From positions 1 to 57,688 of the forward strand of contig NZ_KB905030.1 of assembly GCF_000377405.1 (NCBI RefSeq): a stretch of 57,688 bases of DNA. The letters are read 5' to 3'. Each line of letters begins with the position of its first letter. Position 1 is the stretch's first letter. The position numbers were made by a program, and so were the translations under genes. Shown piece by piece: positions 1 to 57,688 of this stretch. The notes beneath the pieces were generated by a model that made no database searches, was not told the DNA's origin, and saw only the letters and a list, made by a program, of their open reading frames with translations. This DNA is from Thioalkalivibrio sp. ALE31. GTDB taxonomy: Bacteria > Pseudomonadota > Gammaproteobacteria > Ectothiorhodospirales > Ectothiorhodospiraceae.

Positions 1-931
1 ATTTGGCGTCCCAGGTGTCCGCAAAGCGGGTGAGCGCGGCCTCGGCCTCGGCGCGGGTGGCGGCGCCGTAGATGGCGCGCAGATCCCGGGCCACGGCCTT
101 GCGCTCCTTCCAGGGCACGTACTTGAGGCTGCCGCGGACCTTGTGAACGATGCACAGTTGCACCTGGGTGTTCGGGAACACGCTCTCGATCGCCTCGGGC
201 AGGCCCTTGAGGCCGTCCACGCAGGCGATGAAACAGTCCTGGACGCCGCGACTGTTGAGCTCGGTGAACACCGCGTGCCAGAACGAGGCACCCTCGGCCT
301 GACCGACCCAGAGTCCCAGCAGCTCCTTCTCGCCTTCCAGGTTGATGCCCAGGGCCAGATAGACGGCCTGGTTCTTGACCGGCCCGTGCTCGCGCGACTT
401 CACGTGCAGGGCGTCGAAGTAGAGGATGGGGTAGACCGCCGCCAGGGGCCGCTCCTGCCAGGCTTGCAGCTCTTCACGCACCGCCTCGGTGACGTTGGAG
501 ATCAGGGTCGGCGAGACCTCCACGCCGTAGAGCTCTTCCAGTTGCGCCTGGATCTCGCGGGTGGACTGGCCCCGCGCATAGAGCGCGATGACCTTGTCGT
601 CAAAGCCTTCCAGGCGGCGCTGCCGCTTGGCAATCAGCTGCGGCTCGAAGCTGCTGTCGCGATCCCGCGGAACTTCGATCTCGAACGCGCCGGCTTCGCC
701 CTGCACGCGCTTGCGCGTCTTGCCGTTGCGACTGTTGCCACTGCCGCGGCCCTCCAGGGCATGCGGCGGATAGCCCAGGTGGGTGGTCATCTCCGCCTCG
801 AGCGCCCGCTCCGCCAGGCGCTGCGTCAGCTGCTGGAGCAGCCCACCCTGACCCAGCAGATCCTTCGGGTGCTGATAGTCCTTCAGCAGCTCATCCAGCA
901 AAGCATCGGGAATCGTCTTCGAATCGGTCAT
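1..931 (-). CDS. IS256-family transposase (5' part, truncated by window edge)
   Basis: DDE transposase of the mutator/IS256 family, which cuts and pastes its own element. The ATG is at 929-931 and reads MTDSKTIPDALLDELLKDY. The visible 310 residues show the family's landmarks: an N-terminal region with HLGYPPHALEGRGSGNSRNG, the SFEPQLIAKRQRRLEGFDDKVIALYARG block, the first catalytic Asp region (PILYFDALHVK) and a second Asp region (FIACVDGLKGLPEAI), followed by QLCIVHKVRGSL. The catalytic Glu and C-terminus lie beyond position 1. The frame is open throughout, so the element may be active, but that cannot be judged from half a gene. Confidence 0.93.
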   Translation of the reverse strand, partial: MTDSKTIPDALLDELLKDYQHPKDLLGQGGLLQQLTQRLAERALEAEMTTHLGYPPHALEGRGSGNSRNGKTRKRVQGEAGAFEIEVPRDRDSSFEPQLIAKRQRRLEGFDDKVIALYARGQSTREIQAQLEELYGVEVSPTLISNVTEAVREELQAWQERPLAAVYPILYFDALHVKSREHGPVKNQAVYLALGINLEGEKELLGLWVGQAEGASFWHAVFTELNSRGVQDCFIACVDGLKGLPEAIESVFPNTQVQLCIVHKVRGSLKYVPWKERKAVARDLRAIYGAATRAEAEAALTRFADTWDAK

Positions 932-990
932 CGCATACTCCTTGCTCAGGTCTGCTAAATGACCACTTACACAGTTCCTTGTACACCCTC
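1..990 (-). mobile_element. IS256-family insertion sequence, left part cut off by window edge
   Basis: The stretch holds the first 310 codons of a mutator-type transposase plus its 5' flank. Upstream of the start codon, at about 961-990, lies a TGTACAAGGAACTGTGTAAG sequence (minus strand), which resembles the terminal inverted repeats of IS256-family elements. The other end is outside the window, so the second inverted repeat and the target duplication cannot be checked. Confidence 0.75.
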
Positions 991-1004
991 CCCGGATCAG
1001 CCGT

Positions 1005-1095
1005 ATCTTGCCTATCTTCCGATCTTCTCGCCTTCCTGTCCGCTCCAAGCCCTTGACCTTCTTCGTGCCTTCGTGCGCTTCGTGGTGGATACAGA
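1005..1095 (+). repeat. TTCGTG-family dispersed repeat, single arm
   Basis: Intergenic sequence between the insertion element and the DUF3581 gene. Three TTCGTG hexamers start at 1062, 1070 and 1079, preceded by a CTTCTCGCCTTCCTGTCCGC-like segment and TTGACC. The same arrangement recurs at 7860-8093 (two inverted arms) and 26640-26727, so this is a dispersed repeat family rather than chance sequence. Confidence 0.8.
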
Positions 1096-1098
1096 AGC

Positions 1099-1854
1099 TC
1101 AGGCGTGGGCGCGGGTCCCGGCGGGCGGGTTGAAGTAGGCGGCCTTCCAGCTTTCGTAGTCGGCGACGAGTTGCTCGACGTCGGCGGCATCGAACGGGCG
1201 CAGGCCGCTCAGCACCAGGTGCTTGCTGCCGTCGGCGACTACGGACTGATCGATCACCAGCTCGTAGTCCAGGCGGATCTCGCCGCGCTTGCCGTTGACG
1301 GTCATCACCGCATCCTTCAGGCGCGGCTCCGGCACCCCGGCGCTGGCGGCCAGCGGCTCGGGCAGGCGGAAGCCCATGCGCTCGTACATCACCAGCGGGC
1401 GCTTCGGGTTCACCATCACGCCGTGCTCCTCCATCAGCGGCACCAGCACATGCGGGAAGTTCTGCCCGGAGAAGCTCACATAACTGCGGATCAGGGATTC
1501 AATCGCGTTGGGCTCGTCGATCACCGTGCCGGAGCGCTCGACCTCGATCACGCTCTTGCCATTGTCGTCGGTAATCGCAAAGGCCTCGCCCGGGGCCTCC
1601 GGGAAGATCAGCGGCACGTTGCCCCCCACCATTCCGGTAAAGCGGAAGTGCATGTTCGCGCTGGCGCCGTAGGTATCCAGCACCAGCGCGAACAGCAAAT
1701 CGCCCGGCACGCAGAAGCGCCGGTTGTCGGCATCGTGGATCGGATTGAAATCGCCGGCGAGCGTCTTGGCAAAGTCACTGCCCTGCTCCGGGGTCACGAC
1801 CAGTTGACCGTCGCGATGGCGGTAGAAATCCTCAAGGAAGCTTTTGTCGGTCAC
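1099..1854 (-). CDS. DUF3581 family protein
   Basis: A 251-residue protein that I recognise as the DUF3581 family of gammaproteobacteria; its function is not established. The conserved N-terminal block is present (SDFAKTLAGDFNPIHDADN followed by RRFCVPGDLLFALVLD), which recalls the hotdog/MaoC-like FNP-H-D pattern, so an acyl-thioester-binding fold is possible but is inference only. The GTG start at 1852-1854 was chosen because a GGGGAGA ribosome-binding site lies about 7 bases upstream and because the family match begins there; the frame stays open further upstream into recQ. No signal peptide. It lies 43 bp downstream of recQ on the same strand and may be co-transcribed with it. Confidence 0.85.
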   Translation of the reverse strand: MTDKSFLEDFYRHRDGQLVVTPEQGSDFAKTLAGDFNPIHDADNRRFCVPGDLLFALVLDTYGASANMHFRFTGMVGGNVPLIFPEAPGEAFAITDDNGKSVIEVERSGTVIDEPNAIESLIRSYVSFSGQNFPHVLVPLMEEHGVMVNPKRPLVMYERMGFRLPEPLAASAGVPEPRLKDAVMTVNGKRGEIRLDYELVIDQSVVADGSKHLVLSGLRPFDAADVEQLVADYESWKAAYFNPPAGTRAHA

Positions 1855-1897
1855 GCGGTCTCCCCGAAATCGTATTGCGGCGTGGTTTTTCGCACCA

Positions 1898-3787
1898 CTA
1901 TAGCCCGAAATGCCCCTCGATGGCCTTGATGAAGGCATCGCCATAGCGCTCCAGCTTGTGCTGGCCGACCCCGGAGATCCCGGCCATCTCGTCACGGCTG
2001 CACGGGGCGGCCGCAACCATCTCCAGCAGCGTGGCATCACTGAAGATCACGTAGGGCGGCACCCCCTGATCGCGCGCAAGGTCGGTGCGCAATGCGCGCA
2101 GGGCCTCCCACAGCGCGCGGTCCTCGCTGTCCATCGCCGCCACACTGCGGGCGGTGTCGCGGCGGGCCGGGCGGGCGGCGCGCGCCTCGCGTTCCGGGCG
2201 CGCCACCTCCTCGCGCAGGTGGATCGACTCCTCGCCGCGCAGCACCGGGCGACAGGCCGGGTCCAGCTTCAGCCCGCCGTAGCCCTCCTCGTCCAGACGC
2301 AGCAGACCGCGGGCGAGCAGCTGACGCACCACGCCGCGCCACTGCGCCTTGTCCAGTTCCTTGCCGATCCCGAAGGTGCTCAGGCGGTCGTGACCGAGGC
2401 GGCTCAGGCGTTCGCTCGCGGAGCCGCGCAGCACGTCGATCACGTGCCCCGCGCCGAAGCGCTCGCCGGTGCGGTAGATGCAGGACAGGAGCTTCTGCAC
2501 CGGGACACTGGCATCCCAGGTGGCCGGCGGCTGCATGCAGTTGTCGCAGGTCCCGCAGGGCTCGGGCATGCGCTCGTCGAAGTAGGCAAGCAGGGCCTGG
2601 CGCCGGCAACTGGTGATCTCGCAGAACCCGAGCATCGCCTCCAGCTTTTGCTGCTCGATGCGCTGGCGCTCGGCGCCGGCCTGCGAGCCCTCCAGCATCT
2701 GGCGCAGGGTGACCACATCCTGCAGGCCATAGACCATCCAGGCATTCGCGGGCAGGCCGTCGCGCCCGGCGCGGCCGGTCTCCTGGTAGTAGCCCTCCAG
2801 GCTCTTGGGCAGGTTCAGGTGAGCCACGAAGCGCACGTTCGGCTTGTCGATACCCATACCGAAGGCGATGGTCGCCACCATCACCACGCCCTCCTCGCGC
2901 AGGAATCGGGTCTGGTTAGCCGCGCGGGTCGCCGCCGGCAGACCCGCGTGATAGGGCAGCGCGGTAATGCCCTGCTCCACCAGCCACTCGGCCTCGGCCT
3001 CGACCTTCTTGCGCGACAGGCAGTAGACGATACCGGCCTCGCCCGCGTGTTCCTCGCGGATGAAGCGCAGCAGCCGGTCGCGTGCGGAACCGCCGCGCCC
3101 CCCGTCGGCCTGGGCGATGCGGTAGCGGATATTGGGGCGATCGAAGGAGCTGACAAAGGCACGGGCCTGCTCCAGGCGCAGCCGCTCGCGGATCTCCTGG
3201 CGAGTGGGCCCGTCCGCCGTCGCCGTCAGGGCCAGACGCGGCACCTGCGGGAAGCGTTCGGCCAGCACCGCCAGCTGGCTGTACTCCGGGCGGAAGTCAT
3301 GCCCCCATTGCGAGACGCAGTGGGCCTCGTCGATGGCGAACAGCGCCAGCTCGATACCCTCCAGGCGCTCCAGCATGCCCGCGGCGAACAGGCGCTCCGG
3401 CGACATGTACAGCAGATCCAGTTCGCCCGCATGCAGCGCGGCCAGCACGGAGCGGGCCTCGTCCGCCTTCTGGCCGGAATCCAGACTGGCGGCCGCCACG
3501 CCGTTCTGGCGCAGGGCCGCCACCTGATCCTGCATCAGCGCGATCAGCGGCGAGATCACGATGCCGCACCCGGGCCGCGCCAGCGCGGGGATCTGGTAGC
3601 ACAGCGACTTGCCACCGCCGGTGGGCATCAGCACCACGGCGTCGCCACCCGCGGTCACATGCTCGACGATGGCCTGTTGCTGACCGCGAAATTCCGTGTA
3701 GCCGAAGGTCTCGCGCAGGATCTCCAGTGGCGCCGCCGCCGGAGCGCTTCCCTGCGCTTCTCCAGCTGCAAGACCCGAGGGTTCCAA
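1898..3787 (-). CDS. recQ: ATP-dependent DNA helicase RecQ
   Basis: 3'-5' DNA helicase of recombination and fork repair. In order: Walker A ([16 protein letters not shown]), the DEAH box ([19 protein letters not shown]), the helicase C domain with SGIIYC-type and [16 protein letters not shown] motifs, the zinc-binding cysteines (CRRQALL...CGTCDNC), an RQC region, and a C-terminal HRDC domain ([19 protein letters not shown] to [14 protein letters not shown]). The TTG start at 3785-3787 was chosen: GGAG lies 8-9 bases upstream and it leaves 629 residues, close to the usual 600-620. The frame remains open to 4075, but that extension is low-complexity and antisense to the cytochrome gene. A CTG just before EILRETFGY is a weaker alternative. 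Confidence 0.95.
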
Positions 3788-3963
3788 TGGACGTACTCCA
3801 GACGGGAAGACAAGCCACGAAGACTGCCGAATGCCCGCCACTGCTGCAAGCCACCAGCGCCACAACCGCCCCGCGCCGGCCGCAATCCCTCCCGGTGCGC
3901 AGTCGCCCGCCGTGACCCGCCGCGATAAACTCCCCGCCTGAATACCAAAATCCAGGACGCCCG

Positions 3964-4428
3964 ATGCCGACAACCGCCCGCCTCCTGCCCGCCGCCTTGC
4001 TGGCCCTGTTCGCGTTGACCGCCTGTTCCGACGCCCCGGAACCGGACACCGCCGCCGAGCCGCCCGCGCAGGCATCCGGCGAAGACTCGAGCGCGGCCTC
4101 CGGCTCCACCGCGCAGCTCGACTACAGCCTGCCGCCAGAGGACTTCGCCGCCGACCCCGAGGCCGGGCGCTCGCTGTTCCGCGCCAACTGCATGCAGTGC
4201 CACGGCGAGGACGCCCGCGGCACCGACCAGGGCCCGCCGCTGATCCACCGCATCTACGAGCCTTCGCACCACCCGGACATCACCTTCCATCGCGCCGTGG
4301 CCCTGGGCGTGCACGCGCACCACTGGGACTTTGGCGACATGCCGCCGGTGGCCGGCGTCACCGGCGAGGGGACCGCCCATATCATCGCCTGGATCCGCCA
4401 GGAGCAGCGCGCCGTCGGCATCGACTGA
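3964..4428 (+). CDS. Class I cytochrome c lipoprotein
   Basis: A 154-residue monohaem cytochrome c, probably an electron carrier anchored in the periplasm. The N-terminus is a lipoprotein signal peptide with lipobox LTAC (Cys at about residue 21), followed by a Pro/Ala/Ser-rich linker and the haem site CMQCH in [23 protein letters not shown]. The C-terminal Met ligand is probably in GDMPPVAGV. It is divergent from recQ and separated by 13 bp from the downstream GGDEF gene on the same strand. Partner and pathway are not evident from context. Confidence 0.9.
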
Positions 4429-4441
4429 ACTCAACCCGTAC

Positions 4442-5440
4442 ATGACAGATCCACGCACGGAGGCGATCCGCGGCACGGTCCACGCCTACCTGGACGCCTG
4501 GCTGCGCCAGCGCGACCTCGCGGCCCTGCTGCGCCTTCACACCCCCGCGGTCAGCGGCTTTGGCACTGGTGCCGACGAGGCCGCCTTCACCCCGGAAGAG
4601 GTCGGGCGCATCGTCGGGCGCGACATCGAACAGGTACCGGAACCCTTCGATTACACCATTCATCGCGAGGACGTCCGACTGCTGACCGATGACGTGGCCT
4701 TGGTCATGCTGATCTTCGACATGATGCTGGACACCCGCGGGCAGCGGGTCCGACTGAACGGCCTGCGTGCCAGTCTGGTGCTGCACGCGACCGCCGACGG
4801 CTGGCGCCTGGAGCACCTGCATGGCTCCTTCCCCGCGAGCGTCCATGGAGACGACGAACCCTACCCGGTGAAGGAGCTGGAGGAGCGCGCACAGGTGCTC
4901 GAACGCCTGGTACGGGAACGCACGCACTCCCTGGAGGCCGCCCAGCAACACCTGGAACACCTCGCCACCACCGACCCGCTGACCGGATTGAACAACCGCA
5001 TGAAGGCCAGTGAGGCCCTGGCCGAAGAGATCCTGAGGGCCGAGCGTCACGCGAGCCCGCTCAGCGTGATCCTGCTGGACCTTGATCACTTCAAGCCGAT
5101 TAACGACACCCTGGGACATGGTCGCGGCGACGCGGTACTGACCGCGGTCGGGCGGCTGATCACGGGCCGTATCCGCGCCACCGATCGGGCCGCGCGCTGG
5201 GGTGGCGAGGAGTTCCTCATTCTCTGCCCGCAAGATGACATCGCCGCCACAGCCCGGCTGGCCGAGGACCTGCGCCACTGCCTGGAGATCCACGACTTCC
5301 AGACCGGACAGCCACTGACCGCCAGCTTCGGCGTCGCCCAGCTGGAGCCCGGCGAGAGCGCGGAATCCCTGGTGGACCGGGCCGACCGCGCCCTGTACGC
5401 GGCCAAGCACGCCGGGCGCAACCGGGTCCAGGGCGCGTGA
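4442..5440 (+). CDS. Diguanylate cyclase with N-terminal SnoaL/NTF2-like domain
   Basis: A 332-residue soluble protein. Residues 1-140 look like a SnoaL-like (NTF2 fold) domain: TVHAYLDAWLRQRDLAALLRL, then DGWRLEHLHGS at its end. A short coiled coil follows (VKELEERAQVLERLVRERTHSLEAAQQHLEHL), then a full GGDEF domain starting at TDPLTGLNNR with the active-site motif GGEEF. The inhibitory I-site RATD sits five residues before GGEEF, so product inhibition by c-di-GMP is expected. No membrane segments or signal peptide. The ATG at 4442 follows the cytochrome stop by 13 bp. The sensory input of the SnoaL-like domain is unknown. Confidence 0.9.
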   Translation: MTDPRTEAIRGTVHAYLDAWLRQRDLAALLRLHTPAVSGFGTGADEAAFTPEEVGRIVGRDIEQVPEPFDYTIHREDVRLLTDDVALVMLIFDMMLDTRGQRVRLNGLRASLVLHATADGWRLEHLHGSFPASVHGDDEPYPVKELEERAQVLERLVRERTHSLEAAQQHLEHLATTDPLTGLNNRMKASEALAEEILRAERHASPLSVILLDLDHFKPINDTLGHGRGDAVLTAVGRLITGRIRATDRAARWGGEEFLILCPQDDIAATARLAEDLRHCLEIHDFQTGQPLTASFGVAQLEPGESAESLVDRADRALYAAKHAGRNRVQGA

Positions 5441-5518
5441 AATCAATCCGGCCCTTGGGGCGTCCCGCCCGGTAACCGCAGGAACGCATTCACCCCGATC
5501 GGCAAAAGGAGCCTTGCC

Positions 5519-5917
5519 ATGTGCACGAAGAGACTGACCCTCGCCACCCTTCTGGGCCTTCTGGCCCTGCCCGCTCAGGCAAACCCGGTCGACATCCTGG
5601 AGGCCCAGCTGCATGCCAGCGGCCCGAACCAGTGGCGGGTCGCCGTCACCGTGGAGCATCCCGATACCGGCTGGGATCACTATGCCGATGCCTGGCGTGT
5701 GCTGGACGCCGATGGGAACGTCCTCGGTGAACGCATCCTGCACCACCCGCATGTCAACGAGCAGCCGTTTACCCGCAGCCTGCGCCGGCTGTCGATCCCC
5801 GATGACACGCGCTTCCTGCAGATCGAGGCCCGCTGCTCGCAGGACGGCTGGAGTCACCAGCGCCTGCGGATCGACCTGGAACAGGACCGGGGCGAGGGCT
5901 TCCGCATCCACCGGTGA
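5519..5917 (+). CDS. Exported protein of unknown function
   Basis: A 132-residue protein with a clear Sec signal peptide (MCTKRLTLATLLGLLALPAQA, cleavage after AQA) and a small mature domain rich in Trp, His and charged residues (TVEHPDTGWDHYADAWRVLDADG). AAGGAG lies 7 bases upstream of the ATG. I do not recognise the family. The mature part reads like a compact beta-rich periplasmic domain. No neighbour suggests its role. Confidence 0.8.
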   Translation: MCTKRLTLATLLGLLALPAQANPVDILEAQLHASGPNQWRVAVTVEHPDTGWDHYADAWRVLDADGNVLGERILHHPHVNEQPFTRSLRRLSIPDDTRFLQIEARCSQDGWSHQRLRIDLEQDRGEGFRIHR

Positions 5918-6029
5918 GATGCGCGGCCGGGCCGCACCGGGCCGGGGAGCCGCCACGGAACGCGCGCCCATGTGCGTACCCGGCAGGGACCTCCTAAAGT
6001 AGGCAGCCTACCCAGCCCCGGATTCCCTC

Positions 6030-7850
6030 ATGCGCGGTCACTCCAGCGTGCACGATGCGCCCGACGACGCGATCAACTGGCGCATCGTTCGCTCCCTGTT
6101 TCCCTATCTCGCGGAGTTCCGCGGACGGCTGTTCCTCGCCCTCGGGCTGATGGGCCTGGCCAAGCTGGCGACCGTGCTGGTCCCGCTGGCACTGAAATAC
6201 ATCGTCGACCACTTCGAGGACGGCGGCACCGAGGCGCTGGTCGCGGTCCCGGTGGCACTGGTGATCGCCTACGGCCTGCTGCGCTTTGGCAGCACCCTGT
6301 TCGGCGAGCTGCGCGACGCGGTCTTCGTACGGGTGGCCGAGCGGGCCATGCGGCGCGCGGCCCTGCGCGTGTTCGAACATCTGCATCGGCTCGAACTGAG
6401 CTTCCATCTGGCGCGCGAGACCGGCGGCCTGGCCCGGGACATCGAGCGCGGCACCAGCGGCATCAGCTTCCTGCTGCGCTTCATGGTGTTCAACATCCTG
6501 CCGACGATCATCGAGATCGCGATGGTCGCGGTCATCCTGCTGGTGGCGGTGGGCCCGGTATTCACCCTGACGGTGATCATCGCGGTGGCGGCCTACATCG
6601 TCTGGTCGGTGTGGATTACCGAGTGGCGCACCCGCTTCGTGCGCGAGGCCAATCAGCGCGACAACGAGTCCAACACCCGCGCGATCGACTCGCTGCTGAA
6701 CTACGAAACGGTGAAGTACTTCGGCAACGAGGGCTTCGAGGCCCGGCGCTACGACGAGGGCCTGGCCACCTGGGAACAGGCGCGCACCAAGAACGTACTG
6801 TCGCTGGTGCTGCTGAACTCCGGCCAGGCCCTGATCATCGCCGCCGCGATCACCGTGATGATGCTGCTGGCCGCCAGCCGGGTGGCCTCGGGGCAGATGT
6901 CGCTGGGCGATCTGGTGATGGTCAATGCCTACATGATCCAGCTGTTCATGCCGCTGAACTTCCTCGGCTTCGTCTACCGCGAGATCCGCCAGTCGCTGGC
7001 GAACATCGAGCGCCTGTTTGGCCTGCTGGAAAAACCGGTACAGGTCGAGGACCGGCCAGGCGCGCCGGATCTCGACGTCGCGGACGGGCATGTGCGCTTC
7101 GAGCAGGTCGCCTTCCACTACCAGCCGGAACGCCCGATCCTCGAGGACGTATCACTGGAAATCCCGGCCGGGCACAAGCTCGCGGTGGTCGGGCCCAGCG
7201 GGGCCGGCAAATCCACGCTCGCCCGACTGCTGTTCCGTTTCTTCGACGTAACCGACGGGCGCATCACCATCGATGGCCAGGACATCCGCGAGGTAACCCA
7301 GCAAAGCCTGCGCCGCGCGATCGGCGTGGTCCCGCAGGACACCGTGCTGTTCAACGCCAGCATTCGCTACAACATCGCCTACGGCGACCCGGAAGCGTCC
7401 GAAGAAACCATCCGGCGCGCGGTCCACCTGGCGCACCTGGACGATTTCATCCAGCGCCTGCCCGACGGCCTGGATACGGTCGTCGGCGAACGCGGCCTCA
7501 AGGTCTCCGGCGGCGAGAAGCAACGCATCGCCATCGCCCGCATGCTGCTGAAGGACCCGCCGATCCTGGTCTTCGACGAGGCTACCTCGTCGCTGGACTC
7601 GGGCTCGGAGAAGGCGATCCTGCAGGCGCTGAACGAGGTCTCGGCGCGGCGCACCACGCTGGTCATCGCGCATCGCCTGTCGACCGTGAAGGACGCCGAA
7701 CAGATCGTCGTCCTCGACCAGGGACGCGTGGTCGAACGCGGCACCCACCGCGAACTCCTCGCGGCGGGCGGCGCCTACGCCCGCCTGTGGCAACACCAGC
7801 AGGAACACGAACCCGCGCCCGTCGATCCGAGCCCGAACGCCGGGGCCTGA
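6030..7850 (+). CDS. Atm1/HMT1-type ABC exporter (fused permease and ATPase)
   Basis: A 606-residue half-transporter. Residues 1-330 hold six membrane segments (for example LFLALGLMGLAKLATVLVPLAL and ILPTIIEIAMVAVILLVAVG) and the Atm1-type ETVKYFGNE motif. Residues 340-590 are the nucleotide-binding domain, with Walker A GPSGAGKST, signature VSGGEKQR, Walker B ILVFDEATSSLD and the H-loop IAHRLS. Family members export glutathione persulfide-like or metal-thiol compounds, so a link with sulfur metabolism is attractive but is inference only. It is probably monocistronic; downstream is an inverted-repeat element. Confidence 0.93.
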   Translation: MRGHSSVHDAPDDAINWRIVRSLFPYLAEFRGRLFLALGLMGLAKLATVLVPLALKYIVDHFEDGGTEALVAVPVALVIAYGLLRFGSTLFGELRDAVFVRVAERAMRRAALRVFEHLHRLELSFHLARETGGLARDIERGTSGISFLLRFMVFNILPTIIEIAMVAVILLVAVGPVFTLTVIIAVAAYIVWSVWITEWRTRFVREANQRDNESNTRAIDSLLNYETVKYFGNEGFEARRYDEGLATWEQARTKNVLSLVLLNSGQALIIAAAITVMMLLAASRVASGQMSLGDLVMVNAYMIQLFMPLNFLGFVYREIRQSLANIERLFGLLEKPVQVEDRPGAPDLDVADGHVRFEQVAFHYQPERPILEDVSLEIPAGHKLAVVGPSGAGKSTLARLLFRFFDVTDGRITIDGQDIREVTQQSLRRAIGVVPQDTVLFNASIRYNIAYGDPEASEETIRRAVHLAHLDDFIQRLPDGLDTVVGERGLKVSGGEKQRIAIARMLLKDPPILVFDEATSSLDSGSEKAILQALNEVSARRTTLVIAHRLSTVKDAEQIVVLDQGRVVERGTHRELLAAGGAYARLWQHQQEHEPAPVDPSPNAGA

Positions 7851-7859
7851 ACCCTTTTA

Positions 7860-8093
7860 TTCACCACGAAGCACACGAAGGCACGAAGGAATTCAAGGGC
7901 GGTTAACAGGAAGGTACGAAGACGGGAAGATGAATAGGTGCGTCTCCCAGAGCCCCTGATGCCCGGGCGCGCGGATGTGGCCAGCCGGTGCCCGGCGCCC
8001 CAACCAGAAATCCTTCCGACCTTCCCGTCTTCCTGTCCGCTTTTATGCCATTGACCTGACCCTTCTTCGTGCCTTCGTGTGCTTCGTGGTGAA
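7860..8093. repeat. MITE-like element: perfect 29-bp inverted arms around 176 bp
   Basis: The left arm 7860-7888 and right arm 8065-8093 are exact reverse complements over 29 bases, each with three CACGAA/TTCGTG hexamers. Inside them lies a second, imperfect pair: ACAGGAAG...ACGGGAAG near 7907-7928 against CTTCCCGTCTTCCTGTCCGC at 8021-8040. No transposase and no plausible gene lies in the spacer. This accounts for the 260-bp gap between the ABC exporter and arfB. Confidence 0.85.
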
Positions 8094-8110
8094 CAAAAAG
8101 CTCTTGGCAG

Positions 8111-8527
8111 TTAGTCGGGGGCGACGCGGCCGCGCAGGGCCTTCTTGCGGCCGCGGTGGGTCTTGCCCTCCAGGCGGCGCAGCTTGGAGGCGCGCGTGGG
8201 GCGCGTCGGCTTGCGCGCCTTGATCGGGCGACCCACCTCGCGCAGCAGCTCCGCCAGGCGCTCCAGCGCATCCTCGCGGTTGGCCTCCTGGGTGCGGTAC
8301 TGCTGCGCCTTGAGCACGATCACGCCATCCTTGGTGATGCGCTGGTCCCGGCGGCGCAGCAGGCGTTCCTTGTAGACGTCGGGCAGGCTGGAGGCGCGGA
8401 TATCGAAGCGCAGATGAATGGCCGAGGCCACCTTGTTCACGTTCTGCCCGCCGGCCCCCTGGGCACGGATCGCGGTCAGCTCGATCTCGTGCTCGGGGAC
8501 GCTCACGCTGTTGGAAATGCGCAGCAT
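8111..8527 (-). CDS. arfB: Alternative ribosome-rescue factor / peptidyl-tRNA hydrolase ArfB
   Basis: A codon-independent release factor that hydrolyses peptidyl-tRNA on stalled ribosomes. 138 residues, the usual length. The catalytic GGQ is in [24 protein letters not shown], and the C-terminal tail is strongly basic ([19 protein letters not shown] and onward), as required for entering the mRNA channel. The ATG at 8525-8527 was chosen because family members begin at this point (MLRISNSV); an in-frame ATG at 8566 would overlap the upstream lipoprotein gene and add 13 residues. No strong ribosome-binding site is seen, so translation may be coupled to the upstream gene, whose stop is 8 bp away. 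Confidence 0.93.
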
Positions 8528-8534
8528 CGGGGAA

Positions 8535-8840
8535 TCAGCGGAAATCGCCGCCATGGATGCGGCCATCCGCGTCCAGTTCGGCGAAGAAGCGGCTGTTATC
8601 CGTGCGGTATTCCTGGGTCACGATGTCGCCGGGCAGCACCAGCATCACGTCGGGGTAGACGCGCTCGAACTCCCCGGGCGTCGGCCGACTCTCGAGGAAG
8701 TGCAGGAACGGGTTCATCTGCTCGACCGTACCCGGTCGCGGCTCGGGTCCATCGCCCCGGGTCTCGGTCTTGTGCACCGCACAGCCGCCAACCATCAGCG
8801 CCACGACCACGCCAATCACAGACAAGAATCGAAACGCCAT
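8535..8840 (-). CDS. Small lipoprotein of unknown function
   Basis: A 101-residue protein starting [20 protein letters not shown], a lipoprotein signal peptide with lipobox VGGC (Cys at residue 20). GGAGGAG sits 6 bases before the ATG at 8838-8840. The mature part is short and polar ([44 protein letters not shown]). I do not recognise the family. It is followed closely by arfB and is probably co-transcribed with it. Confidence 0.8.
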
Positions 8841-8868
8841 ATTCTCCTCCTGCACCACACAACTGCAC

Positions 8869-8983
8869 CGTCATTGCGAGGCGTCGCAGACACCGTGGCA
8901 ATCGCCTCAAGCTGGCATGAAGCCCGGGGCCGCTGATTTCGGATGGAGTTCGCCACGTCGCTTCGCTCCTCCCGATGGCGGTT
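8869..8983. repeat. CGTCATTGCGAGG-family inverted repeat pair
   Basis: Arm 1 (about 8869-8906, plus strand) begins CGTCATTGCGAGG and ends GTGGCAATCGCC. Arm 2 (about 8947-8982, minus strand) begins CGCCATCGGGAGGAGCGAAG and ends ACGTGGCGAACTCC. The arms are degenerate copies in opposite orientation, so transcripts could fold. This is a widespread intergenic repeat type in proteobacteria. It fills the 166 bp between the lipoprotein gene and prfC. Confidence 0.75.
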
Positions 8984-9006
8984 CCAGTGCACCCCGGAGC
9001 GGCGAT

Positions 9007-10599
<1,593 letters not shown>

Positions 10600-10679
10600 G
10601 CATTCGGGCCGCTGGGAACAGCCCGCAAGTTTAACGCGAAATCGGGGGTCCGGTTCAGCCGGATGCCCCCGAAACGCAA

Positions 10680-10702
10680 ACGGCCCCGGAAGCCGGGGCC
10701 GT
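10680..10702 (-). terminator. Intrinsic terminator after the Sel1-repeat gene
   Basis: A perfect stem of ACGGCCCCGG against CCGGGGCCGT with a 3-base loop. Read on the minus strand it is followed by TTTGCGTTT. It lies 30 bp after the stop of the Sel1-repeat gene and before prfC. Confidence 0.75.
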
Positions 10703-10731
10703 TGTGCAACCCCACACTGGCCGCTGCGGGC

Positions 10732-11538
10732 TCAGCGTGCGGCGGCCGCCTGGATCGCCGCGTTCTGCTCCTCCAGACGCCCGCGCGCGGTCACCAGGTC
10801 GCGGTTGTTCATGCGGGCCTCGAGCGTAGCAATGCGCTCTTCGTCCTGGGCCAGGCTGTACCAGACATGCGCCTGCACCAGGTCACGCTCGACCCCGCGG
10901 CCGTTCTGGTGCAGCCGGCCCAGCCCGATCTGGGCATGCCGGTAGCCCTGTTCCGCCGCGGCGGTGTACCAGCGGGCGGCGGCGGCCGCATCGCGCGTGG
11001 TGCCCTGGCCGTTCTCGTGCAGCAACCCGACGTAGTACTGGGCGGCAGGCAGCCCCTGATCCGCGGCCCGGGTCAGCCATTCGAGACCGGCGGCCGGGTC
11101 CTGTTCGCCATTGGCCAGGTGGCTCCCCAGCCAGTACTGGGCATCGGCATGTCCCAGTTCGGCGGCGCGGGTGTAGTGCTCGCGGCTGCGCTCGGGGTCC
11201 GCCGGGGCGCCCTTGCCGGCCGCCAGGAGATAGCCCAGGTAGTAGTGGGCCCCGGCGTGGTCGGCATCCGCTGCGCGGGCGAACCAGCGCACGGCCTGGT
11301 CGTGGTCCACTGGCGTACCCCGCCCGGAGTAGTTGGCCATACCCACGTCGAACATCGCCGCGGTATTGCCCTTCTGCGCGTTGCTTTCGCGGATCTCGTA
11401 CCAGACCTCCAGCAGTTCCTGCTGGCGCTCGGCCTCGTCATAACCAAAGGACTGCTGGGCCTGAACGGCCCCGGCGGACAGCGCCAGTGGCAGGGCCAGA
11501 GGGAGCGAAACGAACAGTGCGCGCAGGGATCGGGACAT
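10732..11538 (-). CDS. Periplasmic Sel1-repeat protein
   Basis: A 268-residue exported protein. The signal peptide is MSRSLRALFVSLPLALPLAL to AQA. The rest consists of about five tandem Sel1-like (TPR-type) repeats of about 36 residues, with the pattern A-Q-Y-x-L-G-x-x-H-x-x-G-x-G (for example AGAHYYLGYLLAAGKG and AAQYYVGLLHENGQGTTRD). Such repeats scaffold protein interactions, and no enzymatic site is visible. It is transcribed alone, with a terminator on its 3' side. The partner is unknown. Confidence 0.9.
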   Translation of the reverse strand: MSRSLRALFVSLPLALPLALSAGAVQAQQSFGYDEAERQQELLEVWYEIRESNAQKGNTAAMFDVGMANYSGRGTPVDHDQAVRWFARAADADHAGAHYYLGYLLAAGKGAPADPERSREHYTRAAELGHADAQYWLGSHLANGEQDPAAGLEWLTRAADQGLPAAQYYVGLLHENGQGTTRDAAAAARWYTAAAEQGYRHAQIGLGRLHQNGRGVERDLVQAHVWYSLAQDEERIATLEARMNNRDLVTARGRLEEQNAAIQAAAAR

Positions 11539-11707
11539 GGGTTACCTCATCCGGTGTCGGGGCGAATACCGGTTTTGATCATAGTCCGGGCCGCGGGCCG
11601 TCACAACGCGGGGGTGGCAGGACGAGAACCGATGACGGCAAAACGGGCGCACATCACGCAAAGGTCACCCGGGACTGTGACCGGTTTCACGCCGCCAGCG
11701 GAACCCG

Positions 11708-12187
11708 TCAGGCCCCGGCCGGGGCGTTGCAGCGACGTGTCAGAACCCAGGCATCCTCACGGCCGCTGGGTAGCGGGTAGTAGCGCGGGCGGGTGCCGAC
11801 ATGCTCGAAGCCCTCGGAACGGTAGAGCTGGACCGCGGCCACGTTCGACGGACGGACCTCCAGAAAGAGCGCCTCGGCCTCCTGCTCACAGGCATAGTCG
11901 AACAAGCGCCGCACCATGAACCGGCCCAGCCCGTTGCCCTGCCAGCGCGGGTCCACCGTCAGGTTCAGCAGGTGGGCCTCGCCCGCGGCCACGCTCAGCA
12001 CGCTGTGGCCCACCTGGCGGCCATCCACCTCGAGCACCCAGCAGTCATAGCCCACACGGATGCAGTCCTCGAAGATGCGGGCGGTCCACGGGTAGTCATA
12101 GGCCTCGCGTTCCACGCGCATCACCCCCTCCACATCCGCCGTCTGCATACGGCGCAACTCGGGCTGGACGCGGGGTTCGGCACTCAT
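11708..12187 (-). CDS. rimI: Ribosomal protein S18-alanine N-acetyltransferase RimI
   Basis: A GNAT-fold acetyltransferase of 159 residues. The acetyl-CoA site is LLNLTVDPRWQGNGLGRFMV (R/Q-x-x-G-x-G/A), with the RimI-type FLEVRPSNVAAVQLYRSEGFEHVGTRPRYY motif after it. AGGAGG lies 8 bases upstream of the ATG. It follows the uracil-DNA glycosylase gene by about 110 bp, the common udg-rimI order. A weak 6-bp hairpin (GGTCAC/GTGACC at 11663-11682) lies after the stop. Confidence 0.93.
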   Translation of the reverse strand: MSAEPRVQPELRRMQTADVEGVMRVEREAYDYPWTARIFEDCIRVGYDCWVLEVDGRQVGHSVLSVAAGEAHLLNLTVDPRWQGNGLGRFMVRRLFDYACEQEAEALFLEVRPSNVAAVQLYRSEGFEHVGTRPRYYPLPSGREDAWVLTRRCNAPAGA

Positions 12188-12295
12188 GACGCAGCTTCCT
12201 CCTGAACGCGGTGAACGAAGGGGATACGGGGCGCTTCCGGCAGTTCCGAGCCCGGGAATGCTCCCCGGGTTCCCATCTCCACAACGGGAATCGGG

Positions 12296-13027
12296 TTACT
12301 CCAGGAAGGCCCGGGCGCGCTGCAGGTCCTGCCAGGCCTTGCCCTTGTCTCCCGGCTTTCGCAGCAGGTAGGCCGGGTGATAGGTCACCACCAGCGGCAC
12401 GCCCTGATAGCGGTGCTGCGCCCCGCGCAGGCGTCCCAGGGGCTCCTCCGATGCCAGCAGGCTCTGGGCCGCGATCCGTCCCAAGGCGACAATGACCTCG
12501 GGCTGGATCAGGGCGATCTGGCGATCGAGGTAGGCGCGGCAGGCCGCCGATTCCTCCGGTTTCGGGTCGCGGTTTCCGGGGGGCCGGCACTTCAGCACGT
12601 TGGCAATGAAGACATCGTGGCCCCGCTCCAGCCCCAGCGCCCGCAGCATGTTGTCCAGCAGCTGTCCGGCACGGCCGACGAAGGGTTCCCCGCGCCGGTC
12701 CTCCTCCGCGCCGGGGGCCTCGCCAATGAACAGCCAGCGGGCGCGCGGATCGCCCACCCCGAACACGGTCTGCGTACGTTCGCGCGCCAGCTCGGCACAG
12801 GCCTGGCAGTCACGCACGCGTGTCTGGAGGGCCTCCCAGTCCAGGGTCGCGACGGCGGCGTCCTGCCCCCCGCCACCCGCATCCGCCGCCCCGGACGGCA
12901 TCTCGGCGGCTGGGGCCAGCGGTTCGCCCGGCGGCGCTTCGATCGCCGGGGCGGCCGCGACCCGCGACCGCCACACCGGGATACCCATATCCGCGAGGAT
13001 GCGGCGCTGGCGCACCGACAGCGACAC
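12296..13027 (-). CDS. Uracil-DNA glycosylase, family 4 (iron-sulfur)
   Basis: Removes uracil from DNA. Residues 1-65 are a variable Ala/Pro-rich linker; the catalytic domain follows. The four [4Fe-4S] ligands are Cys74, Cys77, Cys147 and Cys163 (CQAC, KCRPP, AACRAY). The catalytic motif is [20 protein letters not shown] and the second motif [10 protein letters not shown]. The GTG at 13025-13027 was chosen because GGGGGAG lies 7-8 bases upstream, at the very end of pssA, suggesting coupling. 243 residues fits the phage-SPO1-polymerase-type UDG family. Confidence 0.93.
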
Positions 13028-13031
13028 GCGA

Positions 13032-13856
13032 CTACTCCCCCGAGGGCGCCCGGCGACGATGCCGGCGCCAGCGCTCCAGGGTCAGCAGCGGACCGGACAG
13101 GGCATAGATCACGAAGCCCGCGAGGAGGACCTTGGGCGGATCCAGGGCCAGCAGCATCAGCGCGACCACCACGCCGACGATCGCCAGGAAGGGCACCCGG
13201 TGCTTGAAGTCCATGTCCTTGAAGCTGAAGTAGGTCAGGTTACTGACCATTGCCGCCCCGGACAGCACGGTAACCACCAGGATGCCGACCACGTACGGAT
13301 CGGCCAGCTCGGCGGGGATGCCCCAATCCTCCAGCACCCAGACCATACCGACCAGGATCGCGGCACTGGCGGGGCTTGGCAGGCCCTGGAAGAAGCGCTT
13401 GTCGCTGACCGCGAGGCGGCTGTTGAAGCGCGCCAGGCGCAGCGCGGCGGCGGTGGTAAAGAAGAACGCCGCCACCCAGCCGAAGTTGCCCAGGTCATGC
13501 AGTTGCCACAGGTAGACGATCAGCGCCGGCGCAACACCGAACGAGACGAGATCCGACAGCGAATCGTACTGCGCGCCGAACTCGCTCTGGGTGTCGGTCA
13601 TGCGCGCGACGCGGCCGTCCAGGGTATCCAGCACCATGGCCACGAAGACCGCGATGGCGGCGGTGATGTATTCACCGTTGATCGCCGAGACGATGGCGAA
13701 GAAGCCGGAGAAGAGCACCCCCGTGGTGAACAGGTTGGGCAGCAGGAACACGCCGCGCCGGCGCCGACGATGCGGGGGCTGGTCGTCGGCGATGGTGTCC
13801 TCGCCCTCGATGTAGTCGGGCTCCGCGCGGCGGTCGCCTTCGTCGCCTGTACTCAT
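13032..13856 (-). CDS. pssA: CDP-diacylglycerol-serine O-phosphatidyltransferase
   Basis: Makes phosphatidylserine from CDP-diacylglycerol and serine in the inner membrane. 274 residues with about eight membrane helices. The CDP-alcohol phosphotransferase motif D-G-x2-A-R-x8-G-x3-D-x3-D is present as [20 protein letters not shown] followed by QYDSLSD. It begins with a charged cytoplasmic N-terminus. The ATG at 13854-13856 overlaps the psd stop as ATGA, so translation is coupled. The next gene (udg) starts 4 bp after its stop. Confidence 0.95.
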
Positions 13857-14527
13857 TGCAGCATCTCCACGGCGCCCTCGGCGTCCCCGGTCGATTCGGA
13901 CTCCGGCAGTCCGCCCAGCAGGGCGGAACCGGCCAGCACCCGCTGCCCCGGCTCGACCATCACCTGCGACCCGGCCGGCAACCACACCTCGAAGGTACCA
14001 CCAAAGCCGGCGAATCCCATGCGCTTGCCACGCCCCAGACGATTGCCCGGGACGTTGTTCTGCATGCGGATCATCCGCGGCCAGTGATCGACACTGAGGG
14101 CCAGGGTCAGCCGCGTGCCCTCGTCGGTCTCCAGCGCGTAGGCCAGGCGGCCCTCCAGCTGCGCATCCGGGGCTTCGTCGGTTTCCTTGCCCGGCCAGAC
14201 CCGTTCGCGGATCTCGGCCTCCTGCGGAGCATGCACGTTGTACTCGCCCAGCCGCCGCTGGCGCAGGCGGATGCAGACCGCCGGCTTCTTCGTGAACGGG
14301 TCGCGGGCCTCGGCGACCGATTCGATGGTGCCATCAGCCGGGGCGATCACGCCCAGGGCCGGCGCCGGGGCCTTGCGCCGCAGGTCACGGAACACCGCCA
14401 TCAGGAACACGGTGAGGATCACCATGAACAGGCCCAGCTCCGCCTCCCCGACCAGCAACGTGATAACCGCCATCCACGCGGCGATGATCACGAACAGGCG
14501 GCCTTCAGGGGCTAGCGGAAACAGCAT
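13853..14527 (-). CDS. psd: Short-type phosphatidylserine decarboxylase-like protein, pyruvoyl serine apparently absent
   Basis: A 224-residue protein of the short Psd type found next to pssA. It has an N-terminal membrane hairpin (residues 10-46), the [13 protein letters not shown] motif and the YNVHAP motif at about 96-101, and an intact C-terminal beta domain. Family members cleave themselves at a Gly-Ser pair (FGSR) so that the Ser becomes the pyruvoyl cofactor. Here the matching segment reads [15 protein letters not shown], with Gly177-Thr178 where Ser-Arg is expected. The DNA (TTTGGTGGTACC, minus strand) leaves no doubt about the codons. Either Thr178 substitutes, or the protein is no longer a decarboxylase. 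It overlaps pssA by 4 bp. Confidence 0.85.
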
Positions 14528-14541
14528 CGGACGCTCGGCAG

Positions 14542-14580
14542 GAAAGAAGGACCGCGGCGGGCCGGAATGCCCGCCGCGGG
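14542..14580 (-). terminator. Intrinsic terminator after ilvC
   Basis: An 11-bp perfect stem, CCGCGGCGGGC (14552-14562) against GCCCGCCGCGG (14569-14579), with a 6-base loop. Read on the minus strand it is followed by TCCTTCTTTCC. It separates ilvC from the psd-pssA unit. Confidence 0.75.
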
Positions 14581-14588
14581 GAGCCGCA

Positions 14589-16185
<1,597 letters not shown>

Positions 16186-16207
16186 ACGGCTCTTCCCTGT
16201 ACCCGGC

Positions 16208-17926
16208 TCAGACCAGGATCATCTCGTTCTGGCCGGCACCGGCCGGGATCATTGGATACACGTTCTCGGACTGGTCGGTGATGAAGTCCAGGAACACCAG
16301 GCGCTCCTTCTGCGCCAGGGCCTCCTTGATCGCACCCTCGACGTCCCCGGGCTGGGTGACCTGGATGCCGACATGGCCATAGGCCTCGGCCAGCTTCACG
16401 AAGTCCGGCAGGGCATCCATGTAGGACATCGCGTAGCGGCCCTGGTAGAAGAACTCCTGCCACTGCCGGACCATGCCCAGGTAGCGGTTGTTCAGGTTCA
16501 GGATCTTCAGCGGCAGCTGGTACTGGAAGCAGGTGGAGAGCTCCTGGATGCACATCTGGATGCTGGCCTCGCCGGTGATGCAGCCCACCGTCGCGTCCGG
16601 GTGCGCGAACTGCACGCCCATTGCGAACGGCAGGCCCACGCCCATCGTGCCCAGGCCGCCGGAGTTGATCCAGCGGTTCGGCTTGTCGAAGCGGTAGAAC
16701 TGCGCGGCCCACATCTGGTGCTGGCCGACATCCGAGGTCACGAAGGCCTCGCCCTGGGTGAGCTCCCAGAACTTCTGCACCACGTACTGCGGCTTGATCA
16801 GCTCGGAATTCTGGTCGTACTTCAGGCAGTCCTGCGCCTGCCATTCCTCGATCTGCTTCCACCAGGTGGCCAGAGCCTCGGCATCCGGCTTGCCGCCGTT
16901 CTCGTCCAGCCCCTTGATCAGCTCGCGCAGCACCGGCTCCACCTCGCCCACGATCGGCACGTCCACCTTCACGTTCTTGGAGATGGAGGACGGGTCGACA
17001 TCGACGTGCACGATCTTCGCATGCGGGCAGAACTTCTCGATGTTGCCGGTCACACGGTCGTCGAAGCGCGCACCGATCGCGATCAGCACGTCCGCGTGAT
17101 GCATGGCCATGTTGGCCTCGTAGGTCCCGTGCATGCCGAGCATGCCGAGGTACTGCTTGTCCGACGCCGGGTAGCCGCCCAGCCCCATCAGGGTGTTGGT
17201 GATCGGATAGCCCAGCTTGCGGGTGAACTCCGTCAGCGCCTCGGAACCCTTGCCCAGGATCACGCCACCGCCGGTGTAGATCATCGGCTGTTTCGCCGAC
17301 AGAATCAGTTCGACCGCCTTGCGGATCTGCCCGGTGTGCCCCTTCGAGACCGGGTTGTAGGAGCGCATGTGGATGCTCTCCGGATACTCGAACTCGCAGC
17401 TGTCGGCGGTTACGTCCTTCGGGATATCCACCACCACCGGGCCCGGACGACCGGTGGTCGCCACGTAAAAGGCCTTCTTGATGGTGGTGGCCAGGTCCTT
17501 CACGTCCTTGACCAGGAAGTTGTGCTTCACGCAGGGACGCGTGATCCCCACGGTGTCGACCTCCTGAAAGGCATCATTGCCGATCAGGCTGGTCGGCACC
17601 TGGCCGGTGAACACCACCAGCGGCACAGAATCCATGTACGCATCGGCGATCCCGGTGATCGCGTTGGTCGCGCCGGGGCCGGAGGTGACCAGCGCCACGC
17701 CGGGCTTGTCGGAGGACTTGGCATAGCCCTCGGCCGCATGTACCGCGCCCTGCTCGTGGCGCACCAGTACGTGGGAGACCTTGTCCTGCCGGTACAGCGC
17801 ATCGTAGATGTGCAGTACCGCGCCACCGGGATAGCCGAATACGACCTCGACGCCCTCGGCCTGCAGGCTGCGGCAGAAGATTTCGGCGCCGGTGATGGCG
17901 GTGGAGGAACTTGCGGTCTCGGACAT
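16208..17926 (-). CDS. ilvI: Acetolactate synthase large (catalytic) subunit
   Basis: ThDP-dependent enzyme condensing two pyruvates, or pyruvate with 2-oxobutyrate. 572 residues, matching the IlvI/IlvB type. Landmarks are EVVFGYPGGAVLHIYDAL with the catalytic-Glu region HEQGAVHAAEGYA, the FAD region, and the ThDP motif (GCITGEASIQMCIQELST to LNLNNRYLGMVRQWQE). The ATG at 17924-17926 follows GGAAG; an in-frame ATG at 17983 exists but would place a palindrome inside the gene. The usual name is ilvI or ilvB. Confidence 0.97.
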   Translation of the reverse strand: MSETASSSTAITGAEIFCRSLQAEGVEVVFGYPGGAVLHIYDALYRQDKVSHVLVRHEQGAVHAAEGYAKSSDKPGVALVTSGPGATNAITGIADAYMDSVPLVVFTGQVPTSLIGNDAFQEVDTVGITRPCVKHNFLVKDVKDLATTIKKAFYVATTGRPGPVVVDIPKDVTADSCEFEYPESIHMRSYNPVSKGHTGQIRKAVELILSAKQPMIYTGGGVILGKGSEALTEFTRKLGYPITNTLMGLGGYPASDKQYLGMLGMHGTYEANMAMHHADVLIAIGARFDDRVTGNIEKFCPHAKIVHVDVDPSSISKNVKVDVPIVGEVEPVLRELIKGLDENGGKPDAEALATWWKQIEEWQAQDCLKYDQNSELIKPQYVVQKFWELTQGEAFVTSDVGQHQMWAAQFYRFDKPNRWINSGGLGTMGVGLPFAMGVQFAHPDATVGCITGEASIQMCIQELSTCFQYQLPLKILNLNNRYLGMVRQWQEFFYQGRYAMSYMDALPDFVKLAEAYGHVGIQVTQPGDVEGAIKEALAQKERLVFLDFITDQSENVYPMIPAGAGQNEMILV

Positions 17927-17953
17927 GATGGTCGACTTCCTTACCGGGGGCTT

Positions 17954-17980
17954 GTGCACGATCGTCGAGCGATCATGCAC
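17954..17980. promoter_or_regulatory. Near-perfect palindrome upstream of ilvI
   Basis: GTGCACGATCG, five bases, then CGATCATGCAC: 10 of 11 positions pair. It lies 28 bp upstream of the ilvI start. It could be an operator or an mRNA hairpin. No leader peptide rich in branched-chain residues was found, so classical attenuation is not supported. Confidence 0.4.
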
Positions 17981-18100
17981 CACAAATCAAAATAGCCCAC
18001 CATCCTAATATGAAATCGCCCCCATTTCACGCCATGACGCGCGGAATCGGTGCAATTCATGCAACGCCGAGGAGCCTGCCGCAACCCGCGTTGGGGTTGT

Positions 18101-18193
18101 GCCCAGAGATGGCCACGGCCCCGGCGGGGCCTCGCCATGACCGGCACAAAAAATAATCGTCATCGCGACGCGCGCAGCGCCGCGGCGATCTCC
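18101..18193. repeat. CGTCATTGCGAGG-family inverted repeat pair
   Basis: The minus-strand arm (about 18142 down to 18101) begins GGTCATGGCGAGGCCCCGCC. The plus-strand arm (about 18158-18193) begins CGTCATCGCGACGCGCGCAG and ends CGGCGATCTCC. It is the same family as 8869-8983 and lies between the MutS2-like gene and ilvI. The rest of the 290-bp gap holds the palindrome described separately and no gene. Confidence 0.65.
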
Positions 18194-18215
18194 AGGGAGC
18201 ACCTCGGATCAAGGC

Positions 18216-19799
18216 TCAGCTGTGCTCGGCCCCAGCCTGCGCGGTGGGCAGCTCGGCGAAGTGCTCGCGGGCGCGGGCCACCAGCTGCGGCGGCAGGCCG
18301 TTCTTCTCCGCGATGGTCAGACCGAAGGAGACGCCGGGCTCGCCAATCAGCAACCGGTAGGTGGGCGACAGGGTCTCCGCGTCGAACTGCATCGAGGCGT
18401 TGACGATGCCCGCATGCTGTGCGGCGTAGTCCTTCAGCGGCGCCAGGTGGGTGTTCACGATCCCGCGCGTGCCCCGCGCGCGCAGTTCGTCCAGCATCGC
18501 CATCGCCAGGGCCGCGCCCTCGTCCGGGTCGGTGCCCGTGCCCAGCTCGTCCAGCAGGATCAGGCTCTCGGGGCCGGCGTTTTCGAGGATGCGTTTCAGG
18601 ACCTCCACATGCCCGGCGAAGGTCGACAGGTGGTGGAACAGGCTCTGGTTGTCACCAACATCCACCATCACCTGATCGAAACGCCCGATGCGGCAGTCCT
18701 GTTCGGCCGGGATATGCAGCCCGCACCACGCCATGGTGACCAGCAGGCCCAAGGTCTTCAGCGCGACCGTCTTGCCACCGGTGTTCGGCCCGGTGATCAG
18801 CAACAGCGGCTGCTCGCCATCCAGCCGGATCGACAGCGGCACCGGCTGCGGGCCGTTGCCCTCGGCAAACTGCAACAGCAGCAGCGGATGGTAGGCCTCG
18901 ACCAGCTCCACGCCCGCCTCGGCCTCCAGCCGCGGGGCGTGGGCATTCATCTGGGCCGAGAGCTGCGCCGCGGCCGAGGCGAGATCGATCCAGGTCAGCG
19001 CGGTCAGCATCAGCTCCAGCGGCTCGCCGTACTGGCGCACCACATCGGTCAGCTCGCGTAGCAGGCGCTGCTGCTCGGTGTTGATCTGACCGTTGACCGT
19101 ATCCAGCTGGTTGTTCAGCGGCACCGCCTCGATCGGCTCCACGATCTGGTCGCGCCCGCCCATGGCCGTGCCTCGGCGCACGCCCTTTACCGCGCTGGCG
19201 GCATCCCCGCGCAGCACCATCACGGCGCGCTCCTGGTGCCACTGAACCTTCAGCGCGTCCTCGCCCTTCTGCGCGACATCGGAGGCTGCCAGACGCTTCT
19301 TTACCACCGCCTCGACCTCGCCGCGCAGGCGGTTGCGCTCGCCAAAGGCCTCGACCAGTGATGCACTGGCGTCCTCGCGCAGCGAACCCCCAGGATTCAG
19401 GCACGCGGACAGACGCTCTTCCAGTGCCTCGGGCGGATACAGTTTGTTCAGGTCGGCCGGGTAGATCTCCGGCGTATCGGCGAGCTGGTCCGCCAGCTCG
19501 CGGGCATGACGCATGATGGTCTGCAGGTTGTGCAGCGCCTGCACCGGTAGGGCCGCGCCGGGATTGGCCGCCTGGCGCAGCGCCGCGCGCACGTCGGGAA
19601 GCTGGCCCAGCCGCGGCAGGGTGCCGGCGTCCAGGCGCTGGCGCGCGACGGTTACCGCCTTTTGCAGGGCCCGGGCGGCATCCAGGTTCGGCGCCGGCTC
19701 CAGGCCGCGCGCGGCATCGGCACCGTAGGGGGTGGCAGTCAGGCGCTCCAGCAGGCGCTGGATCGCGGGAAATTCGAGGGCCTTCAGATCAACCTGCAT
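18216..19799 (-). CDS. MutS2-like DNA-binding ATPase lacking the Smr nuclease domain
   Basis: A 527-residue protein. The N-terminal part matches the MutS2 core and lever (ALEFPAIQRLLERLTATPYG at the start, then a helical arm at about 200-300). The ATPase has Walker A ITGPNTGGKTVALKTLGL, Walker B LILLDELGTGTDPDEGAALA and the H-loop VNTHLAPLKDYA. Full MutS2 has about 780 residues with a C-terminal Smr nuclease; here the protein stops just after the ATPase (FAELPTAQAGAEHS) with a proper stop codon. MutS2 family members act in ribosome rescue or recombination control; the role of this short form is unknown. The ATG at 19797-19799 matches the family start. Confidence 0.88.
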   Translation of the reverse strand: MQVDLKALEFPAIQRLLERLTATPYGADAARGLEPAPNLDAARALQKAVTVARQRLDAGTLPRLGQLPDVRAALRQAANPGAALPVQALHNLQTIMRHARELADQLADTPEIYPADLNKLYPPEALEERLSACLNPGGSLREDASASLVEAFGERNRLRGEVEAVVKKRLAASDVAQKGEDALKVQWHQERAVMVLRGDAASAVKGVRRGTAMGGRDQIVEPIEAVPLNNQLDTVNGQINTEQQRLLRELTDVVRQYGEPLELMLTALTWIDLASAAAQLSAQMNAHAPRLEAEAGVELVEAYHPLLLLQFAEGNGPQPVPLSIRLDGEQPLLLITGPNTGGKTVALKTLGLLVTMAWCGLHIPAEQDCRIGRFDQVMVDVGDNQSLFHHLSTFAGHVEVLKRILENAGPESLILLDELGTGTDPDEGAALAMAMLDELRARGTRGIVNTHLAPLKDYAAQHAGIVNASMQFDAETLSPTYRLLIGEPGVSFGLTIAEKNGLPPQLVARAREHFAELPTAQAGAEHS

Positions 19800-19848
19800 G
19801 GCATACCCTTGTGCATGAATTCGCGATTGCAGCCGGGGCCCGGGACCC

Positions 19849-19928
19849 TGTGGGAGCGTGCTTGCACGCGAAGCCCCTGCCAAAGCCGGATGCAGGCAGG
19901 GGCTTCGCCGGCAAGCCGGCTCCCACCA
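19849..19928. repeat. REP-type pair (GTGGGAGC...GCTCCCAC)
   Basis: A long imperfect hairpin: TGTGGGAGCGTGCTTGCACG and CGAAGCCCCTGCC on the left, GGCAGGGGCTTCGCCGGCAA and GCCGGCTCCCACC on the right. The arms resemble the well-known GTGGGAGC-GGCTTGCCGGCGAAG intergenic repeats of pseudomonads and other gammaproteobacteria, arranged as an inverted pair. It lies between the MutS2-like and aldo/keto reductase genes. Confidence 0.85.
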
Positions 19929-19948
19929 GGGAAAGACCCGGCTCCGGC

Positions 19949-21115
19949 TTACTCCTCGGCCTTCTTGAACATGCCAAGGTAGGCCTTCTTGTCCATCATC
20001 GGCTCGCGCATCACCGCCAGCATGTCGTCCAGGTGCGCCGGCGTACTCATGCCGACCAGCGAGGTGCCCAGCCCCGGCGTGGAACGGTTGAACTGCATCG
20101 CGCGCTGGGCCGGATTAGGCAGGCTGGCCAGCTGCTGCTCGACCACCTCCACCGACTGCTGCGCCAGATGGCCCTTGAGCATGGAGTGCGAGGCAATCAT
20201 GTACACCTCGAGCTGGTGGGCGGCCTGCAGCGGGCTCGCCACGTTGCCCTGCCCGGTGGCGGTGTTGAAGCGGGTGAACCCCTCCAGCATCACCTGGTTG
20301 AAGGGGAGCATCGCGATCTTGAAGTGATGCCGGGCATGGTCGTCGCCGGTGACGGTCTGCGCGGCGCGCTCGGCCAGCCCCTGCATCGAGGTCAGCGACT
20401 GGAACACCGCGGCATCGGTCTCCTCGCGGAAGCCCTCGAAGGTGGAGATGCCGTAGGCGCGGATCTTCTTCTCGCGCGCGGCCCGCTCCAGCACCTCGAA
20501 CACCGGCTCCAGCTTGCGGTTGGTCGCTTCCTTGCCGATCTCGTGGATGTGCACCTCGGGCTGGTCGATGATGAAGGCATCCAGCGTCTCCACCCCCATC
20601 AGCGAGCGCGACAGCTCCATCTGGTAGTGGATGTATTCCGGCGTCAGCAGGTGCGCGCCCTTGGCCAGGTCGTCCTTCGTCCCCATGCCCTGGGACTCGA
20701 TCTCGCGCTGGAACCAGGCCTCCATGTCCTCCGGCGGCCCGCCGCGCAGCGTCAGGAAGCCGCCCTTGGAGATCAGGAACATCGCCTCGCGCGGGACGCC
20801 CGCCTCCAGCGCGGTGCGCACACCCGCCCCGACGGCCGCCAGCGAACGCCCGTACCGGTAGTGCGCGCCGGTATCCACCACGTTGACGCCCTCGGTCAGC
20901 CCGCGCGCGACGATCGCGGAGATCTGCGCGTCCACCTCGGCGGTGGCCGCGCCGCCGAAGGTGCCGATGCCGAGGCTCGACAGGCGCATCTTCGCGCGCG
21001 AGAACTCGCTGTAATGCCCCTCGGCGGCCTTGCCCTCGGCCACGAACTGCTCCGCGTAGCGGCGCGTTGCCTTGGCGTTGGCGTATCCGGGTATCAGTTT
21101 CTGCTCGGACTCCAT
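19949..21115 (-). CDS. Aldo/keto reductase family oxidoreductase
   Basis: A 388-residue NAD(P)H-dependent oxidoreductase of the AKR superfamily. The TIM-barrel motifs are LSSLGIGTFGG, the catalytic-Asp region VNVVDTGAHYRYGRS (Asp and Tyr), the Lys region FLISKGGFL, and LDAFIIDQPEVHIHEIG. It is longer than a typical AKR (about 320) because of an N-terminal extension and an insert after the Lys strand. GCGAGGAG precedes the ATG. Substrate unknown. The region 21116-21254 on its 5' side holds no gene. Confidence 0.85.
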   Translation of the reverse strand: MESEQKLIPGYANAKATRRYAEQFVAEGKAAEGHYSEFSRAKMRLSSLGIGTFGGAATAEVDAQISAIVARGLTEGVNVVDTGAHYRYGRSLAAVGAGVRTALEAGVPREAMFLISKGGFLTLRGGPPEDMEAWFQREIESQGMGTKDDLAKGAHLLTPEYIHYQMELSRSLMGVETLDAFIIDQPEVHIHEIGKEATNRKLEPVFEVLERAAREKKIRAYGISTFEGFREETDAAVFQSLTSMQGLAERAAQTVTGDDHARHHFKIAMLPFNQVMLEGFTRFNTATGQGNVASPLQAAHQLEVYMIASHSMLKGHLAQQSVEVVEQQLASLPNPAQRAMQFNRSTPGLGTSLVGMSTPAHLDDMLAVMREPMMDKKAYLGMFKKAEE

Positions 21116-21254
21116 GCGTCTCCTCGCTCGATCAGACGTCGTACCGACCGGGTGCCCCCAGCCTGCAAGCTGTGGAATCCTACGTCAGCCGACGGGATTT
21201 GCGAAAACCCGCAGGTGGGCCGGGCTACTCCCACCCCGCCTCACTCCGCCGCAG

Positions 21255-22475
21255 TCAGCCTTGCGCGAACAAAGGATGCGTGGCTAAAAGGTGCTCCAGG
21301 CGGGCGTTGAGTTCAGGACGGACCGGGCCCGAGCGGTCGGCGTCGAGGCGGGAGACGAACAGGTTCTCGTACCAGTCCTCCTCCTCGTCCATGTCCCAGT
21401 CGACCTCGCGCAGCAGGTTCTGGCCGGCCTCCGGGATCGCGGCGGGGAGCTCGCGGCCAGTCAGCAGGGCCCAGACCCCGGTCCAGCAGCGCGCCAGCGC
21501 CAGCGGGTGATAACCGCCGCCTCCGAGCACCAGGAGCCTCGGCGTGCCGTCGGCGTGGCGCGGGCTGGTCTCGATTACGTCGTCGATGCACTGGAGAAAG
21601 CACTGGGTGGAGATGCCGAACTTGCCGAGCGGGTCCGGCAGCAGCGCATCGGTCCCGGCCTGGACCACGACCGCATCCGGCTGCCAGCGGGTGCGCACGG
21701 CCTCCCAGACGGCCGTGAAGGCGGCGCGGAACTCCGTGTCGTTGGTCTCCTTGGGCAGCGGCAGGTTCACGGCGTTGCCCAGCGGTCCGGTGTCCTCGAT
21801 GCGCCCGCCCTCGAAGGGGTAGCCGTATTCGGTGTCCATGTGCAGGGAGACGGTGAGCACGTCCGGGTCGTCGGTGAACGCGGCCTCGACCCCGTCGCCG
21901 TGGTGGGCGTCGATATCCAGATACAGCACGCGCTGCCCGGCCTGGCGCAGGCGCAGGATGGCCAGCGCCGGGTCGTTGAAGTAGCAAAAGCCGCGCGCCT
22001 GGTCGGGGGCGGCGTGATGCATGCCACCGGCCGGGTTGAAGGCCATGCGCCCGCCCAGCACCACCTCGGCCCCCTGGATGGAGCCCCAGGTGGCAGTCGC
22101 CGGAGTAGCGAAGAAACCGGCGAAGAACGGGTTCTCGAAGTTGCCGATGTTGTGGCGGTCGCGGTAGCGCTGGAAGACCTTGCCCAGCGCCTCGGCGCGC
22201 TGCATCGCGGCGACGTACTCGCGGGTGTGAAACCATTCGAGCTCGGCCGGCTGTGCCTTGCGCGATACGGCCATCTCCTGCGGCGTGATCGCGTCATAGG
22301 CCTCGATCAGGTCGATGGTCAGCGAGACGCGCGGGATCCCGAGCGGGTGGTTGTCGCCGTAGCTGTGCCCGCGATAGCGCGGGGCATGCAGCAACGTGGC
22401 ATGACGACGGGCCGGCTCCGAGTGCCGGGCCGCGGCCCCGGTGGATGCATCGATGGATTCGGGGGTGGCACTCAC
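21255..22475 (-). CDS. Histone-deacetylase-fold protein (AcuC/acetylpolyamine amidohydrolase-like)
   Basis: Zinc-dependent deacylase of the arginase/deacetylase fold, 406 residues. Active-site landmarks are the His pair in NPAGGMHHAAPDQARGFCYF, the zinc ligands in YLDIDAHHGDGVEAAF (Asp, His) and in AGTDALLPDP (Asp), and the catalytic Tyr in LGGGGYHPLAL. The GTG start at 22473-22475 overlaps the stop of the VWA gene as GTGA, so it is translated from the same mRNA as the CbbQ/CbbO pair. Relatives deacetylate proteins, polyamines or acetoin-pathway enzymes. The coupling suggests that its substrate is connected to that pair; this is inference. Confidence 0.9.
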   Translation of the reverse strand: MSATPESIDASTGAAARHSEPARRHATLLHAPRYRGHSYGDNHPLGIPRVSLTIDLIEAYDAITPQEMAVSRKAQPAELEWFHTREYVAAMQRAEALGKVFQRYRDRHNIGNFENPFFAGFFATPATATWGSIQGAEVVLGGRMAFNPAGGMHHAAPDQARGFCYFNDPALAILRLRQAGQRVLYLDIDAHHGDGVEAAFTDDPDVLTVSLHMDTEYGYPFEGGRIEDTGPLGNAVNLPLPKETNDTEFRAAFTAVWEAVRTRWQPDAVVVQAGTDALLPDPLGKFGISTQCFLQCIDDVIETSPRHADGTPRLLVLGGGGYHPLALARCWTGVWALLTGRELPAAIPEAGQNLLREVDWDMDEEEDWYENLFVSRLDADRSGPVRPELNARLEHLLATHPLFAQG

Positions 22476-25027
22476 TGGCGCAGCCTCAGGTAGATCTCGG
22501 GCAGACGGCGCGGCAGCTCGTCCACGTGGTCGATGATGGTGTAGTGGCCGGGACCGAAGATCGCCGGCAGGTATTCCGAACCGGACGGGTCCAGGGTGAT
22601 GCAGAAGGGGTGGACGCCGGCGTCCACCGCCTCCTTCATCGCCATGCGCGTGTCCTCGTGCAGGTAGCGCTGATCGCCGCCGTCGTCGTAGTCGGCCGGG
22701 CGGCCGTCGGACAGGATCAGCAGCAGTCGGCGCTGGGCCGAGCTGCGCCGGAATGCCTCCAGCGAGTGCCGAATGCCCGCGCCCATACGCGAGGCCAGAC
22801 GCCCGGAAACCCCGGCGATGCGGGCGCGGACGGTGTCGTTCAGGTCCTCGTTGAAGTCCTTCAGCCAGTAGTAGTTGACCTGGTCGCGCTGCTTGGAGGC
22901 GAAGCCGGAAATCGCGTAGGGGTCGCCGACCTTCTCGATCGCCTCGGCGAACAGCATCATCCCCTCGCGCACGCGGTCGACGATCTTGCCCTGCCCGCCC
23001 GGGTGGCGCGCCATGATCGAGGTGGACATGTCCGCCAGCATCAGCACGGCGGTATCGCGGTGCTGCACCGCACGGCGGCGGTAGATGAAGGCCTTGGGCG
23101 ACAGCCCCGCCTTCTTGTCGGCGATGTAGTCGATCACCGCCTCGGTATCCAGTTCGTCACCGTCGAGCTGTTTCCTCAGCGGCGCCAGGCGCATCGGGCG
23201 CTGCATCTCCAGGCCGCGGGTCAGGCGCTTCAGGGTATCGGCGTTCTCCGACAGGATCGTGGCCGCCCGCTCCGGGTCCTCGTCGTCCAGAACCCGCTCG
23301 TAGAGGTTCACCCAGTCGGAGATGTAGCGCTGCTCGCGGTAGTCCCACTCCGGATACGGGATGCCGTCCTTCTTCGGGGTGTAGGGCGCGGCGCGCTTGG
23401 CCACCTGCGCCGGCTGCGGGATGCCCGTGCCGATGCGCCCGCCGGTGCCGGAAGTCTCCTGCTGCGGGGTCTGGATGTCGGCGTCCGGGTCCTTCTGCGC
23501 CTGCTCCGGGGCCTGCTGCGGCTGCTCTTCCTGTTTCTGGTGCTCGAACTTGTGCTCGTCGTGCGCCTCGTGGTCGCGGAAGTCGGCCAGGCTGCCGTCG
23601 CGTTTGCGCTGCGGATACACCGGCAGCGACTGGTTCAGCGACAGCCCGGGCAGATAGGCCTCGGCGCGATCCTCGATGGTGATCTCGGGGAAGGCCTCGT
23701 CGGCGAACAGCTCCTCGCCGACCGCCCAGGCGGTTACGACGTCCGCGTCCGGCTCCAGCACACGCGCCAGACGCGGGTCCTGCGGCTCGTCGCGCAGCAG
23801 GGCCTGGTGGGCCTTCAGTGCGAAGTCGAAATAGACGCCGGCCACGCCCTCCGGGCGACCGTGGACCTCGGCCAGCGCCACCAGGCGTGGCAGGAAGTTC
23901 GGTATGCGCGGGGCCAGGCGCGCGTTTACGCGCAGGTCTTCGGCCAGGTCGAACAGCACTTGGAAGCGGAACATGCGCGCCTCGAAGGGCGCGAACAGCG
24001 GGCGCCAGGTGATGCGCGACTTGTCGTCCAGCGGTGGATGCTCGGCACCCGCGCGTGCGAACAGCCGCTCCACCTCGCTGTGCGCATAGGTATCGAAGGC
24101 GAGATGCGCGGCCGCATGCTGGGTGGCGACGATCGCCTCCTCGCGCGAGTCCATTACCGCCGGCATGAACAGGCGCCGGCCATCGGTCTCGAGCATCGGA
24201 CGGCCCTCGCCCGGCTTCCAGCTGGAATCGGCCAGCGGGATGTCGGCGTCCAGCCAGGCCATCAGCACCAGGCGCAGGAAGCGCCCGTGCATGCGCGGGC
24301 GAAAGCCCGGCAACGCCTCCAGCAGCAGCTTCAGGCTCTCGTCGCTCTCCAGGCGAAAGTACGCCTCGCCGCGCGAGCGCCCGGCCTTCAGCAGGTCCGC
24401 GCCGCGTCGCGCCCAGGACAGCAGGCCCTGGTCGCCGACCAGGTTGCGGGCGATCGGCGCACCCTCGAGGTAGGCATCCAGGGTCAGGCCGCGCTCGTCG
24501 AACAGGGTCTCGGCCGGCTCGATCAGGGCGCGCAGGCCGTCGATGCCACGCCCGCCGGCGAGCTTCTCGAAGTCGGTCTCGAAATAGGCCCGGGCATCCG
24601 GGAGACTGCGCGCGCACCAGCGCAGGCCGATCTCGGCCCACTCGCGCTCGCCGGCCTCGCCCCAGGCGTCATACACGCGATCGGCCTGGGCCATGAAGCC
24701 TTCCAGGGCATAGTTCGAGTTGACCCACTCCTTGAAGCGGGCCGCCTGCTCCAGCCACAGCTCCACCGTCTGCATGTGCTCGGCGAGTCGCGCCGAGTGG
24801 CGCATGAAGCTCTTGCCCGACTCCCGGTCATGGAAGAACAGGTCGCGGGCCGTCTCGATCCAGCGCCGCGCACTGGTGGCGCCGAACGGGCGGATAGCCG
24901 GCAGGGCTTCCTTCGTGTCGCGGTGGGCGACGAAGCTGATGTCCTCCAGGTGCTGGAGGATTTCCTCGATCTCGACGAGTTCTTCCGCCTCCGGTTTCGC
25001 GCCGCCGTTGGTCGCGATATCGCTCAC
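22472..25027 (-). CDS. cbbO: CbbO/NorD-type von Willebrand factor A protein
   Basis: An 851-residue protein. The N-terminal 500 residues are helical with a His-rich HxxAxH-like region ([20 protein letters not shown] at about 300). A charged low-complexity linker rich in Gln, Glu and Lys follows (about 485-535). The C-terminal VWA domain carries the MIDAS motif DMSTS in [17 protein letters not shown]. In CbbQO-type rubisco activases the VWA protein is the adaptor that binds rubisco and the AAA+ ring. The GTG start overlaps the cbbQ stop as GTGA. No rubisco gene is in the window; NorD of nitric oxide reductase clusters is the close alternative, but no nor genes are here either. Confidence 0.85.
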
Positions 25028-25884
25028 GCGGCTTCGGACTCGGGGAAGTGGGCGTCGAAGATCTCTTCCAGCGCCTGGATCAGCTCGGGGTCGTCGGTGA
25101 TCGGGGCGATCATCGCGGCACGGCAGGCCACACGCGGGCTCAGACCGGCCTGCATCAGTTCGCCGGCATAGGCGAGTGCTCGGGTGGAGGTCGCCTCTTC
25201 CAGCCCATGGTCCTTCAGGGCCCGGGCCTTGCGCCCGGCCGCCACGAGTTTTTCCACGCGGTCGGCATCCAGGCCGCCGGATTCCTTGGCCACGATCTCG
25301 CGCTCGACATCCTCGGCCGGGTAGTCAAAGTGGATGCCGACAAAGCGCTGCTTGGTCGAGGGCTTCAGATCCTTCAGCACGGTCTGATATCCCGGGTTGT
25401 AGGAGATCACCAGCATGAAGTCCTCGTGCGCGTCGATGATCTGGGACTTCTTGTCCAGCGGGAGCTGGCGGCGGTGGTCGGTCAGCGGGTGAATGACCAC
25501 GGTGGTGTCGGTACGTGCCTCGACGATCTCGTCGAGGTAGCAGATCGCGCCCTCCTTGACCGAACGGGTCAGCGGGCCGTCCTGCCAGACGGTCTCCTCG
25601 CCTTCCAGCAGGAAGCGGCCGACCAGATCGGAGCTGGTCAGGTCCTCGTGGCAGGAGACGGTCACCAGCGGCTGGCCGAGGGTGTGCGCCACGTGCTCCA
25701 GAAAGCGGGTCTTGCCGCAGCCGGTCGGGCCCTTGAGCATCACCGGCAGGCGCTTCGAGTACGCCGCCTGAAAGATCTCGATCTCGTCACCCTGGGGCTT
25801 GTAGAAGGGGGCACCGCCCGCGTCCCCCGGCTTCTCGATGACATCGCGTTCCACACCGCGGATGCGGTTGATCAGGTTCTTCAT
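25024..25884 (-). CDS. cbbQ: CbbQ/NorQ-type MoxR-family AAA+ ATPase
   Basis: A 286-residue AAA+ chaperone ATPase. Walker A is [10 protein letters not shown] at about 52-61, Walker B is [13 protein letters not shown], and the sensor 1/arginine regions are VISYNPGYQ and [11 protein letters not shown]. The sequence between ([10 protein letters not shown]-like [20 protein letters not shown], then [20 protein letters not shown]) is very close to what I know of CbbQ proteins of autotrophs. GGAGATCCC precedes the ATG. It is first gene of cbbQ-cbbO-deacetylase, all linked by GTGA overlaps, and divergent from the small gene at 26104. Confidence 0.88.
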
Positions 25885-26103
25885 GGGATCTCCGGCAGGG
25901 ACTGGTGTATGCGCGTGCGCAGCGTTACCCTCCAGCGCGCTGGGCGGGCGGCCAATCGTGTTCGCGCAGGCTTTGTTGTATCATTTGCTGTTTATATTCT
26001 ATCGAACCTGCGCACTTGCATGAACCAAACGCCCCACGGCTGCGGGGTTGGGCGTGCAAAGGCGCCCGTCACTCGGATTCAGCGCTTCAACAGAGGACCC
26101 GGT

Positions 26104-26421
26104 ATGAAACTTGTCAAACTCGTCAAGCTGAACAACCTGCAGTACAACCCGAACCGCGACCCGAACGTGTACCGCCGTCCGATCAACGAGGAATTCCGGG
26201 TCCAGGCCATGCTGAACGGCTCCGGCAGCGCCAGCTGCAAGTTCTCGGTGGAAGGCGAAACCCTGTGCGAGGGCAGCGTGTCCCTGCCGGGTACCTTCGA
26301 TTGCAAGTTCAGCTTTGATACCGCCGGCACCCGCATTGGCGACCTGGTGATCGAGGGCAATGGCGAGACCTTCCACGAGAAGATCCGCATCGACGTGCTG
26401 GAGCACGCCTGGATCGGCTGA
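26104..26421 (+). CDS. Small conserved-looking protein of unknown function
   Basis: A 105-residue soluble protein starting MKLVKLVKLNNLQYNPNRDP. The second half reads as alternating beta strands (CKFSVEGETLCEGSVSLPGTFDCKFSFDTAGTRIGDLVIEG), suggesting a small Ig-like or beta-sandwich fold; two short Cys-containing CKF repeats are notable. GAGGA lies 7 bases before the ATG, and an intrinsic terminator follows. It is divergent from cbbQ with 219 bp between them, an AT-richer stretch around 25970-26010 that may carry promoters. I do not recognise the family. Confidence 0.75.
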   Translation: MKLVKLVKLNNLQYNPNRDPNVYRRPINEEFRVQAMLNGSGSASCKFSVEGETLCEGSVSLPGTFDCKFSFDTAGTRIGDLVIEGNGETFHEKIRIDVLEHAWIG

Positions 26422-26466
26422 TCCCGGATCGCCCCACCCCGCGGCTCGTCCCGGGGCGCGTCACTC

Positions 26467-26498
26467 AAAGGCCCCGCGGCGACCCGCCCGGGGCCTTT
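26467..26498 (+). terminator. Intrinsic terminator of the 105-aa gene
   Basis: AAAGGCCCCG (26467-26476) pairs with CGGGGCCTTT (26489-26498). It lies 45 bp after the stop. From here to the betaine-transporter terminator (26747), the sequence holds only a dispersed repeat and no gene. Confidence 0.75.
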
Positions 26499-26639
26499 CG
26501 CGTTTCTGGACCAGCCACAGTAGCGGCCCGCTCAAAGCACCCGCCCCCGCCATCCCGGACGCCCGCCAATCTTCATCGTGACCGGAGAATGCCGACAACG
26601 TGTTCCATTCGCCCCGTCGTCCGCCCCTGAACCGAACTT

Positions 26640-26727
26640 CTCCGTGCTGTTCGTGCCCTCCGCCCCCTCCGTGCTGCAATAGCCCTTGCCCTTCTTCGTG
26701 CCTTCGTGCGCTTCGTGGTGAAACAAA
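26640..26727 (+). repeat. TTCGTG-family dispersed repeat, single arm
   Basis: Ends with three TTCGTG hexamers and GTGGTGAAACAAAA, as at 8065-8100, preceded by pyrimidine-rich CCTCCGCCCCCTCCGTGCTG. It is the fourth arm of the family in this window. It lies in the 376-bp gap between the 105-aa gene and opuAC, which holds no coding frame I can support. Confidence 0.75.
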
Positions 26728-26746
26728 ATGCAGTGGCCTGAACGAA

Positions 26747-26772
26747 GAAAGCCCCACCGGGGCGGGGCTTTC
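26747..26772 (-). terminator. Intrinsic terminator of the betaine transporter operon
   Basis: GAAAGCCCC (26747-26755) pairs with GGGGCTTTC (26764-26772) around an 8-base loop. On the minus strand a TTCGTTCAGG tail follows. It lies 25 bp after the opuAC stop. Confidence 0.75.
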
Positions 26773-26797
26773 GGGTGCTGCGGGTAGTCCGTGCTGA

Positions 26798-27667
26798 TCA
26801 GTCGATCACGCCGGTCACCCAGTACTGCACGTACTCCGGGTGGTCCTCGATGAAGCGGTCCACGGCCTCAGCGTAGGAGTTCTCCTGGGCGTAGAACATC
26901 GCCTCTTCCAGCACGTCCAGGTTCAGGTGCATGCGCGAGATCATCATCGCGACATCGTGATACTCCTCGGCGAAGCCCTCGCGGGCCAGGGCATGGATAC
27001 GCTCGAAGCCGCCCAGGGCCTCATCCGGGTCTTCCAGGTAGCGCAGGTCGTAGGCGCCGAACTTCCAGTGCGGGCTCCAGCCAGTGACGACGATCCATTC
27101 ATCACGACGGATCGCCCGGTCCAGCGCGGAGGTCATGCCCGCCCCGGAGGAGATCTGCAGGCTGTAGCCGTCCAGGCCGTAGGTCTCGAGGGCCTCTTCC
27201 GAGAGCCGGGTCAGGCCCGCGCCGGGGTCGATCCCGGTAATGCGGCCGTCCAGGCGATCGCGGACCGAGTCCTTCTTCAGATCCTCGATAGAGCCGAGTT
27301 CATCCTCGGGCACGTAGTCCGGCACCACCCAGCCCAGGCGGGCATTGCCGTACAACGGGCCGAGGTTCACCACGTCCTGCCCGACGCGCTCCATGTAGTC
27401 GGCATGGGTACCCGGCAGCCAGGCCATCAGCATCATGTCGATATCGCCGGAGGCCAGGCCCTGATACTGCGGGGCGATGTCGGTCTGAATCAGCTCGACC
27501 GAATAGCCCATTTCGTCCTCGATGACCCGCTCGGCCAGCTTGGTCACGAACTCGGCATCGGACCACGCAGTCCAGCCAATCTGGATATCGTCGGCCTGCG
27601 CGGTGGACAGGCCCATGGAGGCGGCCAGCACGCCGCCCAGCAGGGTTGAAGTCAGTGTCTTGTTCAT
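26798..27667 (-). CDS. opuAC: Glycine betaine/proline betaine ABC transporter, substrate-binding protein
   Basis: A 289-residue periplasmic protein of the OpuAC/ProX family. The signal peptide ends at STAQA, and the mature protein starts DDIQIGWTAWSDAEFVTKLAERVIEDEMGYSVEL. Aromatic residues typical of the betaine cation box are present (WTAW, MLMAWLPGTHADYM, VTGWSPHWKFGAYDLRYLEDP). AAGGAG precedes the ATG. It is third gene of ATPase-permease-binding protein. Betaine uptake fits a salt-adapted host. Confidence 0.95.
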   Translation of the reverse strand: MNKTLTSTLLGGVLAASMGLSTAQADDIQIGWTAWSDAEFVTKLAERVIEDEMGYSVELIQTDIAPQYQGLASGDIDMMLMAWLPGTHADYMERVGQDVVNLGPLYGNARLGWVVPDYVPEDELGSIEDLKKDSVRDRLDGRITGIDPGAGLTRLSEEALETYGLDGYSLQISSGAGMTSALDRAIRRDEWIVVTGWSPHWKFGAYDLRYLEDPDEALGGFERIHALAREGFAEEYHDVAMMISRMHLNLDVLEEAMFYAQENSYAEAVDRFIEDHPEYVQYWVTGVID

Positions 27668-27719
27668 CTTGCTACTCCTTCCTTCGAGTGAAACGGATGG
27701 CGCCGCGCACGAGCCCGAA

Positions 27720-28562
27720 TCAGCCGCTCGCCTTGCGCCGCAGCCCTACGCTCTGGGTGATCCGGTCGAGCAGGATGGCGAGGATCACGACGCCCAGGCC
27801 GCCCTCGAACCCCAGCCCGACATCGAGCCGCTGGATACCGGTCAGCACGGTATTGCCGAGCCCGCCGGCACCGATCATCGACGCGATCACCACCATGGAG
27901 AGTGCCAGCATGATGGTCTGGTTGATGCCGGCCATGATGGACGGCATCGCCAGAGGTAACTGAATCTTGGTCAGAAGCTGGCGCCGATTGCAACCAAACG
28001 CCAGCCCCGCCTCGATCTGCTCGCGGTTGACCTGGCGAATACCAAGGTTGGTCAGGCGCACCACCGGCGGCATGCAGAACACCACCGTGGCGATCGCACC
28101 CGGCACGGTGCCCAGCCCGAAGAAGATCGCCGCCGGGATCAGATAGACGAACGGCGGCATGGTCTGCATCAGGTCCAGCACCGGACGGATCGACGCCTCG
28201 ACCCAGTCGCTGCGCGCCATCGCCACACCCACCGGCATGCCGATCGCCAGCGCGACGGCGGTCGCCGCGAGCACCAGCGACAGCGTCTTGATCGTGGGCT
28301 CCCACAGGTCCATCCCCAGGATCAGCCCCAGCGCCACGATGGCGAAGATGCCGAAGCGCCAGCTAACCCGCCACCAGCTGAGCCCGACCAGGATCAGCAC
28401 CAGCAGCCACGCCGGGATCGCCAGCAGCGCCCCCTCGAAGGAGTTGGTCAGCAGCCCCAGGAACCAGGCGATGCCGTCCAGCGCGGGCTCCAGATTGTCG
28501 AGGATCCAGTCGACCGCGGTCTCGATCCAGTCCCCCACGGGGATGTTGATGCGTCCTTCCAT
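27720..28562 (-). CDS. opuAB: Glycine betaine ABC transporter, permease
   Basis: A 280-residue inner-membrane permease of the ProW/OpuAB type with about six to seven helices. The EAA-type loop that docks the ATPase is EAGLAFGCNRRQLLTKIQLPLAMPSIMAGINQ. The N-terminus starts MEGRINIPVGDWIETAVDWI, typical of ProW. The ATG lies 1 base after the ATPase stop codon, so translation is coupled. Confidence 0.95.
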   Translation of the reverse strand: MEGRINIPVGDWIETAVDWILDNLEPALDGIAWFLGLLTNSFEGALLAIPAWLLVLILVGLSWWRVSWRFGIFAIVALGLILGMDLWEPTIKTLSLVLAATAVALAIGMPVGVAMARSDWVEASIRPVLDLMQTMPPFVYLIPAAIFFGLGTVPGAIATVVFCMPPVVRLTNLGIRQVNREQIEAGLAFGCNRRQLLTKIQLPLAMPSIMAGINQTIMLALSMVVIASMIGAGGLGNTVLTGIQRLDVGLGFEGGLGVVILAILLDRITQSVGLRRKASG

Positions 28563-28563
28563 G

Positions 28564-29769
28564 TCAGTGATCTCCGTTCGCGGCGGCCGCGTTCCGACTG
28601 CGATCGAGGGCCTCGACCAGGCGCTGCAGGGTCACCAGCCCCCGGAACTGTCCTTCCGCATCCACTACCGGGATGGACACTGGCGCCTGCGCCGCCCGGC
28701 CCGGGAGATTCGCGAGAGGCGTGTCCTCGCCCACCGGCTCGACCTCCACGGCCACCTCGCTCGCGGGGCGGTCCACGGTCAGCTCGCCCAGGCGCTTGGC
28801 CTGAACCACGGACTGGAAACGCCCCGCGGCATCGACGATCACGGCCTCGTTGCCGGGCACGCGCGCAATGCGGCTACGGGCCTCGCCGGCCGTGGTATCC
28901 GCCGCGAGGACGGGGATGGTCTCGCTGTCCATGATGTCGCGCGCCTGGAACACCTGGGTGATGTCCACCCCGTGAAAGAACGAACGCACGTATTCGTTGG
29001 CTGGATCGAGGATGATCTCCTTGGGCGTGCCAACCTGCACCACCTCGCCGCCCTGCATGATGGCGATGCGATCGCCGATGCGGATGGCCTCGTCCAGGTC
29101 GTGGGAGATGAACACCACGGTACGCCGGTGCTCGCGCTGCAGATCCAGCAGCCGGTCCTGCATCTCGGTACGGATGAGGGGGTCCAGCGCGGAGAAGGCC
29201 TCGTCCATCAGCATGATGGAGGGGTCGGTCGCCAGCGCCCGCGCCAGTCCCACGCGCTGCTGCATGCCGCCGGAGAGTTCGTCGGGATAACTGCGGGCAT
29301 GGGCCTTCAGACCAACCTGGTCGAGCGCCTCCAGCGCGCGCTCGCGGCGCCGGGCGCGGCCCACGCCGGCGATCTCCAGCCCCAGCGCAGCGTTGTCGAT
29401 CACGGTCTTGTGCGGCATCAGCGCGAAGGACTGGAACACCATCGCCAGATCCTCGCTGCGCAGCCGGATCAGCTCGCGCTGACTCATGCGCGTGACATCG
29501 CGCCCGCGGACCTCGACCGTTCCCGCGGTCGGCTCGATCAGGCGGTTCAGCAGCCGCACCAGGGTGGACTTGCCGGACCCGGACAGCCCCATCACCACGA
29601 AGATCTCGCCTTCGGCGATATCCAGGTTGCAGTCCTTCACGCCCACCGTGTTGCCGGTACGCTCAAAGATGGTGTCCTTGTCGAGCCCGTCCTCGATCAG
29701 CCGCAGACCCTCCTGCGGGTTCGGGCCAAAGACCTTGTACAACTCGCGCACCCGGATGATGGGGTCCAT
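28564..29769 (-). CDS. opuAA: Glycine betaine ABC transporter, ATPase with CBS domains
   Basis: A 401-residue ATPase of the ProV/OpuAA type. Walker A is GLSGSGKSTLVRLLNRLIEPT, the signature LSGGMQQRVGLARAL, and Walker B IMLMDEAFSALDPLIR. After residue 270 come two CBS domains (DSETIPVLAADTTAGEARSRI; APVSIPVVDAEGQFRGLVTL), which in OpuA sense ionic strength or nucleotides. AGGGAG precedes the ATG at 29767-29769. It starts 55 bp after the receiver-like gene on the same strand, so it could receive read-through from the sulfur cluster. Confidence 0.95.
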   Translation of the reverse strand: MDPIIRVRELYKVFGPNPQEGLRLIEDGLDKDTIFERTGNTVGVKDCNLDIAEGEIFVVMGLSGSGKSTLVRLLNRLIEPTAGTVEVRGRDVTRMSQRELIRLRSEDLAMVFQSFALMPHKTVIDNAALGLEIAGVGRARRRERALEALDQVGLKAHARSYPDELSGGMQQRVGLARALATDPSIMLMDEAFSALDPLIRTEMQDRLLDLQREHRRTVVFISHDLDEAIRIGDRIAIMQGGEVVQVGTPKEIILDPANEYVRSFFHGVDITQVFQARDIMDSETIPVLAADTTAGEARSRIARVPGNEAVIVDAAGRFQSVVQAKRLGELTVDRPASEVAVEVEPVGEDTPLANLPGRAAQAPVSIPVVDAEGQFRGLVTLQRLVEALDRSRNAAAANGDH

Positions 29770-29824
29770 TCGACGATCTCCCTGCAACAAACCTCGCGGC
29801 GCCAGGCCCCGCGCGGGCCGATGG

Positions 29825-30208
29825 CTACCAGTCGTACTGGCGGACGAATTCGGGCAACTTGTCGATCATCTCATCGCGCCCGAAGAAGCGATCGGCGCGG
29901 GCCAGGCGCATTTCATCCTGGATGTCCTGATCGCCACCAAAGCAGAATACCGGAAGGTTGATCTGGTATTCCATGCGCAGCATCCGGATCACGTCGAGCG
30001 GATCAAAGGCCTCGATCTCGTCCAGGTCCAGCAGCAGGAATCGGTACAGCAGGATCTCGTTCCAAGGCCCGAGCTCATCCAGGTCGGTGACCTGGTGCAA
30101 CTGCCACTCCGGCGGCAGCTGGGCCTGCAGGCGCTCGGCCATCGCGCCGTCCTGGGTCATCAGGATCAGGCGTTTCTCCAGGCGGCGTTCGATCGTCGGT
30201 TCGGACAT
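29825..30208 (-). CDS. Degenerate response-regulator receiver-like protein
   Basis: A 127-residue cytoplasmic protein whose length and strand pattern fit a single CheY-like domain: RLILMTQDGAMAERLQAQLP, then FLLLDLDEIEAFDPLDVIRML, then NLPVFCFGGDQDIQDEMRLARADRFFGRDEM. An Asp is present at the expected phosphorylation strand (LLLDLD), but the usual acidic pair and the conserved Lys are not (GRDE in place of x-KP). It may therefore not be phosphorylated normally. CGGAGAAG precedes the ATG. It is the last gene of the sulfur cluster strand, 47 bp after the ligase-like gene. The receiver assignment rests on pattern only. Confidence 0.6.
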   Translation of the reverse strand: MSEPTIERRLEKRLILMTQDGAMAERLQAQLPPEWQLHQVTDLDELGPWNEILLYRFLLLDLDEIEAFDPLDVIRMLRMEYQINLPVFCFGGDQDIQDEMRLARADRFFGRDEMIDKLPEFVRQYDW

Positions 30209-30255
30209 GCGGCTTCTCCGGCGTTCGTGGGGAGGGGGCTCGGGACCGGGGCCTG

Positions 30256-31299
30256 TCAGGCCGCTGCGATTCCGCGATAAAGCCCGTCGATGCGGGCACT
30301 GATCTCGTCCACCATGCGGGCATCAAGCTGGCCGTTCAGACGCGAGCGTACGCGCAGGCGTTCCGGCGATTCACCGACCAGACACTCCTCCAGGATGGCG
30401 GTGGTGGCCGCATCCTCGCACCAGATCCGCGCGATATGCGACCCCTCGACGTGCAGGCGCAGGCGCCCGCAGGCCCCGCGGGTCTCGAACACGTGATTGT
30501 CGCGGTTCACGCGGATGCCATCGCGCACCGACGGCGATCCCTGCCCGTCGGCGAGGTCCGTCAGCTCCTCGCGCCCCAGCGCCAGCCACTGCTCGAGGGT
30601 CGCCCGGTCCGGCTCGATCCGGCGTGCCGGAATGCCGAAACGGCGTTCCAGGACACCCTGGAGGGCCGCCTCGACCTGCGCGGGCGCGGGGACCTGCGGA
30701 CACTGGCGGGCGCAGTCGGTCATGCCCGTCTCCAGCGCCGGGCGCAACCAGTCACGGTAGCCCTCGCTGGGGGCATACACGCAGGCGAGGAAGCGCTCGA
30801 CCGGGAAATGTCGCAGGAAACTGGCGCCGAACACACAGCCCTCATCGAGCGTTGCGGCCCCGGTCCCCATGATCTTGCGCCCCTGGACCCAGACATCCTG
30901 GCCCCGGGCCTCCACACCCTCCAGACCGAGCGCGCGCAGCACATCCATGGCGATGCCCAGTCCCACGGCGAAGAGGTGGCGATGCCCACGGGCCAGCACC
31001 TGGCGCGGCTGGATCAGGAAGAAACAGGCCTGGTCGGCGTCCACCCAGACCGAGCCACCGCCCAGTGGACGCCGCACGACCGGCACACCCTGTTCGGCGC
31101 AGGCAGCCAGGTCCAGGTCGGATTCCGCGTCCTGGCTGGCCCCGATCGAGATATGCGGCTCGTGCGCGTGCACCCACAGGATACGCGGGGGCGCATCCGG
31201 AGCGGTGGAGGCCGCAAGACCGGTATACAGCGCGTGGAGTTCTTCGGCGGATCGGGCCCCGGCGTCGATCCACTCCGGGGTTACCGTGGATGCGACCAA
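30256..31299 (-). CDS. Second lipoate-protein ligase-like protein of the sHdr cluster
   Basis: A 347-residue protein of the BPL/LplA/LipB superfamily. The ligase motif is RRPLGGGSVWVDAD (76 onward) and the catalytic Lys is Lys142 in GQDVWVQGRKIMGTGAA, so adenylation and transfer chemistry look intact. A C-terminal domain resembling the LplA accessory domain follows (residues 230-345). It differs from the other ligase at 36995-38089 in the loop before GGG (PL for IT) and in several cysteines (Cys67, Cys92 and others). The TTG start at 31297-31299 follows GAGGG by 8 bases and lies 3 bases after the upstream stop. It may attach lipoate, octanoate or another acyl group to LbpA, LbpB or a different carrier. 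Confidence 0.8.
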   Translation of the reverse strand: MVASTVTPEWIDAGARSAEELHALYTGLAASTAPDAPPRILWVHAHEPHISIGASQDAESDLDLAACAEQGVPVVRRPLGGGSVWVDADQACFFLIQPRQVLARGHRHLFAVGLGIAMDVLRALGLEGVEARGQDVWVQGRKIMGTGAATLDEGCVFGASFLRHFPVERFLACVYAPSEGYRDWLRPALETGMTDCARQCPQVPAPAQVEAALQGVLERRFGIPARRIEPDRATLEQWLALGREELTDLADGQGSPSVRDGIRVNRDNHVFETRGACGRLRLHVEGSHIARIWCEDAATTAILEECLVGESPERLRVRSRLNGQLDARMVDEISARIDGLYRGIAAA

Positions 31300-31302
31300 G
31301 TG

Positions 31303-31731
31303 TCAGCCCTCGGGCTTGTCCTGTCCGGCACTGGAGTCGTCTGCCTTGTCCTCCTGGCCGGGCTGGTAGAAATAGCGGAAATAGAAGTCACTGCGGGAGA
31401 GATCCTCGTACAGCTTGGCGCGCTCCTCGACCCCGCTGCGCATGATCTCGACCATGGCCATCGCCTGCTCGCCATCGATGATGTGGATGCCGCCGGTCAG
31501 TTCCTGGTCGGTATCGAGGAAATGTGCGGCCAGCTCTTCCGGCTCCTGGATATATACCAGGAAGGACTTGCAGTCCGGGTCTTCCAGATCGAGCGGCTGC
31601 ATCACGATCTTGCCCAGCCAGGCCAGGCGCGCCACCTGGTTGAACTGGTGGATATCGAGCTTCTTGCCCTTCTTGTACTTGTTGAGTTCGTTGCGGATCT
31701 CGCCAATGTTGGCGATCTTCATCGATTTCAT
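31303..31731 (-). CDS. Uncharacterised 142-aa cytoplasmic protein in the sHdr cluster
   Basis: An acidic protein with a basic N-terminal helix (MKSMKIANIGEIRNELNKYK, then KGKKLDIHQFNQVARLAWLGK). The middle part is LDLEDPDCKSFLVYIQEPEE followed by LTGGIHIIDGEQAMAMVEIM. There is no signal peptide or metal motif, and only one Cys. The ATG at 31729-31731 was chosen because AGGA lies about 9 bases upstream; an ATG three codons later is possible. The stop is 3 bases from the start of the ligase-like gene, so the two are translationally linked. I do not recognise the family. Confidence 0.75.
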   Translation of the reverse strand: MKSMKIANIGEIRNELNKYKKGKKLDIHQFNQVARLAWLGKIVMQPLDLEDPDCKSFLVYIQEPEELAAHFLDTDQELTGGIHIIDGEQAMAMVEIMRSGVEERAKLYEDLSRSDFYFRYFYQPGQEDKADDSSAGQDKPEG

Positions 31732-31790
31732 GGATGTGCGTCCTGCCGCGAATGTTGCGGGAGCATAAAACAAGTGCATGTCCGGATCGT

Positions 31791-31815
31791 AAAAAAACCC
31801 CGGCGGACCGGGGTT
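31791..31815 (-). terminator. Intrinsic terminator after the periplasmic protein gene
   Basis: AACCCCGG (31796-31803) pairs with CCGGGGTT (31808-31815) around CGGA. On the minus strand it is followed by a run of T (31791-31797 are all A). It separates the FadL/periplasmic block from the small-protein/ligase block. Confidence 0.88.
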
Positions 31816-31885
31816 CTTGAGTGGGCTACGCGGGAATTCCGCGCACCCTTGCGCCGTTCCATGGCGCAGGCGGTCTCCAGCGGTC

Positions 31886-32839
31886 TTACCACTCGAAGCC
31901 GGTATCCTCTTCTTCGTAACCCGCGACTTCCTTCAGGGTCTCTTCCAGCGCACCGGGCGAGCTGCGCAGCCGCATGAAGCTGTTGTCACCCAGCATGCGC
32001 AGATCCGGGAAGTGCAGGGCCTTGCGGAAACGCATGTGCAGGGCCTCGACCTCGCCGCCGCGGACCAGGATCTCGATCGGCACCGTCGCGGTATGGCGGA
32101 ACTCGCCCACGTCCACGATGCCAAGCTGGTGCAGATCGGCCGAGTCCTGGGCCGCCCCGTCGGACTCGCGCACGGCCACACCGATCACGGTCACGTCCTG
32201 GCCCGGGATATCCACCCGGTAGATCTCGCTGACCCCCGCGACCCGGTTGCCCAGGTTGCTGTCCAGCTCGCTCAACGCACTCCTCCGGTTGCCATGGCTG
32301 GCCAGCTCGTAGGGCGCATCGAAGCGCTCCATGCCGAAGGTGTAGCGATAGCGATTCAGGTCGCGCTCGCTCATGCCGTCCTCGGACCCGAAGTCGCGCT
32401 CCGCTCCGAGGGTACTGGCCAGCCGGTCGCTGACGCCGGATACCGGCGCATCCAGACGGTAGGCATGACGGAAATACTCCAGGTTGTTGTAACTCACTTG
32501 CAGTTCGCCATCGACGGCCGTCACGGACACACGGATCGGGGCGATGTAGCCACCGCGTGCCTCGGAGCCGGCCACCGACAGCAGATCATCGTGGGTCACC
32601 ACGACCACATGCCGGTCGTCACTGACCGGATATTCGCCCAGGAACCGGAAGTCGGCCCCCTCCAGGCGTTCCCGCACACTGGCGGCCTCGGCGGAGACAT
32701 CCGTCCCCGATTCGGTGTAGGCCAGCACGAACGGACGGTAGTTGTCCGCCGCCACGGTCTGGCTCGCCGCGAACAGCGCAACCGCCGCGACCATGCCGAC
32801 GGCGCGGACACTCCCGCGCAAGGCGTGGATTGCTCGCAT
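31886..32839 (-). CDS. Periplasmic protein of unknown function in the sHdr cluster
   Basis: A 317-residue exported protein. The signal peptide is MRAIHALRGSVRAVGMVAAV to TVAA, with AAGGAGG 6 bases before the ATG. The mature part has a regular alpha/beta pattern (DVSAEAASVRERLEGADFRF, VVVVTHDDLLSVAGS, RGGYIAPIRVSVTAVDGELQ, NNLEYFRHAYR) and no cysteine or haem motif. I do not recognise the family. It directly follows the FadL-type porin gene with 204 bp between them and no clear terminator, so the two may form one transcript and act on the same compound across the outer membrane. Confidence 0.8.
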   Translation of the reverse strand: MRAIHALRGSVRAVGMVAAVALFAASQTVAADNYRPFVLAYTESGTDVSAEAASVRERLEGADFRFLGEYPVSDDRHVVVVTHDDLLSVAGSEARGGYIAPIRVSVTAVDGELQVSYNNLEYFRHAYRLDAPVSGVSDRLASTLGAERDFGSEDGMSERDLNRYRYTFGMERFDAPYELASHGNRRSALSELDSNLGNRVAGVSEIYRVDIPGQDVTVIGVAVRESDGAAQDSADLHQLGIVDVGEFRHTATVPIEILVRGGEVEALHMRFRKALHFPDLRMLGDNSFMRLRSSPGALEETLKEVAGYEEEDTGFEW

Positions 32840-33043
32840 GGCATCCTCCTTTGAATTCTCAGGTAAATCCGAGCGGAATGCTCGACAGAAAGAAGGGCCC
32901 GGGACGCACCCCCAGTGCGTCACGGACCTCGGCATCACCCGCCTGCCCTGGCGGACCCGGCCTTCCCCTCAAGACCGGTGCGCCCTCCCGGGCACACGAC
33001 ACCGAAGTCCGCGGCGGTCAGGCGACCGCCCCGGACCTCCCGA

Positions 33044-34378
33044 TCAGAACCGGTACGCGTACCCGATCTCGAGCTCGTACTGACGCATCTCGATCTTGAT
33101 ATCCTGACCGTCCAACGGGTTGGTACCACTCACACTCTTCCTTGGCGCGTACATCGCAGCGAAGTTGAGTTCGTGGTTGTCACCAAAGCCCTTGGTAAAG
33201 CCTGCCGTGAAATGATCTTCCATCACGGCCGGTGCGAGGATATTAATCAAAACATCATCCGAGCGAACCGGGTTCTGGCCACGGTTGTAGCCAACTCGCC
33301 ACGTCCAGTCATTGCCAGCTTCAAATTGGGCACCGATTTTAAAGACGTTGATGTCTCGCCATCCGAACCCGGGACCATTCTGCCCTCCAAGTCGAGCTTC
33401 CGGGTCTCCGGTTGCGGGATCGCCACCCATCATGCCAATGGCTTCGGGGCTATTGAAGAGGTTAGAGAAGGGGTTGGAAACTGCATCCACATCCGAGTAG
33501 TTGATTCGCTGATAGTCAGCAGCGATCGTGATGCTAGGCGTTACATCGAACGAGATGCCCGCACCCCAAGTCGACGGAATATCGAAACTTCCACCTTCCG
33601 CGAACAGACCACTGTAGTCGTCGAAATCACCGTTACGAATCTTGGATCGATAATTCGCACCCACCACTACGCCATCAGCCACTTCAGCCTGGAAGCCAAT
33701 CTGACCGCCGTAGCCCCAGGCCGAATCGGTACCGTTGTCGCTAAGGTTGCCCGGATCTGAACTAAAATCCCCAAACCCTTGGAGTCCCGTTGCCTTGAAT
33801 CGCGAATAGCTCACGATCGGGCTAACGCCGACACTGACCCGTCCGTCGGCAAATTTCTGTGCATACGTCGGGATAATGGCCAGCTGCTCGAGATTCACCC
33901 CTGCTGGCCCACCGCCAAACGTGCCGGTGGGCGCGCCCGGGCCATTATTGACATTAGGGTAATCCGTATTTAGCCCGCCATTGCCCAGTAGCGCTATACC
34001 CCAAGACCGCGTGTCATCGATTTGCTGAACATACCCCAGAGACGGAATGAAGAAATTCTTGCTCCCACTTTCCACCTCACCAGGTGCAAGCGGGAAAGGT
34101 CCCTGCCCTTGCGGCTGTCCAGCCGTGTAGGACCGCTCGGGGCGGAAGTAGGCGAGGGAGCCGTCGATGCGGGTTTCCATGCCGGCGATGCCGGCGGGGT
34201 TGATGCCCGGGGCATAGGCGTCCTGGGAGATCGCCATCCCGACGCCCCCCATGCCCTTGGCCTTGGTGCCGTAGCCGTGGGCGAAGTAGCCGTTGGTGGC
34301 GTGCGCGACGCCGGCGGAGCCCATGGCCAGGCCGACCGCGATCGTCACCAGGCTGCGGCGAATGATGCGTGCTTCCAT
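33044..34378 (-). CDS. FadL/OmpP1-type outer-membrane transport protein
   Basis: A 444-residue beta-barrel protein for hydrophobic compounds. The signal peptide ends at GVAHA; the mature protein begins TNGYFAHGYGTKAKGMGGVG, the typical FadL N-terminal hatch (NGY...G.G...GMGGAG). The PGINPAGIAG motif and the C-terminal strand with final Phe (ELEIGYAYRF) are both as expected. AAAGGAG precedes the ATG at 34376-34378. The internal part of the gene, about 33.1 to 34.13 kb, is clearly poorer in GC than its first 250 bases and than its neighbours. The placement inside a sulfur-oxidation cluster suggests uptake of a hydrophobic sulfur species or of fatty acids for lipoate; neither is shown. Confidence 0.92.
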   Translation of the reverse strand: MEARIIRRSLVTIAVGLAMGSAGVAHATNGYFAHGYGTKAKGMGGVGMAISQDAYAPGINPAGIAGMETRIDGSLAYFRPERSYTAGQPQGQGPFPLAPGEVESGSKNFFIPSLGYVQQIDDTRSWGIALLGNGGLNTDYPNVNNGPGAPTGTFGGGPAGVNLEQLAIIPTYAQKFADGRVSVGVSPIVSYSRFKATGLQGFGDFSSDPGNLSDNGTDSAWGYGGQIGFQAEVADGVVVGANYRSKIRNGDFDDYSGLFAEGGSFDIPSTWGAGISFDVTPSITIAADYQRINYSDVDAVSNPFSNLFNSPEAIGMMGGDPATGDPEARLGGQNGPGFGWRDINVFKIGAQFEAGNDWTWRVGYNRGQNPVRSDDVLINILAPAVMEDHFTAGFTKGFGDNHELNFAAMYAPRKSVSGTNPLDGQDIKIEMRQYELEIGYAYRF

Positions 34379-34611
34379 TTTGTATCTCCTTTGGTGGTCT
34401 TCTTGTTGTGTTGTGCGAACACCCCGGTTACGCGCGGCCCCCTTGTAATGCCGCCGGTCCGGTCTTGGTGGTGTCCCCACGGCCCGCGCCACGGTGACCG
34501 ACCGTGTCGCGAGTTTTTCGGCAGGTCTGTTCAAGGGCACTCTTCGGAATGGCCTTGATAACCCTGCTCGAAACCTGAATATTCAAAAAGTCTTATTGAT
34601 CCCCTGACGTG

Positions 34612-34640
34612 CGAAAGCCCCGGGGATGCCGGGGCTTTCG
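34612..34640 (-). terminator. Intrinsic terminator after the lipoate-assembly block
   Basis: CGAAAGCCCCGG (34612-34623) pairs with CCGGGGCTTTCG (34629-34640) with a 5-base loop, 22 bp after the stop of the radical SAM gene. The rest of the 284-bp gap up to the porin start includes an AT-rich stretch at 34560-34600 that probably carries the porin promoter. Confidence 0.8.
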
Positions 34641-34662
34641 CTGGATACTACCACTATCGTTT

Positions 34663-35835
34663 TCAGGCTGTCTTCTCGTCTTCCGCCTCGTCGGCGTCGA
34701 AGTCGAAGGTGCCGACGTCTTCCCCGGCCATCTGCCGCTTGACGAACCCGACGTCGCTGCTGTTCAGCGCGAACGGGAACGACAGGATGTCCGTCGGGCT
34801 GGAATCGCCGTAAGGGCGATTGCAGGCCGAGACCTCTTCGTCCGACTTGCCGGGGCAGCCGGAGGTCTGGAACGGCTTGCCGGAGGCGATCAGTTCCTCG
34901 ACCTCGGACTGCGGCAGACCGAAGTCCACCACCTGGCCGTCGGCGTTGAACTTCATGTCGTCGATGCGGCCACCGGCGTAGTCGATGACGAAGCGGCCCA
35001 GCTGCACGCGGCGCCACTGGTCACGCGGGACCGGGTTCCAGTCTTCCATCAGCGAGCCCTCTTCCGGGAAGAAGGCAAACATGTGGTTATGACCGCCCAG
35101 GTCGCGGATGCGCTGGCAGACCTGCAGGATCTCTTCCTCGGTCTCGCCCATGCCGCAGATCAGGTGCGCGCCGAACTTCTCCGGGCCGAAGATCTCGGCG
35201 GCCCACTCGATGGACTGCCAGTACTTGTCCCAGGTATGCGGGCTCTCCACCGACTTGCCACGGGTGCGCTCGAAGATCTCCGGGGTCACCGCGTCCAGCG
35301 CGACGGTGAAGATGTCCGCGCCCTTGTCGCGCAGGAGCTGGAGGTCTTCATAGCTCATGGTGGTCGGGTTCGACAGGATCGACACCGGGATATGGTTGAC
35401 CTCGGCGACCCAGCGCTCCAGCAGCTCGACGGTGTCGGCATCGGAGTTCGGATGCGTGATCATGGAGATGCACATGCGCTCGAACTGACCGGCGTCGGCA
35501 TGATTCTTCACGCGCTCGATCACCTCGTCGTACTTGGCGGTCGGCCAGTCGACGCGGATGAAGTTGCGATCGGCGTAGTCCCGCGATTCCTCGCGGTGGC
35601 GGGCCAGGCCGCAGTAGGAGCAGTTGGCGCGGCAGCCTTCCGGATAGGTCACCAGGAGGTTCAGGCAGTGCGTGCAGGACGTGCGATGCATGGTGCCCGG
35701 CACCAGGCCCAGCGTGATCGCGGCCGCGGTGGACATCTGCACGTACTCCGGCGAACGCATGTCCGGGGTCTTGATGTGATAGTCGGGCCGGTAAAAGTTG
35801 ATCGGCGCGACCATCTCCTCTGCACTTGCACTCAT
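34663..35835 (-). CDS. Radical SAM lipoyl-synthase subunit (LipS1/LipS2 pair, member with CRANCSYC)
   Basis: A 390-residue radical SAM enzyme. The SAM cluster ligands are Cys68, Cys72 and Cys75 in GCRANCSYCGLA, and a further CxxC (Cys54, Cys57 in SCTHC) together with later cysteines probably binds the auxiliary, sulfur-donating cluster. The pattern resembles the biotin-synthase-related family that includes one subunit of the two-part lipoyl synthase LipS1/LipS2 described in archaea and in sHdr clusters. I cannot decide from memory which of the two numbers it carries. It is the last gene of the radical SAM-ligase-flavoprotein-radical SAM block, 54 bp after the flavoprotein gene. Confidence 0.85.
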   Translation of the reverse strand: MSASAEEMVAPINFYRPDYHIKTPDMRSPEYVQMSTAAAITLGLVPGTMHRTSCTHCLNLLVTYPEGCRANCSYCGLARHREESRDYADRNFIRVDWPTAKYDEVIERVKNHADAGQFERMCISMITHPNSDADTVELLERWVAEVNHIPVSILSNPTTMSYEDLQLLRDKGADIFTVALDAVTPEIFERTRGKSVESPHTWDKYWQSIEWAAEIFGPEKFGAHLICGMGETEEEILQVCQRIRDLGGHNHMFAFFPEEGSLMEDWNPVPRDQWRRVQLGRFVIDYAGGRIDDMKFNADGQVVDFGLPQSEVEELIASGKPFQTSGCPGKSDEEVSACNRPYGDSSPTDILSFPFALNSSDVGFVKRQMAGEDVGTFDFDADEAEDEKTA

Positions 35836-35889
35836 GGGGTTCCTCCAGCGTTGTCTCGGGGATGCCAGGCATCCGTCGACCGGGTCCGA

Positions 35890-36972
35890 TTACGCGGCCC
35901 GGTCACCATCGTTGAAATACTCGGAAAATGCAATCCATCCGCGGCGCTGGGTGGCGTCTTCCTGCGCCCGCGGGGTTCGCCAGTGTTCGTTGAGGAAGGC
36001 ACGCCGTTCGCAGGCCCGCTCCAGCGCCGGCCCGTACTGGTCGCGCATCTCCTCGTCGTAGTCGGCAAAGGCCTCGGCATCGCCTTCCAGGTGGCCGATC
36101 GCGGCCTCGCCGGCGGCCTCGCCCGACACCACGGCGGCGGCGATGCCGGCGCCGGTGATGGGGTGGGTCAGCCCGGCGGCATCGCCGACGAACAGGACAT
36201 CCCCCGCCACCAGCGACTCCCGCAGGCCGCCGACCGGGATCGCCCCGCCGGTGCGATAGCGGATCTCTTCGCCCAGCAGGCCCTGCTCCACAAGCTGGGC
36301 GTGCAGGGACTCCAGCGGGGCCTTAAGGTCACCGGCGATCCGCTTGTCGGCGCCCAGACCAAGGTTGGCCCATTCCCCCTTGGGGAACAGCCACGCGTAG
36401 CCACCCGGATAATCGTCGGAGAGCCAGACATCGGTTGCGGTATAGGCCTTTTTCAGCGGCACGGTGTACTGGCGCGTCTGCACCGTGGGCAGAGACTCCA
36501 GGCCGAGCGATTCGGCGACCGGAGAATGCGGACCGTCGGCGGCAATCAGTACGCGATAGCCGACCTCCTGCTCCGCGCCCTGATGTTTCACCCGGGCGAC
36601 GTGACGCTCGGCATCCACCGCCATCAGCGGCGTGGAGGTGACCAGCTGCGCCCCATTCGCCTCGGCCGCTCGGATGATGGCGCGGTCGAACTCGCCGCGA
36701 TCCACCATCAGGCCGGGGAAGTCGGAATGCTCGACGGTGCCGGAGGGCAGGAAGCTCTGCATGGAATCGATGCGCTGCAGCAGAACGCCCTCGGGCTTTG
36801 CATAAGCGCCCATCGGGTTGGGGATAAACTCGGCGCACTGCACCGGCTCGCCAAACGCCTTGTTGCGCTCGACCGCCAGCACCGACAGCCCCGCCGCGGC
36901 ACATACGCGCGCGGCGGAGGCCCCGCCGGGCCCCAGCCCCACCACCAGGACATCGACCCTGGACGGCAGCAT
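35890..36972 (-). CDS. Geranylgeranyl-reductase-like FAD oxidoreductase of the lipoate block
   Basis: A 360-residue flavoprotein. The FAD-binding Rossmann motif is VDVLVVGLGPGGASAARVCAAAGLSV with the following acidic residue in AVERN; the second FAD motif is GDVLFVGDAAGLTHPITGAGI. It belongs to the GGR family but stands between lipoate-ligase and lipoyl-synthase genes, where such a protein is a recurring partner in sHdr clusters; I recall the name LipT for it. A likely role is electron supply to the radical SAM pair or reduction of the lipoyl/octanoyl group; this is inference. Confidence 0.85.
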   Translation of the reverse strand: MLPSRVDVLVVGLGPGGASAARVCAAAGLSVLAVERNKAFGEPVQCAEFIPNPMGAYAKPEGVLLQRIDSMQSFLPSGTVEHSDFPGLMVDRGEFDRAIIRAAEANGAQLVTSTPLMAVDAERHVARVKHQGAEQEVGYRVLIAADGPHSPVAESLGLESLPTVQTRQYTVPLKKAYTATDVWLSDDYPGGYAWLFPKGEWANLGLGADKRIAGDLKAPLESLHAQLVEQGLLGEEIRYRTGGAIPVGGLRESLVAGDVLFVGDAAGLTHPITGAGIAAAVVSGEAAGEAAIGHLEGDAEAFADYDEEMRDQYGPALERACERRAFLNEHWRTPRAQEDATQRRGWIAFSEYFNDGDRAA

Positions 36973-36994
36973 CAGCGAAGGCTCCCGGCGCGGC

Positions 36995-38089
36995 TCACTG
37001 CGCGGCCGCCGAGTCGACCTCGGCCTGCGCCAGGGCCGACTGGATGGCGGCGATGAAGTCGTCGGCCGTCAGCTGCAGCATCTCCACGTCGCGTTCCGCG
37101 AAGAATGCGCGCACGCGATCCTCCATCTCGGCCTGCGGCGTATCGCGCAGGGCGGCTTCCAGATCCGCGATGGTCCGCGCCGGCTTGACGAAGATATCGC
37201 CGGTAATCCAGAGCTGCTTGAGGCGCTTGCGCTCGGGATCGAGCGCCGCACCCACGCGCATCAGGCCACCGTCGGACTTGAAGATGCTCTCGAACATCGG
37301 GGCGTCGGTCGCCGGGCGGTTGCGCTGGTACACCCACTCCTCGGTATCGATCTCGGCCAGGGCCGCGTCGAAGGCGCGACGCTCTTCCGGCAGCAGATCG
37401 GCGGCCTCGGTGCGCACGCCGAACTCCTCGGCGAAGGCACGCGCGATGGCGTCCTTCACCACATCCAGGGCCGGCATCTCCTCCAGCAGCGTCGCCAGGT
37501 TCACGACCCGGTCCCGGGCGGACTCGATCGCCTTGTTCGAGAGCTTCTCGGCCGGAATGCGCAGGATGCGCAGCATGTCCTCTACATCGAATTCGATCAG
37601 CAGCGTGCCCTGATACATGATCGACTCGCCATCGAAGGCGCCGCCGGTACCGGAGATCTTGCGGCCATCGACCTCGATGTCGTTACGCGGGCGGAACTGC
37701 GCGTCCACGCCCAGCGAGCGCATGCCCGCGGCCGCCGCGTTGCAGATGCGGGCGGCGATCTGGCCCATGTCCGCCGTGCCGAGGAAGCGCTTGTCCAGGT
37801 ACAGCTCCCAGCCGAGCTGCGTGGCATCGAAATAGATCGCACCGCCGCCGGTAATGCGCCGCTGGATCGCGATCCCGTGCTCCTTGCAGTACTCGGTGTT
37901 GATCTCCTGGTCGACGTTCTGGTGAAAGCCCACCAGCGCGCAGGGCTCGAACTGCAGGAAGCGCAGGGTATGCGGGGAAACGCCTTCCTGGTGACACTCC
38001 AGCAGCGAGCGGTTGAAGGCCATGTTTTCGGCCGCCGGGCGCAGCCCGGTGTCCAGGACGCGCAGGGTCGTCTGATCGCGTTCAGGCAT
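36995..38089 (-). CDS. lplA: Lipoate-protein ligase of the sHdr cluster (sLpl type)
   Basis: A 364-residue ligase with catalytic and accessory domains in one chain. The motif RRITGGGAIYFD (77 onward) and catalytic Lys144 (NDIEVDGRKISGTGGAF) are intact, and the accessory domain starts near TEEWVYQRNRPATDAPMF. It should attach lipoate or octanoate to LbpA/LbpB. The ATG at 38087-38089 was chosen over the GTG three codons earlier because GGGGGTGG is at a good distance. It overlaps the end of the upstream radical SAM gene by 8 bases and is followed 22 bp later by the flavoprotein gene. Confidence 0.9.
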   Translation of the reverse strand: MPERDQTTLRVLDTGLRPAAENMAFNRSLLECHQEGVSPHTLRFLQFEPCALVGFHQNVDQEINTEYCKEHGIAIQRRITGGGAIYFDATQLGWELYLDKRFLGTADMGQIAARICNAAAAGMRSLGVDAQFRPRNDIEVDGRKISGTGGAFDGESIMYQGTLLIEFDVEDMLRILRIPAEKLSNKAIESARDRVVNLATLLEEMPALDVVKDAIARAFAEEFGVRTEAADLLPEERRAFDAALAEIDTEEWVYQRNRPATDAPMFESIFKSDGGLMRVGAALDPERKRLKQLWITGDIFVKPARTIADLEAALRDTPQAEMEDRVRAFFAERDVEMLQLTADDFIAAIQSALAQAEVDSAAAQ

Positions 38090-39263
38090 GACAGCCACCC
38101 CCGGACGCCACTTCGCCGCCTTCGGTCACGATGCGGATACCGCCCAGGCCCTGGCGGGCCTTGCGCTCCTGCTCCCGACGGCGGGTCTCCTCCGCCACGA
38201 TGGTGTCGAGATCCAGCTCGACGCCGCTGCCGACGCCGGCGTCCTCGGCCATGACCTCGTCGCCGACCGCGATGGAACAGCAGGCCGGCGTGACCCGGAC
38301 CTTCTTGCCCAGGCGCGCGGCGAGCTCGACCACGCCCTCGGCCGGGTGCGCGATGCCGGACAGTCCCGCCATCACCGCGTAGCTGTCGATCTGGCTCTTG
38401 GCCTCGCCCGGCGGCCGCGCGCAACCCAGCAGCAGCGACGTATCGCCCAGGCGCTCGCGCGCATCATGGAAGAAGCGACCGACCGCGTGCACGTCCGGGG
38501 TCTCGAACGGACGGCTGGCCGGGGCGTAGAACGGCATGACCACCACCAGCACCACCGCGTCGGGCAGATGGCGCGCCAGCATCTCCAGCGCGTTCCACTC
38601 GCCCAGCAGCTTGCCGTAGTGCAGGCCGATCACAATATGCGGGACCACCTTCATGTTGGTGTTCACCAGGCTCTCGAGGGTCTGCTCGAAATCATCCACG
38701 CTGCGCCGCAGGTGGTAGACCTGCGTGATCGTGTCCTGGGCCCCGATCACGTCCATCATGGCCGCGTCGATGCCGGCCTGCTCCATGGACAACGCGATGT
38801 CGTCATCCACCAGCGCCGTGTGCATGGCAATACGGAACTCGGGGAACTCGTCCTTGATCCGGCGGATGGTGGAGTAGTACGGGTCGTACTCCACCTCGTT
38901 GCGATGGTTGGAGCCTCCGGTCAGCAGCATGCCCTGGGCACCAGACTCGATCACACCATTCACCTGGCGCCAGAGATCCTCCGGGGTGCGGACGGGGATC
39001 ATCGGCTCCAGTATCTTCGCCTTGCAGTGATCGCAGGCCAGCTTGCAGTCACCGCCGGTGATGGACATGGCCGGCCAGGCACTCTTGCCGCAATCGGCCA
39101 GTTCCGTCGACTGATAGGACTTGAACGTCGGGGTGTAGAAGTGCACCGAACCCGGGTCACCGCTGTGTCGCAGGCTGTGCTGGAGGTCATCAACCAGCGA
39201 CGGATCGACAGGGACGTCCTCGAGGGGCTCGACCCGCTGGATTACATCGTTCCAGCTCGTCAT
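38082..39263 (-). CDS. Radical SAM lipoyl-synthase subunit (LipS1/LipS2 pair, member with CKLACDHC)
   Basis: A 393-residue radical SAM enzyme. The SAM cluster ligands are Cys73, Cys77 and Cys80 in SITGGDCKLACDHCKAKILEPM, preceded by HFYTPTFKSYQSTELADCGK. Further motifs are GMLLTGGSNHRNEVEYDPY and PHIVIGLHYGKLLGEW. C-terminal cysteines (RVTPACCSIA; final SGGGCHA) may help bind an auxiliary cluster. The family is the biotin-synthase homologue group that supplies the other half of the two-part lipoyl synthase. It is the first gene of the lipoate block, just after a strong terminator that follows lbpA, so it needs its own promoter or read-through. Confidence 0.85.
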   Translation of the reverse strand: MTSWNDVIQRVEPLEDVPVDPSLVDDLQHSLRHSGDPGSVHFYTPTFKSYQSTELADCGKSAWPAMSITGGDCKLACDHCKAKILEPMIPVRTPEDLWRQVNGVIESGAQGMLLTGGSNHRNEVEYDPYYSTIRRIKDEFPEFRIAMHTALVDDDIALSMEQAGIDAAMMDVIGAQDTITQVYHLRRSVDDFEQTLESLVNTNMKVVPHIVIGLHYGKLLGEWNALEMLARHLPDAVVLVVVMPFYAPASRPFETPDVHAVGRFFHDARERLGDTSLLLGCARPPGEAKSQIDSYAVMAGLSGIAHPAEGVVELAARLGKKVRVTPACCSIAVGDEVMAEDAGVGSGVELDLDTIVAEETRRREQERKARQGLGGIRIVTEGGEVASGGGCHA

Positions 39264-39316
39264 GGGCGTTCTCCGGGTTCGGCGAATTTCTTGAAGGTTT
39301 TACTCGGGTATTACCG

Positions 39317-39354
39317 AAAAAAAGGGGCCGCCGACCTCGAGGGAACGGCGGCCC
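39317..39354 (-). terminator. Intrinsic terminator after lbpA
   Basis: GGGCCGCCG (39325-39333) pairs with CGGCGGCCC (39346-39354). On the minus strand seven T follow (39317-39323 are A). It is placed right after lbpA and before the lipoate-assembly genes. Confidence 0.9.
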
Positions 39355-39369
39355 GGACCGGAAACGGGA

Positions 39370-39807
39370 TCAGCAGCCGCCGAAACCGTCCGCTTCCATC
39401 TTGGCTTCGAAGGCCGCCAGGGCATCGGAGCCGGTCTTCAGATCGCCGACTTCGCCGTCCCAGTCTTCCGGCTTCAGCTTGATCAGCCAGCCTTCGCCGT
39501 AGGGGTCTTCGTTGATCAGCCCCGGATTGGCAGCAACCTTGTCATTGGTCTCGGTGACTTCACCGGTGACCGGGGTCTTCGCCGGACCCACCCACTTGCC
39601 GGATTCGACGGTGGTGCAGGACTTGTCCTTCTTGACCGTCTTGCCAACCTTCTTCGGGGTGTAGGACACGATCGTGCCCGCCAGCGAACAGGCGTAGGAA
39701 GTCAGGCCGACCGTCGCGGTACCGTCGCTTTCCTTGCGCACCCAAACGTTGTTTTCAACGTTGTACATCAGATCTTCCGGAATATCACAACCCCGAACTG
39801 CACCCAT
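39370..39807 (-). CDS. lbpA: Lipoate-binding protein LbpA (GcvH-like)
   Basis: A 145-residue GcvH-fold protein. The lipoyl site is Lys71 in CTTVESGKWVGPAKTPVTGE, the standard ESxK motif of H proteins. It differs from glycine-cleavage GcvH by its N-terminus (MGAVRGCDIPEDLMYNVENN) and C-terminal GFGGC tail. In sHdr systems LbpA carries a lipoate-bound sulfur intermediate during oxidation to sulfite. TGGAGGAAG precedes the ATG. It is third of lbpB-dsrE-lbpA and followed by a strong terminator. Confidence 0.95.
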   Translation of the reverse strand: MGAVRGCDIPEDLMYNVENNVWVRKESDGTATVGLTSYACSLAGTIVSYTPKKVGKTVKKDKSCTTVESGKWVGPAKTPVTGEVTETNDKVAANPGLINEDPYGEGWLIKLKPEDWDGEVGDLKTGSDALAAFEAKMEADGFGGC

Positions 39808-39843
39808 GTCTTCCTCCAGGAATATTCAAATAAAGCGGGAAAA

Positions 39844-40251
39844 TTAAAACGTTATCGTTTTATCACTGCGTAGTATCAGGTCGGCTAGTTCGCTCGCCCG
39901 ATTCACTTCATCGACTTCGTCGATGAGATCCGAAGACGCGTCGATTCTATACCCCGGCAGCGCGGGCTGGCAAACGTGCAGCCGCACTCCGGCGCGCTTC
40001 GCGTCCTGAATAAAATCCTTGATCAATTTGCCGTCTTCCATGGCCCGGAGGTCGTCCGCGACCCCCTTCTCCATCAGGCGCACGCCTTCCATAGTGAAGA
40101 AGATATAGACATCCACGTCCATGGACGCCATCACGGAACCGAGATAGAACGGGGTGGCACAGCGCCCCGGCGTCGACGGGCCCGAGGTCATGATGATCAC
40201 GACCGTCTGCTCGTCGTTGTCCAGGTAGTAGTCGTCGTCGAGATTCGCCAT
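39844..40251 (-). CDS. DsrE-family sulfur-transfer protein
   Basis: A 135-residue protein of the DsrE/DsrF-like fold (QTVVIIMTSGPSTPGRCATPFYLGSVMASMDVDVYIFFTMEGV). Two cysteines are candidates for persulfide transfer: Cys31 (GRCATP) and Cys94 (LHVCQPALPG), the latter at the place of the active Cys in this family. It probably hands sulfane sulfur between TusA and the sHdr/Lbp proteins, as DsrE3-type proteins do; that assignment is by context. It starts 8 bases after lbpB. Confidence 0.88.
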   Translation of the reverse strand: MANLDDDYYLDNDEQTVVIIMTSGPSTPGRCATPFYLGSVMASMDVDVYIFFTMEGVRLMEKGVADDLRAMEDGKLIKDFIQDAKRAGVRLHVCQPALPGYRIDASSDLIDEVDEVNRASELADLILRSDKTITF

Positions 40252-40259
40252 GGTTTCGC

Positions 40260-40706
40260 TCACCGCAGCTTGCGCTGGCACTGGATGTCATCATCCTTGG
40301 CCCGCTTGCAATAGCCTTCCTCGGCCTTGTCCCCGGTCAGGAATTCCTCCAGCGCCGCCTCGACCCCGTTGGTCGGCTCGACCCGGGCGATCCAGGCATT
40401 GTACGGGTCCGAGTTCAGCAGCACCGGATTCTCCAGCACCTCGTCATTCCCCTCGACGATCTTGCAGTCGATGAAGTTCGGGATCGGGCCTGCCCACTTG
40501 CCACTCTCGATGGTCGCCACCGGCTTGCCCGGGGGGCGTCGCGTACCGGGGCGCCGGACGCGCACGTGGATGATCTTCCCCGCGATCGTCTGCGACAGGT
40601 CGGTCATCCCCACCGTCAGGGTGTCGTCGTCCTCGCGGCGCAGCCAGATCTGGAACTCGTCGTCGTAGAACAGTTCAGGGTGAAACTCGCAGCCGTTGCA
40701 ATCCAT
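40260..40706 (-). CDS. lbpB: Second lipoate-binding protein (LbpB)
   Basis: A 148-residue GcvH-like protein, clearly diverged from LbpA. The lipoyl site is Lys70 in PVATIESGKWAGPIPNFIDC. It has its own N-terminal CNGC (Cys3, Cys6), a basic insert before the site (VRVRRPGTRRPPGK), and a Cys-containing C-terminus (EEGYCKRAKDDDIQCQRKLR). The extra cysteines are not typical of GcvH. GAGG precedes the ATG at 40704-40706. It is first gene after a terminator that closes the hdr operon. Whether it replaces, partners or regulates LbpA is open. Confidence 0.88.
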   Translation of the reverse strand: MDCNGCEFHPELFYDDEFQIWLRREDDDTLTVGMTDLSQTIAGKIIHVRVRRPGTRRPPGKPVATIESGKWAGPIPNFIDCKIVEGNDEVLENPVLLNSDPYNAWIARVEPTNGVEAALEEFLTGDKAEEGYCKRAKDDDIQCQRKLR

Positions 40707-40746
40707 GTTTCGCCTCGTTCCCGGGACCGAGCGGACCCGTGCCTCC

Positions 40747-40772
40747 ACAAAAAACGGGCGCCAGGCGCCCGT
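40747..40772 (-). terminator. Intrinsic terminator after hdrB2
   Basis: ACGGGCG (40754-40760) pairs with CGCCCGT (40766-40772); on the minus strand TTTTTTG follows. It closes hdrC1-B1-A-hyp-C2-B2 and precedes lbpB. Confidence 0.85.
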
Positions 40773-40816
40773 CTTCTGAACTCGTCAATGGGCCATGCTG
40801 GGCATGGATCGGGGGA

Positions 40817-41728
40817 TCAGATGACCCCCTTCTCCTTCAGCAGACCAATCGAGTCACTCACGTTTTCGTGAATGCCCAGCTTGCGCGGGGACAGGCCCAT
40901 GGCCAGACCCAGCAGCTGGGTGAAGTACAGCACCTTCACGTCGGTCTTGATCCCGAACTCGGTCTCGGCGCGCACCTGATGCATCTCCAGACCAGAGTGG
41001 CAGGTCGGGCACTCGGTCGCGATCACTTCCGCGCCGGAGTCCTCAGCTGACTGCAGCAGGTTCAGCACCAGCTGGGTCGAGGTGTCGGAATCCGACAGCG
41101 TATGCGCCCCGCCGCAGCAGGACGTCTTCAGCGGGTACTCGACGTTCACCGCGCCGGCGGCACCCAGCAGGTCGTCCATGAAGTGCGGCTGATAGCTGGA
41201 GTCGGAACCCGGGCCATTGTCCTTCTCGGGGAAGATCTGGCGCGGGCGGGTATACATGCAGCCGTAGTAGTTGGCGACTTTGATGCCGTTCAGGCTCTTG
41301 GTCATCTTCTGCTTGATCCCCTCGGGACCCAGCTCTTCCATCAGCCACTCGAGCAGGTGCAGCGTGCGCACGTCGCCGCTGTAGACCGGGTCGTCCGACT
41401 TGCGCGCCAGATCCTGGACGGTATTCATCGCGTCCTCGGAGGTGGCGGTCTCGTACTCGGCCTTCTTCAGGTTGTGGTAGCAGCCGTTGCACGGCGCCAT
41501 CACGGTGTCCATGCCCATCTGCTCGGAGGCGATCGCCATGTTCCGCGCGGACAGGTAGGTCTGCAGCATGGGATGGACGTTCTTCACCTCCATCGCACCA
41601 CAGCAGTTCCAGTCCCGCAGGTTCTCCATCTCGAGACCCAGCGCCTTGACCAGCACGCGGGTGGAGCGGTCGTACGGCCCACCGGAGCCCTCGAGCGCGC
41701 AACCCGGATAGTAAGCAACCTTAGCCAT
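40817..41728 (-). CDS. hdrB2: sHdr complex subunit HdrB2
   Basis: A 303-residue protein with two CCG domains, the HdrB type that binds non-cubane [4Fe-4S] clusters. First set: Cys10, Cys42-Cys43 (WNCCGAM), Cys80 and Cys83 (CNGCYHNL). Second set: Cys157, Cys204-Cys205 (SCCGGAH), Cys240 and Cys243 (CPTCHSGL). Both sets are complete. The ATG overlaps the hdrC2 stop by 8 bases. In sulfur oxidisers the sHdr complex takes sulfane sulfur in the cytoplasm and oxidises it towards sulfite, with electrons leaving through this module. Confidence 0.95.
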   Translation of the reverse strand: MAKVAYYPGCALEGSGGPYDRSTRVLVKALGLEMENLRDWNCCGAMEVKNVHPMLQTYLSARNMAIASEQMGMDTVMAPCNGCYHNLKKAEYETATSEDAMNTVQDLARKSDDPVYSGDVRTLHLLEWLMEELGPEGIKQKMTKSLNGIKVANYYGCMYTRPRQIFPEKDNGPGSDSSYQPHFMDDLLGAAGAVNVEYPLKTSCCGGAHTLSDSDTSTQLVLNLLQSAEDSGAEVIATECPTCHSGLEMHQVRAETEFGIKTDVKVLYFTQLLGLAMGLSPRKLGIHENVSDSIGLLKEKGVI

Positions 41729-42437
41729 GAGCGGCCTCCTTCTGTTCGCGCACGTAATTCTTCAGCACGTCCCCGGTCTTGCCCCAGGACTTCGTGCGCG
41801 GCGTATGAATCGTGTTGAAGCCCATCGCCATCAGATGCTTCACCGGCAGGTGCTTCATCATGCGGAAGATGAACACCTTCAGCCATTCCTGCACCAGCGG
41901 CTGGCCGGTCTTCTTGAAGAAGTTCTGCATGACCTTGCCGTCTTCGATGCGGCCGGTCTTGTAGATCTGGTCGGCGAACTCTTCGTCGAAGTGCGTGGAC
42001 GGGGCCTTCTCGGTGATCCCTTCCTCTTCCATCCAGTGCGCCAGGGCCTTCATGACCCCTTCCGGCTTCACGTCCTTCGGGCAGATGTTCGTGCACTTGT
42101 TGCACGAGACGCACTGCCAGATGATGTCCTTGTCCTTGACCAGCTCTTCCTTCATGCCCAGACGGGTCAGGTAGATCCAGTAGCGCGGATTGAACTGCAC
42201 GTTCTGCGCGTACATCGTGCAGGAGTTCGTGCACGACCCGCACTGCCAGCAGCGGTGGACGTTTTCGCCACCCGCGAAGCTCTGGATCTTCGATTCGAAA
42301 TCGTCGTCGTAATCGCGCACCGTGCGCGGGGCGATCATGGTGTTCCAGTGGCCGGACACATCCACCCCGTCGACCACCAGCTCATCGTGCTGCTGGAGGC
42401 GCTCGTCCTCGATCAGTGCCTTTTCATGTATTGCCAT
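41721..42437 (-). CDS. hdrC2: sHdr complex subunit HdrC2
   Basis: A 238-residue iron-sulfur protein. Two classic 4Fe-4S motifs are present: Cys63, 66, 69, 73 (CWQCGSCTNSC) and Cys109, 112, 115, 119 (CVSCNKCTNIC). The rest is helical. CGGAGAG precedes the ATG, and the end overlaps hdrB2. It shuttles electrons between HdrA and HdrB2. Confidence 0.95.
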   Translation of the reverse strand: MAIHEKALIEDERLQQHDELVVDGVDVSGHWNTMIAPRTVRDYDDDFESKIQSFAGGENVHRCWQCGSCTNSCTMYAQNVQFNPRYWIYLTRLGMKEELVKDKDIIWQCVSCNKCTNICPKDVKPEGVMKALAHWMEEEGITEKAPSTHFDEEFADQIYKTGRIEDGKVMQNFFKKTGQPLVQEWLKVFIFRMMKHLPVKHLMAMGFNTIHTPRTKSWGKTGDVLKNYVREQKEAAHG

Positions 42438-42486
42438 GACGTCTCTCCGAAAACCTGTGTAGCCAGGCTCAAGTTCGTTCCGTTAT

Positions 42487-43323
42487 TCAATGCAGCGACG
42501 CATCGGTTCCTTTCAGACGACCTTCCGGGGAGTCGATCCCCAGCATCTTGACAGCCAGTTCCAGCGGGTCCTGCTTGGTACCGAACTGGTTGTCGATCAT
42601 CCCCAGACTCATTGACAGCGACCGGGCATAGTCCGAATAGGCCTGCACCCAGACCAGGTCCGTCACGAACGGCAGGTCCCGATAGAAGCCTTCCTCGGCC
42701 AGCGCATCGAAAAACCAGCGCCGCGCCCCCTCGATCGCCCCGACCGAATCCCCGATGGGGATCGACCGGAGAGTGTCATTGCCGCGGATAAACTCCCGCA
42801 GCGCACCCGTCGTGGTCGACGTATCCCAGACCCAGCGACACGCCAGCGGCATGGCCTCGGGGTCCGCGAAGTGCAGGATCTCGGCACCGAAGTCCCAGAT
42901 CGCTCGCCGCAGCTTCTTGTCGTCGGCCGCCAGGTCCGCGAACCCGGCAAGGCGCTCGTTGACCTCGACATCCGGCCGGACCAGCGCCCGAACCCCGTCG
43001 ACCAGCGCACCCTGTCGTTCGGCCATCAACGAGCGCAGCTTGCGCCGGACCGAGAACACCAGACCGCCAAGGGTCCGGACATCCTCGGCATCGATCTCGT
43101 CGCCCTTGGCCACGATCGCGGCAAACACCTCGTGCTTCGACCGCAGGGCCTCGATGAAGGTCTCCAGTCCGTCGACCCCGCCGGCCTCGGCGATGGCCTC
43201 GTTCAGACTGTTCAGCTTCGTCGAAAGGATCTCCTTGTCGAAGCTGACCTCCAGCGGCTCCGGGGAGAGCCCCGAAGCCGCCGCGTCGCTAACGACCTCA
43301 GCCGGCTTTCTGAACCAGCGCAT
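42487..43323 (-). CDS. sHdr-associated protein Hyp (between hdrA and hdrC2)
   Basis: A 278-residue protein that occupies the position always taken by the hyp/orf2 gene in sHdr clusters. It is helical and charged (LSTKLNSLNEAIAEAGGVDG, LGGLVFSVRRKLRSLMAERQ, WVWDTSTTTGALREFI) with few cysteines, so no metal cluster is expected. The ATG at 43321-43323 lies within the end of hdrA (26-base overlap) with GGA upstream. A structural or assembly role in the complex is likely; no activity is known to me. Confidence 0.85.
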   Translation of the reverse strand: MRWFRKPAEVVSDAAASGLSPEPLEVSFDKEILSTKLNSLNEAIAEAGGVDGLETFIEALRSKHEVFAAIVAKGDEIDAEDVRTLGGLVFSVRRKLRSLMAERQGALVDGVRALVRPDVEVNERLAGFADLAADDKKLRRAIWDFGAEILHFADPEAMPLACRWVWDTSTTTGALREFIRGNDTLRSIPIGDSVGAIEGARRWFFDALAEEGFYRDLPFVTDLVWVQAYSDYARSLSMSLGMIDNQFGTKQDPLELAVKMLGIDSPEGRLKGTDASLH

Positions 43324-44350
43324 GCAGATCCGCAACCGCGCGACCACCAGCGGCGGCACCCTGGGCGATCGAGTCATCGATCGTCTCGGGACCGTAGGCC
43401 GCACCGCAGGAATAGACGCCCTTGCGGGTGGTGCCACAGGTGTTGGTGTACTGCTCGGCGCGCTCCAGGAAGCCGTGCTTCTCGAGCCCGACACCGAAGA
43501 CCTGCGAGATCTCGGGATTGTCGGCGTTCGGGTCCATGCCGATCGCGTGCACCACGATGTCGAACGGGATGACGATAGGACGCTTGACCAGGGTGTCTTC
43601 GCCCTTGACCAGCAGGCGGCCATCACCAGAGGCCGTCACTTCGGCGATACGCGCCTTGACGAACTTGGTTTTGAACTCTTCCTGGGACTTCCAGTAGAAC
43701 TTGTCTTCGTACAGGCCGAAGGTCCGGATGTCCATGTAGTAGATGAACACGTCGGTTTCCGGCGAGATCTCCTTGATCTCCATCGCCAGGTTGGCGGACA
43801 CGGTGCAGCAGATCTTGGAGCACCACTCGCGGCCGATCTGGCGGTCACGGGAACCCACGCACAGCAGGATGCAGACCCGCTCGGGCACACGGCCGTCGGA
43901 CGGGCAGGCGATCTTGCCGCTGGCGACCATCTGCTCCATCTGGGTGGTGGTCAGGACGTCTTCGTACGTCCCGAAACCCCACTCCGGCTTGTTGATGGAG
44001 TCGAAATGGGTAAAGCCGGTGGCGAGCACCACGGCGCCGGCCTGGACCGATTCGCCATTGGTCAGGGTCGCGGTGAAGTTGCCGGCTTCGCCGTCCAGCT
44101 TCTCGACCTTGGCACCCTTGTGCACGGTGGCGTTCGAGTCATCCTCGACACGCTTGACCATGCGGCCGATGGCGTCCTTCGCCCACTCGCCGGAGGGCAC
44201 CAGCTTGGCGTAGCCCGAGAGGATCGGGGCGCCCCCCAGGACGTCTTCCTTCTCGACCATCACGGCCTTGAAGCCAGCCGAGGTGACATTCGCGGCGGCG
44301 GCCAGACCGGCCGGGCCACCACCCACTACTAGAACGGTATCTTGCTGCAT
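43298..44350 (-). CDS. hdrA: sHdr complex subunit HdrA (FAD protein)
   Basis: A 350-residue flavoprotein, the short form typical of sulfur oxidisers. The FAD site is VLVVGGGPAGLAAAANVTSA, and the second dinucleotide region is AGAVVLATGF. The conserved cysteines Cys149, 160, 164, 177, 181 and 182 (RVCILLCVGSRD, WCSKICC) bind the unusual [4Fe-4S] cluster. The start ATG overlaps the hdrB1 stop (TGATG). The reaction direction in sulfur oxidisers is the reverse of methanogen heterodisulfide reduction. Confidence 0.96.
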   Translation of the reverse strand: MQQDTVLVVGGGPAGLAAAANVTSAGFKAVMVEKEDVLGGAPILSGYAKLVPSGEWAKDAIGRMVKRVEDDSNATVHKGAKVEKLDGEAGNFTATLTNGESVQAGAVVLATGFTHFDSINKPEWGFGTYEDVLTTTQMEQMVASGKIACPSDGRVPERVCILLCVGSRDRQIGREWCSKICCTVSANLAMEIKEISPETDVFIYYMDIRTFGLYEDKFYWKSQEEFKTKFVKARIAEVTASGDGRLLVKGEDTLVKRPIVIPFDIVVHAIGMDPNADNPEISQVFGVGLEKHGFLERAEQYTNTCGTTRKGVYSCGAAYGPETIDDSIAQGAAAGGRAVADLHALVQKAG

Positions 44351-45756
44351 CAGACCTTGCCCCCGTAAGCGAGTTCAGGATTGTAGAGGTATTCGATATT
44401 GCCGGCCTCGACCTCCTTCAGGTACTCCTGGAAGGTCTTCTTGGCCTCGGACCAGGACATGCCCATCTTCTCGACCAGGTCCTCGCAGGGCGACGCATGC
44501 CACTGCAGCTGGACGATCTTGAACGGATCCGCACCGCAGGCCAGGGCCGCGAACTGGACTTCCGCCATGATCGGGATCTGGAAGTTCTGGTTGTGGGCCT
44601 TACCGATCCACTGGTTCTTGTCCATGGTGGTGACGCAGCCGGTGTCGTTGGCCAGCATCACGTCGGCGTTGGCTTCCTCGCGGGCCACGCGGATCTTGCG
44701 ATCCATCGTGAACGAGCGGGTGAACTCGCGCTCGGAGATGATGTGGCGGAAGCCGAAGCCGCAGCAGTCGTACCAGGTCGAGTAGTCGATCACCTGCGCA
44801 CCCAGGGCCTGGGCGGTGGAGGTGATGATCGCGGTACGGTTGCCACCCAGCACGGACGGATCGTACACCGCGTCCTCGTGCACCATCTTGTAGTAATGGC
44901 AGGCCACGTGGGCGGTCGTGCGGATATTGGAGACGTCGATGGTCTGCAGCTCGGAGGCAATGCGGTTGCGCATCACGTGCACCCACTCGGAGTAGTGGAT
45001 GATCTCTTCCGGGATGACCAGCTTGCCGTCGACCAGGCGCCCCAGCTTGCCAAGGATCTTGGTGACCTTTTCGCGCAGCTCGGCGGACTCCACCAGATAC
45101 TTGCGGATCTCCTTGTAGTTACCAAAGGAGGTGCCGCAATGGACCAGCGGGTAGAAGTGACCCAGCTCATGGCCGTGCTGCTTGCCGGAGACGTAGGCCT
45201 GGTGGAAGTTGCGCAGGAACACCGCCGCCAGCGACTCGACGTTCCCGATACCGGAACCGTGGTAGTTCCACGCGGTGCAGGAGGTCTGGTCGGTCTCGTC
45301 GAGGTAGTCCTTGCCCGGCTCGAAGCCGAACTTGTTCATGAACCACAGCAGCGAGGTCGGGTAGCCCGGGATGTTGCCGCACTGGCCGCAGGACTTGTGG
45401 TGCCACAGCTGCTTGGTCGGGACCTTCTTCTCCCAGCCGAACAGGGTGTTCACCGACATCGGCTCGTGCTGATCCTCGATGCGATGGATGATGATCTGGC
45501 CGTCCTTCTCGAGCTCGTACATATGCTCGCGGACGTCATCCATGCGATCACCAAGATCGATGGTGCGGCGGTCGACGTGCTTGCGCACCCAGTCGGTGGC
45601 CTTGACCGCGTCTTCCTTCGACAGATCGGTCGACTGGAAGAACGAACCGTGACCGGCGATGCCCTGGCCGTCGGTGTTGTGGTAGCCCGGCTTCATGGTG
45701 CCGGCGCCAGCGCCTTCACCATTCTGGTTGTGATTGCCTGGGGTCTGTTCACTCAT
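44350..45756 (-). CDS. hdrB1: sHdr complex subunit HdrB1
   Basis: A 468-residue protein. An N-terminal extension of about 115 residues precedes the HdrB-like part. Cysteines in the order Cys123, Cys126 (KSCGQCG), Cys160, Cys286, Cys331-Cys332 (YDCCGFGF), Cys374, Cys407 and Cys424 fit cluster binding, but only one full CCG box is present, as is usual for HdrB1 of sHdr. AGGAG precedes the ATG. It is second in hdrC1-B1-A. Confidence 0.95.
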   Translation of the reverse strand: MSEQTPGNHNQNGEGAGAGTMKPGYHNTDGQGIAGHGSFFQSTDLSKEDAVKATDWVRKHVDRRTIDLGDRMDDVREHMYELEKDGQIIIHRIEDQHEPMSVNTLFGWEKKVPTKQLWHHKSCGQCGNIPGYPTSLLWFMNKFGFEPGKDYLDETDQTSCTAWNYHGSGIGNVESLAAVFLRNFHQAYVSGKQHGHELGHFYPLVHCGTSFGNYKEIRKYLVESAELREKVTKILGKLGRLVDGKLVIPEEIIHYSEWVHVMRNRIASELQTIDVSNIRTTAHVACHYYKMVHEDAVYDPSVLGGNRTAIITSTAQALGAQVIDYSTWYDCCGFGFRHIISEREFTRSFTMDRKIRVAREEANADVMLANDTGCVTTMDKNQWIGKAHNQNFQIPIMAEVQFAALACGADPFKIVQLQWHASPCEDLVEKMGMSWSEAKKTFQEYLKEVEAGNIEYLYNPELAYGGKV

Positions 45757-45799
45757 AACGCTTCTCCTGATGTCTTGGATGCGGGATTCGGCGAGCGAC

Positions 45800-46492
45800 T
45801 TATTCGTCGTCTTCCTCTTCCTGCTCCTCGAGCCAGTCTTCGTAGTCCTCGCGCTTCTCGTCGATGAAGTCTTCGATCACGTCGAAGAGGTTCTCGTCCA
45901 TCAGTTCGAGGGACTTCAGGACCCCGGTCATTTCCCAGATGGTGTACATCTCGACCGAGGTCTTCAGGGACACTTCCCAGGCGGTCTCGACCGTCTGCAG
46001 CGTCTTCACCGGAATCGCCTTGCGCAGGATGCGCAGATCGCCTTCCACCTTCTGGATGTTGGGGCCCCAGTCAGGGAAGTGATCGGGCTGGATCATATCG
46101 GGGGACAGCTGGTTACCCGTGGTGATCAGCTTGAGCATGACGCGGCCGAACGGACGGAGTACGTCCTTCGCGGACTGCATCTCGTGCTTGATGGCCACTT
46201 CGCGCATGATCGCGACCAGGCCACCGGGAGAGTTCTTGAACGGGCAGCGCGCCGCACAGGTCATGCACTGGGCGCAGGCCCAGATCTTCTCCTGCATCGC
46301 GTCGTAGATCTGCTCGACGTTCTCGGTCCAGAGCAGCTGGACGATCTCGCGTGGCGAGTAATCGTAGAACTGAGCGGACGGGCACGTGGCCGTGCAGATC
46401 CCACAGTTCAGGCAGCCGTTGAGCTCGTGGTCGTAGCGAAAATCCCCGCGGATATCGTCGAAGATTTGCTGCATCTCAGCGTATGTCGCCAT
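45800..46492 (-). CDS. hdrC1: sHdr complex subunit HdrC1
   Basis: A 230-residue iron-sulfur protein with two 4Fe-4S motifs: Cys27, 30, 33, 37 (CLNCGICTATC) and Cys73, 76, 79, 83 (CAQCMTCAARC). The C-terminus is extremely acidic (EDYEDWLEEQEEEDDE). GAGG lies about 10 bases before the ATG. It is first of the six hdr genes, 171 bp after tusA with two hairpins between. Confidence 0.95.
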   Translation of the reverse strand: MATYAEMQQIFDDIRGDFRYDHELNGCLNCGICTATCPSAQFYDYSPREIVQLLWTENVEQIYDAMQEKIWACAQCMTCAARCPFKNSPGGLVAIMREVAIKHEMQSAKDVLRPFGRVMLKLITTGNQLSPDMIQPDHFPDWGPNIQKVEGDLRILRKAIPVKTLQTVETAWEVSLKTSVEMYTIWEMTGVLKSLELMDENLFDVIEDFIDEKREDYEDWLEEQEEEDDE

Positions 46493-46607
46493 ATCTCACA
46501 CCTCTTCGCTTTAGGCGATGCAGGTTTCTTTGTGAACCTTGCGCAGCCAGCCTAGACCTCGTCCAGGCACCAATCCAGTTACCGCATGGCAACCGTCGTT
46601 ATTCAGG

Positions 46608-46666
46608 ATTCGGGGCGGTCAACCCTTGCGGATTGCCGCCCCGAATCAAGCGTTTGAAACGCTTCA
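46608..46666 (-). terminator. Two consecutive hairpins between tusA and hdrC1
   Basis: Hairpin 1 begins at the tusA stop: AAGCGTTT, C, AAACGCTT (minus strand; about 46648-46664). Hairpin 2 is ATTCGGGGCGG (46608-46618) against CCGCCCCGAAT (46636-46646), an 11-bp perfect stem. No strong T run follows, so partial termination or mRNA end protection is more likely than full termination. The effect would be more tusA than hdr mRNA. Confidence 0.6.
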
Positions 46667-46894
46667 GGCCTTCTTTACGAGGAAGTAGAACTTGCCGCCT
46701 TCTTCCTTGTGTTCCATCAGCTCGTTGCCGGTCTGCTTGGCGAAGGCCTGGAAGTCCTTCACGGCGCCCGGATCGGTGGCGATGATATGCAGAACCTGGC
46801 CGGCGTCCATCGCGGCGAGCGCCTTCTTGGCGCGCAGAATGGGCAGCGGGCAGTTCAGGCCGGAAGCATCGAGTTCTTGGTCAAAGTTGGCCAT
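46664..46894 (-). CDS. tusA: Sulfur carrier protein TusA
   Basis: A 76-residue TusA/SirA/YedF protein that carries sulfane sulfur as a persulfide on Cys15 in LDASGLNCPLPILRAKKALA. The CPxP motif is intact and the length is standard. AAAGGAG precedes the ATG. It is the first gene of the sHdr strand, next to the best promoter found in the region. In sulfur oxidisers it feeds the cytoplasmic sHdr or Dsr pathways. Confidence 0.96.
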   Translation of the reverse strand: MANFDQELDASGLNCPLPILRAKKALAAMDAGQVLHIIATDPGAVKDFQAFAKQTGNELMEHKEEGGKFYFLVKKA

Positions 46895-46981
46895 CGTTTC
46901 TCTCCTTTGAGTGCGTTTTATCAGTCGGGTACTGCAGTCCGAATCGGGCCCTGAACGCGACAGCCACGACCGAACGGTTAC

Positions 46982-47032
46982 CTACCGAATTCCCCCTTAT
47001 AGGCGAAACGGCATCGGAATACAACCGAATTC
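46982..47032 (-). promoter_or_regulatory. Direct repeat of 11 bp flanking the tusA-hdr promoter (candidate operator)
   Basis: CTACCGAATTC (46982-46992) and CAACCGAATTC (47022-47032) are in the same orientation, differ at one base, and are exactly 40 bp apart. One lies just beyond the -10 box and the other overlaps the outer end of the -35 box. Each contains the palindrome GAATTC. The spacing of about four helical turns puts both on one DNA face, as expected for a regulator binding both. Confidence 0.5.
46996..47024 (-). promoter_or_regulatory. Sigma70-like promoter of tusA and the sHdr cluster
   Basis: On the minus strand, TTGTAT (-35, 47019-47024), 17 bases, TATAAG (-10, 46996-47001). Spacing is ideal and both boxes match 4 to 5 of 6 consensus bases. 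The start of transcription would be near 46989, about 95 bases before tusA. Confidence 0.65.
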
Positions 47033-47361
47033 TAATCCGGGCTTACCACCGGCTTGCCCGTCTGTGCCCAGCCGACGATGCCGCCCCGCAGGCTGCTGGC
47101 GCAGTCGACACCCTGCTGGGCGAGAAAGGCACAGGCCTGCGCGGATCGGGCGCCACTCTGGCAGTAGATCACCAGCGGCGTGTCGTCGCCGGTGAACTCG
47201 TCCTTGCGCATTGGCAGGGTTGCCAGCGGGATCAGCTCGGCGCCCGGAATGACCCCACGCCCGGTCTCGCCCGGCGAGCGCACGTCGAGCAGGCGAAAGG
47301 TCTTGCCTTCGCTGCGCCACTGCTCCAGTTCGTCCGGGGTGATCTCGCTGAATCCGTACAC
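47032..47361 (-). CDS. Single-domain rhodanese (sulfurtransferase)
   Basis: A 109-residue rhodanese domain: EITPDELEQWRSEGKTFRLL, LDVRSPGETGRGVIPGAELI, and the active-site loop LVIYCQSGARSAQACAFL with catalytic Cys in CQSGARS. The GTG start at 47359-47361 is preferred because GGAG is 7 bases upstream and the length then matches single-domain rhodaneses. The frame is open further upstream (to 47484), but that part has no ribosome-binding site. It lies just upstream of the tusA promoter on the same strand and may feed sulfur to TusA. Confidence 0.85.
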   Translation of the reverse strand: MYGFSEITPDELEQWRSEGKTFRLLDVRSPGETGRGVIPGAELIPLATLPMRKDEFTGDDTPLVIYCQSGARSAQACAFLAQQGVDCASSLRGGIVGWAQTGKPVVSPD

Positions 47362-47560
47362 GCTGTGCTCCGGGTCGTCTCGTCGTGGAATGCGAACTCT
47401 CGCGACTCCCGCCGGCATGCCTTTGGCGCTGACAGCGCAAGAGTGGGCGCGGAGCATAGCGAAACCGGCCGCAAATGCAAACAAGTCCGACGGCGGGCAG
47501 GTGGATGGTCGCCCGTCGCGAAAAGTTCTGCTATGGTCGCTCCCGCTTCAGGAAACGCTG

Positions 47561-47914
47561 ATGCATACTGATCAGCTTCATTGCTTCGCGGAGGATATCC
47601 CGGTGGACAAGAGCGAATTCCAGGTGGACGGCCATTACGCCGTCACGCTGAAAGACGAAAACGGCAAGCTGCGCCCCGCCAACATCTATGTGCACGACAT
47701 GCAGGACGACTACATGATCGCGCGCCGCACCTCCGGTGGCGACGTCGGCCTGCTGTTCAAGATGGGCTACGACGACATCGTTAAGAAGGTCCGGACTCAC
47801 AAGGTACTGGATCGCAAGAAGTTCATGGTGCCCGAGGCGATGCTCAAGCCGAAGCTGTGGGAAACCCGTGACAGCATGCGCACCTATTCGTCGGCCCCGG
47901 GGCTTGGCAAGTAA
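47561..47914 (+). CDS. Uncharacterised 117-aa cytoplasmic protein
   Basis: Begins MHTDQLHCFAEDIPVDKSEF. The pattern of strands (DGHYAVTLKDENGKLRPANI, DDYMIARRTSGGDVGLLFKM, GYDDIVKKVRTHKVLDRKKF) suggests a small alpha/beta protein. AGGAAA precedes the ATG. It is divergent from the rhodanese gene and overlaps the start of the M48 protease gene. I do not recognise the family. The position beside sulfur genes is the only hint. Confidence 0.7.
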   Translation: MHTDQLHCFAEDIPVDKSEFQVDGHYAVTLKDENGKLRPANIYVHDMQDDYMIARRTSGGDVGLLFKMGYDDIVKKVRTHKVLDRKKFMVPEAMLKPKLWETRDSMRTYSSAPGLGK

Positions 47915-49412
47915 CTACGCCTCCCGGCATTGCCGCAATGCAGGGCCGGCGCCCGCCGGCCCTCGCGGCCTGCTGTTTATTGCTCATTTCCTGCTCGCCG
48001 CGCTGCTGGCGCTGGCACTACTGGCGGCCCCGCCCGCCCACTCCGGCGGGGTCTCCCTCCCTGATCTCGGCGAGGCCTCCGGCGGCGTCCTGACCCCCGC
48101 CGAAGAACGCGAGCTCGGTCGCTCGCTGCTGCGCGAGATCCGCCGCACCGCCCCGCTGGTCACCGACCCCGAGGTCGTGTTCTACGTGGACTCGCTCGGG
48201 CGCCAGCTCCTGGCTAACGCCCCCAGTGCAGACGGCCCCTTCTACTTCCTGACCGTAGACAACGGCCAGGTCAACGCCTTTGCGATGCCCGGGGGCATCA
48301 TCGGCATTCACGCCGGACTGATCCTCGAGGTACGCGATGAAGCCGAACTGGCGGCGGTCATGGCACACGAGATCGCCCATGTGACCCAGCGTCACCTGGC
48401 GCGCATGTTCGCGCGCGGGCGCGACATCAACTTCACCACCGGCCTGGCGATCCTGGCGGGCATCCTCGCCTCCGCGGTCGACCCGACGCTGGGCTCGGCG
48501 GTCATCACCGGCGGCGTGGCCGGCGGCATCCAGCAGCAGATCAACTTCACCCGCGCGAACGAGGCCGAGGCCGACCGCGCCGGCATGCAGATCCTGCAGG
48601 GCACCGGGTTCGACCCGCACGCGATGGCGGATTTCTTCGAGCGGTTGCAGGAGCTCTCGCGCGGGGTCGGCGACCAGGTACCGGAATACCTGCGCACCCA
48701 CCCGGTGACCCTCGACCGCATCACCGATGCCCGCAACCGGGCCAGCCAGATGGCCGCGACCGAAACCCGCGCCCGCGGGCCCGAATTCGAATGGATGCAG
48801 GCCCGCGTGCAGGCCCTGAAAGACCCGCGCCGCACCCTGGAGCGCTTTCGCGCGACGGACTCCCCATCCCCCGCGCGGCGCTATGGCGCAGCCGTCGCCT
48901 ATCTCGAGCGCGGAGAGGCCACCCGCGCGCGCGAACAACTGGAACGGCTCGATGCCGCCGACGCCCCCGGGCTGACCCTCGAGCTGGCGTTCACCGCCCT
49001 GCTGCGCGAGGAGGGCGAACATGAACAGGCCCTCGAGCGGCTCCAGGACCTGGACGCGGTGTACCCCGGCCACCCGGTGATCCGGGAACGCCTCGCCCGC
49101 GTACACCGGGATCTTGGCCAGCCCGATCGCGCGATCCGCATCCTGTCGGACATGATCCGCCAGGAGGCCGCCCCCAACCCGGAGCTGCTGCGCCTGCAGG
49201 CCGAAATCGCGGACGGCGCGGGCTATGTTGCAATCAGCCGCGAAGCCATGGCCGAATACTTCTTCCACCGCGCTCAGTATGAAGAAGCGGTCCGCCAGTT
49301 CGAGGCCGCCATGGACGCCTCGGATGCCAGCGAACGGGACCGCCAGCGTATCGAGGACAAGCGTGACTCCGCCCGCGAGACCGCGCGCGAGGCGCGCGAG
49401 GGGCGGCGCTAG
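47904..49412 (+). CDS. bepA: BepA-type M48 metalloprotease with TPR domain
   Basis: A 502-residue periplasmic zinc protease that acts on outer-membrane protein assembly. The signal-peptide hydrophobic core is LLFIAHFLLAALLALALLAA. The zinc site is HEIAH in AAVMAHEIAHVTQRHLARMF, with the third ligand in ANEAEADRAGMQIL. Residues 300-500 are TPR-like helices. No ATG is near the signal peptide. The TTG at 47904 gives a reasonable 26-residue n-region and overlaps the previous gene by 11 bases, but a non-ATG start closer in is possible, so the start is uncertain. Confidence 0.9.
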   Translation: MASNYASRHCRNAGPAPAGPRGLLFIAHFLLAALLALALLAAPPAHSGGVSLPDLGEASGGVLTPAEERELGRSLLREIRRTAPLVTDPEVVFYVDSLGRQLLANAPSADGPFYFLTVDNGQVNAFAMPGGIIGIHAGLILEVRDEAELAAVMAHEIAHVTQRHLARMFARGRDINFTTGLAILAGILASAVDPTLGSAVITGGVAGGIQQQINFTRANEAEADRAGMQILQGTGFDPHAMADFFERLQELSRGVGDQVPEYLRTHPVTLDRITDARNRASQMAATETRARGPEFEWMQARVQALKDPRRTLERFRATDSPSPARRYGAAVAYLERGEATRAREQLERLDAADAPGLTLELAFTALLREEGEHEQALERLQDLDAVYPGHPVIRERLARVHRDLGQPDRAIRILSDMIRQEAAPNPELLRLQAEIADGAGYVAISREAMAEYFFHRAQYEEAVRQFEAAMDASDASERDRQRIEDKRDSARETAREAREGRR

Positions 49413-49506
49413 GGAATGCACGCCGGCAACGGATCGTCTACCTCGCGTCGCAAAATGTCTTTACTGCCATTCACCACCAACCCGGAATAGAGAGGTAGGA
49501 CTCCTC

Positions 49507-51315
49507 ATGCACATCTCACGCCGAGAATTCATGCAGTTGCTGGCCGCCGCCAGCGCCGCCGGTTTCCCCCTGGGCACCGCTGCCTGCAGCAACAACAAGG
49601 GCGGCACCGCGGGTGATCCCTACGATGCGCTGGATCGCTTCGGCAACGTGCACCTGCTGCACTACACCGACTGCCACGCCCAGCTGAAGCCGATCTACTT
49701 CCGCGAACCGAACATGAACCTCGGCGTGGCCGACATGCGCAATCGCCCGCCGCATATCGTGGGCGAGCACTTCCTCAAGCACTACGACATCGAGCGCGAC
49801 AGCATCTACGCGCACGCCTACACCAATCTCGACTTCATGGAAGCGGCCGAGAAATACGGTCGTGTGGGCGGCTTCGCGCACCTCAAGACCCTGGTCGACA
49901 AGCTGCGTGACTCCCGCCCGAACGCCCTCCTGCTGGATGGCGGCGATACCTGGGGCGGCGGCTCCGGCTCCGCGCTGTGGACCAACGCGCAGGACATGGT
50001 GGATGCACAGAAGCTGCTGGGCATCGACATCATGACCGGCCACTGGGAATTCACCTACGGCGCCGACCGCGTCGAAGAGGTCGTGAACGGCGACTTCGCC
50101 GACGCAGGCATCGACTTCGTGGCCCAGAACGTGCGCGACGTGGACTGGGGTGATCGGATCTTCAAGCCCTACGTGATCCGCGAGATGAATGGCGTGAACG
50201 TGGCGGTCGTAGGTCAGGCCTTCCCCTACACCCCCATCGCCAACCCGCGCTGGATGGTGGAGCAGTGGTCCTTCGGCATCCGCCCGGACGACATGCAGGA
50301 ACAGGTCAACGCGGCCCGCGCGGAGGGCGCCGAGATCGTCGTCGCCCTGTCGCACAACGGCATGGACGTGGACATCAAGATGGCCGGTATGGTCGAGGGA
50401 CTGGACGCCATCATGGGTGGCCACACCCACGACGCCGTGCCGCAGCCGCTGCCGGTGGAGCGCCCCGATGGCGGCACCTGCCTGGTCACCAACGCCGGCT
50501 CCAACGCCAAGTTTGTCGGCGTGCTGGACTTCGACTTCCGCGACGGCGCGATCCAGGACTGGGAATACCGCCTGGTGCCGGTGTTCGCCGAGATGCTGCC
50601 GGAACACCCGGGCATGGCCTCGTTCATCCACAACATGCGCAACAGCGAGGTCACCTGGAAGGGCGAAACCTTCAACATGGAGGAAAAGCTGTCCGAAGAA
50701 CTGGCGGTCACCGACGACCTGCTTTACCGCCGCGGCAATTTCAACGGCACCTTCGACCAGCTGATCTGCGACGGCCTGATCGAATACAACGACGCCCAGA
50801 TCTCCTTCTCCCCGGGCTTCCGCTGGGGCACCACGGTGCTGCCGGGCATGCCCATCACCTTCGAGCACGTGATGGATCAGACCGGCCTGACCTATCCGGA
50901 GATGACCCGCAACACCTTCACCGGGGCCCAGATCAAGGACATCCTGGAAGACGTCGCGGACAACCTCTATAACGCTGACCCCTTCTACCAGCAGGGCGGC
51001 GACATGGTGCGCGTCGGCGGCCTGAAGTACGCCATCGATCCGACCGCCGAGATCGGCAACCGGATCTCCGAGATGGAACTGGACGGCCGCAAGCTGGATG
51101 CCGACAAGGAATACGTCGTCGCCGGCTGGGCCAGCGTGCAGCAGAATGTTCCGGGCGGTGTCGGGGTCGACATCTGGGATGGTGTCGCCGAATACCTGCG
51201 CAGCCTGGACGGCAACGTACGCATCAGCGACCTCAACGAACCCAAGGTCAAGGGTATCGGCGAGGACAACCTCGGTTTCGTTCCGACCACCGAGGACATG
51301 TACCGCCGCTCCTGA
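49507..51315 (+). CDS. soxB: Thiosulfohydrolase SoxB
   Basis: A 602-residue periplasmic dimanganese enzyme that releases sulfate from the SoxY-bound thiosulfonate. The N-terminus carries a twin-arginine signal (SRREFMQLLAAASAAGF). Metallophosphoesterase motifs are HYTDCHAQLKP (Asp55, His57), LLDGGDTWGGGSGSALWT, GHWEFTYG, ALSHNGMDVD and MGGHTHDAVP. The C-terminal 5'-nucleotidase-like domain is intact. Length is normal. No soxAXYZ is in the window, so it stands alone here. The 94 bp upstream contain no obvious ideal promoter. A strong terminator follows. Confidence 0.97.
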   Translation: MHISRREFMQLLAAASAAGFPLGTAACSNNKGGTAGDPYDALDRFGNVHLLHYTDCHAQLKPIYFREPNMNLGVADMRNRPPHIVGEHFLKHYDIERDSIYAHAYTNLDFMEAAEKYGRVGGFAHLKTLVDKLRDSRPNALLLDGGDTWGGGSGSALWTNAQDMVDAQKLLGIDIMTGHWEFTYGADRVEEVVNGDFADAGIDFVAQNVRDVDWGDRIFKPYVIREMNGVNVAVVGQAFPYTPIANPRWMVEQWSFGIRPDDMQEQVNAARAEGAEIVVALSHNGMDVDIKMAGMVEGLDAIMGGHTHDAVPQPLPVERPDGGTCLVTNAGSNAKFVGVLDFDFRDGAIQDWEYRLVPVFAEMLPEHPGMASFIHNMRNSEVTWKGETFNMEEKLSEELAVTDDLLYRRGNFNGTFDQLICDGLIEYNDAQISFSPGFRWGTTVLPGMPITFEHVMDQTGLTYPEMTRNTFTGAQIKDILEDVADNLYNADPFYQQGGDMVRVGGLKYAIDPTAEIGNRISEMELDGRKLDADKEYVVAGWASVQQNVPGGVGVDIWDGVAEYLRSLDGNVRISDLNEPKVKGIGEDNLGFVPTTEDMYRRS

Positions 51316-51354
51316 TCAGTTGCCGGCACCCGTCCGGGCCCGACCCGGAACGAG

Positions 51355-51381
51355 AAAGCCCCGCTCATGCGGGGCTTTTTT
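51355..51381 (+). terminator. Intrinsic terminator of soxB
   Basis: AAAGCCCCGC (51355-51364), loop TCAT, GCGGGGCTTT (51369-51378), then further T. It lies 40 bp after the stop. Confidence 0.92.
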
Positions 51382-51457
51382 GTGGCTGCGCGGCTCTCGA
51401 CAGCCGTGCTTGACCGGTTACCACCGGAACCCAAGACCGAGCGATCACGCCTGAACG

Positions 51458-51913
51458 TCAGACGTTCACCCAGCGCCCGCTGGCATCGCGGCAGGCCGTG
51501 CCCGTGATGGTCTCCGGATATCCGTCCATCGTCGCCTGCACCTGATACTCGCGGCAGTCCTGCCCCGAGGAACGGTAGGTGCGGGTGGGCGTGGCCTGAT
51601 ACTGATGCCCGGTGTTCGGATTGCGCCAGGTCGAGCTCTGCCGGTCCGGGACCGTCTCCAGCGTGCGCGACACCCGCATCCGGTCGACATCGTCCATGCT
51701 GCGCCCCACCGAACCGCCGATCGCCGCACCCGCCAGGGTGCCGGCAATAATCGCGGCGGTACGCCCGCGCCCGCCACCGATCTGACTGCCGATCGCGCCC
51801 CCGGCGGCCCCGCCGATCAGGGCCCCGGTCTGCTGCTTGCTGATCGTCTGACATCCGGTCAGAAAGGCCACCGAACCAACCAATGCCATAATCAAAATCA
51901 ATCGCCCTGCCAT
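51458..51913 (-). CDS. Glycine-zipper lipoprotein (17-kDa surface antigen family)
   Basis: A 151-residue lipoprotein with lipobox LTGC (Cys21 in AFLTGCQTISKQQ). Residues 27-72 form a glycine-zipper double membrane segment (GALIGGAAGGAIGSQIGGGR; AGTLAGAAIGGSVGRSMDD). A C-terminal domain with two cysteines follows (SGQDCREYQVQATMDGYPET; GTACRDASGRW), typical of the Rickettsia 17-kDa antigen/OsmB-like group. It sits in the outer membrane. Function unknown beyond envelope integrity. Confidence 0.9.
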   Translation of the reverse strand: MAGRLILIMALVGSVAFLTGCQTISKQQTGALIGGAAGGAIGSQIGGGRGRTAAIIAGTLAGAAIGGSVGRSMDDVDRMRVSRTLETVPDRQSSTWRNPNTGHQYQATPTRTYRSSGQDCREYQVQATMDGYPETITGTACRDASGRWVNV

Positions 51914-52085
51914 TTTCCACCTCCCGCCGTTTCCAACCGCCTTGATCGGACATCACGCGGTTAGCTTACGCCCGCGCATCTGAACGACAGGTGAAGGAAT
52001 GGCGGACAGGAGGTGTACCCAGCAAGACACAGAAAGACGCCCGCAGCAGCCGCCAGGCACCCTGTAGGGAATAACGAAAAGGAAA

Positions 52086-52161
52086 TGGTGGGCCGTGTAG
52101 GAATCGAACCTACAACCAATGGATTAAGAGTCCACTGCTCTACCAATTGAGCTAACGGCCC
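52086..52161 (-). tRNA. tRNA-Lys (anticodon CTT)
   Basis: 76 bases including an encoded CCA. The acceptor GGGCCGT pairs with ACGGCCC; the anticodon stem GTGGA/TCCAT encloses CTCTTAA (CTT at 34-36); the T arm has GGTTCGATTCC. It is last of four tRNA genes on the minus strand. Confidence 0.96.
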
Positions 52162-52177
52162 CCGGAACAAAAGGGGA

Positions 52178-52254
52178 TGGGGTGACCGATGGGACTCGAA
52201 CCCACGACAACCGGAGTCACAATCCGGGACTCTACCAACTGAGCTACGGTCACC
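52178..52254 (-). tRNA. tRNA-His (anticodon GTG)
   Basis: 77 bases with encoded CCA. The acceptor GTGACCG pairs with CGGTCAC, and the extra G-1 faces discriminator C73, the histidine identity feature. The anticodon loop is TTGTGAC (GTG). Confidence 0.96.
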
Positions 52255-52293
52255 ACCGTGTCACTGTACAGCTACTTGCGCGAGGGGCGGCCC

Positions 52294-52370
52294 TGGCGCG
52301 CCCGGCAGGACTCGAACCTGCAACCGTCGGCTTAGAAGGCCGATGCTCTATCCGGTTGAGCTACGAGCGC
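52294..52370 (-). tRNA. tRNA-Arg (anticodon TCT)
   Basis: 77 bases with encoded CCA. The acceptor GCGCTCG pairs with CGGGCGC (one G-T), the anticodon stem TCGGC/GCCGA encloses CTTCTAA (TCT), and the T loop is GGTTCGAGTCC. Confidence 0.96.
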
Positions 52371-52437
52371 GTTACCGCCGAGCATTGGGGCCATGGCGCC
52401 TGATTCGAACCTGCCTGCAAGCCTTGGCCGGGAGCCA

Positions 52438-52514
52438 TGGTCGGGGTAGAGGGATTCGAACCCCCGACATCCTGCTCCCAAAGCAGGCGCGCTACCAGAC
52501 TGCGCTATACCCCG
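52438..52514 (-). tRNA. tRNA-Pro (anticodon TGG)
   Basis: 77 bases with encoded CCA. The acceptor CGGGGTA pairs with TACCCCG, and the anticodon stem CCTGC/GCAGG encloses TTTGGGA (TGG). First in the Pro-Arg-His-Lys array, which resembles the arg-his-leu-pro arrays of other gammaproteobacteria. Confidence 0.96.
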
Positions 52515-52687
52515 TCGAGCCGTCCCCGCAAAAAGGGCCTACACAGCGAGCGCAGGATGTTAGCCTTGGAAGAGGGATCCGGTCAAGGAAAAACGCGAAA
52601 TTTCGGCCGCGCTCGCACCCGGCTACCGCCTGTCGTGGTAACGTCGACTCTACAACGTTCGCAAGGCTGCGACGCAGGGAGAAACGG

Positions 52688-53563
52688 ATGCTCGACTGGG
52701 TAGCCAGTACGGCCATTGTGCTGGGGGCGGCAGGCCTTCTGTACGCCCAGTGGAAGCTCGCCCAGCTCCTGCGCCAACTGCCGCAAAGCCGCGTGCGTAC
52801 GGGCTGGAAGATGATGGCCTTCCTGGTCCCGGTGTTCACCCTGGGCTATTTCGGCTACATCCCGTTGAACTGGGGCCTGTACCAGGGCCTTCCGGACCTG
52901 CTGGTCCCGGCGATCTTCCTGCTGGGCGGCTGTTTCGTCTGCACCGTGGTCGGCCTGACCCACAGTTCGTTGGAGAAGATTCGCCATATCACCCGCCTGG
53001 AACACGAATCCATTACCGACCCATTAACCGGGCTTTTCAACCGCCGCCATATGGACCGCCGACTGGATGAGGAGGTATCCCGGGCGCATCGCTACGAGCA
53101 GCCGCTATCGGCAGTAATGCTGGACATCGACGCATTTAAGCCGATCAATGATCGCCTCGGTCATCTCGTGGGCGACTACATACTGACCACGATCGCTCAA
53201 CGCGTGCAGCAAGTCCTGCGGCGTTCGGATCTCGCGGCGCGTTTCGGAGGGGAAGAATTTGTCGTGATCGCCCCGCATACCAATCTCGACGCAGCCCTGG
53301 CCCTAGGGGAAAAGCTGCGCGATGCCATCTCCAGCACCCCCATCTCGCTCGTGGGTCACCAGGCCGCCCCGCCGTGCGCCCCGGACGAACTGACCGTCAC
53401 TGTCAGTGTCGGTATCGCCACACTGGACGCGCACCCACAGTCATCCGACACCGGCGAAACCCTGATTGGCCGCGCCGACGACGCGCTCTATCGCGCCAAG
53501 CAGGACGGCCGCAACCGTTGCGAGGCCAGCCCCGCCACAACCAGCCTCTCCGCGGCGCTGTAA
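52688..53563 (+). CDS. Membrane-anchored diguanylate cyclase
   Basis: A 291-residue protein. Three membrane segments occupy residues 1-95 (VASTAIVLGAAGLLYAQWKL; MMAFLVPVFTLGYFGYIPLN; DLLVPAIFLLGGCFVCTVVG). A GGDEF domain follows from TDPLTGLFNRRHMD, with active site GGEEF and an I-site RRSD five residues before it, so it should make c-di-GMP with product inhibition. The ATG at 52688 follows GGGAGAAAC. It is divergent from the tRNA array. Confidence 0.93.
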   Translation: MLDWVASTAIVLGAAGLLYAQWKLAQLLRQLPQSRVRTGWKMMAFLVPVFTLGYFGYIPLNWGLYQGLPDLLVPAIFLLGGCFVCTVVGLTHSSLEKIRHITRLEHESITDPLTGLFNRRHMDRRLDEEVSRAHRYEQPLSAVMLDIDAFKPINDRLGHLVGDYILTTIAQRVQQVLRRSDLAARFGGEEFVVIAPHTNLDAALALGEKLRDAISSTPISLVGHQAAPPCAPDELTVTVSVGIATLDAHPQSSDTGETLIGRADDALYRAKQDGRNRCEASPATTSLSAAL

Positions 53564-53670
53564 CGGATTCTTCCTGCGTCCGCCGACAACACGGATTCCC
53601 GCCCGCGTCGGCTTGAGCGCCCGCCCCCGCCATGGGAAGATCGCGGGCATTCCTTCCAAGGCGAGACCCC

Positions 53671-54534
53671 ATGACGGCCCAGCTCATCGACGGACGCGCG
53701 ATCGGACAAAGTCACCGCGCACGGATCGCGACCGAGATCGAATCCATGACCGCCCGCGACCTGCGTCCGCCGGGTCTCGCCGTGGTCCTGGTCGGGACCA
53801 ACCCGGCCTCCGAGGTGTACGTGCGCAACAAGCGCAAGGCCTGCGAACAGGTCGGCGTCGTCTCGCACTCCTACGACCTGCCGGCCGGCACCCCGCAGAC
53901 CGACCTGCTGGCGCTGATCGACCAGCTCAACGCCGACCGCACCATCGACGGCATCCTGGTCCAGCTGCCCCTGCCCGACCACATCGACCCGGAAACGGTG
54001 ATCGAGCGCATCTCTCCGGCCAAGGACGTGGACGGCTTCCACCCCTACAACGTCGGCCGCCTGGTGGCGCGCGTGCCGCGCCTGCGCCCGTGTACGCCCT
54101 GGGGCGTCATCCAGTTGCTGCGCCACATCGAGGAGCCGTTCAAGGGCCGCACCGCCTGCGTGATCGGCGCCTCCAACATCGTCGGGCGCCCGATGGCCCT
54201 GGAGCTGCTGCTGGCCGGCGCCACCCCGACCATCTGCCACCGCTTCACGCCGGACACCGCCGCCATCGCCCGCCAGTCCGACATCGTCGTCGCGGCCGTG
54301 GGCAAACCCGGCCTGGTCAAGGGCGACTGGATCAAGCCGGGGGCCACGGTCATCGATATCGGCATCAACCGCCGCGACGACGGGACGCTGACCGGGGACG
54401 TGGAGTTCGACGCCGCCGCCGAGAAGGCCGCCTGGATCACGCCCGTGCCGGGCGGCGTCGGCCCGATGACCGTGGCCATGCTGCTGGACAACACCCTGCG
54501 CGCCCGCGCCTTCGGGACCCACGAAGCGGGCTGA
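53671..54534 (+). CDS. folD: Methylenetetrahydrofolate dehydrogenase/cyclohydrolase FolD
   Basis: A bifunctional one-carbon enzyme, 287 residues. Motifs are [20 protein letters not shown] (catalytic Lys in VRNK region), [38 protein letters not shown], the NADP site [17 protein letters not shown] and the signature [14 protein letters not shown]. The ATG at 53671 was chosen to match the family start ([12 protein letters not shown]). It stands alone between the GGDEF gene and convergent gltX. Confidence 0.97.
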
Positions 54535-54565
54535 CGACGCGCCCCGGGCCCGCCCAGGACCCCGC

Positions 54566-55978
<1,413 letters not shown>

Positions 55979-56116
55979 GGTGTTCGTCATCGCGCGCATG
56001 GTAGCGGAGCGCCCGCGGCCTCACCAGCGCCGCGTCCACACATCCAACCGGCGTGCTGGCAGGCCCCGCCGGTGGCGGGTACCATGCCCCCCTCGAATTC
56101 CCCGGAGGTCAGAACC

Positions 56117-56707
56117 ATGCAGCGCATCCGCACCCGGCTTGCCATTGTGCTGGCCACCGCCCTTCTTGCCCTACTGCTTTCAGGAGCCCCCATGGCCGAT
56201 ACCAATCCGCAGGTCGCGATCGAAACCAACCATGGCCGCATCGTGCTGGAACTCAACGCCGAAGCCGCCCCGGAGACGGTCGCCAACTTCATGTCCTACG
56301 TGGATGACGGCTTCTACGACGGTACGATCTTTCACCGCGTGATCCCGGGATTCATGGTCCAGGGCGGCGGCTTCGACAAGAACATGAGCCAGAAGTCCGC
56401 TGGCGAGCCGATCCGCAACGAGGCGGACAACGGCCTGAAGAACGAGGTGGGCGCGATCTCCATGGCCCGTACCCAGGATCCGCACTCGGCCACCGCGCAG
56501 TTCTTCATCAACGTGAACGACAACGACTTCCTCAACCACACGGCCCCGAATGCGCAGGGCTGGGGTTATGCGGTCTTCGGCAAGGTGACCGAGGGCATGG
56601 ACGTCGTGCGTCAGATCGAGTCCGTGCCCACCGGGCGTTCCGGCATGCACCAGGATGTGCCGCAGGAGCCGGTCGTGATGGAAAGCGTGAAACGCGTCGA
56701 GGACTGA
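56117..56707 (+). CDS. ppiA: Periplasmic cyclophilin-type peptidyl-prolyl isomerase
   Basis: A 196-residue cyclophilin. The signal peptide is MQRIRTRLAIVLATALLALL and onward to PMA. The domain carries FHRVIPGFMVQGGGF (catalytic Arg), SMARTQDPHSATAQFFIN and AVFGKVTEGMDVV. CGGAGG lies 9 bases before the ATG. An internal ATG at MADTNPQ could give a cytoplasmic PpiB-like form. It is followed after 8 bp by lpxH, the usual ppi-lpxH order. Confidence 0.93.
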   Translation: MQRIRTRLAIVLATALLALLLSGAPMADTNPQVAIETNHGRIVLELNAEAAPETVANFMSYVDDGFYDGTIFHRVIPGFMVQGGGFDKNMSQKSAGEPIRNEADNGLKNEVGAISMARTQDPHSATAQFFINVNDNDFLNHTAPNAQGWGYAVFGKVTEGMDVVRQIESVPTGRSGMHQDVPQEPVVMESVKRVED

Positions 56708-56715
56708 GCCACCCC

Positions 56716-57471
56716 GTGGCTTCGAGCGCGCCGGCCCTGGTCATCTCCGACCTGCACCTGGATCGCGAGCCCGGCCCCCTGCTGGAGGCCGTACTTGCCT
56801 TCCTGAAGGGGCCGGCGCGCAGCGCCTCGGCGCTGTACATCCTCGGCGACCTGTTCGAATACTGGGTCGGCGATGACGCCGGCTTCCCGGCGGCCGAACA
56901 GCTCGCCGAGGCCCTGCAGACACTCGAGATCCCGGTCGCCTTCATCCACGGCAACCGGGATTTTCTCGTGGGCCCGGACTACGCCAAACGGGCGGGGATT
57001 CAGCTGGCGCCCGAGCCATTGCATGCGGCCCTGCCCTGCGGGCCCGCCGTGCTGCTGCATGGCGATTCCCTGTGCACCGACGACACCGAGCACATGGCCT
57101 TTCGCCAGCAGGTGCGCGGCGGCGAATGGCAGCGGGCCTTTCTGGCCCATCCGCTGGAGGAACGCATCCGCCAGGCCGAGGCCATGCGCGCCACCAGCCG
57201 CGACAACAGCCGGATGAAGGCCGACGCCATCATGGACGTGAATGCGAACGCCGTGGCCGATACCTTCCGCGACGCCGATGTCCCGCTGATGATTCATGGC
57301 CATACCCACCGCCCCGCGATCCACGACCTGGCGGTCGATGGTCAGCCGCGCCAGCGCTGCGTGCTCCCGGCCTGGGACGAGCACCCCGGCTACCTGGAGG
57401 TCGCGGCGACCGGCCCCGTCCTGCGCGAACTGGACGGCTCGCCCTACCCGGCGCACCTGCTGCACGCCTGA
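56716..57471 (+). CDS. lpxH: UDP-2,3-diacylglucosamine diphosphatase LpxH
   Basis: A lipid A pathway enzyme splitting UDP-diacylglucosamine to lipid X and UMP. 251 residues. Metallophosphoesterase motifs are complete: VISDLHLD, ILGDLFEYWVGDD, FIHGNRDFLVG, LLHGDSLCTDD and MIHGHTHRPAIH. The start is GTG at 56716, with GAGGA about 11 bases upstream in the end of ppiA. Confidence 0.96.
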   Translation: MASSAPALVISDLHLDREPGPLLEAVLAFLKGPARSASALYILGDLFEYWVGDDAGFPAAEQLAEALQTLEIPVAFIHGNRDFLVGPDYAKRAGIQLAPEPLHAALPCGPAVLLHGDSLCTDDTEHMAFRQQVRGGEWQRAFLAHPLEERIRQAEAMRATSRDNSRMKADAIMDVNANAVADTFRDADVPLMIHGHTHRPAIHDLAVDGQPRQRCVLPAWDEHPGYLEVAATGPVLRELDGSPYPAHLLHA

Positions 57472-57516
57472 ACCGCACTCTTCGCGCCGTTGCGCGGCTG
57501 GGCATGGTTCGTCGTC

Positions 57517-57612
57517 GGTGTTTACGGCGGCTTCGTTCGGCCGCCTGCTTTGTAGTGGCTGGTCCTGGCTCGGCCTCGGGTGTTTACGGTGCCTTCGGTC
57601 CGCATACTGCCT
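57517..57612 (+). repeat. Pair of direct repeats (GGTGTTTACGG unit) downstream of lpxH
   Basis: Two units, about 57517-57548 and 57578-57612, share GGTGTTTACGG followed by a C/G-rich CTTCG-TC-GC segment. There is no coding frame I can support between lpxH and the window end. The second unit runs into a small hairpin, CTGGCG/CGCCAG at 57611-57628. Confidence 0.65.
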
Positions 57613-57638
57613 GGCGCTGACTCGCCAGCGCGCCCCGA

Positions 57639-57668
57639 GGCACTTTCTTGCTTGCCCAAGAAAGTGCC
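57639..57668. repeat. Perfect 12-bp hairpin of a common intergenic repeat
   Basis: GGCACTTTCTTG (57639-57650), loop CTTGCC, CAAGAAAGTGCC (57657-57668), then AAAGAAGGGCAC. The same motif is, from memory, a frequent intergenic repeat near gene ends in several beta- and gammaproteobacteria. It continues to the window edge. Confidence 0.75.
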
Positions 57669-57688
57669 CAAAGAAGGGCACCCGGATT

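Follow-up and report, generated by a model that had tools for sequence, protein, structure and literature searches.

Genes p142 and rec form a linked pair that accompanies the gamma-type sHdr cluster of Thioalkalivibrio and its relatives

The sHdr-LbpA island and its five-gene tail

A sulfur-oxidation cluster in a Thioalkalivibrio-like genome runs on, along the same strand, into five further genes, which raises the question of whether this tail belongs with the cluster. A first-pass annotation had read the five genes as one uncharacterised accessory module. In the window, the whole 57,688-nucleotide stretch of DNA that was analysed, 19 genes occupy the minus strand in a single run at 29825-46894. 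The outer ends are the end of the rec ORF (29825) and the start of tusA (46894), and all of the tusA-hdr-lbp-lip and tail genes named in that annotation are present between them. We assigned the genes using Pfam and NCBIfam searches of the 19 translated proteins, as listed here in the direction of reading.

46664..46894, minus strand: tusA, sulfur carrier (Pfam TusA, 3.5e-25)
45800..46492, minus strand: hdrC1 (4Fe-4S families; conserved position beside hdrB1)
44350..45756, minus strand: hdrB1, our marker for sHdr presence (Pfam CCG)
43298..44350, minus strand: hdrA flavoprotein (Pfam Pyr_redox_2)
42487..43302, minus strand: hyp of the published hdrC1B1A-hyp-C2B2 operon (operon order as in PMC6382920)
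41721..42437, minus strand: hdrC2 (4Fe-4S families)
40817..41728, minus strand: hdrB2 (Pfam CCG, 2.5e-27)
40260..40748, minus strand: lbpA1, lipoate-binding protein (Pfam GCV_H; ESGKW in translation)
39844..40281, minus strand: dsrE-type sulfurtransferase (Pfam DsrE)
39370..39807, minus strand: lbpA2, lipoate-binding protein (Pfam GCV_H, 2.9e-38; ESGKW, C-terminal GGC)
38082..39263, minus strand: lipS1 (best match NCBIfam LipS1, 1e-58, 199 bits, below the cut-off of 230)
36995..38098, minus strand: sLpl(AB) lipoate:protein ligase (Pfam LplA-B_cat, 2.4e-49; NCBIfam LplB stretch below cut-off)
35890..36972, minus strand: lipT flavoprotein (NCBIfam GG-red-SF, geranylgeranyl-reductase type, 1.7e-57)
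34663..35835, minus strand: lipS2 (best match NCBIfam LipS2, 8.9e-58, 196 bits, below the cut-off of 270)
33044..34378, minus strand: fadL, tail gene 1, FadL-family outer-membrane protein (Pfam Toluene_X, 9.9e-19; start probably 34378)
31886..32842, minus strand: peri, tail gene 2, DUF302-like periplasmic protein (signal peptide by eye)
31303..31731, minus strand: p142, tail gene 3 (no family or fold identified; start probably 31731)
30256..31299, minus strand: lig2, tail gene 4, LplA family (Pfam LplA-B_cat, 1.9e-23, above cut-off)
29825..30208, minus strand: rec, tail gene 5, pseudo-receiver (receiver fold; degenerate active site)

The searches support the TusA, two lipoyl carriers, DsrE protein, two radical SAM proteins, ligase, and flavoprotein of the first-pass annotation, with LipS1 and LipS2 scoring below cut-off. 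Five of its six hdr-type genes are Hdr-like (C1, B1, A, C2, and B2); the sixth is hyp (42487-43302), which had no Hdr or other family match in Pfam or NCBIfam.

Published work is cited here from the accessible parts of each paper. Type I sHdr is defined by shdrC1B1A-H-C2B2 in one syntenic cluster (PMC11582611), and six adjacent genes at 40817-46492 lie in this order. The hdrB3 and etfAB genes of type II are absent; hdrC2 and hdrB2 are separate genes, and there were zero Etf matches among the 19 proteins. LbpA proteins are GcvH-like, with a lipoyl Lys and N- and C-terminal Cys (PMC6067878), and both LbpA1 and LbpA2 match GCV_H, carry ESGKW, and have Cys near both ends. The hdrC1B1A-hyp-C2B2-lbpA1-dsrE-lbpA2 content and order are the same as in the Thioalkalivibrio type I cluster (PMC6382920), and lipS1-sLpl(AB)-lipT-lipS2, then lipY, the same as at the lip genes TK90_0641-0644 of strain K90mix (PMC10332631). 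From tusA to lipS2 the island is the type I sHdr-LbpA cluster for sulfur oxidation known from the literature, lipoate-assembly genes included, as the annotation had it. Neither paper, in its accessible parts, discusses p142, the DUF302-like protein, lig2, or Rec.

Intergenic gaps from tusA to lipS2 range from -22 to 171 bp. In the tail, those around fadL, peri, and p142 measure 284, 201, and 154 bp, and those within p142-lig2-rec 3 and 47 bp. Because of the wider gaps, one or more separate promoters may serve the tail. Pattern scans were uninformative for promoter-like sites (3 vs 3.0 in shuffles) and terminator-like sites (12 vs 10.1 in shuffles, sd 3.1). Neighbourhood ORFs in relatives were clustered with codon-position GC used to choose frames. 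The five tail genes are often conserved in order, and conserved neighbours (a CbbQ-like ATPase, a VWA-like protein, a deacetylase-like protein, and an aldo/keto reductase) extend past 29825, to about 19.96 kb.

Occurrence of p142 and Rec alongside HdrB1

Among 369 Gammaproteobacteria, p142 was found in 21 genomes, Rec in the same 21, and HdrB1 in 22, with an overlap of 20 (Fisher p about 9e-30 over the class genomes, not corrected for kinship; the counts cover these three genes only). The 21 carriers represent 12 families. According to the first-pass annotation, tail genes found mainly without sHdr would be only neighbours; for p142 and Rec, HdrB1 is present in 20/21 carriers, which leaves the annotation unrefuted on this point. 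HdrB1 homologues occur in 40/47 genomes of the order sample. There, near-complete genomes with HdrB1 have Rec in 31/35 and p142 in 29/35 cases, and near-complete genomes without HdrB1 have p142 or Rec in 0/3 (Fisher p 0.01 for p142).

At all loci measured in which p142 and rec are adjacent (9/9), -4 to 11 bp separate them. The pair lies clearly apart from the hdr cluster in 6 of the 21 carriers, at distances of 39 kb (G007), 205 kb (G065), and 757 kb (G401), or on other contigs, among other genes (G196, G285, and G307). p142 and Rec are a tightly linked pair that follows the gamma-type hdr core, whether linked to it or not. One clade of 36 rows in the HdrB1 tree comprises 31 pair carriers, 2 with Rec only, and 3 without the module; a separate clade of 4 rows has no pair.

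HdrB1 is found without p142 and Rec in five genomes of the family (G005, G006, G046, G038, 96% complete in about 320 contigs, and G033, 80%) and in G212 of the class sample. Three genomes of the phylum sample (G414, G459, and G643) have an HdrB1 that is 66-67% identical, with lbpA and lip genes and no p142. With some HdrB1 carriers lacking it, the pair is therefore not needed by every sHdr system. The pair occurs without an HdrB1 match in G380 (class, 75% complete) and in G031 (58%) and G034 (79%) of the family. The two genes are also found singly, Rec in G002 and p142 in G412, the latter within the 19.5 kb read.

Two genomes present natural hdr losses. In G014, HdrB1 is gone, as are both usual flanks of lig2 (p142 and Rec), and lig2 is intact. 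In G045, HdrB1, p142, Rec, and lig2 are gone, and tusA, lbpA2, lipS1, sLplA, lipT, lipS2, fadL, and peri are retained. FadL and peri can thus persist without hdr, as in G045, and their tie to the hdr core is weaker than that of p142 and Rec. lig2 is optional; an LplA-family gene sits between p142 and Rec in 17/21 class carriers. The tail as a single module is ruled out by these different fates, in which p142 and Rec go with hdr, FadL and peri persist without it, and lig2 comes and goes. Nor is the tail wholly uncharacterised, as fadL has been published as lipY (PMC10332631). Because the presence or absence of p142 and Rec mostly matches that of HdrB1, they are likely missing partners of the sHdr enzyme, and at the level of sequence this partnership is well supported.

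Features of the tail proteins

The window's p142 protein had Pfam and NCBIfam matches only far below cut-off, and matches of its family members to Pfam all had E > 0.02. A p142 profile gave weak matches among Gloeobacter chains (Glr2806, E 0.0017; Glr1262, E 0.034). The predicted model has middling confidence (pLDDT 79.8, pTM 0.64) and returned only weak rows against solved structures (Foldseek, VIA). A contig scan with strict p142 patterns found 33 loci. Those numbered L061-L090 are true and come from Thioalkalivibrio, Ectothiorhodospira, an Acidihalobacter MAG, and one Gammaproteobacteria MAG; L091-L093, from Bacteroidota, align over only 29 residues and were taken as chance.

Rec is a single domain of 127 aa without an output domain. 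It had no family match in Pfam or NCBIfam, including the Pfam receiver family, and one family member matched His_biosynth weakly (E 0.0011). Structure matches show a receiver fold, and the phospho-acceptor D61 is kept in 24/24 sequences. The rest of the canonical site (D, DD, T, K) is not found in these 24 sequences, taking the DD, T, and K positions as inferred from secondary structure: T/S18 replaces the acidic pair in 24/24, residues 89-92 contain no Ser/Thr, and Arg111 stands in 22/24 where receivers have Lys. Rec is a pseudo-receiver by the definition in PMC12632262. It shares the receiver fold and missing catalytic residues with the bacterial pseudo-receivers described there but differs from them in having no Pfam receiver match, in being a single domain, and in being tied to a metabolic enzyme cluster. 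The fold matches include a mycobacterial complex I chain (8e9g_O, E 1.5e-4), which may offer a precedent for a domain of this kind within a redox complex; a literature search on it returned nothing useful.

The lig2 motifs GGG and K-x-x-G-S/T-G are intact in 18/18 aligned sequences, and we take the motif Lys to be the catalytic Lys of LplA-type ligases. lig2 shares these motifs and LplA-B_cat with Lpl(AB) ligases. It had no LplB family match in NCBIfam, and about 130 residues at its C-terminus are unassigned. Identity with the window's sLplA is about 26% over residues 9-226, with RRPLGGG instead of RRITGGG. Judging by gene order, TK90_0648 of K90mix, named in PMC6067878, is probably lig2.

FadL matches Pfam PF03349 at 67.5 bits against a cut-off of 29.7 and is the 'putative fatty acid transporter' LipY of PMC10332631. 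PF03349 is likewise matched by 5/5 of the distant neighbours tested. The window copy of peri had no Pfam or NCBIfam family match; DUF302 (PF03625) gave weak matches in 4/17 members of its family (E up to 0.1, best 0.0012). In sulfur oxidisers, sox clusters that lack soxCD likewise include a DUF302-type protein (PMC5037610). However, that protein has 191 aa and is encoded inside sox, whereas peri has about 318 aa, matches the family weakly, and is encoded beside FadL and the sHdr cluster.

Proposed role of the pair and rival readings

With roughly even confidence, we regard the island as a type I sHdr-LbpA cluster with a composite tail, in which p142-Rec is an accessory subcomplex of gamma-type sHdr. 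p142 and Rec would make up a stoichiometric complex, bound to the sHdr enzyme and aiding its assembly or gating, with Rec offering a docking or regulatory surface instead of a phospho-switch. lig2 may act as an optional acyl or lipoyl ligase. FadL/LipY and the DUF302-like protein may move a hydrophobic substrate across the envelope, the candidates being zero-valent sulfur or octanoate destined for lipoate assembly.

FadL-family members transport a wide range of hydrophobic substrates, which tells against the idea that this one imports zero-valent sulfur or polysulfide, whether for sHdr or a different sulfur pathway, and not fatty acids. Such import would suit the retention of fadL and peri in G045 without hdr, the open route of sulfur into sHdr (type I genomes seldom carry SoxT; PMC11582611), and the DUF302 proteins of sox clusters lacking soxCD (PMC5037610). 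In g2 genomes, however, neither gene lies beside sHdr, and peri is in 0/10 where HdrB1 is in 9/10; we consider sulfur import rather unlikely. Octanoate import by LipY also figures in an unlikely reading of the whole tail as an accessory lipoate-assembly module, with lig2 as a second ligase and p142-Rec aiding LbpA maturation. The frequent LplA-family gene between p142 and Rec and the name lipY fit it, as do reports that K90mix sLpl(AB) accepts only free octanoate or lipoate and that the second sulfur insertion is inefficient in E. coli with lipS1-slpl(AB)-lipT-lipS2 alone (PMC10332631). Nevertheless, G045 retains lbpA2 and the full set of four lip genes with p142, Rec, and lig2 gone, G014 has lig2 without the pair, and the three phylum-sample genomes combine lbpA, lip genes, and the 66-67% identical HdrB1 with no p142.

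Since conservation reaches far past the tail, to the CbbQ-like, VWA-like, deacetylase-like, and aldo/keto reductase genes, old shared gene order may hold these genes together without functional coupling. We find mere neighbourhood improbable, as the unlinked pair still goes with hdr-bearing genomes and is missing from hdr-less genomes that keep the genes between or around it. It is very improbable that Rec is a response regulator switching hdr transcription. The receiver fold with its Asp in 24/24 would allow this, and a two-component kinase-regulator pair, recognised by eye, sits next to p142 on the opposite strand in G043, but Rec has no output domain in its 127 aa, and its acidic pair, Ser/Thr, and Lys are absent or replaced.

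An accessory p142-Rec subcomplex, then, is our best reading, and on this reading it is previously undescribed, whereas the tusA-lipS2 cluster and lipY are already known. We found no paper on p142 or Rec as sHdr partners, with most subscription journals and all supplements out of reach. More tentatively, p142-Rec could be a lineage-defining sHdr component, an assembly factor or regulatory subcomplex that the gamma-type enzyme needs and the distant type (HdrB1 about 66% identical) does not. Oxidation of lipoate-bound sulfur to sulfite, assembly and regulation of the complex, and sulfur delivery are open questions for sHdr. p142 and Rec follow the enzyme in one large lineage and are direct candidates for the missing parts, with the natural deletions in G014 and G045 as ready comparisons. 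The pair would account for any failure of Hyphomicrobium-based models to carry over to sulfur oxidisers among the gammaproteobacteria.

Gene content of the island

The 2.77 Mb genome of Thioalkalivibrio sp. ALE31 (G000) holds the window. As the first-pass annotation had claimed, the island is a single-strand run that includes five tail genes: 19 genes from 46894 down to 29825, every one on the minus strand, in the order tusA-hdrC1-hdrB1-hdrA-hyp-hdrC2-hdrB2-lbpA1-dsrE-lbpA2-lipS1-sLpl(AB)-lipT-lipS2, then fadL (lipY), peri (periplasmic, DUF302-like), p142, lig2, and rec. From tusA to lipS2 the genes are those of the type I sHdr-LbpA island already in print, as the first-pass annotation recognised: Berben et al. 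(PMC6382920) describe an operon hdrC1B1A-hyp-hdrC2B2-lbpA1-dsrE-lbpA2 and report hdr in 73 of 75 Thioalkalivibrio genomes.

The description of the tail as an uncharacterised module stands in part. In the literature searched, no paper was found that treats p142, peri, or rec as partners of sHdr, and the pair formed by p142 and Rec seems to be undescribed there, as does its link to sHdr. However, fadL has already been named lipY, a "putative fatty acid transporter" (PMC10332631), and the tail genes differ in fate. The second ligase, lig2, may also have been mentioned in print, as TK90_0648 (PMC6067878), which would be lig2 provided that the K90mix locus tags continue in sequence after lipS2 (TK90_0644). 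Judged on p142, the genome is closest to Thioalkalivibrio strains among named relatives (97% for ALE14).

Synteny is kept past Rec (19958-26418) in the following genes, with homologues counted over 25 clustered loci:

26104-26418, plus strand, Ig-like 105-aa protein, 19/25
25024-25884, CbbQ/NirQ/NorQ-type AAA+ ATPase, 13/25
22472-25027, VWA-like protein of 851 aa, 13/25
21258-22421, histone-deacetylase-like protein, 12/25
19958-21109, aldo/keto reductase, 11/25

Betaine-type ABC transporter genes (26798-29790, named by eye) lie between Rec and this block, and the first of them is behind Rec in close kin too. Six other loci of the same genus (L025, L027, L028, L030, L031, and L035) have the block there without that first gene, which therefore appears to be an insertion. 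Elsewhere in G000, a third LplA-family gene, ~30% identical to lig2 (contig C1, 29016-29882), adjoins a large ORF that is outer-membrane-receptor-like by eye; the 20 kb read around it holds no other island gene.

The pair and the hdr core

The pair p142 and Rec is tied to the gamma-type hdr core, phyletically and by position. We searched 369 evenly drawn genomes of Gammaproteobacteria using profiles for p142 and Rec and an E value of up to 1e-30 for HdrB1. Each profile matched the same 21 genomes, spread over 12 families, and HdrB1 was found in 22. For p142 and Rec, the co-occurrence check proposed in the first-pass annotation thus did not refute its reading, with pair and HdrB1 together in 20 of the 21 pair carriers (Fisher p ~9e-30, uncorrected for kinship). 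The exceptions are HdrB1 alone in G006 and G212 and the pair alone in G380, a 75% complete genome whose genus mate, G172, has all three. Among 304 genomes of the phylum, HdrB1 was present in five and p142 in two, G000 and G412 (outside the class), both with HdrB1; the 19.5 kb surrounding p142 in G412 showed no Rec. The other three (G414, G459, and G643) have HdrB1 66-67% identical and no p142, in clusters containing lip genes and one LbpA.

The order sample of 47 genomes represents one family and five genera, with HdrB1 in 40, p142 in 35, Rec in 36, peri in 34, and a FadL-type match in 36. HdrB1 is present in 35 of the 38 genomes at least 90% complete, accompanied by p142 in 29 and Rec in 31; the three without it (G003, G014, and G045) have neither (Fisher p 0.01 for p142). 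Both p142 and Rec are missing from HdrB1 carriers G005, G006, G038 (an assembly of ~320 contigs), and G046, and p142 alone from G002, which has Rec, and from G041, apparently because of a contig edge. Of the nine genomes with lower completeness, G031 (58%) and G034 (79%) carry the pair with no HdrB1 match, G011 and G042 lack all three, and G033 has HdrB1 only.

The pair adjoins hdr or lip genes in 12 of the 21 class carriers (G000, G020, G072, G135, G166, G201, G217, G236, G280, G324, G340, and G380). It is clearly away from hdr in six (39 kb in G007, 205 kb in G065, 757 kb in G401, and on other contigs, among other genes, in G196, G285, and G307), and contig ends hide the linkage in three (G172, G192, and G252). 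As p142-lig2-rec is also separate from hdr in G043 and G044 of the order sample, linkage alone does not explain the co-occurrence.

An HdrB1 tree was built from 40 rows, representing 19 of the 40 carriers in the order, 17 more in the class, and 4 in the phylum. It omits the split copies of G135, and its G072 and G324 rows are probably lone extra copies. One supported clade comprises four module-less rows (G212, G414, G459, and G643). The remaining 36 include 31 labelled with the module (G412 on p142 alone), two with Rec only (G002 and G041), and three without (G005, G006, and G046). Module carriage changes four times, versus 8.4 in shuffles. Long HdrB1 branches occur in pair-less rows (G005/G006 together 0.29, G046 0.47; median end branch 0.044), a result that is only suggestive given the program's warning on long branches. 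The lengths are as if the enzyme altered after pair loss (L049, L048, and L050, respectively), with a long-branch artefact possible.

Extra hdrB1 copies with no other hdr genes near were seen in G072 (L156, 988-2933), G217 (L160, 3128-5514), and G065 (L155, 17110-18501). An Rrf2-family regulator gene precedes the copy in G072 and G217, and a bacterial globin gene follows it in G217; these neighbors hint that the copy is a spare subunit controlled through iron-sulfur or NO.

Fates of the tail genes

In 17 of the 21 class carriers, p142 and Rec have lig2 between them (the G380 run is split across two contigs); the four with no lig2 at that place are G007, G236, G252, and G340. Adjoining p142 and Rec genes are separated by -4 to 11 bp at all nine loci measured. 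Both fadL and peri are within the pair's stretch in 12 carriers; G072, G217, and G324 have fadL without peri, G252 peri without fadL (contig end), and G007, G236, and G340 neither. In G065 both adjoin hdr, not the pair, and in G201 peri is on the opposite strand with a FadL-profile match immediately before it. Two FadL-family genes stand in tandem behind lipS2 at L037, L051, and L142, which suggests duplication, possibly for two substrates.

In two genomes the hdr genes that separate tusA from lbpA2 are gone while both flanks are kept (G014, L055 4500-5600; G045, L056 15108-16474). In the 20 kb read of G014, tusA, the remnant of a broken dsrE, and lbpA2 are present, and peri and lig2, the latter intact, come next; the other hdr genes are absent, as are p142 and Rec, the usual flanks of lig2. 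G045, also without HdrB1, p142, and Rec, retains near-full-length matches to tusA, lbpA2, lipS1, sLpl(AB), lipT, lipS2, fadL, and peri, but the stretch lacks lig2. Because the flanks persist without hdr, LbpA2, in G045 together with its maturation genes, seems to be retained for a role other than sHdr. Both genomes would fit ARh1 and ARhD1, two hdr-lacking, dsr-bearing strains in PMC6382920.

In Ectothiorhodospira, as named contigs with p142 identify this genus of ten genomes, HdrB1 is present in nine and peri in none. In five (G001, G004, G008, G009, and G010), p142-rec directly follows lipS2, and fadL, peri, and lig2 are absent from that place. The pair lies 39 kb away in G007; G002 carries Rec alone, and G003, G005, and G006 carry neither gene. 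Together with the losses in G014 and G045, this pattern indicates that the presence of p142 and Rec tracks that of the hdr core, that FadL and peri do so less closely, and that lig2 is independent of it.

Possible roles of the tail

A role of the tail in lipoate assembly keeps some weight, as E. coli carrying only lipS1-slpl(AB)-lipT-lipS2 performed the second sulfur insertion inefficiently (PMC10332631), but G045 speaks against p142-Rec being required for that step. FadL and peri may handle uptake of octanoate or of sulfur, octanoate being a candidate because K90mix sLpl(AB) accepts no substrate other than free octanoate or lipoate (PMC10332631), and lig2 would be an extra ligase. We infer that p142 and Rec may instead act on the sHdr complex itself, as an assembly or regulatory subcomplex.
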